This document shows, in pieces, positions 1-64,000 of a stretch of 64,000 nucleotides of DNA (the first letter of the stretch is position 1; the number at the start of each line of letters is the position of its first letter). A model generated the notes under the pieces. The model saw only the letters and a list, made by a program, of their open reading frames with translations, was not told where the DNA came from and ran no database searches. The DNA comes from Novisyntrophococcus fermenticellae. GTDB taxonomy: Bacteria > Bacillota > Clostridia > Lachnospirales > Lachnospiraceae. The stretch covers positions 682,001-746,000 of the forward strand of contig NZ_CP076458.1 in the NCBI RefSeq assembly GCF_018866245.1, given 5' to 3'. A program made the position numbers and the translations under genes.

Positions 1-25
1 AGTCTGATTTCCTGATATTAGAAAT

Positions 26-73
26 AAATCGGAGCTGTAAAGCGGGCTTATGCTTTGGGCTCCGATTTTTATT
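26..73 (+). terminator. Rho-independent terminator of an upstream gene
   Basis: A perfect 10-bp stem (AAATCGGAGC at 26-35 with GCTCCGATTT at 59-68) is followed by a T run. It ends transcription from a gene left of the window. Confidence 0.8.
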
Positions 74-364
74 TGACATTTCCTGGAGAGTTACATATAC
101 TATTTTCATGAAAATACGATATTATCAATCCTATACAGACGATTTTATTGAAAGCCATGTTCTGAAAACATGCCCTGCTATATTTTTAAAAAATAAACAA
201 ACTATAATCATGATTTTAAGCAATTCGCAGAAAATACATAGCATGATAAATAAATCATTTAAATAACTTGCATAAAAAACGGGCATATGTTATAAGAATG
301 ATATAAGTTTATCATACACTCGTGTATAATTCACGTATGTATATGAATGTGAGGATAAAACATT
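74..364 (+). promoter_or_regulatory. AT-rich leader with promoter of the tetR gene
   Basis: No gene is seen here. A good sigma-A promoter is visible: TTGCAT (268-273), a 17-nt spacer and TATAAG (291-296). The translation signal of the regulator gene is a GAGGA at about 351-355, 9 nt before the ATG. Confidence 0.6.
314..327. promoter_or_regulatory. Palindromic putative TetR operator
   Basis: ATACAC-TC-GTGTAT is a perfect 6+6 inverted repeat about 18 nt downstream of the -10 box and 38 nt before the regulator start codon. TetR-family proteins commonly bind such palindromes and repress their own promoter. The assignment to this TetR protein is inferred from position. Confidence 0.5.
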
Positions 365-964
365 ATGAGGACAACTCCGGAAGAGACACGCAGAAACAAA
401 GAATTGATTATAAATACGGGTATTCAGGTATTTTCAAAAAACGGTTACGATGCTGCAAACATGAAGGATATTGCCGAAGCGGCAGGAATTTCCCGTGGTC
501 CCCTTTATTATCATTTTGACAGTAAGTTAACCTTGTACATTGCATGTGTGAAAGCTTATACAGACAGAGAGCTGCAGGAATATCGAAGGATATTCAGTCA
601 GGATAAGTATATTCTGGATTTGATCCGGGAAGATCTTTACTATTGTACCCGAAACATCCATGCGGATTCTGAAAATCCGATTTTGACGATTTCAAAAAAG
701 GATAATTTAGAAGAAGCAAATCAGATCTTTGAGACCTATCGGAAGCATATCTATGATATTAAGGTGGCCAGCGTGACAGAAGCCATTCAAAAAGGAGAGC
801 TGAAGAAGGAGACAGAAGTCTATCATATGGTGAATATGATGTTCATACTTTACGAGGGACTCTATAACATGATTGAAAAGACGGATTTTATCACTTCTGT
901 GGACGAAGTAGATCAGGCAATTGAATCTCTCATTGCGCTTTTCAGACTGCAATACTGCATATAG
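365..964 (+). CDS. TetR/AcrR-family transcriptional regulator
   Basis: This 199-aa protein has the standard TetR size and layout. An N-terminal helix-turn-helix occupies about residues 10-55 and includes the family-typical MKDIAEAAGISRGPLYYHF segment. A divergent helical ligand-binding domain follows. It is expected to bind DNA as a dimer and release it when a small molecule binds the C-terminal domain. The ligand cannot be predicted. It precedes an oxidoreductase, GTPase and Fe-S protein gene set on the same strand with a 62-nt gap, so it probably controls these and itself. A palindrome in its leader is the likely operator. Confidence 0.9.
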   Translation: MRTTPEETRRNKELIINTGIQVFSKNGYDAANMKDIAEAAGISRGPLYYHFDSKLTLYIACVKAYTDRELQEYRRIFSQDKYILDLIREDLYYCTRNIHADSENPILTISKKDNLEEANQIFETYRKHIYDIKVASVTEAIQKGELKKETEVYHMVNMMFILYEGLYNMIEKTDFITSVDEVDQAIESLIALFRLQYCI

Positions 965-1026
965 GCATAAAAACATGTAAGAGTTTTGTGCTGTATGATA
1001 AATTATGTATTAGAAAGGGGTAAGAA

Positions 1027-2934
1027 ATGTATAAGATTTTAGAACCAATTAAAGTGGGACCCATGCAGCTGCGTAACCGGGTGATGTACCTGGCCATGGC
1101 GAAATATCTGTCTACGCCTGATAATTTTATTACGGACAGGCAGATTGCGTACTATGCGAATTATGCAAAAAATCATGTTGGCCTGATTGTTACCGGTGCC
1201 TGTATCACTTGTCCGGAATGTCCGTCCAAGCTGCCTATGCAGCCCGGAATTTATGACGACAAGTTCCTCCCCGGGATGAAAAAACTGGTGGATGCGGTAC
1301 ACAGCCACGGATCAAAATTCCTGTTTCAGCCCTGGCATCCGGGAGCTACACCATATGGCTGTGATGTCTCCGAACTGAAAACAGTAGCTGATTACAGTCT
1401 GGAAGAAATCAAGGAGCTTCAGAATGCATTTTTGCAGGCGGCGATCCGTGCACAGAAAGCCGGAGCCGATGGTGTGGAAGTTCATATTGCCCATAATTAC
1501 CTGCTGGAACAATTCCTTACCCCTCTGTTCAATAAGCGGACAGATGCGTATGGAGCACAGAATATGGAGAATGGGCTGCGTTTTACAACGGAATTAATTG
1601 GTATGATTAAAAATGCCTGCGGAGCGGAATTCGCCGTGACTACGAAAATCAATGGAAATGATTTTAATCCCGAAGGAATGACGCCGGAAAGAGTAGCTGA
1701 GGCCGGTCCGATTTTGGAAGCAGCCGGAGCGGATATGATCTCTGTCAGTGCGGGGGGCAGCCTTACGAATATCCTGGGCATGTCTGCCGATGGCCGCCGT
1801 GCGGAAGGATGGAAGGTTCCGCTTGCAGAGGCTGTTAAGAAGTCTGGTGTAAAGATTCCGGTAATGGCTACCGGCAGTCTGAGACATCCGGAGTATGTGG
1901 AGCAGGTGCTTGCCGAAGGAAGATGTGACATGATCGGAATGGGCCGGGGGCTTCTGGCTGAACCTGAGTGGGTAATCAAACTGGAGCAGGGCAGAGAACG
2001 CGAGATGCATCACTGTATCTCCTGCATGCACTGTATGAACTTTACATCGCCCGGAGTCTCCGGATGTACCGTAAACCCATTGGCTTTGCGGGAGTCAGAG
2101 GGTATTATTTTGAAGGAAGATGGAAAAGGACGTAAAGTTGCCATAGCCGGAGGTGGACCGGCAGGGCTTGAGGCTGCGGTTACCCTTGCAAAACGAGGAT
2201 TTGTTCCTGTGATATTCGAAAAGAAACCGGAGGTGGGCGGCGTGGAACTGATTGGATCTGTTCCGGATGGTAAGTCGAAGCTTAGGTGGCATATCGAATA
2301 TTTCCGTAACGAAGTGGAGCGGCTGGGAATTCAGGTGCATGCAGGAAAAGAAGCTGACTGTGAGGAGCTTTCCGCATTGAATCCATATGCTGTGTTCGTG
2401 TGCACGGGATCTAATCCGGTCATTCCGGGCTCCATCCCGGGAATCAGACTGTCCAATGTGAAGGAAGTCCGGGATATTCTTGCCGATTTCCCGGATGACA
2501 AGGGAAAGCAGATTGTGATTGTGGGAGCCGGGCTTGTAGGCCTGGAATGCGGGGTTACTTATGCAAGCCGTGGAAATAAGGTGACCATCATCGATATGCT
2601 TCCGCCATCGGATCCGAATACTACCTCTACGGAGCAAATGCTGGCAGTGGGTCATGCGATGGAGGCAGGAATAGATATACGGATGAAGCATAAGCTTCTG
2701 GAAATCACGCAGGATGCGGTGAAGGCAGAGAATCTTGAAAATGGTGCGTGTGTTTCGATTCCTGCGGATGAGGTCGTATTGTCCATGGGCGTTTCCTCCA
2801 ACAACTGCCTGTATGAGAGCATAAAGAATCGGTTTGACAGGGTTTATAATATCGGGGATTCCAATAAGACAGGCCTGATTGCAGAGGCGGTTCAGAGCGC
2901 CTTTGATACAGCGGCGGCTTTGGATTGCGTGTAA
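1027..2934 (+). CDS. NADH:flavin oxidoreductase / 2,4-dienoyl-CoA reductase-like enzyme (old yellow enzyme family)
   Basis: The 635-aa protein has the three-part layout of enoate and 2,4-dienoyl-CoA reductases. An FMN-binding TIM barrel (about 1-325) carries the HIAHNYLLEQFL segment typical of the active site. A 4Fe-4S cluster motif follows with Cys330, Cys333, Cys336 and Cys347. The C-terminal FAD/NAD(P)H half has two dinucleotide-binding motifs, GGGPAG near 375 and GAGLVG near 497. Electrons would pass from NAD(P)H through FAD and the Fe-S cluster to FMN, which reduces an activated C=C bond. Bile-acid BaiCD/BaiH enzymes share this layout, but no other bile-acid genes are here. The RBS GAAAGGGG lies just upstream. 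The Cys spacing (x2, x2, x10) is slightly compressed relative to the usual x2, x3, x11. Confidence 0.9.
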   Translation: MYKILEPIKVGPMQLRNRVMYLAMAKYLSTPDNFITDRQIAYYANYAKNHVGLIVTGACITCPECPSKLPMQPGIYDDKFLPGMKKLVDAVHSHGSKFLFQPWHPGATPYGCDVSELKTVADYSLEEIKELQNAFLQAAIRAQKAGADGVEVHIAHNYLLEQFLTPLFNKRTDAYGAQNMENGLRFTTELIGMIKNACGAEFAVTTKINGNDFNPEGMTPERVAEAGPILEAAGADMISVSAGGSLTNILGMSADGRRAEGWKVPLAEAVKKSGVKIPVMATGSLRHPEYVEQVLAEGRCDMIGMGRGLLAEPEWVIKLEQGREREMHHCISCMHCMNFTSPGVSGCTVNPLALRESEGIILKEDGKGRKVAIAGGGPAGLEAAVTLAKRGFVPVIFEKKPEVGGVELIGSVPDGKSKLRWHIEYFRNEVERLGIQVHAGKEADCEELSALNPYAVFVCTGSNPVIPGSIPGIRLSNVKEVRDILADFPDDKGKQIVIVGAGLVGLECGVTYASRGNKVTIIDMLPPSDPNTTSTEQMLAVGHAMEAGIDIRMKHKLLEITQDAVKAENLENGACVSIPADEVVLSMGVSSNNCLYESIKNRFDRVYNIGDSNKTGLIAEAVQSAFDTAAALDCV

Positions 2935-2964
2935 GACTATAGCATAAGATATCCGGGAGGAAGT

Positions 2965-3918
2965 ATGACACATTATCACAGTAAACCTGTCTGCGTCAAT
3001 GTAATCGGGGGATTTTTGGGAGCAGGGAAAACCACATTTCTCAATTACATCTTAGAAGAGCAGAAGAAAGAACGTACAGATGTTATTGTAAGGGAGTATG
3101 GCTCTATATCCATTGATGATCAGCTGCTCAAAAATGTTACCGGTCATGTACATGTATTTCCCGGTGTGACCGTTCATGATGACCCACAGTTGGTACTCTA
3201 TGATTACCTTCATAAATTGTATAACGATGCTGTCCGGCCGGTAGATCACCTGTTGATGGAGTGCAGTGGCCTGGATATGCCGGAAAGTCTGGTGCATCTG
3301 TTTCTGGTGGGACATATGCCTGTTCATTACCGCCTGAACAGCTATATCGCAGTAGTAGATGCCGAATACGGACTGCTGAATCTGGAAGAGTTTGAAGTGG
3401 CGAGGCAGCAGGTGGTTTTTGCTGATGCAATCGTCCTCAACAAGGTAGATCTGGCAGAGGAGGAGCAGCTTTCCAGACTTGAGGAACGCATAAAAGCGCT
3501 TAATGGGATGGCAGATATTTATCGCAGCAGTTATGGGAGAGTTCCGCTTGAGGATGTTCTGAATGTTTCACTGTACGCACAGCTTAAGGAGCTAAAGACC
3601 GGAAAGGAACAAAAATCGATGCGGGAAATACATACAATTGTTCTGAGTGAGAAACGTCCTATGGATAAGGAAAAGATTAACAAGTGGCTCAATCGCCTGT
3701 TTGAAGATGATGGGAATAAGATACTTCGCAGCAAAGGTTTTTTCTGCTTTGCAGGAGATGATTGGCGATATGAGTTCCAGGCTGTCCGTAAGTCCTTTCA
3801 TTCAAAGGCTGACTGCCTCTGGGAAGACGGAGAGGAACGAAAGAGCACGGTGGTGCTTATCGGAAGCAATCTTCCGGATGAAACGTTATTGCGGGAGTCA
3901 TTTTCAGATTGCATATAG
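2965..3918 (+). CDS. CobW/P47K-like GTP-binding protein lacking the CxCC motif
   Basis: The 317-aa protein begins with the G3E-family P-loop GGFLGAGKTT (about residues 13-22), the EYGSISID segment that matches the EFG-x-GID region of CobW/COG0523, and NKVDL for guanine recognition. Members are metallochaperone or cofactor-insertion GTPases. The canonical GCxCC metal motif is missing; the corresponding stretch reads GHVHVFPGVTVHDD, rich in histidine. It follows the oxidoreductase by 30 nt with its own GGGAGGAAG RBS and precedes a DUF362 Fe-S protein, so it may serve maturation or metal supply for one of these. That role is inferred. Confidence 0.85.
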   Translation: MTHYHSKPVCVNVIGGFLGAGKTTFLNYILEEQKKERTDVIVREYGSISIDDQLLKNVTGHVHVFPGVTVHDDPQLVLYDYLHKLYNDAVRPVDHLLMECSGLDMPESLVHLFLVGHMPVHYRLNSYIAVVDAEYGLLNLEEFEVARQQVVFADAIVLNKVDLAEEEQLSRLEERIKALNGMADIYRSSYGRVPLEDVLNVSLYAQLKELKTGKEQKSMREIHTIVLSEKRPMDKEKINKWLNRLFEDDGNKILRSKGFFCFAGDDWRYEFQAVRKSFHSKADCLWEDGEERKSTVVLIGSNLPDETLLRESFSDCI

Positions 3919-3944
3919 AATATGCAGAAAGAGAGGTCAATTTC

Positions 3945-5327
3945 ATGTCTTCAAAAGTGTATTATCTCAATGATCGTGCAGGCTCTATGATGGACAGTAT
4001 TCCTTTTAAAGGAGTTAAGGTGCTGCAGGATGCGGGACTTGCCGGAATGATCAAGCCGGGTGACCGGGTTGCCATCAAGACACATATGGGGGAATGGGGC
4101 AATGCCCTGAATCTGCGCCCCCATTGGGTAAGTGCGGTAGCGGATGAAGTGAAACGTCTGGGAGGAATGCCTGCCATAGTAGAAACCTGTGTTGCCGCAT
4201 ATGGAGAGAATGTTTCACGCATTTCCAGAGAAGATCATCTTCGGGTGGCGGCCGCCCATGGCTTTACAGAAGAAACTATGGGATGTCCGATTATTATCTG
4301 TGATGGGGAATATGGCACGGAAGATGTCAAAGTAGAGGTTCCCAATGGTGTTTACTTAAAATATGCATATCTGGCTAAAAAGCTTCTGGATTTTGACGTA
4401 GTCATCGTGGTCAGTCATTTTAAAGGTCACGTAATGGGGGTCTTTGGCGGCGCTATGAAAAATGTGGGAATCGGTATGGCATCTGCCAGAGGGAAATATG
4501 CCATACACAATATCACACATCCCGAAATCGTAATTAAGACGTGGCAGATCAATCAGGATGCTGTGAAACAGCATGCACAGGCACCCAGTCCCAATCTGAT
4601 TGAACGCATGGTGGACAATTGTCCCTGTGAAGCATTTTCCTATGACGGTGAGACATTGACGCGTGACAGTGAAAGATGCCATCAGTGTGGCTTCTGCTTT
4701 GCATATCTTTTCCAGGGCGTGTATAATTTCCCACCTGAACTGATACCGAGCTGGCCTGCCGGAATTACGGATGCTGCCTGTGGATTCGTAAATGCGATTG
4801 GAAAGGAAAAGATGATATTCCTGAATTACGCTATGGATATCACCCCCGGGTGTGACTGTGGATTCTTCCATGACAGAGCACTTACACCCAATCTCGGAGT
4901 ATTTGCATCCCGCGATCCTGTTGCTGTGGATATGGCCTGTATTGAGGCGGCGGAGGCAGTCACTGCCGTTCCGGGCTCTTCTGCTTCGGAGTATGGCTTC
5001 GGAGAAGCAAATACGGAGCGTTTTACAAATTGCTCCAGCATGGCAAAGCTCAGTCAATGGGCTCAGTTGAATGCCGCTGTTTATAATGGAATGGGAGACA
5101 CGGAATATGTGTTGGTAAACTCAGTCACAGAGTTTACAGAAGCCTTTAATTTTCCGCCCTATACCACGGCGGAGCCTTATACCCATGTGCATAAAGAAAT
5201 ATATAAGAAAATCAACATGGATCCCGGAGATTATGCATATGGAAAATTACCGCGGCTTAGCATGGAAGAGCAAAGTAAAAAACCAAAGGGCAAGGTAAAA
5301 GAAATTTCTATTGCAGAAGAGCATTGA
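3945..5327 (+). CDS. DUF362-domain Fe-S protein
   Basis: The ATG at 3945 (MSSKVYY) is chosen because an AGAGAGGT RBS lies 8 nt upstream; an earlier in-frame ATG at 3909 overlaps the previous gene and lacks an RBS. The 460-aa protein matches DUF362 (SHFKGHVMGVFGGAMKNVGIG, THMGEWGN, DPVAVDMA). DUF362 proteins are of unknown catalytic role and often carry ferredoxin motifs. Here a short cysteine group, CHQCGFC, is near residue 245, with CPC about 25 residues before it and CDCGFF near 304; a full ferredoxin motif is not evident. It is the last gene before a strong terminator, in an apparent operon with the flavin oxidoreductase and CobW-like GTPase. Confidence 0.85.
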   Translation: MSSKVYYLNDRAGSMMDSIPFKGVKVLQDAGLAGMIKPGDRVAIKTHMGEWGNALNLRPHWVSAVADEVKRLGGMPAIVETCVAAYGENVSRISREDHLRVAAAHGFTEETMGCPIIICDGEYGTEDVKVEVPNGVYLKYAYLAKKLLDFDVVIVVSHFKGHVMGVFGGAMKNVGIGMASARGKYAIHNITHPEIVIKTWQINQDAVKQHAQAPSPNLIERMVDNCPCEAFSYDGETLTRDSERCHQCGFCFAYLFQGVYNFPPELIPSWPAGITDAACGFVNAIGKEKMIFLNYAMDITPGCDCGFFHDRALTPNLGVFASRDPVAVDMACIEAAEAVTAVPGSSASEYGFGEANTERFTNCSSMAKLSQWAQLNAAVYNGMGDTEYVLVNSVTEFTEAFNFPPYTTAEPYTHVHKEIYKKINMDPGDYAYGKLPRLSMEEQSKKPKGKVKEISIAEEH

Positions 5328-5370
5328 TGCTGCCTGAGTTATGGCTGTGGAGCTTTAATTAAATAACAAA

Positions 5371-5416
5371 AGAAGGTATAGATGATAGGCATAGACTATT
5401 CTATACCTTCTTTTTT
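5371..5416 (+). terminator. Rho-independent terminator of the redox operon
   Basis: An 11-bp perfect stem, AGAAGGTATAG (5371-5381) with CTATACCTTCT (5401-5411), runs into a T6 tract. It separates the DUF362 gene from the two-component genes. Confidence 0.9.
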
Positions 5417-5476
5417 ATGTATGATTCCGCTGCCGCCATTTTCATAAAAAATCCCACCAAATCATAAATTAATCAA

Positions 5477-5505
5477 TTGTTCTATTCCGCTCAAAGATGT
5501 AAACT
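5477..5505 (+). promoter_or_regulatory. Possible promoter of the two-component genes
   Basis: TTGTTC (5477-5482) and TAAACT (5500-5505) are spaced by 17 nt, 38 nt before the response regulator start. The -10 box is a weak match. The rest of 5417-5543 shows no gene. Confidence 0.35.
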
Positions 5506-5543
5506 GTATTTTATCGGAAAGAATTCAAAGGTGGGAGGTTTTC

Positions 5544-7163
5544 ATGATTAAAGTTTTTCTGGTAGAAGATGAAATTATGATTCGCAGAGGAATCAAAAGT
5601 AGTATTGACTGGGGAAAAGAGGGGTATGAGTTTGTTGGGGAAGCAAGTGACGGAGAAATCGCTTACCCCATAATTATAAAAGAAAAGCCGGATATCCTGA
5701 TTACGGATATCAAGATGCCTTTTATGGATGGCCTGGAGCTGAGCAGACTGGTAAAGAAAGAACTTCCAGATTTGAAAATCCTGATTTTGAGCGGCTATGA
5801 TGAATTCGAATATGCAAAGGAAGCAATCAGCGTGGGTGTGACAGACTACCTGCTGAAACCAATTCCTTCCGTCAAGCTGTTGGAATCACTCTCTAAGGTT
5901 GCTAAGAAGATTGAATCGGAGCGCGAGGAAAAAAAACTGCGGACGCATTATATCCAGGAGATGCAGGAGAACGTGGAACGGGAAAAATTTGTATTTTTTA
6001 ACAGCTTGATTTCAGGCAACCTGAGCATGGTTCAGGCACTGGAAGAAGGAAGAAGGCTGGGCATGGATCTGAGCGGGCAGGCATATAATATTCTCCTGTT
6101 CAAGGCGGCACTGAATGTGGACTGTTACGCTTCCAAGGAGGAGGCAGCAGAAGCATTCCAGAGCCTGGAGCATGCGGGGGAAGGAATCCCGGATGTCCAC
6201 AGCTTCTGGCGTGGAGTAGAAGGCTGGGGATTTTTGCTGATTGGAAAGAATGATGAGGATGTGAAAGAGAAACAAAAGCATCTGAAGAACAGGCTGACTG
6301 TGACGATGAGGCGATATCCGTACGTGGCGTACTTTGGGGGGATTGGAGCAGTTGTGTCACGCATTCGGGAAATGCCACAATCCTATCAGGAGGCAGCGCT
6401 TATATTTGCCAATCGCTTTACCTGTGAGGAGCAGTCAATCCTGTCCATGGAAGAACTAAGAACCATACAAGAAAGCGCGAAACTGGATGCACAGAGCCTG
6501 GACATTATGAAAAGGAACCGGACGCTGATTGAAAAATTCCTGATCAGCGGCATGCAGGAGGAGGCAGGAAGTTTTGTCGAAGCTTACTTCGGAGAAATTC
6601 CGAAGGAAAACCTCCGTTCGCTCCTGATGCGCCAGTACATAACAATTGATATATATATTGTGATCAGTTCCTTTTGTGAACGGCTGGGGGTAGATGCGGG
6701 AGAAAATGAAGCAGAGGAGCTGGAGCGGACATTGCAGAGCGTAACGTCTGCAGAGGGACTGAAGAAATACGTGGAGCAGCTGCTGGTCAGGGCACTGGAG
6801 CGTCGTGATATCAGCAAAGGAAGGCGCTATTCAGATATTATTGAAGCGGCAAAGCAGTATATTGAGGAAAATTATATGGCAGAAGATATTTCGCTGAATT
6901 CTGTCTCTGCAAGCGTGAATATGAGTCCAAGCTATTTCAGCGCGGTGTTCAGCCGGGAGGTTGAGAAGACATTCGTGGAATACCTGACCGAGACACGTAT
7001 GGAAAGGGCAAAGGCATTGTTGATGTGTTCTTCGAAAAAGGCATCGGAGATAGGATTTGAGGTGGGATACAAGGATCCTCATTATTTCAGCTATATCTTT
7101 AAAAAGACAGAGGGATGTTCGCCTACCGACTACCGGCAGCGCGCTGAGAGGTGTCAGGTATGA
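5544..7163 (+). CDS. YesN-type response regulator with AraC DNA-binding domain
   Basis: The 539-aa protein has an N-terminal receiver domain (1-120) with the acidic pocket VEDE, phospho-acceptor Asp55 in TDIKMPFMDG and Lys in LLKPI. A long linker follows, then a C-terminal AraC/XylS double helix-turn-helix (about 430-535; SPSYFSAVFSREV, EIGFEVGYKDPHYFSYIFKK). This is the usual build of YesN regulators that, with a YesM kinase, switch on sugar importers and extracellular glycosidases in Firmicutes. The kinase gene overlaps its 3' end. The likely targets are the promoters at 8709-8752 and 13867-13910, which share a motif. GTGGGAGG is a strong RBS. Confidence 0.93.
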   Translation: MIKVFLVEDEIMIRRGIKSSIDWGKEGYEFVGEASDGEIAYPIIIKEKPDILITDIKMPFMDGLELSRLVKKELPDLKILILSGYDEFEYAKEAISVGVTDYLLKPIPSVKLLESLSKVAKKIESEREEKKLRTHYIQEMQENVEREKFVFFNSLISGNLSMVQALEEGRRLGMDLSGQAYNILLFKAALNVDCYASKEEAAEAFQSLEHAGEGIPDVHSFWRGVEGWGFLLIGKNDEDVKEKQKHLKNRLTVTMRRYPYVAYFGGIGAVVSRIREMPQSYQEAALIFANRFTCEEQSILSMEELRTIQESAKLDAQSLDIMKRNRTLIEKFLISGMQEEAGSFVEAYFGEIPKENLRSLLMRQYITIDIYIVISSFCERLGVDAGENEAEELERTLQSVTSAEGLKKYVEQLLVRALERRDISKGRRYSDIIEAAKQYIEENYMAEDISLNSVSASVNMSPSYFSAVFSREVEKTFVEYLTETRMERAKALLMCSSKKASEIGFEVGYKDPHYFSYIFKKTEGCSPTDYRQRAERCQV

Positions 7164-8653
7164 AAAAGCACAAGAGAATATCACTGAATAAAAAGATTGT
7201 ACTGATCCCTTTATCGGTCTTTGTTCCGATGCTTTGTGTTGTTGTGTATCTGTTCGTCACACTGATGCAGTCGGTAAATGAATATAACCGAATCACGGAG
7301 AGTGTTACCTATGCCAATCATTATTCAAAGGAGTTTAAGGAGAGGATGGATTACACGATGTATCTGGCTGTGATCGGAAATAAGACCGTGGATGAGCTGG
7401 GGAATGGGGAAACAACCATTAACGGTATTGTTACCGTGAACCCTTATACGTATATGGATGAACTCTCTGTGATATGTAAAGAACTTTCGAACATGGCGAC
7501 CGCATCCATCAACAAAACACAGATCCGCTTTGTGGAGAACAGTCTGAAATCGCTGCGTAAATGTGTAGCAGTTCTTGAAACAATGATTGCCGATGGAAGT
7601 TCTTATGAAGATAAGATTATATATCTTGATGAGAACATTCGCGGACAGAGCGGCCTGACAGCGGTAATTCAAGGAGCAATTGAAAATTACATCTATGAAG
7701 AAACAAGAAATTTTGCAAATATGAAAGAGGAACTGGAAAGGAATGTAGCGACAGCACTGCGTATCAGTATTTTCTTGATTGCTGCAGCCATACTGGTCTC
7801 TCTGGTATTGTCAAGCATGGCGGTTCAAAGCATCGCGCGCCCCATACGCAAGCTGTGTAAACAGACAAAGAAAGTAGCGAGGGGGGATTTTACAGCAAAT
7901 ACAAAGATTGATACGGTGGATGAGATTGCCGTATTGACCGACAGCTTTAACGTCATGACGGCAGAAATCGGTTCACTGGTGGAGGATATCAAAAAACAGG
8001 AAGAGAACTTAAGGCTTACCGAGTCCAAACTTCTGCAGGCACAGATTAATCCTCATTTTCTCTACAATACATTGGATACCATCGTATGGCTGGCGGAGGC
8101 AAAGGAAACGAAAGAGGTAGTTTCCATGGTGACAACCTTGTCCGAATTTTTCCGGACTACTTTAAGTAAGGGAAAGGACTATATCACAATCAAAGAGGAG
8201 GAGGAGCATATCCGAAGCTATCTGCGGATTCAGCAATTCCGATATCAGGATATTATGGAATATGAGATAAATTTTGCACCTGAGCTGCATCAGTACAAAA
8301 TCCCCAAGCTGACCCTGCAGCCTCTGGTAGAGAATGCACTGTATCATGGAATCAAGAAAAAGCGAGGTAAGGGGCTGATACGAATCACCGGTTGGAAAGA
8401 AGGAAAGCATATTTTCTTTGAGGTGGAAGATGATGGAATCGGGATGAATATATATGCCCTGGAGAGGCTCCGGCGCAGCATCGCGGGAGTGGGTGAGGAG
8501 ATGGGCGGCAGCGGGTTTGGACTGGCCAATGTGAATCAACGCCTGCAGTATTATTATGGAGCGGAATACGGGGTATTCTTTGAAAGTGAAGAAAACAAAG
8601 GGACAAAGGCTACGGTGATTATAGAAGCAAAAGATATTCAACCGTTTTCATAA
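7160..8653 (+). CDS. YesM-type sensor histidine kinase
   Basis: The ATG at 7160 overlaps the TGA of the response regulator gene (ATGA); a GTG at 7151 is an alternative. The 497-aa product has two membrane segments (about 14-35 and 195-218) that bracket an extracellular sensor domain, a HAMP linker, a His_kinase domain with Gln-Ile-Asn-Pro-His299-Phe-Leu-Tyr-Asn, and an HATPase_c domain (LQPLVENALYHGI, EDDGIGM, GFGLANVN). It is expected to sense an extracellular glycan or sugar, possibly with the neighbouring lipoprotein, and phosphorylate Asp55 of its partner. Confidence 0.93.
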   Translation: MKKHKRISLNKKIVLIPLSVFVPMLCVVVYLFVTLMQSVNEYNRITESVTYANHYSKEFKERMDYTMYLAVIGNKTVDELGNGETTINGIVTVNPYTYMDELSVICKELSNMATASINKTQIRFVENSLKSLRKCVAVLETMIADGSSYEDKIIYLDENIRGQSGLTAVIQGAIENYIYEETRNFANMKEELERNVATALRISIFLIAAAILVSLVLSSMAVQSIARPIRKLCKQTKKVARGDFTANTKIDTVDEIAVLTDSFNVMTAEIGSLVEDIKKQEENLRLTESKLLQAQINPHFLYNTLDTIVWLAEAKETKEVVSMVTTLSEFFRTTLSKGKDYITIKEEEEHIRSYLRIQQFRYQDIMEYEINFAPELHQYKIPKLTLQPLVENALYHGIKKKRGKGLIRITGWKEGKHIFFEVEDDGIGMNIYALERLRRSIAGVGEEMGGSGFGLANVNQRLQYYYGAEYGVFFESEENKGTKATVIIEAKDIQPFS

Positions 8654-8659
8654 GAAAAC

Positions 8660-8672
8660 GTACACGGTGTAC
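8660..8672. promoter_or_regulatory. 13-nt palindrome after the kinase gene
   Basis: GTACAC-G-GTGTAC is a perfect inverted repeat 7 nt after the kinase stop codon, followed by CTGCTTTT. It could be a weak terminator or an operator for the importer promoter about 80 nt downstream. Its role is not determinable here. Confidence 0.3.
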
Positions 8673-8708
8673 CTGCTTTTAAAATAATCAAAAAAAAACG
8701 TAAAAAAC

Positions 8709-8752
8709 AAATATGTTTGCCTGTTTCCGAAACAGAAGAAATAGAATATGAT
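8709..8752 (+). promoter_or_regulatory. Importer promoter with putative YesN-type activator site
   Basis: AAATATGTTTGCCTGTTTC (8709-8727) lies 38 nt (start to start) before a -10 box TATGAT (8747-8752). No good -35 box is present, which suits an activator-dependent promoter. The same motif at the same distance occurs at 13867. An AAATAAT sequence about 27 nt further upstream is also shared. The binding protein is inferred to be the adjacent AraC-type regulator. Confidence 0.6.
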
Positions 8753-8802
8753 ACAGATATGCAATCACAACTAAGTAAAATTAAATCGGGAGGAATGAAA
8801 GA

Positions 8803-9942
8803 ATGAAGAAAAAGGTGTTAACAGCGCTGCTTTGTACCACAATGTTAGGAAGCATGCTCATGGGATGCGGAGGAGATAACTCGGGGAGCGAAGGAAGCAA
8901 GCCGGATGCATCCAGTGCAGCTGAGTCAGTGGGCAAGGAAAATACCGATGATGAAGATAAAACAGATGACAGTGGCGTTATCACCGTGGGATTTTCACAG
9001 GTTGGTGCGGAATCTGACTGGCGTACGGCAAACTCTGAATCCATGAAAGACACCTTCAGTGAAGCAAACGGATATGAACTGATTTTTGACGATGCGCAGC
9101 AGAAACAGGAAAATCAGATTACGGCTATTCGAAACTTTATACAGCAGGAAGTGGATTACATACTGCTGGCACCCGTAACCGAGACCGGCTGGGATACAGT
9201 GCTTCAGGAAGCAAAAGATGCGGATATTCCGGTCATCATCGTTGACCGTATGGTGAATGTATCAGATGACAGCCTGTTTACTACCTGGATTGGAACGGAT
9301 TCTCTGCTGGAGGGAAGAAAAGCCTCTGAGTGGTTAAACGCATATGCAGAAGCAAATGGTATTGCAGCCAATGAACTGAATATCGTAAATATTCAGGGAA
9401 CGATTGGTTCCACTGCACAGATCGGACGCAGCAAGGGTCTGGAAGAAGGTGTGGAGAAATATGGCTGGAACCTGCTGGAGCAGCAGACCGGTGAATTCAC
9501 ACAGGCAAAGGGCCAGGAAGTTATGGAGTCCATGCTTAAGCAGCATGATAATATCAACGTAGTTTACTGCGAAAATGACAATGAAGCATTTGGTGCAATT
9601 GATGCCATCGAAGCAGCAGGCAAAAAAGTGGGTGGAGATGTCAAAAATGGGGAAATCATGGTTATCTCATTTGATACAACCAATGCCGGACTGACAGATA
9701 CGTTGGCCGGAAAGATTACCTGCGATGTTGAGTGTAACCCACTGCATGGTCCGAGAGCAGAAGAACTGATTAAAAAGCTGGAGGCCGGAGAGACAGTGGA
9801 AAAGCTGAATTATGTGGATGAAGAAGTATTCACATATGATGATTCCGTGAAATCCGTGACTGCCAAGAACAGTCTTGATGAAGAAGCGGACTATGCCGTA
9901 ACCCAGATCACACAGGAAATTCTGGATAAGCGTGCCTATTAA
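8803..9942 (+). CDS. ytfQ: Sugar ABC transporter substrate-binding lipoprotein (YtfQ-like)
   Basis: The 379-aa protein starts with a lipoprotein signal ending in LMGC (Cys22), then an acidic Ser-rich linker and a periplasmic-binding-protein-like (Peripla_BP_4) fold with VGFSQVGAESDWRTAN, where E. coli YtfQ has a very similar start. YtfQ binds galactofuranose; related systems in other bacteria bind arabinofuranose or other furanoses. It is followed by an ATPase and two permeases, the exact gene order of the ytfQRT-yjfF importer. Neighbouring arabinofuranosidases make an arabinofuranosyl sugar the more likely substrate here. A GGGAGG RBS precedes the ATG. Confidence 0.88.
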   Translation: MKKKVLTALLCTTMLGSMLMGCGGDNSGSEGSKPDASSAAESVGKENTDDEDKTDDSGVITVGFSQVGAESDWRTANSESMKDTFSEANGYELIFDDAQQKQENQITAIRNFIQQEVDYILLAPVTETGWDTVLQEAKDADIPVIIVDRMVNVSDDSLFTTWIGTDSLLEGRKASEWLNAYAEANGIAANELNIVNIQGTIGSTAQIGRSKGLEEGVEKYGWNLLEQQTGEFTQAKGQEVMESMLKQHDNINVVYCENDNEAFGAIDAIEAAGKKVGGDVKNGEIMVISFDTTNAGLTDTLAGKITCDVECNPLHGPRAEELIKKLEAGETVEKLNYVDEEVFTYDDSVKSVTAKNSLDEEADYAVTQITQEILDKRAY

Positions 9943-9966
9943 GGAAGCATATATGAGATAAAAGGG

Positions 9967-10017
9967 GCGTGGTAGGATAATCGGTACTTACCGGATATGT
10001 TACTACGCTATCTTTTT
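9967..10017 (+). terminator. Intra-operon attenuator after the binding-protein gene
   Basis: An outer stem GCGTGGTA (9967-9974) with TACTACGC (10001-10008) encloses an inner CGGTA/TACCG hairpin, and T5 follows. Partial termination here would leave more binding protein than ATPase or permease, a common arrangement in ABC importers. Confidence 0.65.
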
Positions 10018-10067
10018 GAAGAATTACAAGAAAGTGGGTGCATAGTGTGAAAAATATGGAGGTTAAG

Positions 10068-11585
10068 ATGGATGGAGATGTAGTATTGCGCATGCGTGAC
10101 ATATCCAAAACATTTCCCGGAGTAAAAGCATTGTCCCATGTGGATTTTACATTGAACAGAGGAGAGATCCACGCACTGATGGGAGAAAATGGAGCAGGAA
10201 AATCTACGCTGATCAAGGTACTGACAGGTGTATACGAGCTGGAATCAGGAGAGATCCAAGTTGACGGAAGCGAAACCGGTATTGTAAACCGTTCGCCTCA
10301 GGAGGCGCAGATGCATGGCATCAGCACCGTATACCAGGAAGTCAACCTTTGCCCCAATCTGTCCGTGGCGGAAAATCTGTTTATCGGGCGGGAACCAAGA
10401 AGGGCAGGCAGGATCGACTGGAAGACGATGAATAAAAAAGCAGTACAAATCTTAAAAGACCTGGACATAGGTGTATCTGCCTCCCAAAACCTGGAGGAAT
10501 GTTCCATTGCAAACCAGCAGATGATCGCAATTGCCAGAGCTGTGGATATGAAGTGTAAAGTACTGATCCTGGACGAACCGACCTCTTCGCTGGATGACGA
10601 AGAAGTTGCAAAACTGTTCCAACTGATGCGGAAATTGAAAAAAGAAGGTGTAGGGATTATCTTTGTTACACATTTTCTGGAACAGGTATATGAAGTATGT
10701 GATAAGATCACGGTCCTTCGCAATGGAGAACTGGTTGGGGAATATGAGGTTGATAAGCTGCCCCGTGTTATGCTGGTGGCCAAGATGATGGGAAAAGATT
10801 TCGATGATCTGGCGGATATCAAAAGCATGTATGAGGAAAAGGACTATTCAGATGCCGGGTCTGTAATCCGGGCGGAAAAACTGGGACGAAAAGGCAGCAT
10901 CAAGCCTTTTGATATCGAGATACATAAAGGGGAAGTGATCGGTCTGTCCGGTTTGCTGGGATCCGGGCGCTCGGAGCTGGTCCGTGCAATCTATGGAGCA
11001 GACAAACCGGATACAGGTAAGCTGTATGCGGATGGAAAAGAAGTCAGGATCAACACCCCGCTGGATGCGATGAAGCACGGGATGGCCTATCTTCCGGAGG
11101 ACCGGAAGAGGGATGGAATCATAGCAGATTTGTCGGTACGGGAGAATATCATTCTCGCTCTGCAGGCAAAACGCGGTATGTTTAGGCTTATGAGCAGAAA
11201 AGAGATGGAGGAGGCAGCGGACAGATATATAGACATTCTCCAGATTAAGACAGCCAGCCGGGAGACTCCGGTTAAGAGTCTTTCAGGAGGAAACCAGCAG
11301 AAGGTGATTATCGGGAGATGGCTTCTGACAAATCCTGAATACCTGATCCTGGATGAGCCGACCCGCGGAATTGATATCGGAACTAAGACTGAGATACAAA
11401 AGCTGGTGCTGGAACTGGCGGACCAGGGTATGGCAGTGACTTTCATCTCTTCCGAAATCGATGAGATGCTCCGTACCTGTTCAAGGCTTGCAATCCTGCG
11501 TGACGGAGAGAAGGTCGGAGAAGTCTCGGGAGATGAACTGTCACAGGACGGAATTATGAAAGCAATTGCCGGAGGTGAGGAATAA
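10068..11585 (+). CDS. ytfR: Sugar ABC transporter ATP-binding protein (YtfR-like, duplicated ATPase)
   Basis: The ATG at 10068 is preceded by GGAGG with a 5-nt gap; upstream GTG codons lack this. The 505-aa protein has two ABC domains as in RbsA, MglA and YtfR. The first carries Walker A GENGAGKS, a degenerate signature region (ECSIANQQMIAIARAVDM) and Walker B LILDEPTSSL. The second has GLLGSGRS instead of a canonical Walker A, the signature LSGGNQQKV and Walker B LILDEPTRGID. This asymmetry is normal for the family. It energises import of the sugar bound by the preceding lipoprotein. Confidence 0.92.
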   Translation: MDGDVVLRMRDISKTFPGVKALSHVDFTLNRGEIHALMGENGAGKSTLIKVLTGVYELESGEIQVDGSETGIVNRSPQEAQMHGISTVYQEVNLCPNLSVAENLFIGREPRRAGRIDWKTMNKKAVQILKDLDIGVSASQNLEECSIANQQMIAIARAVDMKCKVLILDEPTSSLDDEEVAKLFQLMRKLKKEGVGIIFVTHFLEQVYEVCDKITVLRNGELVGEYEVDKLPRVMLVAKMMGKDFDDLADIKSMYEEKDYSDAGSVIRAEKLGRKGSIKPFDIEIHKGEVIGLSGLLGSGRSELVRAIYGADKPDTGKLYADGKEVRINTPLDAMKHGMAYLPEDRKRDGIIADLSVRENIILALQAKRGMFRLMSRKEMEEAADRYIDILQIKTASRETPVKSLSGGNQQKVIIGRWLLTNPEYLILDEPTRGIDIGTKTEIQKLVLELADQGMAVTFISSEIDEMLRTCSRLAILRDGEKVGEVSGDELSQDGIMKAIAGGEE

Positions 11586-11586
11586 C

Positions 11587-12654
11587 ATGAAAGGGAAATC
11601 AAGTTTAAAAAAAATAACAGGAATGCCCCTGTTTATGCCAATCGTATGTCTGTTGGCCGTTCTGCTGATCAACGTGATTACAACTCCGGGATTCTTTAAA
11701 ATCTCAATCAATAATGGCGTGCTCTACGGATATATCATTGACGTAATCAACCGTTCCTCCGAACTGGTGATTCTGGCGGTGGGGATGACCCTGGTCACAG
11801 CGGCTTCCGGCGGACAGGATATCAGTGTGGGAGCAGTCATGGCTGTATCGGCGGCAATCTGCTGTCAGATTCTGTCCGGCGGTGCCGCATCTGTCACGGC
11901 TTATCAGAATCCTGTGATTTTGGCTGTAATAGCGGCCTTATTGGGAGCTACCCTGTGCGGCGCGTTTAACGGTGCACTGGTGGCAAAACTGAACATCCAG
12001 CCAATGGTTGCGACATTAATCCTATTTACCGCAGGGCGTGGAATCGCACAGCTGGTCACAAACGGGCAGATTACCTATGTACGTGTGGGCTCTTATAAGG
12101 TACTGGGGGGATATCTGGGAAAATGCCCGATTCCGACTCCAATCTTCGCGGCAGTCCTTGTAATTATTATCATATACCTGATATTGAATAAGACAGCACT
12201 GGGATTGTACATAGAGAGTGTGGGGATCAATGCGACAGCCTCCCGTCTGGTAGGTTTAAATTCTACGATGATTAAGTTTTTAGCATATGTCATCTGCGGA
12301 TTACTGGCAGGTGTGGCGGGACTTATCGCCTCCAGCCGTATCTATTCGGCAGATGCCAATAATATCGGACTTAATCTGGAGATGGATGCGATTCTGGCAG
12401 TAGCTTTGGGCGGTAATGTTCTGGGCGGAGGAAAATTCAGCCTGATGGGCTCTGTAATCGGAGCCTATACCATTCAGGCTCTGACGACCACCTTATATGC
12501 AATGAATGTATCGGCAGACCAGCTTCCGGTATATAAGGCAATTGTCGTAATCGTCATCGTCACATTACAAAGCCCTGTGTTTAAAAAGGCAATGAAAAAT
12601 CTGAGAACAAAAACTGCGGGGAAGAAAACCGCCGTGGAAGGAGGAAGACAGTAA
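11587..12654 (+). CDS. ytfT: Sugar ABC transporter permease (YtfT-like)
   Basis: The ATG at 11587 is preceded by GGAGGTGAGG, with the ATPase stop codon between. The 355-aa product is a polytopic BPD_transp_2 permease with the family motif GGQDISVGAVMAV and the late EMDAILAVALGGNVLGGG segment. About eight to ten membrane helices are visible. It pairs with the second permease to form the channel of the furanose-sugar importer. Its stop codon shares one base with the next start codon, so the two are translationally coupled. Confidence 0.9.
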   Translation: MKGKSSLKKITGMPLFMPIVCLLAVLLINVITTPGFFKISINNGVLYGYIIDVINRSSELVILAVGMTLVTAASGGQDISVGAVMAVSAAICCQILSGGAASVTAYQNPVILAVIAALLGATLCGAFNGALVAKLNIQPMVATLILFTAGRGIAQLVTNGQITYVRVGSYKVLGGYLGKCPIPTPIFAAVLVIIIIYLILNKTALGLYIESVGINATASRLVGLNSTMIKFLAYVICGLLAGVAGLIASSRIYSADANNIGLNLEMDAILAVALGGNVLGGGKFSLMGSVIGAYTIQALTTTLYAMNVSADQLPVYKAIVVIVIVTLQSPVFKKAMKNLRTKTAGKKTAVEGGRQ

Positions 12655-13679
12655 TGAAAAAAACAGCATTAAATAAGAGAAGACTGAATACAAGTACCTG
12701 GCTTCTGATAATTACCATCCTTCTTTTCCTGGTTATGTATGTGGCAGGCATGGTCGTGTTCAAAGATAAAGGGTTTGCAAAGCCTCAGATGTTCTTGAAT
12801 TTGTTTATTTCCAATGCGGGACTGCTTGTAATTGCCATGGGGCAGACAATCGTCATGATTACAGGAGGAATCGATATATCGGTGGGCTCTGTGACAGCTC
12901 TGGTATGTATGGTTGCTGCGAATCAGATGGAAAACCATGGTGGCAGTGCTTATACAGCCATTCTTCTTGCACTTACAATTGGGCTTTTGTTTGGTGTGGT
13001 ACAGGGATTTCTGGTATCTTATCTGAACATCCAGCCATTTATCGTAACCCTTGCGGGTATGTTCTTCGGACGGGGCCTGACCGCCATCGTCAGTACGCAG
13101 ATGATATCCATTAAGAATGCTACCTTTCTTTCCTGGGCAAACCACAAGATTTTTCTTCCGATTGGGACCTATAGTAAGAGAGGAAAATTCCTTCCGGCCT
13201 ATATCTATCCAACCGTGGTAATTGCATTGATCGTGCTGGTTATCGTCATACTGGTGATGAAATATACAAAGTTCGGGCGTTCTGTGTACGCGATCGGCGG
13301 CAATGCAACCAGTGCAATGATGATGGGACTGGATGTGAAACGTACAAAATTCAAGGCATATGTACTGGATGGATTTCTGGCGGGCCTGGGAGGATTCTTA
13401 TTCTGCCTGAACAGCTGTGCAGGATTTGTGGAACAGGCCAAAGGATTTGAGATGGATGCCATTTCTTCCGCCGTTATCGGGGGAACACTTTTAAGCGGCG
13501 GCGTCGGCCTTCCAATCGGAACCCTGTTTGGTGTGCTGATCAAAGGTTCCATATCCAGCCTGATCACAACACAGGGGACCCTGTCCAGCTGGTGGGTAAG
13601 AATTGTGTTATCGGCACTGCTGTGCTTCTTCATTGTTCTGCAGTCTGTTCTGGCCTCTATGAAGAAAAAGAAAAAATAA
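12654..13679 (+). CDS. yjfF: Sugar ABC transporter permease (YjfF-like)
   Basis: The 341-aa protein is the second permease of the importer. It has GGIDISVGSVTALV, NIQPFIVTLAGMFFGRGL and EMDAISSAVIGGTLLSGGVG, the last two near the channel-forming part of the BPD_transp_2 family. The start overlaps the previous stop by one base, and GGAGGAAGACAG serves as RBS. Two distinct permeases after one ATPase is characteristic of the ytf/yjfF galactofuranose system rather than of ribose importers, which have one. Confidence 0.9.
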   Translation: MKKTALNKRRLNTSTWLLIITILLFLVMYVAGMVVFKDKGFAKPQMFLNLFISNAGLLVIAMGQTIVMITGGIDISVGSVTALVCMVAANQMENHGGSAYTAILLALTIGLLFGVVQGFLVSYLNIQPFIVTLAGMFFGRGLTAIVSTQMISIKNATFLSWANHKIFLPIGTYSKRGKFLPAYIYPTVVIALIVLVIVILVMKYTKFGRSVYAIGGNATSAMMMGLDVKRTKFKAYVLDGFLAGLGGFLFCLNSCAGFVEQAKGFEMDAISSAVIGGTLLSGGVGLPIGTLFGVLIKGSISSLITTQGTLSSWWVRIVLSALLCFFIVLQSVLASMKKKKK

Positions 13680-13684
13680 AAGTA

Positions 13685-13717
13685 ACAGGCGGCATAGCTT
13701 CGTGATATGCCGCCTGT
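13685..13717. terminator. Strong hairpin after the importer operon
   Basis: A perfect 12-bp stem, ACAGGCGGCATA (13685-13696) with TATGCCGCCTGT (13706-13717), lies 6 nt after the permease stop. No T run follows on the + strand; on the - strand the hairpin is followed by a T-rich stretch, so it may also block opposing transcription. Confidence 0.6.
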
Positions 13718-13866
13718 AGTAAGTTCAACTTCTAATTTGGCTCCTCCGATACAAAACATCTCCCGTTATTACCTGAAGGGCAGTAATTAAAATTCCAACC
13801 TTTTTCGTAAAAAAACATACATGATATGATTAGTAAAGAAATAATTCAAAAGAAATCATAAACAAT

Positions 13867-13910
13867 AAATATGTTTGTTTGTTTCACTCATGATAAAAAT
13901 AGATTATGAT
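13867..13910 (+). promoter_or_regulatory. Promoter of the glycosidase operon with putative YesN-type activator site
   Basis: AAATATGTTTGTTTGTTTC (13867-13885) matches the importer promoter motif in 17 of 19 positions, and the -10 box TATGAT (13905-13910) is again exactly 38 nt from the motif start. No clear -35 box is seen. This links enzyme and importer expression to one activator, most likely the response regulator at 5544. Confidence 0.6.
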
Positions 13911-14183
13911 AGAATCTGATTCATCATGGAAACAAATGAATGTTCTAAAAAATCATATAAATAATACAGCCTGTATTGCAAAATAATCCATCATATTATA
14001 CAAAACAAAAAAATAATCCTTCGAAATTTTGAATGATTATAAAAAACTATAAACGAGGGGAAAGGAGGAATGCAAAGAAGCGTTGGAAAATAAAGTAAAA
14101 ATTGGAGGTGAAGCCAAAAGATAAAATATCGTGGTTTTAAATTACAAGGGTCTCATCCGAGACTTTGAACTTAAGGGGGTGCC
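13911..14183 (+). promoter_or_regulatory. Long 5' leader of the cohesin/glycosidase operon
   Basis: About 270 nt separate the putative -10 box from the first gene. It holds a tiny reading frame of 7 codons (14070-14093) directly behind an AAAGGAGGA RBS, a second candidate starting at a GTG (14109), and a small GTCTC/GAGAC hairpin (14151-14163) shortly before the cohesin gene RBS. A leader peptide or RNA-level control is possible but unproven. Confidence 0.35.
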
Positions 14184-14852
14184 ATGCAAAAACTCAGAAA
14201 TAAGATGATGCTGTTTATACTTTGTATTACAGTACTGTTTCCGGGGCTGAAAGTTTCTGCTCAGGAGACAACAGCGATTACATTAAAACTTGAGAGTCAA
14301 ACAGACAAAAAAGTAAATATCTCTTGTAATATGCTAAGTGGTGATGCAGTTACAAGCGGAAAAATCCGGGTCAAATATGACGGGAGTAAACTAAAATTGA
14401 ACGAATCCCGAAAAGGCTCTTTGCTTGAGAGTGGTTCTGCCGAGATTAATGATCCTGTGTCGGGTAACAAATCGGAAGGTGAGGTTGTTATGGCATTTGC
14501 ATCAGCGAATGGTCTGGCAGCAGACGGTACTCTGCTATATATGAATTTTACGTTAGGAGAGACTGTAAAAGAAGGGGATACGTTCGATATCACAGTGTCT
14601 GTCGAAGAACTCTACAACGATCATGGAGTCGTGGAAGCAATGAATAAGAATCTGACACTGAAAGCAGAAGCCAACAACAAAGTGACAACGGGGGATACTG
14701 ATTCGACCGGTAAAAAGGAGAACTCTAAAAGTAAATCAAGCGGTGCAAAGACTGGAGATCATACAAACATCGTTGTACCGGCTGCCTTGTTGGGTGGATC
14801 AGCAATTCTTATCATTGTGCTGATAAGGAAAGTGTATCTAAAACGAAAATGA
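14184..14852 (+). CDS. Membrane-anchored single-cohesin protein (mini-scaffoldin)
   Basis: The 222-aa protein has a signal peptide (1-27), one cohesin-like beta domain (about 30-160) and a Ser/Lys-rich linker followed by KTGD, a hydrophobic stretch and a KRK tail. The beta domain shows the cohesin pattern: GKIRVKYDGSKLKL, then EGEVVMAFASANGLAADGTLLYMNF. The C-terminus looks like a degenerate sortase signal in which LP is replaced by GA, so the protein may be wall-linked or simply membrane-anchored. The next two genes encode dockerin enzymes, 28 nt away and further downstream, so it likely displays them on the cell surface. The cohesin call rests on pattern recognition, not on a profile search. 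Confidence 0.7.
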   Translation: MQKLRNKMMLFILCITVLFPGLKVSAQETTAITLKLESQTDKKVNISCNMLSGDAVTSGKIRVKYDGSKLKLNESRKGSLLESGSAEINDPVSGNKSEGEVVMAFASANGLAADGTLLYMNFTLGETVKEGDTFDITVSVEELYNDHGVVEAMNKNLTLKAEANNKVTTGDTDSTGKKENSKSKSSGAKTGDHTNIVVPAALLGGSAILIIVLIRKVYLKRK

Positions 14853-14880
14853 GGGTAGAAACAAGGGAGGAGGAACCTGT

Positions 14881-17800
14881 ATGAATAAAAAAAAGGTTTC
14901 AAAAAGGCTGGTTAATAAAATAAAAGGAAAGCAAATTGTATCGGTATTTCTTACAGCGGCTATGCTGCTATCCGGTGCAGCACCAGCAACCGTTTATGCA
15001 GCAGGTGACGAGTTGTATTGCACAGACTTTACAGACTTAGACAGCTGGGACACCTATGCCGGAAATAACCGTGCAGACTGGGAATATAAGGATGGCATGT
15101 ACACGATTAACGGAGGAACAGGTAATAAGGCGGTCTATCGGGATGGAAATTTTGATGATTTCCGTTACGACACAGAGGTGACGGTAAATAAACAGACAGC
15201 AGTGGGAAATGATACATCCAGTGCCCAGGGAGGAGTCATCTTCCGTGTGCAGAATCCTTCCACAGGCGCGGATGGATATGATGGCTATTATTTCTGTATC
15301 GATGTCCATAATCAGAAGGTGACCTTTGGAAAAGCCAGCACCACGGGGAAGGCCTGGACCGAAATCGCTTCAAAAAAGATGTTGTTGGAATACGGCGTGC
15401 CCTACAAACTTACCGTAAAGGCATCCGGGGATCATATCCAGTGCTTTGTCGATGAAAAAGAGGGAAGCTATGCCAAAATCGATGCCGTGGATGATACATT
15501 CACCAGTGGCAGCATCGGTTTGAGAAACTGGCTTTCCAGTACCTCTTACAAAAGTGTGGTCGTAACACAATATGAGGAGGCCGAACCGGAAGGAAGCACA
15601 TATACGAATTCGCTGCTGCCCAACTGTGCGGACCCGGATGTTCTCTATTATGAAGGGACCTACTACCTTTACTGTACCAATGCGGGAAATTCCGGAGTTG
15701 GAATTAAGGTGTATACCTCTACAGACCTGGTGAACTGGACAGATAAAGGATTTGTTCTGAACAAAGGAGACGGCTGTTGGGGAACCACCGGTTTCTGGGC
15801 ACCGGATCTTATCTGGCGGGACGGTACCTTCTATATGTATTACACCGCGAATGAACATATCTGTGTCGCAACCAGTGATTCTCCGCTGGGGCCGTTCAAA
15901 CAGGAAGAAATAGCACCCATGCATCAGAACATCAAAGAAATTGATGCCCATATATTCCAAGATGATGACGGACAGTATTATATGTATTTTGTCAGATTCA
16001 ACAATGGAAACATCATCTGGGGAGCAAAGCTGAACGATGATATGATGTCCATTGATGAAAGCACCTTAACAGAAGTGATTAATCCATCGCAGGCATGGGA
16101 GCTGGATATGGGAAGGATAGCGGAAGGGCCATTTATGCTGAAAAAGGACGGTACATATTATCTGACCTATTCCGGCTCGCACTTCGAAAGTCCCCAATAT
16201 GGTGCAGGCTATGCGACAAGTACAAGTCCTCTCGGGCCGTTTACAAAGTATGCAAATAACCCGATCATGCAGTCCAATGCACTGGCACATGGAACCGGAC
16301 ATCATGGCATCGCAGAATCACCGGATGGAACAGAGATGTTCATGGTTTATCACAGACACAAATCGCTGACCGCCACAGAACCCAGAGAACTTTGCATCGA
16401 CCGGATGCAGTTTACGGAGGATGCAAAGGGAAACACCGTACTGGAAGTAAAAGGGCCGACGGTATCTCCTCAGGACGTTCCTTCCGGGGCAGTGGATGCA
16501 GACAACTTTATTACCTTTGAAGAGCCGGAGGCAATGACTGTAAAAGCCGGATCAGATCCAAAGACCTGGGGATTGCCCGGGGAGATTGGTGTGATTACAT
16601 CCAAGAGCAGTACAGGAAAAAACTATCGCGCGAAGGTGACCTGGGATACCAGCGGATATGACGCCGGAAGCGATAAAGAGCAGCAGTTGGTATTAAAGGG
16701 AACGGTTGAGATGCCGGAAGGTGTGGACAACCTGGGCGGCTTATCACTGGTACCGGAGCTTTCTGTGACAGTAAAGCAACCTGTGAGCATCACCAAAACC
16801 ATGGAGGCAGAAGATGCGGCTCTTACCAGCCCGGCAAAAGTGGTGAACCGATCGGATGCTTCCGGCGGCAAGAAGGTGGGAACGATCGACAATCAGGAGG
16901 CGAAGGTCACATTTACACTGCATGCAGAAAAAGCCGGCCGATATAGAATCGATGTTTATTCAGGCAGCGGTTCAGACCAGAAAAATGCCTCTCATATGTA
17001 TTATGTAAATGGAGATATGGAGAATGCAAAGATTCTGAAGTATCAGGCGAAGGGTTGGGATACCTGGACGGCTTATCCGATAGAGGTAGAGTTAAAAAAG
17101 GGATTGAATACGCTTACATTCACGCATTCCGGACAGGCCAGCAGCTTTTCAGAGCTGGATAAAATCGTATTTTACAGAGAAAACCCCAAGCTGGCATCCA
17201 TTTTGCTGAATGGAGAGACCCTGTCCGGATTTCAGCAGGATAGCAATCATTATGAAGTGGATGTGGACAATCTCGATGAGCTTCCCAAAGTAAGTGCGAA
17301 GATGTCCCAGGACGCCGGAGAAGGCTTCGAAATTTCTGTACAGGAGCCGACCAGGGAAAGACCGGAAGCGAAAGTGATTCTGACGCATTCGGAGGATCCG
17401 GACTTTAAAAAAACCTATACAGTACAGTTTTTTGGACCGCAGGCCTTTTCGAATCCTCTGGTAAACTATGGAGCAGACCCCTACGTCACATATCAGGATG
17501 GATATTATTACTACTGCCGGGTACAGAAAGACAGCGCTATCTATGTCTCCCGTTCTCCGGAACTGAACAGAATTGCAGCGACTCAGCCTAATCTGGTGTA
17601 TGCGCCCGGGACCGGGGAACCCAATAAAGAACTCTGGGCTCCGGAGATACATTACCTGGACGGAAACTGGTATATTTATTATACGGCAGGAGGCGGTGCA
17701 AATCACAGGATGTATGTGCTGGAAAGTGAGACAGGAGACCCGCTGGGAAATTATGTGTTTAAGGGAGAATTGTCCCCCGAGACGAATCGATGGGCGATTG

Positions 17801-19848
17801 ACCAGACCGTACTGGAACAGAACGGCCAGCTATATGCCATCTGGTCAGGATGGGATGGTTTTGTGAACGTGGACCAGCGTATTTACATCGCCAAGATGTC
17901 TGATCCACTGACAATTACAGGAGACCGTGTTGAGATTTCGGTTCCGGAATATGCATGGGAAAAAATCGGCCAGCCCTATATCAATGAAGGTGCTCAGGTA
18001 GTCAAATCACCGGAGGGCGTTGTAAATGTCCTGTATTCTGCAAGCGGAAGCTGGACAGATGATTACTGTCTGGGCAGGCTGACTTTGAAAGAAAACGGTG
18101 ATCCCATGAATCCGGAGGACTGGAACAAGGGCACCGAACCCGTATTTAAGAAAAACGCACCGAGTACGTATTCTACCGGGCATGCGTGCTTTACAACCTC
18201 TCCGGATGGAAGTGAAGATTACATGGTTTATCATGCGACCAGAGGTTCAGGCGAAGGCTGGAACGGCAGAGGTGTGCGTACACAAAGAATTTACTGGAAT
18301 GCGGATGGAACTCCGGATCTCGGAGAAGCAAACCAGTATAACAGCAAGGTAAACTGGCCCTCGGGAACACCTGTTATTAAGCGGCAGCGTTACGAGGCAG
18401 AACATGGTGTCTTGAGCGGAAACGCTGTGGCGGCGGAAACTTATAATTCTTCAGCCGGACGGAAAGTAACCGGATTGACCGATGAGCATGCATCCGTAGA
18501 GCTGACGGTCAATGCCAAAAGTGCAGGAACTTACCGCCTTTATATCGGCGCGGCAACCAGTAAAGCAAATGCTGCAATCTCCGTCTCGGTGAATGGAAAA
18601 GCGCCTGTGGATAAAAGTATCATCGCATTTAATGCTTCTGCCGGCGGAAATCTCTGTGTGGACAACTGGTCGGGATATGAAATGGACGTCGATTTAAATG
18701 CCGGGAAGAACAGAATATCCATCACAAAGAGCAGTAACAGCAACACGGCAGACATTGATTACGTGGATGTGGAACTTATTGAGGCGGAAACACCGGAAGG
18801 TCCGGTTGACACAACATCTCTGGAATCCCTTATCACAATGCTGGAAGGAATGGCGGATAAGAAGGACAACTTTACATCTGACTCCTGGGCGCGGATGGAG
18901 GAGAACCTTGATACGGCCAAAGCACTTCTTAAGGAAACGGGTCTGACACAGAAGGCAGTCGACGATATGTTCCTGTCCCTGCTGGACAGCTACCTGAATC
19001 TGACGAAAGCCGTGCAAAAGACCGGCCTTAAGGCTGCCATTGACTATGCCGAAGCATTCCTGGCTGACGAAGAAGGGCTGCAGGAGTATACGGAGGAAAG
19101 CATTGCGGCACTTCGGGAGGCGTTAGAGGCAGCGAAGACCGTATATGGAACAGACTATGCGGATGTCACAGAAGGAAAGGCAGCAGTCTTAAAAGCTACG
19201 AATGACCTGATGGAAGCTACGATCAGCCTGATCCGGCAGGAGCCTGTGGATAAGGAACGCCTGCAGACGTTGATTGATTACGCAGCAGCGATTCTAAAAG
19301 ATGCCGGTCACTATACGGCAGCTTCAGTAAAGGTGCTGGAAGAAGCACTGGCATCTGCAACTACAGTTCTGGAGGATAAAAAGGCAACGGAAGAAGAAGT
19401 GGCAGAAGCGTGTAAATCATTGTCCGATGCGCTGCTGGGACTTGTCCCCGGGAGTGATAAGGCAGAGCTGGAGAATGCCATAGCGATGGCAGAGAAGATT
19501 CTGAAAAATGCGGACCAGTATACCGCCGACAGTCTGAAAGGCCTGGAGGAAAGTCTGCAAAATGCCAGGAGCATCTGCGGTAAAGAAGATGCCACACAAG
19601 AAGAGGTAGATGAAGCACTGAAAGCGCTGATTGTGGAGTGCATGGAGGTAAGGCTTCTGGGAGACGTGGATCATAACGGAAAGATTGATTCCCAGGACAG
19701 TGCAGCCGTACTGAAAGCGATGGCAGAACTGACCGATCTGGAAGAAGATGCAGAACAGGCGGCCGATGTAACCAGAGATGGAAAAGTCGGTACGGATGAT
19801 GCGTCCAGAATCTTACAGTATGTATCAGAACTTATAGAGAAGTTCTGA
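14881..19848 (+). CDS. Secreted dual GH43 arabinofuranosidase-type enzyme with FIVAR repeats and dockerin
   Basis: The 1655-aa protein has: signal peptide (1-41); a concanavalin-like/CBM66-type domain (45-237); a first GH43 propeller (245-505) with Asp251, Asp355 and Glu415 as the expected catalytic triad (ADPD, EIDAH, AEGP); an Ig-like Big_4-type domain; a CBM6/35-like domain (640-770); a cadherin-like segment; a second GH43 (858-1155) with Asp866, Asp974 and Glu1036 (ADPY, AIDQT, NEGAQ); a second CBM6/35-like domain (1165-1305); four FIVAR-type helical repeats (1309-1590); and a type I dockerin (1591-1655) with two calcium loops, GDVDHNGKIDSQD and ADVTRDGKVGTDD. GH43 enzymes cleave alpha-L-arabinofuranosyl or beta-xylosyl links. 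The dockerin should bind the cohesin encoded just upstream. Confidence 0.88.
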   Translation: MNKKKVSKRLVNKIKGKQIVSVFLTAAMLLSGAAPATVYAAGDELYCTDFTDLDSWDTYAGNNRADWEYKDGMYTINGGTGNKAVYRDGNFDDFRYDTEVTVNKQTAVGNDTSSAQGGVIFRVQNPSTGADGYDGYYFCIDVHNQKVTFGKASTTGKAWTEIASKKMLLEYGVPYKLTVKASGDHIQCFVDEKEGSYAKIDAVDDTFTSGSIGLRNWLSSTSYKSVVVTQYEEAEPEGSTYTNSLLPNCADPDVLYYEGTYYLYCTNAGNSGVGIKVYTSTDLVNWTDKGFVLNKGDGCWGTTGFWAPDLIWRDGTFYMYYTANEHICVATSDSPLGPFKQEEIAPMHQNIKEIDAHIFQDDDGQYYMYFVRFNNGNIIWGAKLNDDMMSIDESTLTEVINPSQAWELDMGRIAEGPFMLKKDGTYYLTYSGSHFESPQYGAGYATSTSPLGPFTKYANNPIMQSNALAHGTGHHGIAESPDGTEMFMVYHRHKSLTATEPRELCIDRMQFTEDAKGNTVLEVKGPTVSPQDVPSGAVDADNFITFEEPEAMTVKAGSDPKTWGLPGEIGVITSKSSTGKNYRAKVTWDTSGYDAGSDKEQQLVLKGTVEMPEGVDNLGGLSLVPELSVTVKQPVSITKTMEAEDAALTSPAKVVNRSDASGGKKVGTIDNQEAKVTFTLHAEKAGRYRIDVYSGSGSDQKNASHMYYVNGDMENAKILKYQAKGWDTWTAYPIEVELKKGLNTLTFTHSGQASSFSELDKIVFYRENPKLASILLNGETLSGFQQDSNHYEVDVDNLDELPKVSAKMSQDAGEGFEISVQEPTRERPEAKVILTHSEDPDFKKTYTVQFFGPQAFSNPLVNYGADPYVTYQDGYYYYCRVQKDSAIYVSRSPELNRIAATQPNLVYAPGTGEPNKELWAPEIHYLDGNWYIYYTAGGGANHRMYVLESETGDPLGNYVFKGELSPETNRWAIDQTVLEQNGQLYAIWSGWDGFVNVDQRIYIAKMSDPLTITGDRVEISVPEYAWEKIGQPYINEGAQVVKSPEGVVNVLYSASGSWTDDYCLGRLTLKENGDPMNPEDWNKGTEPVFKKNAPSTYSTGHACFTTSPDGSEDYMVYHATRGSGEGWNGRGVRTQRIYWNADGTPDLGEANQYNSKVNWPSGTPVIKRQRYEAEHGVLSGNAVAAETYNSSAGRKVTGLTDEHASVELTVNAKSAGTYRLYIGAATSKANAAISVSVNGKAPVDKSIIAFNASAGGNLCVDNWSGYEMDVDLNAGKNRISITKSSNSNTADIDYVDVELIEAETPEGPVDTTSLESLITMLEGMADKKDNFTSDSWARMEENLDTAKALLKETGLTQKAVDDMFLSLLDSYLNLTKAVQKTGLKAAIDYAEAFLADEEGLQEYTEESIAALREALEAAKTVYGTDYADVTEGKAAVLKATNDLMEATISLIRQEPVDKERLQTLIDYAAAILKDAGHYTAASVKVLEEALASATTVLEDKKATEEEVAEACKSLSDALLGLVPGSDKAELENAIAMAEKILKNADQYTADSLKGLEESLQNARSICGKEDATQEEVDEALKALIVECMEVRLLGDVDHNGKIDSQDSAAVLKAMAELTDLEEDAEQAADVTRDGKVGTDDASRILQYVSELIEKF
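18804..19848 (+). repeat. FIVAR-dockerin cassette, copy 1
   Basis: These 1045 nt recur at 26151-27195 at a constant offset of 7347 nt with no gap and about 20 mismatches by eye (about 98% identity), including at silent positions. The cassette encodes four FIVAR-type repeats and the dockerin. The last 30 nt are more divergent than the rest. Confidence 0.92.
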
Positions 19849-19862
19849 TTCAGGTACTTACA

Positions 19863-19897
19863 GACTCCCACAGGAGAGCTTCTTTTCTGTGGGAGTC
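19863..19897 (+). other. Intercistronic hairpin without T run
   Basis: A perfect 11-bp stem, GACTCCCACAG (19863-19873) with CTGTGGGAGTC (19887-19897), fills the 72-nt gap between the two dockerin enzyme genes. Lack of a T run argues for mRNA processing or 3'-end protection rather than full termination. Confidence 0.7.
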
Positions 19898-19920
19898 CCT
19901 ATAAAATGCAGGGGGATCAT

Positions 19921-22900
19921 ATGGGAAAAAGACTATTAAGTGCATTGTTAGCTGTTGTACTGGCCAGTGCACCTTGCATAACTGCAAGTGCAGCGGCACC
20001 TGAGACTGCTTATCGTGCAGAGGCAGATGCAGGTCTGAAGGCAGAGTATTATCTGGCTGACAGGGCGGATATGAGCTTTGAAGTGAAAAAGGGTGAGACT
20101 GTAGAAGAGAATATCAATCATCCGAAGGACAACAACAAACTGGGTCAGCTGTTCGAACAATATACAGGTGTCAGCGACTATGTGGGAATACGCTGGACCG
20201 GATATCTTTCAGTGCCGGAAACAGGAGCATATCAGTTCCATACCGATTCTGATAATGGCGTCAGATTGTATCTGGACGATGACCGGATGATTGACTGGTG
20301 GACGACAAAGTGGGATCAGGAACAGACCAGCAGCCCGGTCTATCTGGAAGAAGGAAGAATGTATAAATTTGAGTTCGATTTTCTGGAGTGGACGGGAGGA
20401 CAGCATGTTACCTTAAGCTGGAGCAATGACGGATCCGTGGCAAAAGAAGTCATACCATCCAGTGCATTTACACAACCGGAAGAGGCGGAGGAACCTCCAG
20501 AGGAAGAGAACTCTCCGGTCTATCATGGTCTTCTGGGTGAGTATTACACGATGAATACAGATCTGGTCTTTGAAGAGAAAAAATCCAGATCCGTGGATGA
20601 GAATATCGCATTTGGCTCGATGGAAGAGATATTGCAAGAGCGAACCGGGCAGAAAAATATGGCAGGCGTCAGATGGACGGGCCGTATTATCGCACCGGAA
20701 GATGGAACCTATACCTTTTATGCCTATTCGGATAATGGGGTGAAAATCACCCTGGACAATGACCAGATTTTAACCTGGTGGGTAAACCAGTACGATAAGG
20801 AACAGACCAGTAAAGAGGTTACACTGAAGGCCGGAGAAGCCTACGATTTTAAAACAGACTATTTTGAATTCGATGGAGGCTCCCATGTAACTTTATTCTG
20901 GAAGAATGACAACAGCATTACCGAAAAAGAAATCATACCGGCAAATGTATTTTATCTGTCTTCCGATTATGATGGAGCGGTGATAAGTGAGCTGGATGTA
21001 TCTGAGGCACAGCTATCCAAAGACGAGGGTGAAATCGGCGGAACAATCAAAGTCCTGGGTGAAAATCTGGGGGCAGAGGATACCAGCGTGGAGATCGTAG
21101 GAAGAAATGGAAATTCTCTGACAAAAAGAATCTTCCCGGAGGTGGTTTCCAGGGAAGCAGGAGAAATTGTCTGCAATGTTCCGGGAGACCTGAAGGTAGG
21201 GACCTACCGGATTAAGGCAGTGGCAGGGAAAACCACAATTGTGTCCTCGCAGACATTTTCCGTAACGACGACAGAGGATGGATCCAGTGACCGGCCGGAA
21301 CACCCAAGACCTGACTGGATGCGGGAAAAATGGATGAACCTGAACGGCTGGTGGGATTTTGCCTATGACAAGAAGGAAGTGGGCATGGATGAAAGCTGGT
21401 TCGAGGCTGGAAAAAAAGACTTCGGGCAAAAGATCAATGTACCGTTTTGCTGGGAATCCGAGCTAAGCGGAATTGGTGATACAGATTATCTGGGCGTGGC
21501 ATGGTATCAGCGGGAACTTGTACTGGATGAGACATGGAAAGAGCAACAGATCTTTCTGAAATTCGGTGCTGTTGACTGGAAGTGTTCTCTTTGGGTAAAT
21601 GGAGCACATGTAGGTGACCATGTAGGTGGTTATACGGCTTTTGAATATGATATCACAGACTTCGTCACAACCGACGGGACACCGAATACCATCTCTCTGA
21701 TGGTGGAAGACAAGTCCTCCTATGGCGATGACAGTTATCCGGCACTGGTAGGAAAACAGGGACTGAATGCTCCCTGCGGCTATACACATACAAGCGGTAT
21801 CTGGCAGACCGTCTATCTGGAGGGAAGAACCGGGACCTATATGAATTATGTGCATGCAAATCCGGATATTGATGCCTCGGCCGTCCAATTTGATGTGAAT
21901 CTCACCAGTGAAAAAGACCAGACAGTGACCGTAGAATACGAATTTCAAAGTACTCTCTACAACCAGGAAACGGATGAGAATCCGAATACCGGTTCTGCAT
22001 TCAGCGGCGCACAGACGATTGCCGTAACAGCAGGAGAGCAGCAGTACTCCCTGTCACCGGCAGACATTCCGGAACAAAAATTATGGAACTATGATGAACC
22101 TAACTTATACGAAGGGACAATTACCGTAAAAGACGCCAATGGTACTGTCCTGGATCAGGTTTCCACTTATTTTGGACAGCGCGAGATTTCTTCAGAAAAG
22201 TATGATGGAAAAACAGTGGAGTATATCTATGTAAACCATGAGCCGGTCTATCTGTCAGGACTTCTGGATCAGGGCTTCTGGGCAGAGGGCATCTATACGG
22301 CTCCGTCGGAAGATGATCTTCGCTTTGACCTTCAGGCCATGAAGAATCTGGACTTTAACATGATCCGGAAACATCTGAAAATCGAAGATCCGCTGCAATA
22401 TTATTGGGCGGACAAGCTGGGTATGTTTGTATGGCAGGATATGCCGCACGCTACGGCGATGGTTCCCGTAAAAGGTGGAAAAATCACCGGGGGCGCCGCC
22501 ACACCGGGGCGCGGGCATTACGAATATGCACTGGAAAACATGCTTACAGAGTTGATTTACAATCATCCCAGCGTCATTTCAGTCATGCTCTTCAATGAAA
22601 CCTGGGGGCTGCAGTCCGCCTATTTCAACAGCGAGACAAACGTCAACATTAAGAATGATGAAGGGGAGAGCACGTACCAGTGGGTGCAGCGGATGTATGC
22701 GCATGCAAAAGAACTGGCCCCCAATATTCTGGTCGAGGATATGAGCCCCTGTAACCAGGACCATATCCAACCCACGGACCTCAACACCTTTCATATGTAT
22801 CCCAAAGGATATACAAGCTCCAAGAATGATGTGAAATATTTTGCAGAAGGAGCGGAGGAAGGTGCAACCAGAAACTTCCGCTTTGGGAACACCTATCAGG

Positions 22901-25900
22901 GTGAGCCGTTCCTGAACAGTGAATATGGCGGGGTAGCGGCCTATGATGGGGATTGGGATGTCTCCTGGTGCTTTAAGTATCAGACCGATCTGTTGAGACA
23001 ACAGGAAAAACTCAGCGGCTTTGTCTATACGGAACCCTATGATATTGAATATGAAAGAAATGGTATTCTGACCTATGACAGGCGGGAAAAGATATTTGGA
23101 TATGATGAGGTTGCTTATGGCGGCGATATGTCAATCAATGATCTGACGCAGCCGGAGTATGTTGGTCTGGACGTAAATCCTGCACTGGTGGCAAAACCGG
23201 GAGCACAATATTCGGCACCGGCTGTCAGTATGCGATGGACGGATGAAACACTTCCCACTCATACCTTAAGATGGAGGTTTGATGCGACCGATGTCTATGG
23301 AAATCAGATATCTACAGGGCTTTCAGGAGCCTTTGATATTGCTTTCGGGCCGTATCAGAGAGAATCCAACACGATAGAATTCCGTCTGCCCTCACAGGAA
23401 TGCGTCGGAACAGTAACGGTGTGGATTGAAAACCAGGACGGTGAAGTGGTTGCGAAAAACTTTGCAAATGTCATCGTGTCCGATGGAAAAACTTCCGATG
23501 AAATCAGTCAGATCGGAGAGAATTCTTTCCTATTAAAAAACACGGACCGTACATCCGATGTGAGCGGCACCGGAAGTAGCAAACTTACATTTACTGTTCC
23601 GGAGGACTTTGACAGCAACACATTAAAGCAGCTTCGGCTGCTGACTGAGGCGTCTTCCAACAAAGGTGCCACCGCTTCCAATTCGGCACAGGCACAGACT
23701 ACGAAAGGCAGTGAGCTGGCATCTGACATGACGGTTCTGGTCAACGGGGTGGAGATTGATACAGTATATCTGCCGGATAATCCGAGAGATATACGCGGTA
23801 CCTTAACTTTACCACAGGGGTTAAATGGCGGTTCCAGTGCCGGTAATTTCGGATACCTGGTGAATTTAAATCTCACGCAGGATCAGGTGGCAGCAGTAGC
23901 GGCTACACTTACGGATTCAAAAGAAATTACCGTGACCTGTCAGGTAAAGGAGGATGCAAAACACAAAGGCGGATTACGTCTTTATGATGAAACCAATGGA
24001 CGCTATGCGGTGAATCCGGCAATTATCCTGAATCCACAGGAGCTGTACACCGCACAGGAGAGCATGCAGCTAAACAAGGAGACGGCACATGTAATTGATA
24101 CAGAGCAGGCAAACTATTCTGTTGAGGCGCTTCTTTCAGGAGAAGATGCAGGTATTCTTGTCCGGTATGATGCAGCGAATGAAAGCGGCTACTATGTAAG
24201 ACAAAGCAATCACGGAACAACACTTGAATTGTTGAAGGCAGACGGCAGTGTGCTGGCTCCCGCAGTCACCTTAAGTGAGGGAGAACACCCGGTGAAAATC
24301 ACGCTGTTTGATGACCATATCCAAGTATTCGCAGATCATGCACCGGAAGCGGTGATTGATATCTATGATTACAGTGGCTATACCGGTGCTGTTGCCCTCA
24401 GATCACGGGCGGAAGGAAGAATCGATGAACTGACGATATCTCCGGAAAGCTATGAGGCAGTGCAGAGCGAGGGACAAAGTGAAGTAAACTATACCGATCA
24501 TTTTATCCTGGCACAGAAAACCTTTGACAGCCGTTATACGATTGTTGGAAATGACTGGAAGAGTACCGTGACCTCTGACAATAAGCTTTCCATCACAACC
24601 CAGGATGGGGATAAAGCAGTTCTCAAGGACATCACGGCGGAGGATCTGGTACTTGAGGCGGATATAGCAATTACCAAAAAGAATGCAGACGGAAATATCG
24701 GATTTATCTTCCGGGGAAGCGATTTCGGAATCGGTACAGATGCGGCAAACGGATACTATGCCGGAATTGGTATCGAAGACCGGGACAATGAAAATAAAGG
24801 AAAGGGTTTTGTGATTCTTGGCCGCATGGACAGGAACGGTAACCCGAAATGGACCCAGCTGGGGCTGAAAACCATCGGAGAAATGGATGTGGATGAGATC
24901 CATCGGCTCCGCGTGGAGGCAGTCGGACCACGTATCAGAGTGTACCTGGATGATGAGACATCGCCGGAACTGGATGTTTATGATGCTACCTATCAAGGAG
25001 GAGGAGTAGCAATTCGTGGATTCCGTGCTGCCGGAACTCTGGATAATCTGGTGGTGTCCACCGCACCGCGCTATCATGCAGATTTTGAGAATGGCAGCAT
25101 CGCGGAATGGGATACGGCCGGAACCTGGGGGACAGATGGGAAGATGAAACTGTCGGCCGGTCAGACGGAGACTGACCCCTCCGGCTGCGCTTTAGTTGGA
25201 AATGCAGGGTGGAGCGATTTGAAGCTGGAGGCGGATGTTGTGCTCGGAAAGGATTCTCTCGCGGGACTGATTGTACGTGGAAAGCTTCATGAGGAAGGTT
25301 TGTCAGGCTATCAGGTTCTTTTGGATGAGAAGCAAAATAAAGTACAATTTGTGCTGAATCGTAACGGGGCTTCTGCCGTACTGAAAGAGGTCTCGCTGAA
25401 TCTGTCACCCGGATCCCACCATGTGGCAGTTACGGCTGCGAATAATCTCTACACAACACATGTTGACGGAAAAGAAGTCATGAAGGTGACCGACCAAACG
25501 TATGCAAAGGGAAAAGTGGGACTGACAACGAAAGACAGCAGTGTTTCCTTTGATCATGTGGAGGTAAAGGACCAGTTTATCTATGAGGAAAATTTCGAAA
25601 ACGGAGCACTGAACGGATGGGAGATCATCGCCGGTGATTTTTCCGTGGACGACAACATCTTGCATATCCAGCCGGGCAAAGGAAGCAAGATGGTGAATGG
25701 ATATGCCACCTGGGGCAACTACACACTATCCGCAAAGATGAAGCTGGATGTATCTTCTGAAGCAAAATCAAATGGCGGATTCATCTTCCGGTCTTCCGAT
25801 TTCGGAAGCGGTCAGGATGACCTTCGCGGTTACGTAGCAGGCATCAATTACAACCCGAAAAAGGGAGATGCACAGAGCGACCAGAGCGGTATTGAACTGG

Positions 25901-27195
25901 GAGATTTAAGGTATGGATGGCGTCCGATAAAGAACGACACCGACTATCCGGTAGACCCGGATAAGTGGTACGATTTCAAAGTACGCGTAAAGGATGACAA
26001 AATCGCTGTCTATGTGGATGATGAATTATGCTATGAGGTACAGGATGATGCATATCAATACGGTATGTTTGGCATCAGGAATTTCAACGCCGGCCTGTAT
26101 GTGAAATCCCTGCGTGTGGTTCCGGAGGGGGAAGAGGAAGCAACACCGGCGGTTGACACAACATCTCTGGAATCCCTTATCACAATGCTGGAAGGAATGG
26201 CGGATAAGAAGGACAACTATACACCTGACTCCTGGGCGCGGATGGAGGAGAACCTTGATACGGCCAAAGCACTTCTTAAGGAAACGGGTCTGACACAGAA
26301 GGCAGTCGACGATATGTTCCTGTCCCTGCTGGACAGCTACCTGAATCTGACGAAAGCCGTGCAAAAGACCGGCCTTAAGGCTGCCATTGACTATGCCGAA
26401 GCATTCCTGGCTGACGAAGAGGGGCTGCAGGAGTATACGGAGGAAAGCATTGCGGCACTTCGGGAGGCGTTAGAGGCAGCGAAGACCGTATATGGAACAG
26501 ACTATGCGGATGTCACAGAAGGAAAGGCAGCAGTCTTAAAAGCTACGAATGACCTGATGGAAGCTACGATCAGCCTGATCCGGCAGGAGCCTGTGGATAA
26601 GGAACGTCTGCAGACGTTGATTGATTACGCAGCAGCGGTTCTAAAAGATGCCGGTCATTATACGGCAGCTTCTGTAAAGGTGCTGGAAGAAGCACTGGCA
26701 TCTGCAACTACAGTTCTGGAGGATAAAAAGGCAACGGAAGAAGAAGTGGCAGAAGCGTGTAAATCATTGTCCGATGCGCTGCTGGGACTTGTCCCCGGGA
26801 GTGATAAGGCAGAGCTGGAGAATGCCATAGCGATGGCAGAGAAGATTCTGAAAAATGGGGACCAGTATACCGCCGACAGTCTGAAAGGCCTGGAGGAAAG
26901 TCTGCAAAATGCCAGGAGCATCTGCGGTAAAGAAGATCCCACACAAGAAGAGGTAGATGAAGCACTGAAAGCGCTGATTGTGGAGTGCATGGAGGTAAGG
27001 CTTCTGGGAGACGTGGATCATAACGGAAAGATTGATTCCCAGGACAGTGCAGCCGTACTGAAAGCGATGGCAGAACTGACCGATCTGGAAGAAGATGCAG
27101 AACAGGCGGCCGATGTAACCAGAGATGGAAAAGTCGGTACGGACGATGCGTCCAGGATTTTACAGTATGCAGCAGAACTTGTTGAAAAGTTTTAA
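19921..27195 (+). CDS. Giant secreted GH2-family glycosidase with PA14 domains, FIVAR repeats and dockerin
   Basis: The ATG at 19921 is used because AGGGGG lies in front of it; an in-frame ATG at 19906 has no RBS. The 2424-aa product has a signal peptide (1-25), two PA14 domains (about 30-185 and 200-345), an IPT/TIG fold (350-455), and GH2 sugar-binding, Ig-like and TIM-barrel parts (460-1090). Expected catalytic residues are Glu893 (FNETW) as acid/base and Glu1001 (NSEYGG) as nucleophile. Several Ig-like and four concanavalin/CBM66-like domains follow (about 1100-2075), then four FIVAR repeats (from 2077) and a dockerin (from 2363). GH2 includes beta-galactosidases, glucuronidases and arabinosidases; the precise specificity is open. 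The tail is nearly identical to that of the preceding enzyme, so both probably dock to the same cohesin. Confidence 0.87.
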   Translation: MGKRLLSALLAVVLASAPCITASAAAPETAYRAEADAGLKAEYYLADRADMSFEVKKGETVEENINHPKDNNKLGQLFEQYTGVSDYVGIRWTGYLSVPETGAYQFHTDSDNGVRLYLDDDRMIDWWTTKWDQEQTSSPVYLEEGRMYKFEFDFLEWTGGQHVTLSWSNDGSVAKEVIPSSAFTQPEEAEEPPEEENSPVYHGLLGEYYTMNTDLVFEEKKSRSVDENIAFGSMEEILQERTGQKNMAGVRWTGRIIAPEDGTYTFYAYSDNGVKITLDNDQILTWWVNQYDKEQTSKEVTLKAGEAYDFKTDYFEFDGGSHVTLFWKNDNSITEKEIIPANVFYLSSDYDGAVISELDVSEAQLSKDEGEIGGTIKVLGENLGAEDTSVEIVGRNGNSLTKRIFPEVVSREAGEIVCNVPGDLKVGTYRIKAVAGKTTIVSSQTFSVTTTEDGSSDRPEHPRPDWMREKWMNLNGWWDFAYDKKEVGMDESWFEAGKKDFGQKINVPFCWESELSGIGDTDYLGVAWYQRELVLDETWKEQQIFLKFGAVDWKCSLWVNGAHVGDHVGGYTAFEYDITDFVTTDGTPNTISLMVEDKSSYGDDSYPALVGKQGLNAPCGYTHTSGIWQTVYLEGRTGTYMNYVHANPDIDASAVQFDVNLTSEKDQTVTVEYEFQSTLYNQETDENPNTGSAFSGAQTIAVTAGEQQYSLSPADIPEQKLWNYDEPNLYEGTITVKDANGTVLDQVSTYFGQREISSEKYDGKTVEYIYVNHEPVYLSGLLDQGFWAEGIYTAPSEDDLRFDLQAMKNLDFNMIRKHLKIEDPLQYYWADKLGMFVWQDMPHATAMVPVKGGKITGGAATPGRGHYEYALENMLTELIYNHPSVISVMLFNETWGLQSAYFNSETNVNIKNDEGESTYQWVQRMYAHAKELAPNILVEDMSPCNQDHIQPTDLNTFHMYPKGYTSSKNDVKYFAEGAEEGATRNFRFGNTYQGEPFLNSEYGGVAAYDGDWDVSWCFKYQTDLLRQQEKLSGFVYTEPYDIEYERNGILTYDRREKIFGYDEVAYGGDMSINDLTQPEYVGLDVNPALVAKPGAQYSAPAVSMRWTDETLPTHTLRWRFDATDVYGNQISTGLSGAFDIAFGPYQRESNTIEFRLPSQECVGTVTVWIENQDGEVVAKNFANVIVSDGKTSDEISQIGENSFLLKNTDRTSDVSGTGSSKLTFTVPEDFDSNTLKQLRLLTEASSNKGATASNSAQAQTTKGSELASDMTVLVNGVEIDTVYLPDNPRDIRGTLTLPQGLNGGSSAGNFGYLVNLNLTQDQVAAVAATLTDSKEITVTCQVKEDAKHKGGLRLYDETNGRYAVNPAIILNPQELYTAQESMQLNKETAHVIDTEQANYSVEALLSGEDAGILVRYDAANESGYYVRQSNHGTTLELLKADGSVLAPAVTLSEGEHPVKITLFDDHIQVFADHAPEAVIDIYDYSGYTGAVALRSRAEGRIDELTISPESYEAVQSEGQSEVNYTDHFILAQKTFDSRYTIVGNDWKSTVTSDNKLSITTQDGDKAVLKDITAEDLVLEADIAITKKNADGNIGFIFRGSDFGIGTDAANGYYAGIGIEDRDNENKGKGFVILGRMDRNGNPKWTQLGLKTIGEMDVDEIHRLRVEAVGPRIRVYLDDETSPELDVYDATYQGGGVAIRGFRAAGTLDNLVVSTAPRYHADFENGSIAEWDTAGTWGTDGKMKLSAGQTETDPSGCALVGNAGWSDLKLEADVVLGKDSLAGLIVRGKLHEEGLSGYQVLLDEKQNKVQFVLNRNGASAVLKEVSLNLSPGSHHVAVTAANNLYTTHVDGKEVMKVTDQTYAKGKVGLTTKDSSVSFDHVEVKDQFIYEENFENGALNGWEIIAGDFSVDDNILHIQPGKGSKMVNGYATWGNYTLSAKMKLDVSSEAKSNGGFIFRSSDFGSGQDDLRGYVAGINYNPKKGDAQSDQSGIELGDLRYGWRPIKNDTDYPVDPDKWYDFKVRVKDDKIAVYVDDELCYEVQDDAYQYGMFGIRNFNAGLYVKSLRVVPEGEEEATPAVDTTSLESLITMLEGMADKKDNYTPDSWARMEENLDTAKALLKETGLTQKAVDDMFLSLLDSYLNLTKAVQKTGLKAAIDYAEAFLADEEGLQEYTEESIAALREALEAAKTVYGTDYADVTEGKAAVLKATNDLMEATISLIRQEPVDKERLQTLIDYAAAVLKDAGHYTAASVKVLEEALASATTVLEDKKATEEEVAEACKSLSDALLGLVPGSDKAELENAIAMAEKILKNGDQYTADSLKGLEESLQNARSICGKEDPTQEEVDEALKALIVECMEVRLLGDVDHNGKIDSQDSAAVLKAMAELTDLEEDAEQAADVTRDGKVGTDDASRILQYAAELVEKF
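26151..27195 (+). repeat. FIVAR-dockerin cassette, copy 2
   Basis: Direct repeat of 18804-19848, same length and frame. See copy 1. It indicates recent duplication or gene conversion between two otherwise unrelated enzymes. Confidence 0.92.
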
Positions 27196-27217
27196 AGCAG
27201 CAAAAGGAGGAGGAAGC

Positions 27218-30200
27218 ATGTTGAAGAGTGGTATCAAGAAGATGGTGAGTATTGGTCTAACAACAGTCATGGTACTGTCACCTTTGACCAATGCCGCACC
27301 GGTAATGGCAGATACAAGTGATGATAAAGGCTTGATATTGCATTATGATTTTCAGGATCTGGATGGGCAGGTCATCGACGATGTGAGCGGGAACGGAAAA
27401 ACAGGGGTTACACAACCCCTGGGTTCCCCTAAGAATATCCGGGAAGTGACAATTCATGGAGAAACAAAATATGCCTTTGAATTCAAAGGCGGACAGCCCA
27501 GTCAAACATCACCCTACATCGAAGTGCCCTCAGGGATTTTCAATGGCCTTGAGGATGTGACATTAAGCTGCTGGGTATACCAGAAGCCGGATGGAAATAC
27601 CTATCAGAGAGTATGGGACTTCGGGTCGGGCACCCAAAGCTACCTGTATCTCATCAGCAATGGACGCAATTCCGGTCATATGGGGCTGACAGCGGCACTC
27701 ACAAACAATGGGTGGAGCAAGGAAATCGGCCCGGAAAAAGGTTCGGATCTTGCAGCTGAACGGTGGACCAGGCTTGACGTTACCTTCGACGGCTCGGAAA
27801 AGAGCATGTCCCTTTATGAAGACGGTCTTTTAATAGGTACGAAAAAGACGGATACCGACTTAAAAGCAGTAAAGGGAAGCAACCAGAACTGGATTGGATA
27901 TGGACAGTTTGGCAATGACCTCTTTAAAGGCATGATTGCTGATTTTAAGATCTATGACTATGCGAAAACGCAGGAAGAAATCGTAAGTGACCTGGCTATT
28001 GAAGACGGGGTACGTGTGGAAAGAGAAAAGGATCTTCTGGATCTGGGAGACCTTTCCTATGTAACAGAGAATCTGACACTGCCTGTGAAGGGCACACTTG
28101 ACTGCGATATCAGCTGGGCTTCGGATAACGAGGAGATTTTGGCAGCGGATGGAACCGTGCACAGACCGGAATATGGATCCGGCGATGCCCAGGTAACATT
28201 GACAGCCACAATTTCTTATGGAGAAGCTGTTGCCACGAAGGAGTTTATCGTCACAGTGGCGGAGGAGCTTACAGATGAAGCGAGGGCAGAGCAGGATGCC
28301 GATGCAATTGATCTTGGGAATATAAGCAGTATAACCAAAGATATTGCGCTTCCGGAGGCAGGCTTCTACGGATCTTCCATTACCTGGGAGTCCGCTGATC
28401 CCGCAGTCATCTCGTCCACGGGCGCAGTAACAAGACCGATGGGTGAAGATAAGGAAGTAGTACTGACGGCAACGATTACCTATGGTGCAGCCAGTACACA
28501 AAGAACCTTTACAGCCACAGTCCTTTCCGTCTATACGAAGAAGCGGATCATTTCCGCAGAAGATTACAGCGGTGAAACGCGCGTGGGTGTGCTGCCATCC
28601 CTTCCTTCCCAGGTAACTGTAACATACAGTGATCAGACGAAGGGAAGCGAGAAAGTTGTATGGCCTGTGGATCTGAAGGCAAGTCAGTTTGCCGAAGAAG
28701 GGCAGCAGGTAATTACCGGACATCTGGTAGATTATGATATGGACGTAAAGGCAATGATTTCAGTCGTTGACAAAGAAGCCACCGCACCGGAAAAAAGTGT
28801 AACGAATTTCGCTCTGTCCGATGTGACACTGGACGGAACAGACACAATCTTCGGGCAGAACCTCCAGCGGGCGATCAGTACGCTCGACAACATGGATGCG
28901 GACCGATATCTCTATAACTTCAGAGTCACCTTCGGCCAGGATACGAAGGGCGCAAAACCCTATGGCGGATGGGAAGATCCGACGGGGCTTTTAAGGGGGC
29001 ATGCTACAGGACATTATATGTCGGCACTGGCGATCGGCTATGCTTCTACCGGAGAGGAACGTTTCAAGGATAAGCTGGATTATATGATCCATGAATTGAG
29101 AGGGATGCAGAAACTATCCAAGGGAAATGCAGAGGATTTTGTAACCAAGGCATCCAAACAGAACCCGGGATCTGCATACTGGAGCAAAGACCCGAATGAA
29201 TGGGGAGAAGGATTTATAAGTGCCTACTCACCGGATCAATTTGCACTTTTGGAGCAGTTTACACCCTATGCAAGCATCTGGGCACCTTACTACACACTGC
29301 ATAAAATCCTCACAGGAGCAATCGATGCGTACAAATACACAGGTAACGAAGAAGCGCTTGAGGTTGCCGAGGGGATCGGAACCTGGGTTTACAGAAGACT
29401 CTCCGCACTGGAACCGGAAACGCGGAAAGCCATGTGGGATATGTATATAGCCGGTGAGTATGGAGGTATGAATGAGGCCATGGCGAGGCTTTATGAAATC
29501 ACCGGTGATGAAAAATATAAAGAAACAGCGGAGATGTTTGATAATGCGACATTGTTTGACGGACTGGCCGGTAATGTAGACACGATACAAGGCAGACACG
29601 CAAACCAGCATATACCGCAGATTCTCGGAGCTTTGAAAGAATACAGCGCGACCGGAAATCCCTATTATTACAATCTGGCCGAGAACTTCTGGGAGATGAA
29701 TGGGAGCCGCTATGCGTATTCTATCGGTGGAGTGGGAACAGGTGAAAGATATCAGAAGCCGTATGAACAGGGAGCGAATATCCATGCATCCGATTACCGT
29801 GGAGAGAACTGTGAGACCTGCTGCGCATACAACTTGCTGAAACTGACCAAGGATCTCTATGAGTATAACCCGGACAATGCAGCCTACATGGATTACTATG
29901 AGCGTACCTTGACCAATCAGATTCTGGCGTCTCAAAGCCCGGATCTGTCTCAGGGCATTCAGGGAGTTACTTACATGATGCCAATTGATCCGGGACAGAT
30001 GCGGACCTACGATTATAATGGCTTTACCTGCTGTATGGGAACCGGTATGGAAAATCATCTGAAATACCAGGAAGCAGCCTATGCAAAGAAGGAAGACACA
30101 CTGTATGTAAACCTCTATTTGCCGTCTACGGTGCACTGGAAAGAGATGGGAGTATCGGTGAAACAGGAAACGGCTTTTCCATCGGAAGACACAAAATTGA

Positions 30201-31252
30201 CGGTAAGCGGTTCCGGAAACTTTGGCATGAAACTGCGTGTGCCTTACTGGGCAACAGAAGGATTTACGGTATCTGTAAACGGAAAGACCGTCATTGAGAA
30301 CCCGGAGGTCAGCAGCTATGTAGAGATAAACAGAGAATGGGCAGACGGGGATGTAGTGACGATTCATATGCCCTATACACTTCATCTGGACAAAACACCG
30401 GATAAGGTAGACGGCTCCACCGTTGCCTCTCTCATGTATGGTCCCCTGGTTATGGCGGCACAAGACAACCGGGCGAAGTATGAAAAGATGAACTGGTATA
30501 CCGTCGCACTGGAATCTGATTTAAGCAAGAGCGTTCAAATCGGTTCCGGTGAAAGCTACAGCGGTACAGTGCCGGAGCTGTACACGAACGGACTGACCTT
30601 CCGCCCGCTCTATGATGGACACGGATACAGATATCATGCGTATGTAAAACTGGAGGAACAGTATGTGGAACCGGAGCCCGAAGAGCTTCGCATCATCACC
30701 AACCCGACCGATTTCGTCGGAAGTGTGGAGGAAACAGCCATTTTCAACGTTGAAGCCGAAGGGAGCGACCTGAGCTATCAGTGGGAATACTGCAACATAA
30801 ACTCCAATATATGGAGGATTTCCTCTATGACCGGAAATGATACAAAGGAAATCAGCGTTCCGATTACCAGATTGAGGGATGGGCAGAGATACCGCTGTGT
30901 GATTACCGATGGAAGGGGCAACACAGCAACCTCTGAGATGGCGGCATTGAAAATCGGTGCTGCAGACGGTGCACCGGTGATTACACTTCAGCCAGTCAGC
31001 TACCGTGGTGCAATCGGTGAAATGGCAACCTTTACAGGAAAAGCCCAGGGAGAAGGACTTACCCTTCAGTGGCAGTACTGCAACGAAGGCTCCAATATCT
31101 GGAGGGATTCTTCCATGGTGGGGAATAAGAGTGATATGCTGAAAGTCCCTGTAGCGACCTATAGAGACGGACAGAAATACCGTCTGGTTGTGACCGCAGG
31201 CAACGGAAGAATTGCCATATCCGATGTGGCGGTTGTTACCATAAGCAGATGA
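27218..31252 (+). CDS. Secreted GH146-like beta-L-arabinofuranosidase with LamG and Ig-like domains
   Basis: The ATG at 27218 follows AAAGGAGGAGG. The 1344-aa product has a signal peptide (1-30), a LamG/concanavalin domain (about 35-250), two degenerate bacterial Ig domains and a Big_4-type domain, then the catalytic DUF1680 (GH127/GH146) region from about 526. The expected metal/nucleophile residues are Glu866, Cys868, Cys938 and Cys939 (ETCC and FTCCMGTGMENH). The CC-x-GTG-x-ENH form resembles GH146. In the characterised family a zinc-bound cysteine is the nucleophile that releases beta-L-arabinofuranose, found in extensins and some pectic side chains. The protein ends in two Ig-like domains (from 1157) shared with the next enzyme, and has no dockerin or sortase signal. 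Confidence 0.87.
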   Translation: MLKSGIKKMVSIGLTTVMVLSPLTNAAPVMADTSDDKGLILHYDFQDLDGQVIDDVSGNGKTGVTQPLGSPKNIREVTIHGETKYAFEFKGGQPSQTSPYIEVPSGIFNGLEDVTLSCWVYQKPDGNTYQRVWDFGSGTQSYLYLISNGRNSGHMGLTAALTNNGWSKEIGPEKGSDLAAERWTRLDVTFDGSEKSMSLYEDGLLIGTKKTDTDLKAVKGSNQNWIGYGQFGNDLFKGMIADFKIYDYAKTQEEIVSDLAIEDGVRVEREKDLLDLGDLSYVTENLTLPVKGTLDCDISWASDNEEILAADGTVHRPEYGSGDAQVTLTATISYGEAVATKEFIVTVAEELTDEARAEQDADAIDLGNISSITKDIALPEAGFYGSSITWESADPAVISSTGAVTRPMGEDKEVVLTATITYGAASTQRTFTATVLSVYTKKRIISAEDYSGETRVGVLPSLPSQVTVTYSDQTKGSEKVVWPVDLKASQFAEEGQQVITGHLVDYDMDVKAMISVVDKEATAPEKSVTNFALSDVTLDGTDTIFGQNLQRAISTLDNMDADRYLYNFRVTFGQDTKGAKPYGGWEDPTGLLRGHATGHYMSALAIGYASTGEERFKDKLDYMIHELRGMQKLSKGNAEDFVTKASKQNPGSAYWSKDPNEWGEGFISAYSPDQFALLEQFTPYASIWAPYYTLHKILTGAIDAYKYTGNEEALEVAEGIGTWVYRRLSALEPETRKAMWDMYIAGEYGGMNEAMARLYEITGDEKYKETAEMFDNATLFDGLAGNVDTIQGRHANQHIPQILGALKEYSATGNPYYYNLAENFWEMNGSRYAYSIGGVGTGERYQKPYEQGANIHASDYRGENCETCCAYNLLKLTKDLYEYNPDNAAYMDYYERTLTNQILASQSPDLSQGIQGVTYMMPIDPGQMRTYDYNGFTCCMGTGMENHLKYQEAAYAKKEDTLYVNLYLPSTVHWKEMGVSVKQETAFPSEDTKLTVSGSGNFGMKLRVPYWATEGFTVSVNGKTVIENPEVSSYVEINREWADGDVVTIHMPYTLHLDKTPDKVDGSTVASLMYGPLVMAAQDNRAKYEKMNWYTVALESDLSKSVQIGSGESYSGTVPELYTNGLTFRPLYDGHGYRYHAYVKLEEQYVEPEPEELRIITNPTDFVGSVEETAIFNVEAEGSDLSYQWEYCNINSNIWRISSMTGNDTKEISVPITRLRDGQRYRCVITDGRGNTATSEMAALKIGAADGAPVITLQPVSYRGAIGEMATFTGKAQGEGLTLQWQYCNEGSNIWRDSSMVGNKSDMLKVPVATYRDGQKYRLVVTAGNGRIAISDVAVVTISR
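30686..31249 (+). repeat. Tandem Ig-like C-terminal cassette, copy 1
   Basis: This 564-nt stretch encodes two Ig-like domains of the pattern QW-x-YCN-x-W-R-x-SSM-x-G and YR-x-V-x-T. It recurs at 34531-35094 with the same length; the final ~100 nt are almost identical. It is a shared tag of the two DUF1680 enzymes, distinct from the dockerin tag. Confidence 0.85.
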
Positions 31253-31302
31253 GGTTTGTGACTTGCTGACGAAACATTTTATGAGGAGATAGGAGTGGGA
31301 AG

Positions 31303-34300
31303 ATGCAAAGAAAAAGTGGAAAGAGGTTCATGGCACTCGTACTGGCTGCATCCATGCTGTCAGGATCCATATTTATTGCACCGGTAGAAGCAAAAGCAGG
31401 CATCGGAGGGAGCAACATTGCTCCCGATGCCGTCGCTTCAGCGGAAAAAGAGAATACACCCGTCAAGAATGTGAATGACGGCAAACTGGCAACAAGCAAC
31501 CCCGCTACATCCTGGAATACATGGGATGGCAGCGGTGCGGCAGAATATCCGACACCGGTTACCCTGACATGGGACGAACCCATGAAGCTGTCGAGTATGG
31601 AGGTCATGTGGTGGGCAGACAATCCAACCCCGACGAGCAGCAATAACGTAACCTTTCCTAAAGCTGCAGACCTTTACTATCATGATGGAAAGGACTGGGT
31701 GAAAATTGACCAGATGGTAAATGAGGACGGCAATGCGGCGGCAGGCGTAGGCGTAAAGTACAATAATGGAACCGGCATCAATGGAGCGAATACGTATTGG
31801 AACGGTGTTTCCTTCGATGAAATTACGACCGATAAACTACAGCTTCGTATCAACCGCAACGGTTCAGGCAGTAATGGAATCGGCATCAGTGAATGGAAGG
31901 TATACGGCGAGGTGGATAACAGCATCCTCTGGTCCGCGTGCATAGACGGAAAAAGCGTTATCGGCCTGGATCAAACCGCTGCATTCAACGGCTCCTATAG
32001 GCCAAGCGCTCTGGAAGGTGACGTGAGCTATGACTGGGAAGTGCTTGAAGACGAAGAGAAGTATAAGGACACAATTGAGATTATGGGTGACACGACCGGT
32101 GAAAGTGTTCAGGTAAAAGCGAAAAACACCGGTGTCGGCAAGCTGCAGCTTACCGTAACACATGGTGAAGACGTAAAATCCACCAGCATGGACATACGTA
32201 TAGACGGGCCTGAAAGTATGGAAGACTATATTACTTCAACCGCGGCCGGGAAGGCACCGATTTTACCTGACCGGATTGCAGTTAACGGACTTGTCTTTGA
32301 TACGCCGACACCGGATAAGTATGGCAGAAACGGCTATAATTTCGCGGAAGAATTCAATGCAAAATTACTGCCTGTCGAATGGGACATGGATTCCTTTGAT
32401 GAAAGCGATTACGCGACAGCAGGCAAAACCTTTGAGGTGACCGGACAAGTTGTATATGCAGACCGGAGTTATCCTGCGAAGGCAGTCATCAACGTTAACG
32501 AGCCAATGGTTGTACAGCCCTCGAATTCGGCGGTTACATTTGAGAATATTCATCTTACGGATGACTTCTGGCTGCCGAAACAGAAGGTTAACGCTGTCGA
32601 ATCACTGAATGCAGCTATTTACAGAATCGGCCTGCCCTCCGGAGGGGAACCGAACTTTGTGAATGCGATTAAGAGACTGAACGGAGAAAGCTACTCTGGC
32701 TTCCAGGGATTTGTTTTCCAGGATACGGATATCTATAAGACCCTTGAGGCTATCTCTTACACCTTGTCAGTCATCGAGTCTGATACGGATCCAGAGATGG
32801 CTGCACAGAAAGAAAACCTGAAAGAAGTGGCGGAACGCTGGATCAGCTATATTGAGCAGATACAGTATGCAGACGGATATCTCAATACCTACTTTGCACT
32901 CCGCGCCAATACATCCTCCGGCGGTGGTTATGGAAACACCGCAACACACCGCTGGTTTGATATGTCACAGCACGAGATGTACACGCTGGGACACTTCTTT
33001 GAGGCAGCAGTTGCCTACACACGTTACACGGAAAGCATCGGGCAGCCGGACTATCGCCTCTATGTGGTTGCCAAGAGAGCGGCAGACCATGTGAACGGTC
33101 TGTTTGGTGAAGGCGGATCACGTGACGGAGAGGTTCCCGGACATGAGGAAATTGAGCTTGCACTGGTAAAGCTTGCAAAACTGGTTGAGGAAAATGAAGG
33201 TGAAGGCACAGGGGTAAAATACGATGCGCTTGCGAAGCATCTCATCGACGGGCGCGGCAGAAACTATGACAAGCGTGCAAGTGGATATAATGCAGGCTCT
33301 TATTCTCAGGATCATCTGCCATTCGTGGAGCAGGACAATGTGGTGGGACATTCTGTCCGTGCAGCCTACCTGTATTCGGGAGCTTCCGATATAGCGGCAA
33401 TGCTTCCGGAAAATGACAGTGACAGAATTGCTTACCTCAACGTTTTGGACAGCATCAATGAAAGAGTGACACATAGAAACACCTTTATTACCGGAGCGGT
33501 TGGCATTCAGGGCTATTCCGAAGGCTTCGGGGCGGATTACGCCTTAGATCCGGCGAAGTCCTACGGGGAAACCTGTGCAGGTATTGCGATGGCGATGTGG
33601 AACCAGAGAATGAATCTGGTACACGAGGATGCAAAATACATCGACAACGTGGAAAGAGTGCTGTACAACAATGTTTTGGCGGGAACAAATCTGGATGGTA
33701 ATAAATTCTACTACGACAGTCTTTTGGACGTCAAAAATGGAAATGCCCGTTCCGACTGGTTTGGATGTGCATGCTGCCCGCCGAACCTGATGCGGACGAT
33801 AGCTTCCATCAGCGGATATATGTATGCCGTACATTCGGATGACCTTTTTGTAAACCTCTATATCGGAAGTGAAGGAAGTGTCAATGTAAACGGGACAAAT
33901 GTCGGAATCAGACAGGAAACTGCGTATCCATGGGAAGGAAGCGTCGGAATCACACTGACTCCGGAAACGGAAAAGGAATTCACGATGCATGTCCGTATTC
34001 CCGGCTGGGTAAGCGAACAGGAGAATCAGGATGTCAGAATTACAGTGAAATCCGGTGAAGAAGAAACCAGCATTCCGGCAGCAGTGGATAAGGGGTATGT
34101 GCAGATTACAAGAACATGGAAGGCCGGAGATGTAATTCAGCTGGATCTGCCTATGGAGGTCAGGCTGACAGAGGCTGATGAGAACATTGCGGCTACGGTA
34201 GGAAAAGTTGCAATTGAAAGAGGTCCGATTGTTTACGCAATGGAAAGAGCCGGCAATAATGACCTCAATGGAACTGCCGACTTTGACCCCCACAGCTTTA

Positions 34301-35097
34301 TCATTCCCAAAGACGCAGAGTTTAAAGCTGCGTATAATGCAAATCTGTTAAATGGTGTAGTAGAGATTACTTCGGATGACGTTTATCAGAACAGCGCAGG
34401 CACACCTGCAAAACTACAGGCGATTCCTTATTATGCATGGAATAACCGGGGAAATAATGGTGTTGAGAGCCCCAGACAAAATAACAGTACCAAGATGGTT
34501 ATCTGGGTAAATGGAGCGGAGGCCGAAAAACTGCAGATCATTACCAATCCAAAAGACTTTGTCGGAAGCACAGAGGAGACAGCTATATTCAACGTTGAAG
34601 CCAAAGGAAGTAATTTGAGCTATCAGTGGGAGTATTGCAATGCGGATTCCAGCATATGGAGAACCTCCTCCATGTCCGGAAATGATACGGCAGAGATCTG
34701 CGTTCCGATTACAAACTTACGGAACGGGCAGAAATACCGCTGTGTGGTTACGGATGGAAGAAAACACACAGCAACATCTGGGATCGCAGTGCTGAAAATC
34801 GGTGTCGCAGACGGCGCACCGGAGATTACGTGTCAGCCGGTCAGCTACAGCGGAGTAGTCGGTGAGGTAGCAACCTTTACAGGAAAAGCCAGGGGAGATG
34901 GACTGACCTTCCAGTGGCAGTACTGCAACGAAGGCGCCAATATCTGGAGGGATTCTTCCATGCCGGGAAGCAAGAGCGATATGCTGAAAGTCCCTGTAGC
35001 GGCCTATAGAGACGGACAGAAATACCGTCTGGTTGTGACCGCAGGCAACGGAAGAATTGCCATATCCGATGTGGCGGTTGTCACAGTGGAATCATAA
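31303..35097 (+). CDS. Secreted GH127 beta-L-arabinofuranosidase with discoidin-like and Ig-like domains
   Basis: The 1264-aa protein has a signal peptide (1-32), an F5/8-type C (discoidin-like) domain (about 35-205), an Ig-like domain, a Big_4-type domain and a GH127 catalytic region (about 415-1060). Glu756 and Cys758 (GETCAG) and Cys824-Cys825 (GCACCPPN) match the zinc-binding residues and cysteine nucleophile of characterised GH127 enzymes such as HypBA1. Two C-terminal Ig-like domains match those of the preceding enzyme. It is the last gene of the glycosidase operon, with a GGAGTGGGAAG RBS. GH146-like and GH127 paralogues side by side suggest cleavage of different beta-L-arabinofuranosyl links. 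Confidence 0.9.
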   Translation: MQRKSGKRFMALVLAASMLSGSIFIAPVEAKAGIGGSNIAPDAVASAEKENTPVKNVNDGKLATSNPATSWNTWDGSGAAEYPTPVTLTWDEPMKLSSMEVMWWADNPTPTSSNNVTFPKAADLYYHDGKDWVKIDQMVNEDGNAAAGVGVKYNNGTGINGANTYWNGVSFDEITTDKLQLRINRNGSGSNGIGISEWKVYGEVDNSILWSACIDGKSVIGLDQTAAFNGSYRPSALEGDVSYDWEVLEDEEKYKDTIEIMGDTTGESVQVKAKNTGVGKLQLTVTHGEDVKSTSMDIRIDGPESMEDYITSTAAGKAPILPDRIAVNGLVFDTPTPDKYGRNGYNFAEEFNAKLLPVEWDMDSFDESDYATAGKTFEVTGQVVYADRSYPAKAVINVNEPMVVQPSNSAVTFENIHLTDDFWLPKQKVNAVESLNAAIYRIGLPSGGEPNFVNAIKRLNGESYSGFQGFVFQDTDIYKTLEAISYTLSVIESDTDPEMAAQKENLKEVAERWISYIEQIQYADGYLNTYFALRANTSSGGGYGNTATHRWFDMSQHEMYTLGHFFEAAVAYTRYTESIGQPDYRLYVVAKRAADHVNGLFGEGGSRDGEVPGHEEIELALVKLAKLVEENEGEGTGVKYDALAKHLIDGRGRNYDKRASGYNAGSYSQDHLPFVEQDNVVGHSVRAAYLYSGASDIAAMLPENDSDRIAYLNVLDSINERVTHRNTFITGAVGIQGYSEGFGADYALDPAKSYGETCAGIAMAMWNQRMNLVHEDAKYIDNVERVLYNNVLAGTNLDGNKFYYDSLLDVKNGNARSDWFGCACCPPNLMRTIASISGYMYAVHSDDLFVNLYIGSEGSVNVNGTNVGIRQETAYPWEGSVGITLTPETEKEFTMHVRIPGWVSEQENQDVRITVKSGEEETSIPAAVDKGYVQITRTWKAGDVIQLDLPMEVRLTEADENIAATVGKVAIERGPIVYAMERAGNNDLNGTADFDPHSFIIPKDAEFKAAYNANLLNGVVEITSDDVYQNSAGTPAKLQAIPYYAWNNRGNNGVESPRQNNSTKMVIWVNGAEAEKLQIITNPKDFVGSTEETAIFNVEAKGSNLSYQWEYCNADSSIWRTSSMSGNDTAEICVPITNLRNGQKYRCVVTDGRKHTATSGIAVLKIGVADGAPEITCQPVSYSGVVGEVATFTGKARGDGLTFQWQYCNEGANIWRDSSMPGSKSDMLKVPVAAYRDGQKYRLVVTAGNGRIAISDVAVVTVES
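34531..35094 (+). repeat. Tandem Ig-like C-terminal cassette, copy 2
   Basis: Direct repeat of 30686-31249 at an offset of 3845 nt without net gap, clearly more diverged than the dockerin cassette except near the 3' end. Confidence 0.85.
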
Positions 35098-35113
35098 GAT
35101 CTGTCTATATAGC

Positions 35114-35143
35114 AAATGAGGCTGTCATAGGACGGCCTCATTT
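35114..35143 (+). terminator. Hairpin terminator of the glycosidase operon
   Basis: A 9-bp stem AAATGAGGC (35114-35122) with GCCTCATTT (35135-35143) lies 17 nt after the last glycosidase gene. The T run is short (3), so efficiency is uncertain. Confidence 0.65.
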
Positions 35144-35631
35144 CGCTGACTAACAATATGTAATTTTTACTTTCCTAAACATCTGCGGATAAGGGCTAAT
35201 AAGTCTTCACAGCTAAAATACATGCGTGTATTCCTCCTTATTGAATAATTGCACTAGCTAATTGCAAAGTAATTGTAACAATTATTTAATAATATTGCAA
35301 TATATAAAAGATGGAAAAGATGGGAAAACCTGCATAGTAAATTTTTTGAAATATCGATTAAAAAGGTAGAAAATCGTATAAAAATAAATACATCTTCAAA
35401 AAAAATTTCTATTGATTATATTTTTTATAAGGGTTATACTAAAGTCAACAAACCTGATAAATGGTTATTTTTGCAAGAAAAATGTCAAAATTTACATTTT
35501 TAAATAAAAATCTTTCTGAATACTTTTAAATTCAAATTAAATTTTGAAAGGATTTAAAAAAAACATGCGATTTTTTGCTTAGGTTGTATATTTGCATGAC
35601 AGAATCACGGTACATGATGTGAGGAGCGCTT
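35144..35631 (+). promoter_or_regulatory. AT-rich leader of the exopolysaccharide locus
   Basis: No gene is visible in about 490 nt. A strong promoter candidate is TTGATT (35412-35417), 17 nt, TATACT (35435-35440), so the transcript would have a leader of about 190 nt. Within it an AAAAATGT/ACATTTTT hairpin (35478-35501) ends in T5 and could act as an attenuator. Polysaccharide operons of Firmicutes are often controlled by antitermination, so this leader is a candidate site, by inference. Confidence 0.5.
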
Positions 35632-36354
35632 ATGAAAAATATATGTGATATACATTGCCACATTCTGCCTGAGGTGGATGATGGGGCAGGTTCGATGGAA
35701 GAAAGCTTAAAAATGTTAGAGATGGAGTTTGCCGATGGCGTAAGAAACATTATTCTGACGCCCCACTACCGCAAGGAGATGTTTGAAACGCCGGAAGAAA
35801 AGATAGCGCAGCAATTTCAGGCACTCCGGGCGGCGGCGAAGCAGATATTACCGGAGCTGCATCTTTATTTAGGCTGTGAGCTGCACACCAGCATGGATAT
35901 GTTAGAAATCTTTCAATACAGAAAGCATCTGACACTTGCCGGTTCTTCCTTTGTTCTGACAGAATTCGGAAGCGGAGATACGAAGGCCTATATAAAGGAG
36001 CGCTGCTACAGTCTGCTTTCGAACGGCTATCAGCCGATTCTGGCACACGTAGAACGGTATTCCTGCATGGCAGGAGATCCGGAACTGGTGAACAGACTTC
36101 GGCAGATGGGCTGCATGATACAGGTGAATGCAGAAAGCATACTGGGAAAAGGAGGATGGGGCATAAAACGCTTCTGCAAAAAGCTGATGCAGGAGGATCT
36201 GCTGGATTTTGTGGGAAGTGACGCCCACGGAAGCACCAGACGGATTCCGCAGATGGGAACATGTGCGGATTACATAGAGAAAAAGATGGGCACAGAATAC
36301 GCCATACATATTTTACGTGAGAACCCATCTATTATTTTAGGGAAGGAACTTTAG
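35632..36354 (+). CDS. cpsB: CpsB/YwqE-type tyrosine-protein phosphatase (PHP family)
   Basis: The 240-aa protein begins with the PHP-family metal motif DIHCHILPEVDDG and has HY, GCELH, HVERY and SDAHG segments that supply further metal ligands. This matches manganese-dependent CpsB/YwqE phosphatases, which dephosphorylate the CpsD/CapB tyrosine kinase. It is the first gene of the locus, followed by Wzz and CpsD genes, the usual order. GAGGAGCG is the RBS. Confidence 0.92.
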   Translation: MKNICDIHCHILPEVDDGAGSMEESLKMLEMEFADGVRNIILTPHYRKEMFETPEEKIAQQFQALRAAAKQILPELHLYLGCELHTSMDMLEIFQYRKHLTLAGSSFVLTEFGSGDTKAYIKERCYSLLSNGYQPILAHVERYSCMAGDPELVNRLRQMGCMIQVNAESILGKGGWGIKRFCKKLMQEDLLDFVGSDAHGSTRRIPQMGTCADYIEKKMGTEYAIHILRENPSIILGKEL

Positions 36355-36363
36355 GAGAGCAGA

Positions 36364-37101
36364 ATGGAAGTAAATCAACAGGACAGAGATGAAATCGAAA
36401 TCAATTTAGTGGAACTTATCAGAGAGCTGTGGAGTAAGAAGGGAATTATCTTTTTATCTGCAGCTATATTAGGTTTGGCGGTTATACTTTTCAACAAATT
36501 GATGGTCACACCACAGTATGAATCCACGACAAAGCTATATGTCCTGGCAAAGCAGGACGGCGTCAATGTGACGAACGGAGACCTGCAGGCAAGCACGCTG
36601 CTCACCAAGGACTACGCTGAACTCATCAGGAGCCGTAAGGTCAGCGAAACGGTCATCAATAATCTGGGACTGAACATGAATTCCGAAACTCTGTTGGGCA
36701 AGATGAGTGTGGCGGCACAGCCCGACACCCGTATCGTGACAATCAAGGTCACGGATAAAGATCCTTATCTTGCCTGCCAGCTTGCAGACGCTGTGAGGAA
36801 TGTGGCGGCACAGCATATCCAGAATGTCATGAGCATCGAGGCTGTCAATGTGGCGGAGGAAGCCAATATCCCGGAACATCCGGTAGGGCCGAGAACCAAG
36901 AGAAATGGAGTCATGGGTGCCTTGCTGGGCGGAGTCGCTGCCGCGGCAGTGGTTTTGGTCGTCTATCTGATGAATGATACAATTAAAACCAGCGAAGATG
37001 TTGAAAGGTATCTGGGATTAAGCACGCTTGGAACAATACCGGTTTCAGAAGAAGAGCACAAAGGTACGAAGAAAAAGAATAAGAAAGTACGCAGAAAATA
37101 A
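36364..37101 (+). CDS. cpsC: Wzz/CapA-type chain-length determinant (kinase adaptor)
   Basis: The 245-aa protein has a short cytoplasmic N-terminus, a membrane helix (about 32-50), an extracellular Wzz domain with QYESTTKLYV, a proline-bearing region PEHPVGPRTKRN and a second helix (about 183-202), then a basic tail. This is the Gram-positive CpsC/CapA form, which activates the separate tyrosine kinase and sets polymer length. Its stop codon overlaps the kinase start by one base. Confidence 0.9.
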   Translation: MEVNQQDRDEIEINLVELIRELWSKKGIIFLSAAILGLAVILFNKLMVTPQYESTTKLYVLAKQDGVNVTNGDLQASTLLTKDYAELIRSRKVSETVINNLGLNMNSETLLGKMSVAAQPDTRIVTIKVTDKDPYLACQLADAVRNVAAQHIQNVMSIEAVNVAEEANIPEHPVGPRTKRNGVMGALLGGVAAAAVVLVVYLMNDTIKTSEDVERYLGLSTLGTIPVSEEEHKGTKKKNKKVRRK

Positions 37102-37844
37102 TGGAGGAAACAGTTGTGAACCAGGTAACAGTAAAGAATGAGACGATGGGATATCAGATATCAGAGGCCTATAAATCGCTGCGTACCAATTTTCAATTCT
37201 GCGGTGAAGACAAGAAAGTCATTGCCATCACAAGCTGTACGATGAATGAGGGAAAGAGCAGCATCAGTATGCAGCTCGCTGTCTCCCTGGCAGAAAGTGG
37301 AAAACATGTACTGTTGATTGATGCCGACCTCAGAAAATCTGTGTTGATGGGAAGAACCAAGGTAAGCCAGAAAGGAATTATGGGGCTGACACATTTCCTG
37401 ACGGGACAGTGCACCATCCAGGAGACAATCTGTGCTACGAGTGTTAAAAATTTTCACCTTATATACTCGGGACCATTTCCGCCGAACCCGGCCGAGCTCT
37501 TGGGCGGAAAATATTTCAAAAGCTTAATTGAAGCCATTAGAAATGTGTATGACTATGTGATTATCGACACACCGCCTCTTGGAAGCGTCATTGACAGTGC
37601 CATTATAGCAGAAATCTGCGATGGAGCCATCATGGTAATCGAGTCAGGCGTCATCAGTTACCGCTTTGCCCAGGAGGTAAAAAAACAGCTGGAAAAAAGC
37701 AATTGCCCGATTCTTGGTGTGGTCCTGAATAAAGTCGATATGCACAAACAGAGTTATGAGAAGTATCATGGAAGATATTACGGAAGACATTACGGAAAGT
37801 ATCAAGGCAAGTATGAGGAAAAATCAGAGGAGAGTAAGGAATGA
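37101..37844 (+). CDS. cpsD: CpsD/CapB-type tyrosine-protein kinase
   Basis: The 247-aa BY-kinase has Walker A in SCTMNEGKSSIS, Walker A' in LLIDADLRKS and Walker B in YVIIDTPPLGS. The C-terminal tail is tyrosine-rich (YEKYHGRYYGRHYGKY), the usual autophosphorylation cluster. With the CpsC adaptor and CpsB phosphatase it controls polymer export and length. The next gene overlaps by ATGA. Confidence 0.92.
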   Translation: MEETVVNQVTVKNETMGYQISEAYKSLRTNFQFCGEDKKVIAITSCTMNEGKSSISMQLAVSLAESGKHVLLIDADLRKSVLMGRTKVSQKGIMGLTHFLTGQCTIQETICATSVKNFHLIYSGPFPPNPAELLGGKYFKSLIEAIRNVYDYVIIDTPPLGSVIDSAIIAEICDGAIMVIESGVISYRFAQEVKKQLEKSNCPILGVVLNKVDMHKQSYEKYHGRYYGRHYGKYQGKYEEKSEESKE

Positions 37845-38599
37845 GAAAAGGTATTTCGGCAGTTATGCTGATTCTTTGCATTCTACTTGGGACAGGTGTG
37901 GTTGTTGTATATATTACAGGAGACAGACAGGGTCCCCGGATTACGATTCCGGATGCTGACATGACCTATGTGGAGGGAACGGATACCGGTACCCTGCTCG
38001 AAGGTGTACAGGCAGTCGACCAGAAAGACGGAGATGTAAGCGATTCACTTATGATTGAATACATCCTGCCGGATGTGAATCAGACGAAGGCATCTGTGGT
38101 CTATGCAGCAAGGGACAAGAAGAACAATGTGACGAAAAAGTCCAGAATCGTAGAATATCAGGCCAATGGTGCAGCCACTTCTGAATCGGATGTAGAAAAT
38201 CAGGAGACTCCGCAGCCAGAGGCTCCGGCAGCTGAAACGAGTGGAGAAGGAAACCCGGAAGAACCTGCGGATTCTTCCACAGAAACTTTCGCCCCGGTAA
38301 CCTCGTCCGATGGAGAGACGGCCAATGAAGAGGCGATTGCTGCTTTACCGGCAGGAAGCCCCAGGTTCTATCTGACAGAATATGAATCGACCCTTCCGGT
38401 CGGAAGCACCTTTTATGCACTGAGCTATGTAAAAGAAATTCAGGATGATAAAGACAGTAAAGAGAAATTGTACCGCGATATACAGATTAAGGGCGAGGTA
38501 AACAGCAGCACAGCCGGAACTTATGAAGTACATTATCATGTCGTGGACAGTGACGGGAACAATTCCAACACGGCCGTTTTGAAGGTAACGGTACAGTAG
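37841..38599 (+). CDS. Membrane-anchored protein with Ig-like (DUF5011-type) domains
   Basis: The 252-aa product has an N-terminal membrane helix (5-27), an Ig-like domain (about 30-110; the VDQKDGDVSD pattern is typical of DUF5011), an acidic Pro/Glu/Ser-rich linker and a second Ig-like domain (about 160-250; STAGTYEVHYHVVDSDGN). Its function is unknown. Overlap with the kinase gene places it in the polymer assembly operon, where an extracellular structural or scaffold role is plausible. Confidence 0.75.
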   Translation: MRKGISAVMLILCILLGTGVVVVYITGDRQGPRITIPDADMTYVEGTDTGTLLEGVQAVDQKDGDVSDSLMIEYILPDVNQTKASVVYAARDKKNNVTKKSRIVEYQANGAATSESDVENQETPQPEAPAAETSGEGNPEEPADSSTETFAPVTSSDGETANEEAIAALPAGSPRFYLTEYESTLPVGSTFYALSYVKEIQDDKDSKEKLYRDIQIKGEVNSSTAGTYEVHYHVVDSDGNNSNTAVLKVTVQ

Positions 38600-38678
38600 C
38601 AGTACATTTTGCCATATAGCTCGAGATGCGCTTATCCCGCAGCTGAATCGGTATCAAAATGAAGGGGACGATTTGTGA

Positions 38679-40094
38679 ATGTACAGGAAATTTAGTAGTG
38701 GTTGGATGAAGCACTGTGATTTCATACTATTTGACATCGTATGTGCAGAACTCTCCTATCTGTTAGCAATCCTTATACGTAACGGCATGGGAGGGATTGA
38801 ATATGGTATTTACCAGAATGCGGCTCTGTTGCTGCTTCCGCTTGAATTTATAGTGGGTATCTTTTTCTCCAGTTATAAAAATATCCTGCGCCGGGGTTAT
38901 CTGAAAGAACTAAAAGCAGTGTTCTTCCATACCAGCGAGGTATGGGCCGGATTTCTTATGATTATCTACCTGCTCAGAATTACACAAAAATTCTCAAGAA
39001 CCGTATTTCTGGTGGCATGGACATTACATATAGTGTTCAGCTACATGGTCAGAGTATTTTGGAAAGGTTTTCTCAAAAAGAAATTTCAGGAGAATGGAAA
39101 TCGGGCACTTGTCATCGTCACTTCCAGCCAGCTGGCTACGAAGACAGTGGAAATTATCCGGGAGAACAATACATATGGTCTGAAAATCATGGGACTGATT
39201 ATTCTGGATAAGAACTGTGAAGGAGATTATTATGCCGGGACACCCGTTGTTGCCTGTAAGGAGAATGCAGAGGAATATCTGTGCAGAAACTGGGTGGATG
39301 AGATATTTGTTAATCTTCAGGAATATCTGAGTTCTCCCAAAGACTTAATTGAAGCGTGTGAGCTTATGGGGATTACGGTACATCTGCGGGTGGCAAGGAT
39401 TGATGAATTAAAATCAACCCGGAAAATCGTCCAAAATCTGGCAGGTTACACCGTCATTACCAACACGGTTAATACCATGGACAGCCGTCAGGCAAGCCTG
39501 AAACGCCTGATCGACATCTGTGGAGGACTGGCAGGCACGGTATGTACCTTTCTTATCTGCCTCTTTATCGGCCCTATTATTTTTTTTAAGTCTCCGGGAC
39601 CAATCTTTTATACGCAGATACGAATCGGTAAGAACGGACGTACCTTTAAGATCTATAAATTCCGAAGCATGTATATGGACGCCGACCAGCGTAAGAAGGA
39701 ACTGATGGAACAAAACCAAGTAAAAGACGGAATGATGTTCAAGATAGAAAATGATCCCAGAATCATCAAAGGAATCGGACATTTCATACGGAACCACAGT
39801 CTGGATGAATTTCCACAGTTCATCAATGTATTAAAAGGTGAGATGAGCATGGTCGGGACAAGACCGCCGACCGTGGATGAATGGGTCAGATATTCTCCAA
39901 GTCATCGGATACGGATGTCTGCCAAGCCGGGAATCACCGGGATGTGGCAGGTGAGCGGCAGGAGCGGCATCACGAACTTTGAAGACGTTGTAAAGTTAGA
40001 CGAGTCCTATATCAGGGAATGGAGTTTTGCGCTGGATTTTAAGATTATCTTTAAGACAATCAGAGGAATGTTTTCCGGGGACGGAGCGGCGTAG
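38679..40094 (+). CDS. Exopolysaccharide polyprenyl-phosphate sugar-1-phosphate transferase (initiating enzyme)
   Basis: The 471-aa protein has four or five N-terminal membrane helices (about 10-135), a CoA-binding-like middle domain, a further helix near 275-300 and the bacterial sugar transferase domain (PF02397) with [33 protein letters not shown] and [13 protein letters not shown]. This is the WbaP/CpsE type that transfers the first sugar phosphate to undecaprenyl phosphate to start each repeat unit. Confidence 0.93.
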
Positions 40095-40123
40095 AACAGG
40101 AGTTGGAGAAAGAGGGAGAGAGA

Positions 40124-41374
40124 ATGGATAAGCAGTATCGTATAGCAGTGGCCGGAACGGGCTATGTCGGGTTGTCGATTGCAGTATTGCTGGCGCAGCA
40201 TCATATCGTGACGGCGGTTGATATTATCGAATCAAAGGTGAAACTTGTTAACAACCAAAAATCTCCGATACAGGATGAATACATAGAAAAGTATCTGGCA
40301 GAAAAACCGCTGCATCTGACCGCAACGCTGGATGCAAAGGCAGCATACAGTGATGCGGACTTTGTTGTAATTGCAGCTCCTACGAATTATGACTCCACTA
40401 CACAGCATTTTGATACCACAGCAGTTGAAACAGCCATCAAACAGGTTATATCATATAATCCGAATGCGATGATTGTCATTAAATCTACGATACCGGTTGG
40501 GTATACAGAGAGTATCAGAGAAAAGACAGGCAGTAAGAACATCCTTTTTAGCCCGGAGTTCCTTCGGGAGAGCAAAGCCCTTTACGACAACCTGTATCCG
40601 AGCCGTATCATCGTCGGCACACGTATGGAAGATGAGCGTTTAGTAGAGGCTGCACATACATTCGCAGCATTGCTTCAGGAAGGGGCTATTAAGGAAGAGA
40701 TTGATACCCTTTTCATGGGATTTACTGAAGCGGAGGCAGTTAAGCTGTTTGCCAATACCTATCTGGCGTTGCGGGTTTCCTATTTCAATGAGCTGGATAC
40801 TTATGCGGAGATGAAAGGGTTGAATACACAACAGATTATCGAGGGTGTATGCCTGGATCCGCGTATTGGAAGTCATTATAACAATCCATCTTTCGGTTAT
40901 GGCGGATACTGTTTGCCGAAGGATACAAAACAGTTGCTGGCGAATTATGCGGATGTACCTGAGAACCTGATCGAAGCAATCGTCGAATCCAACAGAACAC
41001 GTAAAGAATTTATTGCAGACCGCGTTTTGAAAATGGCGGGCTATTACGATTACGATGAAGATACAGAATACCGCAGCAGTATGGAAAAACAGGTTGTGGT
41101 CGGTGTCTATCGTCTGACGATGAAGAGCAACAGTGATAACTTCCGCCAGAGCTCCATTCAAGGGGTTATGAAACGTGTAAAAGCGAAAGGAGCAACGGTG
41201 ATTATCTACGAACCAACACTTGAGGATGGCGGCACATTCTTTGGCAGTGAAGTGGTGAATGATTTGAATGAATTTAAGAAGAAGTGTGATGCGATTATAG
41301 CGAATCGTTATGATAGTTGTTTGGAGGATGTGGAGGGGAAGGTTTATACAAGGGATATATTTCAGAGGGATTAA
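40124..41374 (+). CDS. ugd: UDP-glucose/GDP-mannose 6-dehydrogenase family enzyme, copy 1
   Basis: The ATG at 40124 follows GGGAGAGAG; an upstream TTG at 40103 is less likely. The 416-aa protein has a Rossmann GTGYVGLS motif at the N-terminus, the helical dimerisation centre and the catalytic cysteine in [14 protein letters not shown]. It most likely makes UDP-glucuronic acid for the polymer. A second copy lies at 48745. The two proteins are very similar but the DNA has diverged. Confidence 0.92.
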
Positions 41375-41466
41375 ATTCGATTTGGAGATATGTGAAATGG
41401 ATTAGATTTCAATTTAGAGGCTTGATACGAAATAAATTTACAAACAAAGGCAATGGATGGAGCAGG

Positions 41467-42603
41467 ATGGAATTGGAGAAGAAACTAAAGGTAGGGATGT
41501 TCGGCCACAAACGTGTGCCTTCCAGAGAGGGAGGCATTGAAATCGTTGTGGAGGAACTTGCGAAACGGATGGTGAGAGATGGTCACCAGGTCACTTGCTA
41601 TAACAGGGCAGGCCATCACGTTAGTGGGGCAGAATATGACGCTGAAATAAAAAGTGAATATGAGGGAATCCGTCTGAAAACAGTTCCTACTATTGAGAGG
41701 AAAGGGCTGGCGGCAGTTTCTTCCTCATTCTTTTCGGTATTGTGCTGCGCTTTTGGAAAATATGATGTGGTACATATCCATGCGGAGGGTCCGGCGCTGT
41801 TTTGTTGGATTCCGAAGTTGTTTGGAAAAAGAGTAGTGTGTACTGTTCACGGGATTGATTGGCGGCGTGAAAAGTGGCAATTTGGCATTGGCTCTAAAAT
41901 AATCCGATTGGGCGAAAAGAATGCTGTCAGATATGCGGATGAAATCATAGTTCTAAGCAAAGGCGTACAGGATTATTTCAAACAAACCTACGGGCGTAAA
42001 ACACGATTTATTCCTAATGGTGTGAACAGACCGAAAATCAGACCGGCAAAATTAATTACAGAGAAATTGGGGCTTGAAAAAGATTCTTATATATTATTTC
42101 TTGGCCGCCTTGTGCCGGAAAAAGGAGTTCAGTACCTGATTGAGGCATACAAGCATGTGGATACCGACAAGAAACTTGTGATTGCCGGTGGTAGTTCTGA
42201 TACGAATACTTTCACACAGGAATTAAAAGAACTTGCAAAGGACGACGACAGGATTATTTTCACAGGATTTGTACAGGGGCAGACTCTGGATGAACTGTAT
42301 AGTAATGCGTATGTGTACTGCTTGCCATCTGATTTGGAAGGAATGCCTTTAAGTTTATTAGAGGCAATGAGTTATGGAAATTGCTGCTTAACTTCTGATA
42401 TAGCTGAATGTACAGAAGTGGTAGAAGACAAGGCATTGATTTTTAGAAAGTCGGATATAGAAGACTTGAAAGAAAAGCTGCAGTTTGCCTGTGATCATCC
42501 TGAAGAAGTACAGAAATTGAAAGATGGAGCAGCTAATTTTATCTGCCGGAAGTACAACTGGGATGATGTGGTGAAGCAGACGCTGAAATTATATAGAAAG
42601 TAA
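41467..42603 (+). CDS. Glycosyltransferase family 4 (rhamnosyltransferase-like)
   Basis: The ATG at 41467 has GGAG 6 nt upstream; the frame stays open upstream into ugd without a good start. The 378-aa protein begins with VGMFGHKRVPSREGGIEIVVEELA, the N-terminus seen in Cps2T-type transferases, and has the GT4 C-terminal features LFLGRLVPEKG and EGMPLSLLEAM. It adds one sugar to the lipid-linked repeat unit in the cytoplasm. Donor and acceptor cannot be told. Confidence 0.88.
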   Translation: MELEKKLKVGMFGHKRVPSREGGIEIVVEELAKRMVRDGHQVTCYNRAGHHVSGAEYDAEIKSEYEGIRLKTVPTIERKGLAAVSSSFFSVLCCAFGKYDVVHIHAEGPALFCWIPKLFGKRVVCTVHGIDWRREKWQFGIGSKIIRLGEKNAVRYADEIIVLSKGVQDYFKQTYGRKTRFIPNGVNRPKIRPAKLITEKLGLEKDSYILFLGRLVPEKGVQYLIEAYKHVDTDKKLVIAGGSSDTNTFTQELKELAKDDDRIIFTGFVQGQTLDELYSNAYVYCLPSDLEGMPLSLLEAMSYGNCCLTSDIAECTEVVEDKALIFRKSDIEDLKEKLQFACDHPEEVQKLKDGAANFICRKYNWDDVVKQTLKLYRK

Positions 42604-42615
42604 TAGAGAGAAGTA

Positions 42616-43604
42616 ATGGAAAAGAAACACTATGGTGCGATTGGTGGATTGAGGATGATTGCTGCATTTGGCATTGTAATGATGTATGTAAGAGCGAATT
42701 CAAATTATGAAATATCAGGTTACGTGTATAACACAATTATTTCGTCATTTACAAACTTTGTGTTTCTCTTCATGACTGTTTCGGCATTTGGAATGTGCTG
42801 CGGTTACTACGATAAGGTACTTAACAATAAAGTAGATTGGCAGGATTTTTACGGAAAGCGTTTTAAGAAAATCCTCCCATTTTTTGGAGTTCTTGTACTG
42901 CTTGATATTGTTATGTCACCGTCAGCAGGAGCTTTGTGTGAGGCATTTGCCGATTTGACGTTGCTGTTTGGCTTCCTGCCTGATGCGGGGAATATTACAG
43001 TAATCGGTGTCGGGTGGTTTCTTGGACTGGTATTTGTATTTTATCTAATATTTCCGTTTTTCTGTGTACTTTTGGCAAATAAAAGACGGGCGTGGATTAC
43101 ATTCGCGGCCAGCTTAGTTTATAACCTTGTGTGTTCAAATTATTTTGCGGTTGGCCGAACAAATATTTTGTATAGTGTCTGCTTTTTTGTTGCAGGCGGC
43201 CTGATTTATTTATATCGGGATAAAATTTCAAAGTGGAATCAGTGGATTGCACTCGGAGCTGCCGGATGCGCGGCTGTACTCTACTATGTTGTTGGCGAAA
43301 ATGCAGCAATGTGTTTGCTGGTATCCAGCACCGTGTTAATTTGTGCAATTATTAATCGGGGGGGGTACTGGAGAACAGGGTTACAAAGTTCTTCAGCGGC
43401 ATCAGTATGGAGCTCTATCTCTCACACATGGTTATATTCCGTGTGATTGAGAAATCAGGTATCAATTGGATGTTTGGAAATGGATGGCTGCAATATGCGG
43501 TTACGGTCGTGGCTGTGCTGACGGGAGCGACTGTGTTTGCGGTTGTTATGCAGAGGATATTTGGTTTGGTTAAGAAAAAAGTAAGTGTGAGAAGTATCGG
43601 TTAG
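42616..43604 (+). pseudogene. Acyltransferase-3 gene, out of frame at a G8 tract (putative phase-variable, OFF)
   Basis: The first frame (42616-43446) encodes 276 aa of a polytopic PF01757 acyltransferase. At the G run 43358-43365 the reading frame leaves the family sequence. The missing end, VLENRVTKFFSGISMELYLSHM and onward to 43604, is intact in another frame. One more G (9), or two fewer (6), would join the parts into about 329 aa. Such proteins O-acetylate polysaccharides. The clean split exactly at a homopolymer is what slipped-strand phase variation looks like. A sequencing error gives the same picture. A paralogue at 45777 has its G run at the same codons. Confidence 0.8.
43358..43365 (+). 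repeat. Poly-G tract, G8, in acyltransferase gene
   Basis: Homopolymer of 8 G in the coding strand at an Asn-Arg-Gly-Gly position. The current count puts the downstream part out of frame. Confidence 0.95.
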
Positions 43605-44030
43605 ATAAATTGATAAACACATGAATTGGGAAAATAGCGGCTGGAAATAAGCTGCTTGAGCATAGAAAAGAAACATAGCATTTATGAAAAGAGTAACTGA
43701 AAGACATTAGAACAAGAGGAAGATTAAGATGCGGATATTAATGATTAACAATCTCCTCTATCCCAACAAAGGTAGTGAGATGTACATAGTGAAAAAGCCT
43801 TAAAAATGGCGTATTTACGGCATTTTTTGAGAGATGGATGGGGTCGTGAGAGGTGCTTTTATCTCGGAACCTTCATTTGGTAACAGCAGATGATTTTATC
43901 ATAAGGACTTTTAGTATCACTACCTGCGTTTGGATAGAGCACTCTGGTTTATGAGTAATACATCGGAAGTGTTTTATCCGAATGGGGGATATGAAACAAA
44001 GGAAAATCACAGCACGAAAAAGGAAAAATT
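43605..44030. other. Non-coding stretch with a glycosyltransferase remnant
   Basis: These 426 nt hold no intact gene. A truncated start of a glycosyltransferase gene is at 43729-43803. The remainder (43804-44030) shows no recognisable gene, repeat or terminator. Confidence 0.6.
43729..43803 (+). pseudogene. 5' remnant of a glycosyltransferase gene
   Basis: An AAGAGGAAGA RBS and 24 codons (MRILMINNLLYPNKGSEMY...) end in TAA. The sequence resembles the N-terminus of the intact transferase at 44031 (MRIIEINKFLFPNGGSETY). It looks like the leftover 5' end of a second transferase gene, possibly the one whose 3' half is attached at 45235-45752. Confidence 0.6.
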
Positions 44031-45752
44031 ATGCGTATTATCGAAATAAATAAATTTTTATTCCCAAACGGCGGATCAGAGACGTACATATTTAAGCTAG
44101 GTGAGGCACTGGAGCAGCATGGACACGAGGTTCAGTACTTCGGTATGGACCACAAGGGCCGCTGCGTTGGCAACCGGGTCAATGCTTACACGTCTGATAT
44201 GGATTTCCACGGAGGGTCGAAACTGAGCAAGCTGACCTACCCAATCAAGACAATCTACAGCAAAGAAGCACGGGTGCAGTTGCGGAAAGTGCTGGACGAC
44301 TTCCAGCCAGATGTCTGTCACCTGAATAATTTTAACTACCAGCTGACGCCTTCCGTGATTCTGGAAATCGTGAAGTGGCGCAAGGAGACTGGGCATAAGT
44401 GCAAGATCGTCTTTACGGCGCATGACTATCAGCTGGTCTGCCCGAACCATCAATTAAAGAACCCTATTACACATGAGAACTGTGAGAAGTGCCTTGGCGG
44501 TCATTTCGTGAACTGTGCGAAAGGCAAATGTGTTCACGGCTCTACTGCGAAGTCTATCGTGGGCATGATGGAAGCAGAATTTTGGAAATGGAATGGTGTC
44601 TACAAGTATATTGACAAAATCATTTGCTGCTCGGAGTTCCTGAAAACGAAGATGGACACCAATCCATTGTTTGCGACTAAAACTATTGCGATGCACAACT
44701 TTGTGGAAAAAGTGGAGCCTAAAGAAGTTGAGAACCAGGACTATGTTCTGTACTTCGGCCGTTTCTCTGAGGAAAAGGGCATCAACACACTGGTTGAAAC
44801 CTGCAATCTGTTACCAGATATTCAGTTTATCTTTGCTGGTTCCGGTCCACTGGAAGACAGGGTCAATCAGCTGAAAAATGTTAAGAATGTTGGTTTCCAG
44901 ACTGGTGACGCACTGGACAAACTGATTCGGGAAGCAAAGTTTTCCATCTGCCCTTCGGAGGTATACGAGAACTGCCCATTCTCCGTTATGGAGAGTCAGC
45001 AGCGCGGGACTCCGGTCATCGGTGCAAGCATTGGTGGTATTCCTGAATTGATCACCGATGGCGTGGATGGACGACTGTTCACAAGCCGGGATTCCAAGCA
45101 ATTGGCAGATATCATTAAAGAACTTTGGAACAATCCGGTAGAAACTGATAACTACGCAAAGGCGTGTCTAAACCTTGAACGAGATGACCTGGAGGCATAC
45201 TGCAATAAGCTCATCCCGATTTATCTGGGGGGGGTAATCCTCTGTAAGTATCAGCGGGTGGATTATGCGCTGTACTTTGGTCGCTTTTCCGAGGAGAAAG
45301 GTATTGGCACGCTCATCAAAGTCTGCAAGGAACTGCCGAATGTGCAGTTCATCTTCGCCGGCACTGGTCCGCTAGAGGACAGCATTAAGGGTGTTAAGAA
45401 CATCAAGAACGTCGGCTTCCAGAAGGGCGAAGCACTGGAAGAGCTCATCCGTGAGGCACGGTTCTCCATCTACCCGTCAGAGTGGTACGAGAACTGTCCG
45501 TTCTCCGTGATGGAATCCCAGATGTATGGCACGCCGGTGCTGGGAGCGAACATCGGAGGCATCCCGGAACTGATTCAGCTAGGCAAGACCGGCGAGTTAT
45601 TTGAGAGTGGTAATGTGGAGGATCTGAAAAAGAAGATCCAGAAGCTCTGGTGGGATAAGAAGCTGTGTCAGCAGTATAGCGAGAACTGTAAGGACATCAG
45701 CTTCGATACCATCGATGAGTATTACGAGAAAATTATGAAGGTGTATCAGTAA
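44031..45752 (+). CDS. Glycosyltransferase family 4 with duplicated C-terminal domain joined at a G8 tract
   Basis: Residues 1-400 form a complete GT4 enzyme: N-terminal NGGSETYIFKL, a cysteine-rich loop around CEKCLGG, and C-terminal VLYFGRFSEEKG and ENCPFSVMESQQRG. After a G run (45227-45234) a second copy of the donor-binding half follows (ALYFGRFSEEKGIG, ENCPFSVMESQMYG), without its own acceptor domain. With 8 G the product is 573 aa. With 7 G a TAA follows at once (401 aa), and with 9 G a stop comes four codons later (405 aa). The extra half is probably the 3' end of a deleted second transferase gene. Whether the fused form is made is unknown. Confidence 0.8.
   Translation: MRIIEINKFLFPNGGSETYIFKLGEALEQHGHEVQYFGMDHKGRCVGNRVNAYTSDMDFHGGSKLSKLTYPIKTIYSKEARVQLRKVLDDFQPDVCHLNNFNYQLTPSVILEIVKWRKETGHKCKIVFTAHDYQLVCPNHQLKNPITHENCEKCLGGHFVNCAKGKCVHGSTAKSIVGMMEAEFWKWNGVYKYIDKIICCSEFLKTKMDTNPLFATKTIAMHNFVEKVEPKEVENQDYVLYFGRFSEEKGINTLVETCNLLPDIQFIFAGSGPLEDRVNQLKNVKNVGFQTGDALDKLIREAKFSICPSEVYENCPFSVMESQQRGTPVIGASIGGIPELITDGVDGRLFTSRDSKQLADIIKELWNNPVETDNYAKACLNLERDDLEAYCNKLIPIYLGGVILCKYQRVDYALYFGRFSEEKGIGTLIKVCKELPNVQFIFAGTGPLEDSIKGVKNIKNVGFQKGEALEELIREARFSIYPSEWYENCPFSVMESQMYGTPVLGANIGGIPELIQLGKTGELFESGNVEDLKKKIQKLWWDKKLCQQYSENCKDISFDTIDEYYEKIMKVYQ
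45227..45234 (+). repeat. Poly-G tract, G8, at glycosyltransferase domain junction
   Basis: Homopolymer of 8 G followed by TAATCC. Only one of the three frame states (8 G, or changes by three) reads through into the extra half. Confidence 0.95.
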
Positions 45753-45776
45753 GACTGGTATGTGAGGAGAGAACTT

Positions 45777-46523
45777 GTGGCTACAAAAGCGGATCGATAT
45801 GAGGGAATAGACGGCTTAAAGGCGTATGCCATTATTGGCATCGCACTGATGCAAGTCCTCGCAAATGGAGAATATGGAATAGGAGGATTTGTGTTTGAGT
45901 GGCTTATTCCGTCTTTCACAAACCTCGTTTTCCTTTTTATGATGGTCAGTGGCTTTGGTATGTGCTGTGGCTATTACCAGAAAATTGTTGACCAGAAGAT
46001 AAGTGTAGAGGACTTCTATAAGAAGCGGTACATCAAAATCTGGCCATACTTTGCACTGCTTTGTGCACTGGACTTTGTGATTTCGCCGAGTAAGGAATCC
46101 TTGTTTGAAATTTTCGCAAATTTAACTTTGTGTCAGGGACTTCTGCCGAATGCGAAGATTTCTGTCATCGGTGTGAGTGGACACTGGCCGTTATTTTTGT
46201 GTTCTATATGCTTTTCCCGTTCTTCTGCATTGCAGCACTAATTTATACCCTCGGATGCAATCGGGGGGGGGGGACTGGTCAATCCAGTTGCCAAGTTTCT
46301 CGGTGGTATCTGCTTCGAGATTTACCTGTGCCACATGGTAATTTATCGTGTGCTTGAGAAGTTGCACCTCATTCATCTATTTGGAAACGGTCTGCTGGCA
46401 TATATCTTCACAGCTATTGCAGTAATTTGTGGTTCAGTTGTGTTTTCGGTATGTGCCAAGTGGTTCTTAAATAAAATCGAAACATTCTTAAAAGAGAGAG
46501 TTAGGAGAGTTAATCATGTCTGA
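45777..46523 (+). pseudogene. Acyltransferase-3 gene, degraded, with a G11 tract
   Basis: A GTG at 45777 with GGAG upstream opens a frame paralogous to the acyltransferase at 42616 (GFGMCCGYYQKIVD vs AFGMCCGYYDKVLN). The family sequence is broken three times: a 1-nt loss near 46168 moves WTLAVIFVFYMLFPFFC into another frame; about 100 residues present in the paralogue are missing after FPFFC; and the G run 46263-46273 sits before VNPVAKFLGGICFEIYLCHMV in a third frame. The G run is at the same Asn-Arg-Gly-Gly site as in the paralogue. With the internal deletion this copy is likely dead. The end overlaps the radical SAM gene start by 8 nt. Confidence 0.8.
46263..46273 (+). repeat. Poly-G tract, G11, in degraded acyltransferase gene
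   Basis: Longest homopolymer of the window apart from A runs. A count of 10 would join the preceding and following frames. Confidence 0.95.
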
Positions 46524-47697
46524 AGAAAAGAAGTTAAATGGTACGGTCATCGTTACTTATCGTTGCAACGCTCGTTGCTCCATGTGTAACCGTTATAAGG
46601 CACCTTCCAAGCCGGAAGAAGAAATCAGCATCGAAACCATCAAGAAGTTGCCGAAGATGTACTTCACCAATATCACCGGCGGTGAACCGTTCATCCGCAC
46701 CGACTTGAAGGATATTGTGCGTGAGCTGTACAAGAAGTCTGACCGCATCGTTATTTCGACCAACGGCTTCTTCACCGACCGCATCGTTGACCTGTGCAAG
46801 GAGTTTCCGCAGATCGGTATTCGTATTTCCATCGAGGGTCTGGAGCAGACCAACAACGAGATCCGTGGCTTGCAGAACGGCTACCAGCGTGGTTACGGTA
46901 CGCTGAAAAAACTGCGCGAGATGGGCATGAAGGACGTTGGCTTCGGTATGACCGTTCAGGACAAAAACGCTCCTGATTTGGTTCCTCTCTACAAAATCTC
47001 TGACGAGATGGGCATGGAGTTTGCTACGGCTTCTCTGCACAACAGCTTCTACTTTGTTGAGGCGAAGAACATTATCCATGACCGTCCGATGGTTGCTAAG
47101 AATTTCGAGAATCTTGTCAATGAACTGCTCCGCAGCAATAGCCCGAAGAAGTGGTTCCGTGCTTACTTTAATCACGGCCTGATCAACTATATCTACGGCC
47201 AGAAACGTCTGCTGCCTTGCGACATGAGCTTTGATACTTTCTTTATTGATCCGTATGGCTATGTCATGCCTTGTAATGGTACCAAGGATAAAGAAGTCAT
47301 GGGCAACCTGAACAACCAGACATGGGATGAGTTGTGGAATAGTCCGGAAGCAGAAAAGGTTCGTGCAAAGGTTCGCTGCTGCGACCGTGATTGCTGGATG
47401 ATTGGTTCTGTTTCTCCGGCTATGCATAAGTATATCTGGAAACCAGCCACTTGGGTTCTGGTCCATAAGTTTAAGGCTCTGTTCACCAAACATCCGTACA
47501 ACATGTACGAGTTGAAGATTTGCCGTGACTACCGTGATGGCAAAGTTACCAAAGAAGAACTGGACAAGTGCAGCACCTGCGATATGAACTGCGTGATCAA
47601 CAACGGTCTGAGTGAGGCGTCTAAGGAGCAGCTGAAGCATAAGACTGGCGAAGAAATCGTGGATGCTGATATCGCACAGCAGATGGAGACGAAGTAA
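46516..47697 (+). CDS. Radical SAM protein with SPASM-like C-terminus
   Basis: The 393-aa protein has the radical SAM cluster motif Cys17-x3-Cys21-x2-Cys24 (CNARCSMC), the SAM-binding NITGGEP motif and ISTNG. The C-terminal third holds LPCDMSFDTFFIDPYGYVMPCNG, CCDRDC and CSTCDMNC, which supply ligands for auxiliary clusters. Its position between acyltransferase genes of a polysaccharide locus suggests modification of a sugar or lipid-linked intermediate. The reaction is unknown. Codon use is more G+C-rich than in the genes from 50057 to 57340. A GGAGAG RBS is present. Confidence 0.85.
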   Translation: MSEEKKLNGTVIVTYRCNARCSMCNRYKAPSKPEEEISIETIKKLPKMYFTNITGGEPFIRTDLKDIVRELYKKSDRIVISTNGFFTDRIVDLCKEFPQIGIRISIEGLEQTNNEIRGLQNGYQRGYGTLKKLREMGMKDVGFGMTVQDKNAPDLVPLYKISDEMGMEFATASLHNSFYFVEAKNIIHDRPMVAKNFENLVNELLRSNSPKKWFRAYFNHGLINYIYGQKRLLPCDMSFDTFFIDPYGYVMPCNGTKDKEVMGNLNNQTWDELWNSPEAEKVRAKVRCCDRDCWMIGSVSPAMHKYIWKPATWVLVHKFKALFTKHPYNMYELKICRDYRDGKVTKEELDKCSTCDMNCVINNGLSEASKEQLKHKTGEEIVDADIAQQMETK

Positions 47698-48706
47698 TGA
47701 GTGAAAAGACAGCGGCAAGAACAAGAGAAAAATGGGTTGATGATGTGAAAGTTATCGCCTGTATATTGGTTGTATTGGGGCATTTCTTTCAGAGCATGAC
47801 AAAGGCAAATATTCTTCCAGAGAGTGATTTGTACGAGTGGTTCAACACAACAATCTACTACTTCCATGTGCCGCTGTTCTTCATTTGTAGCGGATACCTG
47901 TATCAGAAATACAGTCAGGTTAACAGTGTTGGTAGTTGGTGTAAGAATGTGATGAAGAAGGCGTTAGCACTCGGTGTGCCCTATGTGACTTTTACGACTG
48001 CTACGTGGGTACTGAAAAAGGTATTCTCAAGTAGCGTTAATGACCAGATTGGTGGTCTCGGCGACACACTATTCCTTCACCCGACTGCTCCGTACTGGTA
48101 TTTGTATGCACTGCTCTTTATCTTCTTTATCACGCCGACGTTTAGCAATGCGAAGGCAGCGGCAGTGGGACTGATAGTTGCATTGGCTGCCAAAGTCCTG
48201 ATTTTAACGGGGGGGGGTACAGCGTTTACGCAGTATCGACAGTTCTCTCAAACGAAATCTGGTTTGTGCTCGGTATGAGTATTTGTGTGTTTAATGTGCA
48301 GATACGAGGAAAGAAGTTACAGGGAACAGTATTTGGTTTGTTGTTCTTTTTGTTGAGCGTAGCGGTGTATATGGCTGATATTCAGAATTTGGTACTGTCA
48401 TTTGAGCTTGGATTGGTGGCTTGTGCTGCGGTGATTCTTTTGATAGCTGACTATGAAAGAAAAAGTGGTAAAGTCATGGGATTCCTTGCAAAATACACCA
48501 TGCCGATTTTCTTGCTGCACACATTGTTTGCAGCACCGCTGAGGTCTGTTCTGCTGAAGATTGGCATTACAAATGCTGAGGTTCATGTGGTGCTGGGACT
48601 TGGAATCAGCTTTGCAGGTCCGATTATAGCTGCATGGATTATGAAGAAAACAAAGTGGCTGGAGTTCTTTTTGTATCCAAATAAAATTATAAAGCATTAT
48701 GTTTGA
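47697..48706 (+). pseudogene. Acyltransferase-3 gene, out of frame at a G9 tract (putative phase-variable, OFF)
   Basis: The ATG shares one base with the radical SAM stop. The first frame gives an N-terminal PF01757 part (VKVIACILVVLGHFFQS, YYFHVPLFFICSGYLY) and then leaves the family pattern at the G run 48209-48217, stopping at 48278. The correct continuation, YSVYAVSTVLSNEIWFVLGM and the last helices to 48706, lies in another frame. G10 or G7 would give an intact protein of about 336 aa. Nothing else is damaged, so this is the cleanest contingency-locus candidate. The product would O-acylate the polysaccharide or a precursor. Confidence 0.82.
48209..48217 (+). repeat. Poly-G tract, G9, in acyltransferase gene
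   Basis: Homopolymer of 9 G in the coding strand; 7 or 10 would restore the frame. Confidence 0.95.
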
Positions 48707-48744
48707 ATGCAATGAATGTGGCTCTGTTGTTATGGAGGATAACT

Positions 48745-49992
48745 ATGAAAAATTATAAAATCGCTGTGGCCGGAACTGGTTATGTGGGGTTGTCAATCGC
48801 TACACTGCTTTCCCAGCATCATCAGGTGACAGCTGTGGATATTATTTCGGAAAAAGTGGAATTGATTAACAATCGCAAATCTCCGATTCAGGATGATTAC
48901 ATTGAAAAATATCTAGTAGAAAAAGATTTGAATTTGACTGCAACACTAGATGCGAAGGCAGCATATTCGGATGCGGATTTTGTTGTAATTGCTGCCCCTA
49001 CCAACTATGACAGCCATACACAGCATTTTGATACATCCGCTGTCGAAGCTGTGATTAAACTGGTTATGGAATATAACCCGACTGCGATCATGGTCATCAA
49101 GTCTACGATTCCTGTGGGCTATACCGCAAGCGTGCGTGAGAAGTTTAACAGCAAGAACATCATCTTCAGCCCGGAGTTCCTGCGTGAATCCAAGGCTCTA
49201 TATGACAACCTGTATCCGAGTCGCATCATCGTTGGTACTGACCTGAACGATGAGCGTCTAGTTGAGGCTGCTCATGAGTTCGCTGGTCTGCTGCAGGAAG
49301 GTGCTATCAAGGAGAATATCGACACTCTGTTCATGGGCTTCACCGAGGCAGAGGCAGTTAAACTGTTCGCCAACACATATTTGGCACTGCGTGTTGCTTA
49401 CTTCAATGAGTTGGATACATACGCAGAGAGCAAGGGTCTGAACACTCAGCAGATCATCGATGGTGTTTGCCTTGATCCTCGTATCGGCAGCCACTACAAC
49501 AATCCGTCCTTCGGCTATGGCGGCTACTGCCTGCCGAAAGATACCAAGCAGCTGCTGGCGAACTACGCCGATGTGCCGGAAAACTTGATTGAAGCTATTG
49601 TCGAGAGCAACAGAACAAGAAAAGACTTCATCGCTGACCGTGTTCTGAAACTGGCTGGCTACTACGGCTATGACGAGGACAACGAATACGATGAAAAGCA
49701 GGAAAAGCCTGTGACTATCGGTGTGTATCGTCTGACCATGAAATCCAATTCTGATAACTTCCGCCAGAGCTCCATTCAGGGCGTTATGAAGCGCATCAAG
49801 GCCAAGGGAGCAACGGTGGTCATCTATGAGCCGACCCTGAAAGACGGCGATACTTTCTTCGGCAGCGTTGTGGTCAATGATCTGGCTAAGTTCAAGGAAA
49901 TGAGCAACGCCATCATCGCAAATCGCTATGACAGGTGCTTGGATGATGTGAAAGAAAAAGTATATACAAGAGACTTGTTCGGTAGAGACTGA
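48745..49992 (+). CDS. ugd: UDP-glucose/GDP-mannose 6-dehydrogenase family enzyme, copy 2
   Basis: The ATG at 48745 follows TATGGAGGAT; the frame is open upstream. The 415-aa protein is a close paralogue of the enzyme at 40124 and keeps GTGYVGLS and [14 protein letters not shown]. Codon use changes inside the gene: the first ~350 nt are A+T-rich, the rest more G+C-rich, which suggests a mosaic. It supplies UDP-uronic acid, as does copy 1; the redundancy is unexplained. Confidence 0.9.
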
Positions 49993-50011
49993 GAAAATAG
50001 TAATAGTGCTG

Positions 50012-50044
50012 TTCGGAAGGTTTCCGAAAACGAGTTAGTATAAT
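50012..50044 (+). promoter_or_regulatory. Small hairpin and -10-like box before the A+T-rich gene block
   Basis: TTCGGAA-GGT-TTCCGAA forms a 7-bp hairpin (50012-50028) and TATAAT follows at 50039-50044. The start codon is 13 nt further on, too close for a normal promoter of this gene. Function is unclear. Confidence 0.3.
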
Positions 50045-50056
50045 GAAGGGAATACC

Positions 50057-51205
50057 ATGAGAATACTAATCATTAGAAGCTATCCTAGCTATATGGATGT
50101 TGAAAGAAATACATATAATATACAAGAAGTCGGTCTTGCGAAGGCACTTGTCAGAAAAGGGCACATTTGTGATATTGTTTTTTGGACGGACAAAGAAGAA
50201 AAAAATATCACAATCACAGTTGAAGGTTATGGAAATGTAAATGTCTTTTATCGCCATGGAAAGACTGCATTGAAAAACACGGTATATACTAATTGTGCAG
50301 AATTATTTAAGCATTATGATATATTACAAACAGCTGAATATAATCAAATGCAATCGTGGCTGCTAGCTAAACAATATCCTAAAAAAACCATCATATACCA
50401 CGGTCCATATTATTCGCACTTTAACAAACGATATAATACGATGTGCTCAGTTTTTGATATGTTCTTTTTGAAAAGATATTTAAAATTGGGAACGCATTTT
50501 ATCACCAAAAGTAAAATGGCCCAAGAATTCCTAGAGAATAAAGGAATTAAGAGAGCTAATATTGGAACAGTTGGAGTCGGCATGGATACACAGATGCTAT
50601 CAAACTCCAAAGAAGTGTGTACAGAACCACTATTTTTGACGATGCGTCAAGATGAAAATTTGAAGCTTCTATATATAGGAAGATTTGAAAAACGGAGAAA
50701 TATACATTTTATTTTGGATGTCTTTTCGAAAGTCATAAATAAGAAAATGAATGCCACGCTGTATATGATAGGAACAGGAGACAAGGATTATATAGAAGAT
50801 TGTTGGAAGTATGCAGAAAGCAAAAATATTAAGAACCACATAGTATACCAAGAAAAAATGGAACAAAAATATTTGGCTGGAGTGTACGGTTTGGCGGACA
50901 TCTTTTTACTTCCGACTGAATATGAAATTTTTGGTATGGTATTACTAGAGGCTATGTATTACCACTCAGTTGTGCTAACAACACTTAATGGCGGATCAAG
51001 CACTCTGATTGATAATGGCAAAAACGGATTTGTTCTAACGTTGAATAATGCAAATGACTGGGCAGATTGTATCGAAAAAATTTCGAGAGATAAAAATACG
51101 GCGATGAATATTTGTGGTCTGGCATCTCATAAAATCCAAGAAGGTTTTACATGGGATAAGCTGGCAGATCGATTCATTGAACAGTATAATAAAGTCTTGC
51201 AGTAA
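50057..51205 (+). CDS. Glycosyltransferase family 4
   Basis: The 382-aa protein has the two-domain GT-B outline: N-terminal MRILIIRSYPSYMD, and in the C-terminal half LLYIGRFEKRRNI and the donor-site motif EIFGMVLLEAM. A possible retaining transferase for one residue of the repeat unit. It begins the distinctly A+T-rich block of the locus (to about 57340). A GAAGGGAAT RBS is present. Confidence 0.88.
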   Translation: MRILIIRSYPSYMDVERNTYNIQEVGLAKALVRKGHICDIVFWTDKEEKNITITVEGYGNVNVFYRHGKTALKNTVYTNCAELFKHYDILQTAEYNQMQSWLLAKQYPKKTIIYHGPYYSHFNKRYNTMCSVFDMFFLKRYLKLGTHFITKSKMAQEFLENKGIKRANIGTVGVGMDTQMLSNSKEVCTEPLFLTMRQDENLKLLYIGRFEKRRNIHFILDVFSKVINKKMNATLYMIGTGDKDYIEDCWKYAESKNIKNHIVYQEKMEQKYLAGVYGLADIFLLPTEYEIFGMVLLEAMYYHSVVLTTLNGGSSTLIDNGKNGFVLTLNNANDWADCIEKISRDKNTAMNICGLASHKIQEGFTWDKLADRFIEQYNKVLQ

Positions 51206-51224
51206 TAAGAGATGGAGTGGAAAA

Positions 51225-52313
51225 GTGGAAAAGGTTACGGTTGTTGTACCTGTATATAATGCAGAAAAATATTTAGCAGAATGTCTTGAAAGTATTCAAA
51301 AACAAACATATACCAGCATTGAAATAATACTTGTAGATGATGGGTCAAAGGATAGTAGCCCAACGTTATGTGACACATTACAAAAGGAAGATAATAGAAT
51401 CAAAGTAATTCATAAAGTGAATGAAGGTGCAGGGAAAAGTAGAAATAAGGGCATTGAAGTGGCTACAGGCGACTACATTCTTTTTGTGGATAGTGACGAT
51501 TATATTAAACCTAATCTTGTTGAAAAGTGTGTGAATGCTATTGCTGGAAATGATTCGGCGATGGTGATGTTTGGCGTACAACATACTGACGAAGTGGGAA
51601 AAGTAATTGGAGAAAAAATTCCTTATTCGGATAAATATATCTTCGAGGGAAAAGAAGTACAAGAAGAGTTTCTTCCGGAGATGATTTTTTCAGAGAACAA
51701 GAAGGTGCGAAACCTTGAAACGCCTGCTAGCATGGCTAATTTTTATTCACTGGGAATAATAAGAAAAATCGGATGGAGATTTGAGTCGGAAAGAGAATAT
51801 ATATCAGAAGATTTTTATTCGAGGCTGAAATTATATAGACATATAAATAAATTGGTAGTGCTGAATAAAGCTTTATATTGCTATCGACACGGACATGAGT
51901 CACTATCTTCATCTTCTCGATTAATGAATTATGAGATGATAAGAAAATATTACAATCAATGCGTGTCACTATGTGAAAAGAATAATTATAATGAAAACGT
52001 TTTGCGAAAAGTCAGTGAGCCTTATTTGTCTTTTACAATAACTTGCTTGAAATTAAAAGCAAGACAGAAGAAAAACATAGTTGCTAAAAAAATGGAGTTA
52101 AATGAGATTCTTAAAGATACTCAGCTGCATGAAGTATTAAAACAACGGAATCTAGATAATGAGAATAAAGCAAAACGGGTGCTGTATAGAGCAATTCTGG
52201 CCGATAATTATTTTTTGGCAAGGGTGTTAATTTATATGCAGGCATATAGGAGCAAGAGATTGGATGAAAGTAGGAATTTTAACATTTACAGAAGGATACA
52301 ATTACGGCAATAA
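51225..52313 (+). CDS. Glycosyltransferase family 2
   Basis: A GTG start at 51225 with GATGGAG upstream fits best, because the homology begins right after it (VTVVVPVYNAEKYLAECLESI). The 362-aa enzyme shows the GT-A features LVDDGSKDSS, GAGKSRNKGI and the metal-binding FVDSDDYI. The C-terminal half is helical and basic. It overlaps the next gene by 50 nt. Confidence 0.9.
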   Translation: MEKVTVVVPVYNAEKYLAECLESIQKQTYTSIEIILVDDGSKDSSPTLCDTLQKEDNRIKVIHKVNEGAGKSRNKGIEVATGDYILFVDSDDYIKPNLVEKCVNAIAGNDSAMVMFGVQHTDEVGKVIGEKIPYSDKYIFEGKEVQEEFLPEMIFSENKKVRNLETPASMANFYSLGIIRKIGWRFESEREYISEDFYSRLKLYRHINKLVVLNKALYCYRHGHESLSSSSRLMNYEMIRKYYNQCVSLCEKNNYNENVLRKVSEPYLSFTITCLKLKARQKKNIVAKKMELNEILKDTQLHEVLKQRNLDNENKAKRVLYRAILADNYFLARVLIYMQAYRSKRLDESRNFNIYRRIQLRQ

Positions 52314-53328
52314 GCTTCAAAATTATGCTTTACTAACATATTTGCAGAATAACTTTCCATGCGAGGTTAAAACAGTAGATAATTGTGTCGCACAAGGAAG
52401 CAGATTTGAAAAAGCAAGAATTTTATTGACGTGGGCGTTTCCTTCTGCGAAGCACTATATGTATTGGAAGAGACTTTTAAGATTCAAATCGTTTAATAAA
52501 AAATATCTGAAATTTACATCTGAAAAACTGACATCAAACACTAAGAAATTTTCCGAGGTGGATTGTTTTGTGTGTGGAAGTGATCAAATCTGGAATCCAC
52601 ATTACTATAGTAATATTGATTTGTTAACGGGAAAATTGCCGGTACCTAAGAGAAGCATTTCGTATGCAGCAAGTTTTGGTGTAAATGAAATCCCGGATGA
52701 AAAGAAAGTGGCTTTTGCAAAGGCACTAGGCAATCTGGATGCAATTTCTGTTCGAGAAGAACAGGGATTGCATATCTGTAAGGAACTGGGGTTTGAAAAT
52801 GGTAGAGTAAACATTGATCCTACTTTTTTGTTGTCAAAGGATGAATGGTTAAAAGTAATAAGGAAACCGGACAAGCAACTGCCGTCAAAATATGTTGTTA
52901 CTTATTTTTTAGGAAGCATCAAAAACAATGTTGAATATAACATCGAAAATTATTGTAAGATAAATAACCTTGAACGGATTGACTTGAATTCAGTGACTGC
53001 CTTGAAATGGTTTGATATTACGCCGTTTGAGTTCCTTTATCTTATCAAGAATGCAGAGTTTGTTTTCACTGACTCGTTTCATGCATCGGTCTTTTCTATA
53101 ATCTTCGGAAAGAATTTCTTGACTGCGGAAAGGACCTCGAAAAATAGTAATAAGATGAGTTCGCGAATAGATACTCTATTTTCGACTTTTTCTTGTGAAA
53201 ACCACAGAATGATTGCATTTGATGGAAATATTGATAGCCTTAAAATGGATGAAGCAAAAGTAGAGAGTATTATTCAGCATGAAAAGGATAGAACGTATGA
53301 GTATTTCTCTAGTATTATTTTTCACTAA
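52264..53328 (+). CDS. Polysaccharide pyruvyl transferase family protein
   Basis: The 354-aa protein matches PF04230: GYNYGNKLQNYALLTYL at the N-terminus, FVCGSDQIWNPHY, ISYAASFGV, AISVREEQGLHI and the late TDSFHASVFSIIFGKNF. Such enzymes transfer pyruvate from phosphoenolpyruvate to a sugar, forming a ketal that gives the polymer negative charge. The start lies inside the preceding glycosyltransferase gene (50-nt overlap), which suggests translational coupling. Confidence 0.9.
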   Translation: MKVGILTFTEGYNYGNKLQNYALLTYLQNNFPCEVKTVDNCVAQGSRFEKARILLTWAFPSAKHYMYWKRLLRFKSFNKKYLKFTSEKLTSNTKKFSEVDCFVCGSDQIWNPHYYSNIDLLTGKLPVPKRSISYAASFGVNEIPDEKKVAFAKALGNLDAISVREEQGLHICKELGFENGRVNIDPTFLLSKDEWLKVIRKPDKQLPSKYVVTYFLGSIKNNVEYNIENYCKINNLERIDLNSVTALKWFDITPFEFLYLIKNAEFVFTDSFHASVFSIIFGKNFLTAERTSKNSNKMSSRIDTLFSTFSCENHRMIAFDGNIDSLKMDEAKVESIIQHEKDRTYEYFSSIIFH

Positions 53329-53361
53329 ATGCAGTAGAAGTATAAGAAGGGAGGGAAGATT

Positions 53362-54645
53362 TTGAACGGAATACACCTATACATTAAAAGAAATCCATTG
53401 CCTGAAGAATTGTACCTCCAATTCATGCTCTTGCTGGGATTGCTTTTTGGGTATTTTGAAGTTACAGCCTTTTGGAACGCAGGAGTTATTCTATTGACTG
53501 GTTGGCTGTTGCTTGCATCTAATCGTATTCAAAAAATTATACGACAAAACGCAATGGCTGTACTTTTGTTATTTTGCTTGATATGTTTTATTGCGCTGAA
53601 CATAATTTATATGGGAACAGGGGCATACCTATCATATAATCTAATACAGATTGTAAGACCGATAATAATCCTTTGTGGGATTTTTTATATTAGTCAAGAA
53701 AAAAATGACATAATATATAATTTTCTATCAGGAAATTTTGGCCTACTTAATCTAATGTGGATTGTCAATTTATTTGTTTTGGGTCTGCAAGTCGCAGGAA
53801 CAGGCTTCATGATTAAGGCAAGTTGGATGGCAACCAATAGTTTTTACACTGATAATTGTACAGGTTTGTTTGGCGGAAGTGCTACCCATGTAGTGATGCT
53901 ATTTACGATATTTATTACAATTTACAATTTGGAGTTTGGAATCAAGCGGTTTAGCATCGGATGGAAGAAGAAGGGATTTTGTGCCTATGTTTTTGGAACG
54001 TTGGGACTAATGCTTTTATTTTCTACCCTAAATGATAATACAGCAATGTTTATTTTTGTGCCAATATTTCTTGTTTGGTATTATCTGCATAAATTGAGAA
54101 TTGTTGATACGACACTTTTCAATAAAATCTTTGATATTTTAAAATATGTTATTTTGGCAATCCTACTGCTGTTTGTACTGCAATTCATTCCTGGAGTATC
54201 GGATTTTATAAATACAACAGTAATGGATAAGATTGACGGTGTAATTAATTTTGAAGATACTAATGGACTTGGAAGCGTTGAGAGATTGGCTATCGCAAGT
54301 GATGCGCTGAATCGTGGCTTTGGTTGGAAACTGGGTCAAGGATTAGGAGCATGGAATATTATGGGTGGAAGGTATGCAGGCTTTTTGCATTTTGGCCTGA
54401 GTTCTGTCGGATCTTTTATCTATTTGATGGGAATATGGGGGTATCTAATTATAACGGTAGTTTATGCATATCTCATGTCGCACATGCGTAGTGAAGGTGC
54501 AAAATTATCATTCATAATTACTTTTGCGATGGTCAATTTATTGTGCTTTTATACAATGTTTTTGACTGCAACACACGCAATCGTGTGGTCGATTTTTATT
54601 TTCTTAATGCTTAACAGCGTTGGAATGGAGAAACATGGACAATAA
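53362..54645 (+). CDS. wzy: Putative polysaccharide polymerase (Wzy-like)
   Basis: A TTG start is preceded by GGGAGGGAAG. The 427-aa protein is almost entirely hydrophobic, with about ten membrane helices and one larger outward loop around residues 285-350. Sequence conservation in this family is low; the call rests on topology, size and position before the flippase gene. It would link repeat units outside the membrane. Confidence 0.7.
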   Translation: MNGIHLYIKRNPLPEELYLQFMLLLGLLFGYFEVTAFWNAGVILLTGWLLLASNRIQKIIRQNAMAVLLLFCLICFIALNIIYMGTGAYLSYNLIQIVRPIIILCGIFYISQEKNDIIYNFLSGNFGLLNLMWIVNLFVLGLQVAGTGFMIKASWMATNSFYTDNCTGLFGGSATHVVMLFTIFITIYNLEFGIKRFSIGWKKKGFCAYVFGTLGLMLLFSTLNDNTAMFIFVPIFLVWYYLHKLRIVDTTLFNKIFDILKYVILAILLLFVLQFIPGVSDFINTTVMDKIDGVINFEDTNGLGSVERLAIASDALNRGFGWKLGQGLGAWNIMGGRYAGFLHFGLSSVGSFIYLMGIWGYLIITVVYAYLMSHMRSEGAKLSFIITFAMVNLLCFYTMFLTATHAIVWSIFIFLMLNSVGMEKHGQ

Positions 54646-56056
54646 GCAAATAAAACAAAATAACAAAGCGTTATTAACCGGAACAATAGTATACGCCATA
54701 GGAAATTTGGGAACTAAAATCCTTACATTCTTAATTGTTCCTCTTTATACATACTATATCAGTACATCTGATATGGGAGACTATGACCTTTTAATTACAA
54801 GTGTTAGTTTATTAACTCCACTAATTAGCTTAAGGATTTCGGATGCAACCTATAATTGGATGATCAAACGAACAGCGAGTAATGAGATATGTATAAAAGC
54901 TACTTATAACTATTTGTTGAAAAGTTGTGCACTTGCAGTCATAATTATTGGTGTTGCAAGTCGCTTTATACATATTTGGAATGTAGGGTTGTTTTTGGCA
55001 ATCATGGTTCTTGAACCTATATTGGAGACAACTCAAAAGATTTTGCGTGGGTTGAAAAATCAGAAACTGTTTGCGGCATCGGGAATTATTTATACAGGTA
55101 TACTTGTTTCGCTTAATTTCCTTACGGTTTGTGTTTTGAAAATTGGCGTGACAAGTTTGCTTGTGAATACTGTTATCAGCCATATCATAAGCATTGCACT
55201 CATTTTCTGCTTGGAGAAGAGAATGAGATGCTTGACAGTAACAGTCAATAAATCCGAACTCCTGATTACTCAAAAAGAGATGCTGAAATACTCTATGCCC
55301 TTAGTGCCATCGACGCTTAGTTGGTGGGTGATGAGTGTGTCGGATAGATATGTAGTGCGTTTTTTCCTTGGTAGTTCTTTTAACGGCATATATGCAATTG
55401 CAACGAAGTTTCCATCTGTTCTTCAAACATTCTTTGTGCTGTTTAATAACGCATGGACAGATATGGTTTTGGCTAATTTACAGTCAAAAGAAGAAAACAG
55501 TAAATATGTATCTGACTTATTTGAAAAAATGTACATGTTTTCTTTTTCAGCTATTTTCTGCCTAATTCCAGTAACGAAGGTTATTACACAGGTTATATTG
55601 AGTACGGATTATAAGATCGGATCGATTTATATTGGTTTCCTATATTTAGGAGCAGTTTTTCAGGGATTTTCAACATTTGCAAGTGTTGGGTATCTTCAGA
55701 GTAAAAAAACAGCTAGAGCGGCAACGTCAAGTTTGGCGGGCGCAATAGTCAACTTACTTGTGGATTTTATATTGATAAAGGCTGTTGGCTTATTTGCGAC
55801 AGCACTTTCGACTTATGCCGGTTTCTTAGTGATGTGGCTCGTTCGGATGTATGATATTAGAAAGGATTGGCCGATTGCGGTAAATATACCTAAATTTACA
55901 ATAATGACGTTTGTGGCTACTATTATTGCAACCGTAACGATTTGGACAACAGTTGAAATTGACGCAATTATGACAGCGTTTTTTGGAGTCCTTTTTATTG
56001 CCTTAAATAAGAATTATATTACTGCAATTATCAAAAAGGTAAAACACAAGCGATAA
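54635..56056 (+). CDS. wzx: Oligosaccharide flippase (Wzx-like)
   Basis: The ATG at 54635 with GGAG 5 nt upstream is preferred over a TTG at 54620. The 473-aa protein has about 12 to 14 membrane helices and the PST-family start (GTIVYAIGNLGTKILTFLIVPLYTYYIS, DYDLLITSVSLLTPLISL). It moves the lipid-linked repeat unit across the membrane. It overlaps the polymerase gene by 11 nt. Confidence 0.88.
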   Translation: MDNKQIKQNNKALLTGTIVYAIGNLGTKILTFLIVPLYTYYISTSDMGDYDLLITSVSLLTPLISLRISDATYNWMIKRTASNEICIKATYNYLLKSCALAVIIIGVASRFIHIWNVGLFLAIMVLEPILETTQKILRGLKNQKLFAASGIIYTGILVSLNFLTVCVLKIGVTSLLVNTVISHIISIALIFCLEKRMRCLTVTVNKSELLITQKEMLKYSMPLVPSTLSWWVMSVSDRYVVRFFLGSSFNGIYAIATKFPSVLQTFFVLFNNAWTDMVLANLQSKEENSKYVSDLFEKMYMFSFSAIFCLIPVTKVITQVILSTDYKIGSIYIGFLYLGAVFQGFSTFASVGYLQSKKTARAATSSLAGAIVNLLVDFILIKAVGLFATALSTYAGFLVMWLVRMYDIRKDWPIAVNIPKFTIMTFVATIIATVTIWTTVEIDAIMTAFFGVLFIALNKNYITAIIKKVKHKR

Positions 56057-56084
56057 ATGAAGTGGAGAGGAGAAATAGTTACAA

Positions 56085-57140
56085 ATGAATGCATTGAAGA
56101 CTTATGCTTGCTATAATAAAAATAATGAGTTGAGAATGAGGAGTTCTTCAGGAGCTATTTTTTCTTCTCTGGCAGAGTGCGTATTTGAAAAGCATGGTGT
56201 CGTATATGGCGTAGCAATGTCAAGTGATTGTTATGCGGCTGAGCTTATTTCAGTCACAAATAAGAATGACTTGGATAAACTTCGAGGTTCAAAATATTTG
56301 CAAGCAAAAGTTGGTAATGCATTTAAAAATATAAAAAAAGATCTATTGTTAGGTAAAATCGTTCTGTTTACTGGAACAGGATGCCAAGTTAATGGTCTGA
56401 AAAAATATCTGGGTAAAGAATATGAAAACTTGATTTGTGTGGATGTTATTTGCCATGGTGCACCGTCGCCTGCATTGTGGAAAGAATATGCACAGTATCA
56501 GGAACAGAGAAATGGAGGAAAGCTGAAGAGCGTCAATTTCCGGTGTAAGGAAAATAGCTGGACCGATTTTGGGATGAAAGAGGTTCTTGAAGATACTTCA
56601 GAAGGAAAAGCCAAGAAATTATTTATATCTAAAGACGAAGATTTTTATATGCAGATGTTCTTGAAAAACTATTGCCTGAGACCATCTTGTTATGATTGTG
56701 TGGCAAAAAAGCAGAAAATGTCTGACTTAACGATTGCTGATTTCTGGGGAATCAATGATGTTGAACCAGAGATGAGTGATGGGCTTGGAACGTCATTGGT
56801 ATTGATTCGCACAGTTAAAGGACAGAATATATTTAATCAGATCAGTATTAAGCTGAAATTAAAAGAAGTGTCTTATGAAGCTGGAGTGAAAAAGAACTCT
56901 GCAGAATTTAGATCGTGTACAAGACCATTGCAAAGAGATGCATTTTTTGATGATATGCGTAACTTAAACTTTGAAGAATTGGAAGAAAAATATTCTGCTC
57001 CAATAAAGCATTCATTGAAAGCGAAAATAAAAAACTTAATCAAGAGTATACTTCGGGTAATCCGGGGGGCAGAGAGAGTAATGCAGAATATGGATTACTC
57101 TTTGTGTTTCGTGTTTGATTGTAAGGAGGAGCATCATTGA
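56085..57140 (+). CDS. F420 hydrogenase/dehydrogenase beta-subunit-like protein of polysaccharide loci
   Basis: The 351-aa protein carries the FrhB/FdhB pattern SSSGAIFSSLAE, YGVAMSSD, LRGSKYLQAKVG, LFTGTGCQVNGLKKYL, VDVICHGAPSP and CLRPSCYDC-x-AK, then LTIADFWGI. The family binds flavin and Fe-S clusters. Copies in polysaccharide clusters usually carry a ferredoxin domain at the N-terminus; here that domain is a separate gene just downstream, overlapping by 3-4 nt. The substrate is unknown. Confidence 0.85.
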   Translation: MNALKTYACYNKNNELRMRSSSGAIFSSLAECVFEKHGVVYGVAMSSDCYAAELISVTNKNDLDKLRGSKYLQAKVGNAFKNIKKDLLLGKIVLFTGTGCQVNGLKKYLGKEYENLICVDVICHGAPSPALWKEYAQYQEQRNGGKLKSVNFRCKENSWTDFGMKEVLEDTSEGKAKKLFISKDEDFYMQMFLKNYCLRPSCYDCVAKKQKMSDLTIADFWGINDVEPEMSDGLGTSLVLIRTVKGQNIFNQISIKLKLKEVSYEAGVKKNSAEFRSCTRPLQRDAFFDDMRNLNFEELEEKYSAPIKHSLKAKIKNLIKSILRVIRGAERVMQNMDYSLCFVFDCKEEHH

Positions 57141-57337
57141 AAGAGATACCAATATTATATAGCAGAAAAGAAGAATGCAGTGGGTGTACTGCCTGTTATG
57201 CGATTTGTCCACAAGAAGCTATTTCGATGATAGAGGACGAAGAAGGCTTCGAATATCCACACATTGATGAAAATAGGTGCGTTCGTTGCTATCAGTGTTT
57301 GAAGGTTTGTCCTTTTAAGATAGAGAATGAAGCATAA
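57137..57337 (+). CDS. Small 2[4Fe-4S] ferredoxin
   Basis: A TTG start (TTGA overlap with the previous stop, AAGGAGG RBS) opens 66 codons. Two motifs, CSGCTACYAICP and CVRCYQCLKVCP, are complete clusters of the bacterial ferredoxin type. Overlap with the preceding F420-beta-like gene implies that both form one electron-transfer unit. Confidence 0.92.
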   Translation: MKEIPILYSRKEECSGCTACYAICPQEAISMIEDEEGFEYPHIDENRCVRCYQCLKVCPFKIENEA

Positions 57338-57352
57338 GAAAGGTAATAAAAA

Positions 57353-58536
57353 ATGGGAAAGTATTTTGGAACGGATGGCTTCCGTGGCGAAGCCGGAATT
57401 ACATTAATTGCAGACCATGCCTATAAGGTGGGTCGCTTCTTGGGCTGGTATTACAATGCTCTGCGTGAGCGCAACGGCGATACCGACCCTGCTCGTATCG
57501 TTATCGGCAAGGACACCCGTCGCAGCTCCTATATGTTCGAGTATAGCCTGGTTGCTGGTTTGACCGCTTCTGGTGCAGATGTCTATCTGCTCCACGTTAC
57601 CACTACTCCGTCTGTGGCATACATCGCCCGAGTGGATGACTTCGACTGCGGCATCATGATCTCTGCCAGCCACAACCCGTACTACGATAACGGCATTAAG
57701 CTGATCGACTGTTATGGTGAAAAAATGCCGGAGGAAACTCTGCAACTGGTAGAGGATTATATTGACGGTAAACTTCATGTGTTCGATAAGGATTGGTCGG
57801 AACTGCCTTTTGCGCATCGTGAGCACATCGGCTGCACCGTGGACTATGTGGCAGGCCGTAACCCGAAGTTTGTTGTGGAGAAGGGCTTGGACATTGGTTT
57901 TGCCTACGATGGCGACGCTGACCGTTGCCTGTGCGTGGACGAGAAGGGCAATGTCATCACTGGTGACCATATCCTGTACATTTATGAATGCTACATGAAG
58001 GACGTGGTAAACTTCTGACCAATACTGTTGTTACCACTGTCATGTCCAACTTTGGCCGGTACAAGGCGTTTGACGAGCAGGGCATCGGTTACGCTAAGAC
58101 TGCTGTCGGTGATAAGTATGTTTACGAGTACATGGCTAAGAACGGCTGCCGTATCGGTGGTGAGCAGAGCGGCCATATCATCTTCTCCAAGTACGCCAGC
58201 ACCGGCGATGGTATCCTGATCAGCTTGAAGATGATGGAAGTCATGCTGGCAAAGAAAAAGCCTATGAGCGAGCTGGCAGCACCGCTGAAGATCTATTCGC
58301 AGGTTTTGGAGAATGTCCGTGTGACCGATAAGAAGGCTGCACAGAATGATCCTGCCGTGCAGGAAGCGGTGTCTAAGGTTGCTGAGGCACTGGGTGATAC
58401 CGGCCATATTCTGGTTCGTGAGTCCGGCACGGAGCTGGTTGTGCGTGTTATGGCGGAAGCACCTGACCATGATACCTGCCAGAAGTATGTTGATGGAGTG
58501 GTCAACGTGATTTGCGAAAAGGGATATAAGGCGTAA
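57353..58536 (+). pseudogene. glmM: Phosphoglucosamine mutase gene, frameshifted and internally deleted
   Basis: The start (GKYFGTDGFRGEAG), GKDTRRSS, the phosphoserine site ISASHNPYYDNGIK and the metal loop YDGDADRC identify GlmM, which interconverts glucosamine 6- and 1-phosphate. Two lesions are visible. About 70 residues normally present between VDYVAGRN and VEKGLDIGFAYDGD are missing (near 57862). A 1-nt loss near 57999-58002 ends the first frame at 58018, while the C-terminal part (RGKLLTNTVVTTVMSNFG to 58536, with RESGTELVVRVM) continues in another frame. The full family length is about 450 aa; the parts here add up to about 394. Probably a non-functional extra copy. Confidence 0.85.
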
Positions 58537-58544
58537 AGTCAATG

Positions 58545-58574
58545 ACGACTCTGGCATTACCCGGAGTCGTTTTA
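58545..58574 (+). terminator. Rho-independent terminator after glmM
   Basis: A 10-bp stem with one G-U pair, ACGACTCTGG (58545-58554) with CCGGAGTCGT (58561-58570), ends in TTTT. A TATAAT box at 58589-58594 may start a separate glmS transcript, though no good -35 box is seen. Confidence 0.8.
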
Positions 58575-58629
58575 CATAAGAGGGAAAGTATAATAGAGTA
58601 GAGAAGTAAATAACGGGAGGGATAAACCT

Positions 58630-60498
58630 ATGTGTGGAATCGTTGGTTTTACAGGAAATAGACAAGCAGCACCGATTCTGTTGGACGGCCTGTCGAAACT
58701 GGAATATAGAGGATATGACTCGGCGGGACTGGCCGTCCGGGATGGAGAAAATCTGGCACAGGTTGTGAAAGCAAAAGGCCGCCTGTCCAATCTGATCAAG
58801 AAAACGGATAACGGAAATGCTCTGAAAGGAACCTGTGGTATCGGGCACACTCGCTGGGCAACACATGGTGAGCCGAGCCAGACGAATGCGCATCCGCACG
58901 TTTCCGGTAACTGCACCCGTTCTGGTTCTGGTGCAGTTGAATCAGAAGTTGTCGGTGTGCATAACGGTATCATTGAAAACTATACAGAGCTGAAGGAAAA
59001 GCTGCTGAAGCGCGGCTATACATTCTACAGCCAGACAGATACCGAAGTGGTCATCAAGTTAGTGGACTACTATTATAAAAAGTATAATCTCGGCCCTATC
59101 GATGCCATTGCCAAGACGATGGTTCGTGTCCGTGGCTCCTATGCTCTTGAGCTGATGTTCCGTGACTATCCGGGCGAAATCTGGGTGGCCCGTAAGGACA
59201 GCCCGATGATCATCGGTATTGCGGATGGTGAGACCTATGTGGCTTCGGATGTCCCTGCAATCCTGAAGTATACGAGAAATGTCTACTATATCGGGAACCT
59301 TGAGTTTGCAAAGCTGGTTCCGGGTGAGGCTCACTTCTATGACCTGAATGGCGATGAGATCGAGAAGCAGACCACAGAAATTAAGTGGGATGCAGAGGCA
59401 GCAGAAAAAGCAGGCTTCGAGCACTTCATGATGAAAGAGATCCATGAGCAGCCAAAAGCTGTTCAGGATACTATGAACTCTGTGATCAAGGACGGTGCAA
59501 TCGACCTGTCCAGCGTGGAAATCACCGAGGATGAAATCAAGAACTTCGAGCAGATCTATATCGTTGCCTGCGGTTCTGCATGGCATGTAGGTATGGCTGC
59601 TCAGTATGTGCTGGAAGATATAGCAGATATCCCGGTGCGTGTGGAACTTGCATCTGAGTTCCGCTATCGCAAGATGCCGCTCAATCAGAATGCTCTGGTG
59701 ATTGCTGTCAGCCAGTCTGGCGAGACAGCGGATACACTGGCAGCACTTCGGCTTGCAAAAGAGAAAGGTATCACCACGATGGCAATCGTCAATGTGGTGG
59801 GCAGCAGTATTGCTCGTGAAGCGGACAAGGTGTTCTACACACTCGCTGGCCCGGAAATCTCTGTTGCGACAACCAAGGCATACAGCGCACAGCTTGCAGC
59901 TATGTACTGCCTGGCTGTTCAGTTCGCAAAAATCAGAGGTAAAATTACGGACGAACAGTACAGTTACTATATTTCTGAACTGCTGACTCTCCCGGAAAAG
60001 ATGCAGAAAGTCCTGGAAGACAAGGAGCGTATCCAGTGGTTTGCTGCGAAGTACGCCAATGCACATGACGTGTTCTTCGTGGGGCGTGGTATCGACTATG
60101 CAGTCTGCTTGGAAGGCAGTCTGAAGCTGAAAGAAATCAGCTATATCCACTCGGAAGCATATGCTGCGGGAGAACTGAAGCACGGAACCATCAGCCTGAT
60201 CGAGCAGGGAACACTGGTCATCGGTGTGCTGACACAGAGTGAGCTGTACGAGAAAACTGTAAGTAATATGCTAGAGTGCAAGAGCCGTGGAGCCTACCTG
60301 ATGGGTCTGACTATCTACGGAAAATACGAAATCGAGGATCAGGTGAACTTCACAGTTTATGTGCCAAAGGTGGATGAACACTTTGTTGGCAGCCTTGCAG
60401 TGATCCCGCTGCAGTTGCTGGGATACTATGTGTCTGTTGCAAAAGGTCTGGACGTGGATAAACCGAGAAACCTTGCGAAGAGTGTGACGGTGGAATAA
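58630..60498 (+). CDS. glmS: Glutamine-fructose-6-phosphate aminotransferase
   Basis: The 622-aa enzyme begins with catalytic Cys2 (MCGIVGFTGN), has the N-terminal glutaminase domain (GHTRWATHG, VHNGIIENY), two SIS isomerase domains (CGSAWHVG, SQSGETADT, VATTKAYSAQ) and the conserved C-terminus LAKSVTVE. It is about 13 residues longer than E. coli GlmS, owing to an insert (GNCTRSGSGAVES) before VHNG. It makes glucosamine 6-phosphate for amino-sugar precursors. No glmS ribozyme core is recognisable in the short upstream region. Confidence 0.95.
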   Translation: MCGIVGFTGNRQAAPILLDGLSKLEYRGYDSAGLAVRDGENLAQVVKAKGRLSNLIKKTDNGNALKGTCGIGHTRWATHGEPSQTNAHPHVSGNCTRSGSGAVESEVVGVHNGIIENYTELKEKLLKRGYTFYSQTDTEVVIKLVDYYYKKYNLGPIDAIAKTMVRVRGSYALELMFRDYPGEIWVARKDSPMIIGIADGETYVASDVPAILKYTRNVYYIGNLEFAKLVPGEAHFYDLNGDEIEKQTTEIKWDAEAAEKAGFEHFMMKEIHEQPKAVQDTMNSVIKDGAIDLSSVEITEDEIKNFEQIYIVACGSAWHVGMAAQYVLEDIADIPVRVELASEFRYRKMPLNQNALVIAVSQSGETADTLAALRLAKEKGITTMAIVNVVGSSIAREADKVFYTLAGPEISVATTKAYSAQLAAMYCLAVQFAKIRGKITDEQYSYYISELLTLPEKMQKVLEDKERIQWFAAKYANAHDVFFVGRGIDYAVCLEGSLKLKEISYIHSEAYAAGELKHGTISLIEQGTLVIGVLTQSELYEKTVSNMLECKSRGAYLMGLTIYGKYEIEDQVNFTVYVPKVDEHFVGSLAVIPLQLLGYYVSVAKGLDVDKPRNLAKSVTVE

Positions 60499-60525
60499 CG
60501 ACTCTTGAATGTAGGAGAAAAATAA

Positions 60526-61501
60526 ATGCCAACAGAGAATATCATAAGAAAAAGTCGAATGGATTATATAGATATATATATAGCATTTGGCATTATTTTG
60601 ATGGTCATGGGGCATATTGGATTTGGCGGAAAGTTTGACCAGTTCATACATGCCTTTCATATGCCGATGTTTTTCTTTATATCAGGGTTCTTTTATAAAG
60701 AAAAACATATTGATGTGAAAAAGTGTGCTTTTGATAAAGCAAAAAAACTCCTGACGCCGTATTTTGTATTCGGGGGGGTGCTGCTTCCTTTGGTGTCTGA
60801 ATAGTGGATTTTCAGCAGAACCATGGATGCACTTGTTGCTGATTAATACTACAGGGATTCCAATCGCTGGAGCAATCTGGTTCTTAACAGCATTGTTTTT
60901 CACAGATATAATTTATATGTTTCTTGTAAAACATAAAATAAAGTGGATCATTTTGCTGCTCGTAGTTGTTGGAAGTTATGCAGATCAAGTACTTCCGTAT
61001 CCTCTGCCGTGGGCACTTAGCGCAGCATTTGTTGGATTGGGCTTGTATTGGATCGGAAACGAAACGGCGAAAAATCAAGACAAGCTGAAAGTAGTATTAA
61101 ATATGCCGCTTTTATTATGTATAATATTGGGTATATTGGAAGTAAAGCTTATTCTGTCCAATGGCTATATAAATATGCGGGAAGGAACATACGCATTTGT
61201 TCCTCTTTTTTGGGTAAATGCGATTCTTTCAATTTTTGTCGGCATCTCACTATCAAAGAAAGTTGAGAATGCTATTAAGGGTACTAATGTGGCAAGCTGG
61301 TTGACTTCAATAGGAAGGGACTCAATCGTTTATCTGTGTTGTAATCAGCTGGTAATCAAAGCGGTGACAGTTGTATTTGGACACTTTATGGTGCTATCGG
61401 TGGACGAAAATATTCTTGTGCTGGTAGTAAGTATGATTATTCTATACATGCTGTCGGTACTGTTTACCAAAACGAGATTGAAGATACTTGTTGGCAAGTA
61501 A
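60526..61501 (+). pseudogene. Acyltransferase-3 gene, out of frame at a G7 tract (putative phase-variable, OFF)
   Basis: The first frame encodes the PF01757 N-terminus (MDYIDIYIAFGIILMVMGH, FHMPMFFFISGFFYKEKH) and stops at 60804 shortly after the G run 60772-60778. The continuation (CCFLWCLNSGFSAEPW, then IPIAGAIWFLTALFF to 61501) is intact in another frame. G6 or G9 would give about 324 aa. The product would O-acylate the polymer. A strong GTAGGAGAAA RBS argues that the gene is still meant to be expressed. Confidence 0.8.
60772..60778 (+). repeat. Poly-G tract, G7, in acyltransferase gene
   Basis: Homopolymer of 7 G in the coding strand; 6 or 9 would restore the frame. This is the shortest of the five tracts. 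Confidence 0.95.
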
Positions 61502-61857
61502 GAAGCAAGAAGAGGTGAAGAGACTGTTAAGTTACTGTATAAAGATTTTGAGCAAGATCCTCACAAACATCCTATGCTGGGCGGAGTGATGTACATCGGG
61601 ATAATGCGATTGAAGAATAGACTGTCAAAATAAGCAAATCTGTGGTAGACACCAGTGTTAGCCCCAGCAAAACTGTATCAGATATTTATAAACAAAATAC
61701 GGGAGCACAATAACTCCCAGTGCTGCTCGAAGCTTTGCACACCTCTTCGTGGTGAGCAGCAGGCAACAATAGTACTTGTGAATGAAATAAGTATAGGTCA
61801 GCAAAGATGTGAGAAATGAAACCTGTAGTAAATCGCATCAGTAAAAGAGAGAAAAAT
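61502..61857 (+). other. Intergenic stretch with vanZ fragment and structured RNA element
   Basis: No intact gene lies in these 356 nt. A 21-nt block at 61554-61574 is identical to 62794-62814 inside the intact vanZ-like gene, and the 20 nt before it are also similar, which marks a vanZ 5' remnant. The structured element (61701-61815) follows about 125 nt later, just as copy 2 follows the intact vanZ. Confidence 0.6.
61701..61815 (+). ncRNA. Repeated structured RNA-like element, copy 1
   Basis: GGGAG/CTCCC hairpin (61701-61718), then a GCTGCTC (61722-61728)/GAGCAGC (61754-61760) stem enclosing an ACC/GGT hairpin, then TACTT (61773-61777)/AAGTA (61789-61793), then AGATGTGA. A block of 33 nt from about 61738 matches copy 2 with two mismatches. 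The third hairpin differs in sequence but not in pairing. It sits upstream of the nucleotidyltransferase gene. I do not recognise it as a known riboswitch. Confidence 0.5.
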
Positions 61858-62760
61858 ATGAAAACAACATTACTTATTATGGCAGCCGGAATTGGCAGCC
61901 GATTTGGAACAGGAATCAAACAGTTGGAGCCGGTGGATGCTTCTAATCATATTATTATGGATTACTCGATTCATGATGCGATTGAGGCTGGCTTCAACCA
62001 TGTTGTATTTATTATCCGTAAGGATATTGAGAGGGAGTTCAAAGAGGTCATTGGTGATCGTATCGCATCCATTTGTTCCGTTCATAATGTAACTGTGGAC
62101 TATGCGTTTCAGGATATCAACGATATCCCTGGAACTCTGCCGGAAGGCCGGACGAAGCCGTGGGGAACCGGACAGGCCGTGCTTGCAGCAAAGAAGGTCA
62201 TCAACACTCCGTTCATTGTGATCAATGCAGACGATTACTATGGTAAGGAAGGCTTCAAGGCTGTTCATGAGTATCTGGTGAATGGCGGCAAGTCCTGTAT
62301 GGCAGGTTTTGTGCTGAAGAACACGTTATCTGATAACGGCGGCGTGACACGTGGCATCTGCAAGATGGACGAGGAAAACAACCTGACCGAGGTCGTAGAA
62401 ACCAAGAACATCGTGAAGACAGCGAACGGAGCAGAGGCGGATGGAGTGGTTATCGATACGGACTCTCTGGTTTCCATGAATATGTGGGGATTGACTCCTG
62501 ATTTTCTCACGATGTTGGAGGAAGGATTCAAAGAATTCTTCGAGAAAGAAGTACCGGGTAATCCGTTGAAGGCAGAGTATCTGATTCCTATCTTCATCGG
62601 TGAGCTGTTGAACGAAGATAAGATGTCCGTGAAGGTTCTGAAAACCAACGATACCTGGTATGGCATGACCTATCACGAAGATGTTGCTGCTGTAAAGGAC
62701 AGCTTTAAGAAGATGCTAGAGAGTGGCATGTATAAGGCTGATCTCTTCAGTGATCTGTAA
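61858..62760 (+). CDS. Sugar-phosphate nucleotidyltransferase-like protein
   Basis: The ATG at 61858 with GAGAGAAAA upstream gives 300 aa. The N-terminal MAAGIGSRFG is the nucleotide-binding signature, and VINADDYYG holds the metal-binding aspartate of the NTP_transferase fold. It lacks a left-handed helix domain. A GalU-like activation of a sugar phosphate is plausible, but members of this subfamily are poorly characterised. It lies between two copies of a structured element. Confidence 0.82.
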   Translation: MKTTLLIMAAGIGSRFGTGIKQLEPVDASNHIIMDYSIHDAIEAGFNHVVFIIRKDIEREFKEVIGDRIASICSVHNVTVDYAFQDINDIPGTLPEGRTKPWGTGQAVLAAKKVINTPFIVINADDYYGKEGFKAVHEYLVNGGKSCMAGFVLKNTLSDNGGVTRGICKMDEENNLTEVVETKNIVKTANGAEADGVVIDTDSLVSMNMWGLTPDFLTMLEEGFKEFFEKEVPGNPLKAEYLIPIFIGELLNEDKMSVKVLKTNDTWYGMTYHEDVAAVKDSFKKMLESGMYKADLFSDL

Positions 62761-62763
62761 AAA

Positions 62764-63363
62764 ATGATGAAAGGAACGATTGATTTATTCGGAAAGATCC
62801 TCACAAACATCCTAACTGCTTTGTATGAACCATTTGGATTCTCGCTCCTGCTTTCCTTCCTTGCCATGTTTTTCTACTTATATGCTTATGAACCTACCGA
62901 AGCCGGCAAAGGCTGGAAGAGTGCTATAGTAACATGGTATAGGAAATTCAAAGAGAGTGTGTACTTTAGAAAGCTGTTTCTATTGGCTTTTGTGACATCG
63001 ATGATCTTGTTCCGAACATTGTTGAACCGAAACCTGTGGATGAACCCGTTGTCTAACGTCATGGGCGGCTGGGGCATCTGGGAGACAGTGAATGGCGAGC
63101 AGAAGCTGACAACGGAGTGCATTGAGAACGTGATCATGATGGTGCCGTTTTCAGCGGTAGTGATGTGGACGTTTGGGCAGAGAGAGAAGATATTGTGGCA
63201 AAGCGGAAAGATTGCATTCATTTTTTCGGTAGTGATAGAAATGCTGCAGTTATTACTACGACTAGGTACATTCCAAGTGGCAGACATCTTTTATAACACA
63301 GTCGGTGGAGTAGTCGGCGGTCTGTTGTATTATGTGGTTATGAAAGTTAGGAAGAAGCTGTAA
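62764..63363 (+). CDS. VanZ-like membrane protein
   Basis: The 199-aa protein has four or five membrane helices and the VanZ-family features NRNLWMNPLSN, ENVIMMVPF, VVIEMLQLLLRLGTFQVADIFYNTVGGVVGG. The family includes teicoplanin-resistance VanZ, but most members are of unknown role and are frequent in polysaccharide loci. No clear RBS precedes the ATG, 3 nt after the previous stop, so translation may be coupled; an ATG one codon later is an alternative. Confidence 0.85.
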   Translation: MMKGTIDLFGKILTNILTALYEPFGFSLLLSFLAMFFYLYAYEPTEAGKGWKSAIVTWYRKFKESVYFRKLFLLAFVTSMILFRTLLNRNLWMNPLSNVMGGWGIWETVNGEQKLTTECIENVIMMVPFSAVVMWTFGQREKILWQSGKIAFIFSVVIEMLQLLLRLGTFQVADIFYNTVGGVVGGLLYYVVMKVRKKL

Positions 63364-63387
63364 AAGAATAAAAGTTTGTGATATACT

Positions 63388-63480
63388 GGGAGCATGAGCT
63401 CCCTACGCTGCTCTGATAATCACACACCTCTCCGTGGTGAGCAGCAGGCAACGATCTATGATCGGCTGAGATGTGAAAGG
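63388..63480 (+). ncRNA. Repeated structured RNA-like element, copy 2
   Basis: GGGAGC/GCTCCC hairpin (63388-63403) with an ATGA loop, GCTGCTC (63407-63413)/GAGCAGC (63439-63445) stem, CGATC (63452-63456)/GATCG (63460-63464) hairpin, then AGATGTGA. Pairing is conserved against copy 1 although the last hairpin has other bases. It ends about 22 nt before the start codon of the next gene. Confidence 0.5.
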
Positions 63481-63501
63481 GATTGAGAGGAGGAATAATC
63501 A

Positions 63502-64000
63502 ATGCATGTGTATAAAGAACTCAGTTTTGTTGGAAACAAACCGGGATTGGATAACTTGGCAAAAAATATATACACTGTGTTTCCTGTGAATTGGATTAAG
63601 CCAAAAAGTAATCAGATGTTGAAAGATTATATTCTTGCTGATTATGTCGGAAATCAAGCTCCTCATGCAGAGGTCTCAATTTACTATGGAAAAGACACAT
63701 GGCGTGACGGATATGTCAAAGTCTGTAATATTGTTCCACTACAAAAAAATCAATTAACAATTGAGGAATATAACCAGTTACTTGATTTGTTTTATAATGA
63801 TATAGCTAAAGTGTATGGTCAAACACATGATGATATTAAAGTTGTCGGACCATCATCAGGCCAGTTTAACCCGCTTGATTATATTTCTGACGCAGCATTA
63901 AAAAAATTGACTCTATTTTGTAATGCTACAAATAAGTCTACTGGTTCCTCACATCCTTGTGATGAGGAACGCTGGTTTGATTTTATTTGTCAAACAGTGG
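63502..64000 (+). CDS. Unknown protein, cut by the window end
   Basis: An ATG with GAGAGGAGGAAT upstream opens a frame with no stop to the window end (166 codons so far). The translation begins MHVYKELSFVGNKPGLDN and includes VSIYYGKDTWRDGYVK and DDIKVVGPSSGQFNPLDYI. It is soluble, without signal peptide or membrane helix in the visible part. I do not recognise the family. The gene is A+T-rich compared with the nucleotidyltransferase, and follows copy 2 of the structured element. Confidence 0.75.
   Translation, partial: MHVYKELSFVGNKPGLDNLAKNIYTVFPVNWIKPKSNQMLKDYILADYVGNQAPHAEVSIYYGKDTWRDGYVKVCNIVPLQKNQLTIEEYNQLLDLFYNDIAKVYGQTHDDIKVVGPSSGQFNPLDYISDAALKKLTLFCNATNKSTGSSHPCDEERWFDFICQTV

Follow-up and report, generated by a model that had tools for sequence, protein, structure and literature searches.

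Are the acyltransferase genes that lose their reading frame in a polysaccharide locus of Novisyntrophococcus fermenticellae switched by the runs of G they contain, or are they decayed or miscalled? The window, meaning the whole 64,000-nt stretch of DNA analysed here (GCF_018866245.1, NZ_CP076458.1 positions 682,001-746,000, forward strand), holds this locus, as recognised by Pfam matches, and within it a radical SAM/SPASM gene:

35632..63363, + strand: capsule/exopolysaccharide locus
46516..47697, + strand: radical SAM/SPASM protein (PF04055, PF13186)

The polysaccharide locus and its G runs

The Pfam matches in the locus comprise CpsB/CapC, Wzz, AAA_31 (Wzd-like), a surface Ig-like protein, a priming glycosyltransferase, UDP-sugar dehydrogenases, further glycosyltransferases (GTs), a pyruvyl transferase, a Wzx-type flippase, a GlmS-type protein (GATase + SIS) and VanZ. 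Wzx/Wzy-type parts with such matches are the priming GT, Wzx, Wzz and tyrosine-kinase-type genes, while 53362-54645 has no Pfam match and is a candidate Wzy only. Judged by this gene content, the best explanation is that the product is a capsule or exopolysaccharide. The radical SAM/SPASM gene is a frequent neighbour of the acyltransferase family, being found near it in 44 of 58 related loci. Also present are glycosyltransferase remnants at 43730-44000 (judged by eye) and a phosphoglucomutase (PGM-like) gene that is split near 57995, where there is no G run.

Our recount agreed with the initial annotation that the window has only five G runs of at least 7 (lengths 8, 8, 11, 9 and 7), all on the coding strand, in four Acyl_transf_3 (PF01757) genes, here AT-A, AT-C, AT-D and AT-E, and one GT4 glycosyltransferase gene. 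C runs of at least 7 were absent from the window. The clustering of four runs of at least 8 within 5 kb was likewise borne out, as four of the five such runs on both strands of the whole 3.42-Mb genome lie inside 4.9 kb of the locus. Chance expectation was simulated with models of order 1, 2 and 3 (40 simulations each), trained on the window with the tracts included. Against the 4 observed, the mean count of runs of at least 8 was 1.1, 0.1 and 0.2, respectively, and the maxima were 4 (equal to that observed), 1 and 2. The earlier estimate, for independent bases at 25% G, was fewer than one such run. Homopolymers longer than chance, a mark of contingency genes, are what the tracts present, although a G7 such as that of AT-E would fall short if it stood by itself. 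A 6.2-kb stretch was considered as common to genus-mates and rejected, with no match at the DNA level in 5 other species; G8 runs in those species are few and scattered.

Alleles of AT-A and AT-D in other genomes

In the assembly examined, both AT-A and AT-D read OFF:

42616..43446, + strand: AT-A upstream open part, Acyl_transf_3, 276 aa (PF01757, 3.6e-16)
43358..43365, + strand: AT-A G8 tract by run count; frame lost after the G8
43366..43604, + strand: AT-A downstream part, in another frame, open to the natural C-terminus
47697..48278, + strand: AT-D upstream open part, Acyl_transf_3, 193 aa (PF01757, 1.7e-23)
48209..48217, + strand: AT-D G9 tract by run count
48266..48706, + strand: AT-D downstream part, in another frame, open from the tract on

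The upstream halves of AT-A, AT-D and AT-E exceed the curated PF01757 cut-off of 31 bits, which places them in the AT3 family, and from this membership O-acylation, putatively of the polysaccharide, is predicted. The downstream parts of AT-A (PF01757 positions 270-325) and AT-D (positions 200-326, 27.4 bits) each fall below the cut-off when taken alone. For an ON relative, P0133, the sole NCBIfam match was NolL, far under its cut-off, and no solved structure matching by sequence was found. AlphaFold models of two ON relatives were poor (mean pLDDT 50 and 40); both place the Gly tract between predicted helices, to which we give little weight.

The initial annotation had proposed comparing related genomes for in-frame and out-of-frame alleles, and both kinds were found for AT-A and AT-D. 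Among the matches listed for AT-A (120 of 2946), 69 were ON, 39 and 11 were in the two OFF frames and one was too short; those listed for AT-D (120 of 2009) gave 67 ON, 38 and 13 OFF, and 2 other. All three frames are represented in each case, and the alleles differ at the tract itself, with divergence starting after the same Gly-Gly. The ON/OFF pair P0004/P0011 is identical over 248 aa before the tract, as are, over 171 aa, the pair P0128/P0133, named Blautia producta, and the set P0162/P0183-P0186.

At the DNA level, 56 related loci, themselves related to each other, had both gene halves at the AT-A/AT-C site. A G run of at least 7 occurred there in 13, of which 9 were frame-broken, compared with 3 of the 43 without such a run (Fisher p 1.6e-5, ignoring kinship between loci). 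The ON share among run-bearing loci, 4/13, is compatible with one in three. The three broken loci without such a run are L041 (G6 at the site), L068 (no tract) and L071 (partial), and three others have a G6 at the site yet are intact (L047, L049, L052); L067 carries G9. Genomes named as cultured strains with frame loss at this common site include Catenibacillus scindens DSM 106146 (G10), Clostridium fessum (G7), Mediterraneibacter glycyrrhizinilyticus An427 (G9) and F. prausnitzii APC923/51-1 (G7). The same tract sites are found in Faecalibacterium, Mediterraneibacter, Catenibacillus and Clostridium fessum at the DNA level and in Blautia producta at the protein level. The AT-D tract is also present in L019 and L036, L211 has a G10 at a different site, and the genes that tracts disrupt in related loci include FrhB-like and GT2 ones.

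OFF alleles of the AT-A/AT-C type keep their coding potential beyond the tract. The half after the tract was free of stops to its end in 15/15 alleles examined, a check in which the window-copy alignment extends beyond that copy's own stop; for AT-D, the corresponding observation is openness in the window copy. With dS below 1, OFF-OFF comparisons gave dN/dS of 0.056/0.86 (L061/L062), 0.044/0.97 (L061/L063) and 0.005/0.071 (L062/L063). In the AT-A-type C-part comparisons, dS was above 1 or undefined in 20/21, and the remaining one gave 0.325/0.668. Where dS is measurable, these values show selection acting on the out-of-frame downstream half of the AT-A/AT-C type.

Genome samples of the order, family and class (392, 397, 391 and 391 genomes) gave no match to AT-D above 62% identity over comparable length besides its own genome, and the best full-length match to AT-E, again besides its own genome, was 40% identical. 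On these samples, a broad spread of AT-D or AT-E through any of these taxa was rejected, and both genes look sporadic.

AT-C, AT-E and the glycosyltransferase tract

The remaining three tract-bearing genes are less alike:

45762..46521, + strand: AT-C, Acyl_transf_3 gene bearing the G11, a 270-bp deletion and, near 46178, a one-base frameshift
46263..46273, + strand: AT-C G11 tract, at a position homologous to the AT-A tract
60526..60804, + strand: AT-E upstream open part, Acyl_transf_3, 92 aa (PF01757, 1.5e-12)
60772..60778, + strand: AT-E G7 run, the weakest case
60764..61501, + strand: AT-E downstream part, in another frame; no Pfam match alone
44031..45752, + strand: GT4 glycosyltransferase, 573 aa, in which a complete GT-B enzyme (~399 aa) is followed by another GT-B C-terminal domain of 171 aa
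45227..45234, + strand: GT G8 tract, at the C-terminus of the first GT unit

The initial annotation had all four acyltransferases losing frame exactly at the run. This is so for AT-A, AT-D and AT-E, but AT-C is broken about 85 bases earlier, near 46178, by a one-base gap relative to its relatives. AT-C also lacks 270 bp that Faecalibacterium sp. I4-3-84 has, and it exceeds the PF01757 cut-off only when its pieces are summed. With these other lesions, it is probably degenerate and probably dead whatever its tract does; it looks like a former switch that has since decayed. An apparent discontinuity of AT-C and of the GT where their runs lie raised the idea that the runs are recombination scars or assembly joins; this was rejected, as in alignments to relatives the deletion in AT-C precedes the run by about 36 bases and lies at a TTCTG repeat.

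Relatives that lack G runs at these codons, named at the outset as evidence against switching, are what we found for AT-E, where the run is absent from 7/7 relatives covering the site. AT-E may be a third, younger switch.

The glycosyltransferase frame is intact through its G8 run, and in the other two frames a stop follows within 7 codons (after GGGNPL or GG). This tract is not an on/off switch, since whichever of the three frames is read, the first enzyme is whole. Its relatives, among them proteins of 573 aa and of 401-405 aa (P0241, P0261, P0263, P0265), include forms in all three frames at the protein level, and 0/39 single-GT places had a G run of at least 6 at the tract site at the DNA level. 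The tract may toggle an extra C-terminal domain, giving either a single enzyme or one with the second domain added. The proposed 2^3-2^4 on/off states were consequently overstated for this genome, given the lesions of AT-C, the unshared G7 of AT-E and a GT that is complete in every frame.

Competing explanations and meaning for gut Clostridia

The alleles in other genomes argue strongly that AT-A and AT-D are poly-G contingency loci, a description that the initial annotation had extended to AT-C, which has other lesions, and to the GT. For the AT-A/AT-C type, selection on the half after the tract also speaks for it. We consider it very probable that AT-A and AT-D are simple-sequence contingency genes of a capsule/exopolysaccharide locus, whose product would vary in acylation through poly-G slippage, with AT-E perhaps a third and AT-C decayed. 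Slipped-strand mispairing would alter tract length, so that just one length class out of three would allow translation of the second half of the membrane enzyme, where AT-A relatives have the motif SMEIYLSHM with its conserved E and H. The outcome would be a population mixed in polysaccharide acylation, presumably reversible and subject to phage or immune selection. Counting against this explanation, the fifth G8 of the genome disrupts no polysaccharide gene but one for the binding protein of an amino-acid ABC transporter.

Homopolymers are prone to error, and the PGM-like gene is split without any G run, so the genes could be intact and their frame loss an artefact of assembly or sequencing indels. 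We regard this as most improbable: eight A/T runs of 7-8 are in frame in 22 long upstream ORFs of the window (~40.6 kb summed), a small control because these were chosen from the list as open ones; frame is lost at the same site in other genomes, including strains named as cultured; and miscalled indels would not make the runs so long. Exact tract lengths may be miscalled. Ordinary decay of a horizontally acquired, redundant cassette is very unlikely as a general account. It is likely for AT-C, with its deletion and separate frameshift, and possible for AT-E, and the locus does show true decay, with GT remnants and a split PGM-like gene nearby, so that some of the lost frames may have this origin. 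Decay would not, however, break the gene at the same place across many species, leave the half after the tract without stops and at low dN/dS, or yield intact alleles identical before the tract. Slippage of RNA polymerase or ribosome could instead provide some full-length enzyme from every allele, as homopolymers can be slippery and OFF alleles retain coding potential. This too is very unlikely, since the frame at the site varies among genomes across all three classes, as DNA-level variation predicts; RNA slippage may be a layer added to it.

The best-known cases of slipped-strand phase variation come from a small number of host-adapted pathogens, Helicobacter having poly-G/C contingency loci as well, and Campylobacter and Neisseria, of another taxon, carry more tracts per genome than are seen here. 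Phase variation in Clostridia is mostly known via DNA inversion, and pneumococcal wciZ holds a tandem repeat. Campylobacter and Neisseria have poly-G/C or SSR contingency loci (PMC8355987, PMC5084427), hypermutable homopolymer tracts inside genes, many acting on the cell surface, which ours resemble; examples of DNA-inversion phase variation are described in C. difficile (PMC11868660). Haemophilus influenzae oafA is a phase-variable AT3 LOS O-acetyltransferase (PMC9558356), likewise a membrane acyltransferase acting on a surface glycan, but on Gram-negative LOS. In the Streptococcus pneumoniae capsule, also a Firmicute locus, the O-acetyltransferases wciG (33G/33H, 35B/35D) and wciZ (15B/15C) are lost by indels, for wciG in homopolymeric stretches where slipped-strand mispairing readily occurs; unlike here, the passages on these genes do not describe a long poly-G tract that different species retain at one codon (PMC11934437). 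For the sortase-pilus of the Gram-positive gut commensal Bifidobacterium breve UCC2003, an intragenic G tract with measured replication slippage is reported (PMC9187656). That system shares with ours ON/OFF alleles of a surface structure, but concerns pili in Actinobacteria, whereas ours concerns polysaccharide acyltransferases in Clostridia. Poly-G or slippage switches in polysaccharide genes of Clostridia were not found among the matches listed in open-licence PMC literature. The host group and gene set are unreported in the literature searched, and the switch mechanism is known from pathogens and bifidobacteria.

More tentatively, gut Clostridia might share a modular polysaccharide cassette horizontally (AT3 acyltransferases, GT4, radical SAM/SPASM, FrhB-like), in which repeated, independent poly-G gain would give combinatorial surface variation across genera and the GT tract would be a single/tandem-domain switch, i.e., a phase-variable domain fusion. 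Switchable OFF genes are now easily annotated as broken. As the tract sites recur in several gut genera, random variation of the cell coat would be a trait of common gut commensals and, if true, would matter for their resistance to phages, their recognition by antibodies and the typing of strains.

Poly-G tracts in the capsule/exopolysaccharide locus

Homopolymer counting for both G and C recovered five G runs of at least 7 bases in the window and no C run of that length. As the initial annotation had stated, all five lie on the coding strand within one locus, and Acyl_transf_3 (PF01757) proteins (AT-A, AT-C, AT-D and AT-E) host four of them:

35632-63363: capsule/exopolysaccharide locus (CpsB/CapC, Wzz, AAA_31, priming glycosyltransferase, UDP-sugar dehydrogenases, GTs, pyruvyl transferase, flippase, GlmS-type)
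43358-43365, coding strand: G8, AT-A
45227-45234, coding strand: G8, GT (GT4 glycosyltransferase, 44031..45752)
46263-46273, coding strand: G11, AT-C
48209-48217, coding strand: G9, AT-D
60772-60778, coding strand: G7, AT-E

Markov models of orders 1, 2 and 3, each fitted to the window and simulated 40 times, gave a mean of 0.1-1.1 G runs of at least 8 per 64 kb, against four observed; the simulation maxima were 4 for order 1 and 1 and 2 for orders 2 and 3. The genome (one contig, 3,420,321 bases) holds five such runs on either strand, four of them inside a 4.9-kb stretch of this locus. The last, a G8 at G000:C1:982993-983000 (L013:4994-5001), splits an ABC substrate-binding protein gene of branched-chain amino-acid type (family by eye). 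At this place L215, from a genus-mate and 98% identical in the C part, reads GGGTGGA in place of the G8 and stays open; the G8 is either a new contingency tract or a recent break. Elsewhere in the window, 21-base-period repeats of the same consensus occur at 19193-19232 and 26540-26579, near the ends of two adjoining large genes (14881-19848 and 19906-27195).

Frame states of the acyltransferase genes and their relatives

The whole genome has five Acyl_transf_3 genes (eight matches, several being pieces of one gene). All four with a run of at least 7 are broken, and the fifth, at C1:2468483 outside the locus, is open over 350 aa. The earlier claim that all four lose frame exactly at the run stands for AT-A, AT-D and AT-E but not for AT-C, which, compared with Faecalibacterium sp. 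I4-3-84 (L047, 90% DNA identity), is missing one base ~85 bases before the run. AT-C also lacks 270 bp of L047, in a gap that ends ~36 bases before the run and has TTCTG at both edges. The AT-C gene of Fusicatenibacter saccharivorans (L070:8333) has a large deletion unlike this one, so decay has occurred in the gene at least twice. Eight A or T runs of 7-8 are in frame inside 22 long upstream ORFs (~40.6 kb summed), a modest control, since only open frames had been taken from the ORF list.

One scan of genome records yielded 58 loci, of which 56 were compared (L069 and L070 have no second half near the first). A G run of at least 7 at the homologous codons (245-266) was found in 13 of the 56; nine of these are broken (L026, L030, L031, L035, L036, L061, L062, L063, L067) and four intact (L023, L032, L033, L046), an ON (full-length) share that agrees with random tract lengths. 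Among the 43 loci without such a run, 40 are intact and three broken (L041, which has a G6 there; L068, with no tract; L071, partial); L047, L049 and L052 carry G6 at the site and are intact. Frame loss is associated with the run (Fisher p 1.6e-5, 56 loci, kinship among loci ignored). L035, L061, L062 and L063 are cultured strains by their record titles, and many other loci are metagenome bins. At the same site as in the window, L019 and L036 carry the AT-D tract as a G8, with the frame altered in both; in L211, a G10 elsewhere in an AT-D-type gene breaks the frame, which points to independent gain of AT-D-type tracts. AT-E is the weakest case, as none of the seven relatives covering its site (of eight fetched) has a G run of at least 6 there; one AT-E relative, L135, has an in-frame G7 elsewhere in the gene.

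The comparison with related genomes proposed initially found ON and OFF (out-of-frame) alleles for both AT-A and AT-D, in three frames each. In the best 120 of 2946 AT-A matches, whose C-termini were read, the same RGG is followed, with variants, by VLENRVTKFFSGISMEIYLSHM (~330 aa, 69 proteins), YWRTELQSSS (~272 aa, 39) or TGEQSYKVLQ (~277 aa, 11), and one protein is too short; for AT-D (120 listed of 2009), the continuations and their variants are YSVYAVS (67), TAFTQYR (38), VQRLRSI (13) and two others, counts that do not equal allele frequencies because assignment to a class relied on motif and length, and proteins in the database are clustered at 90% identity. P0001, the closest AT-A relative among the matches listed (91% identical), is OFF in a frame that differs from the window's, and in-frame AT-D proteins vary by one Gly (TGGYSVY vs TGGGYSVY). 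Among the sequences parsed, 109 for AT-A and 117 for AT-D, three and 41 ON/OFF pairs respectively are at least 97% identical before the tract. The ON and OFF proteins P0004/P0011 are identical up to the tract over 248 aa, as are P0128/P0133 (named Blautia producta) and P0162 versus P0183-P0186 over 171 aa.

In the 15 AT-A/AT-C-type tract alleles examined (the window, the 13 loci with a run of at least 7, and L041), the post-tract half stays open up to its end; in the window copy, the alignment extends beyond its own stop. Three AT-C-type OFF pairs have dS below 1, and their dN/dS ratios lie far under 1 (L061/L062 0.056/0.86; L061/L063 0.044/0.97; L062/L063 0.005/0.071). The test is weak for the AT-A-type C part, as dS exceeds 1 or is undefined in 20 of 21 comparisons (dN 0.23-0.47) and the last, L026/L030, gives 0.325/0.668.

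Tracts in the glycosyltransferase and other genes

The 573-aa GT comprises a full GT4 enzyme (399 aa), the G8, and then another C-terminal domain of 171 aa that shares 57% identity with the one in the first enzyme. The other two frames past the tract end GGGNPL* and GG*. Among 120 listed of 3747 relatives at this junction, 20 are tandem and 18 stop no more than 4 residues after IYxGG; the short forms among the matches listed include P0261/P0266 (GGGNPL) and P0263/P0265 (GG), so all three outcomes occur as proteins. The first enzyme is complete in every one of them. At the DNA level, none of 39 GT ends read has a G run of at least 6 at this site. Upstream of GT, at 43730-44000, lie two fragments that look by eye like its beginning, indicating recombination within the locus.

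The 58 loci (852,114 bases) contain 32 G and three C runs of at least 7 on the acyltransferase strand. Outside the acyltransferases, FrhB-like genes carry a tract at one recurrent place, out of frame, in L023, L049 and L062; GT2 genes carry tracts out of frame in L046 and in frame in L049 and L061; and further tracts lie in other genes or are unassigned. A G9 scan of eight of these genomes found 42 tracts, of which 39 were read, all except a pair located at contig ends and the AT-A tract of L035 itself. The longest flanking open stretches share a frame in 13 of the 39 and differ in 26, a rough measure as some tracts are intergenic. By eye, hosts include FrhB-like, LbetaH acetyltransferase, GT2, AT3 and surface proteins. 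The window's FrhB-like gene has a G6 (57064-57069) near its 3′ end, and FrhB-like genes of C. fessum (L183) and F. prausnitzii (L208) carry a G9 and a G10 close to theirs, perhaps another C-terminal switch. The PGM/PMM-type phosphohexomutase beside the GlmS-type gene (57353-58536) lies in two frames, split near 57995 with no G run, through either a lesion or a sequencing error.

A radical SAM/SPASM protein occurs in 44 of the 58 loci and is 82-99% identical in tract-bearing loci where found, a recurrence that suggests a shared mobile cassette. The window's copy (46516-47697) shares 97-99% identity with those of L031, L047, L049, L061-L063, L068 and L070, which points to recent transfer. Some metagenome proteins (P0287-P0293) join it to the glycosyltransferase in one polypeptide.

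Proposed switching and known systems

By analogy with known loci, slipped-strand mispairing at poly-G would be the simplest cause of these frame states. An OFF length removes the C-terminal part of the acyltransferase; among AT-A relatives, what is lost includes the invariant E and H of SMEIYLSHM. The putative phenotype is polysaccharide acylation, from membership of the AT3 family (PMC9558356), and we conjecture that phage or antibody may exert selection. The G tracts of B. breve pili (PMC9187656), the pneumococcal capsule acetyltransferases (PMC11934437) and H. influenzae oafA (PMC9558356) are systems of the same type as the AT tracts. Among the open-licence papers that the literature searches listed, none reports poly-G or slippage switching in Clostridia polysaccharide genes.
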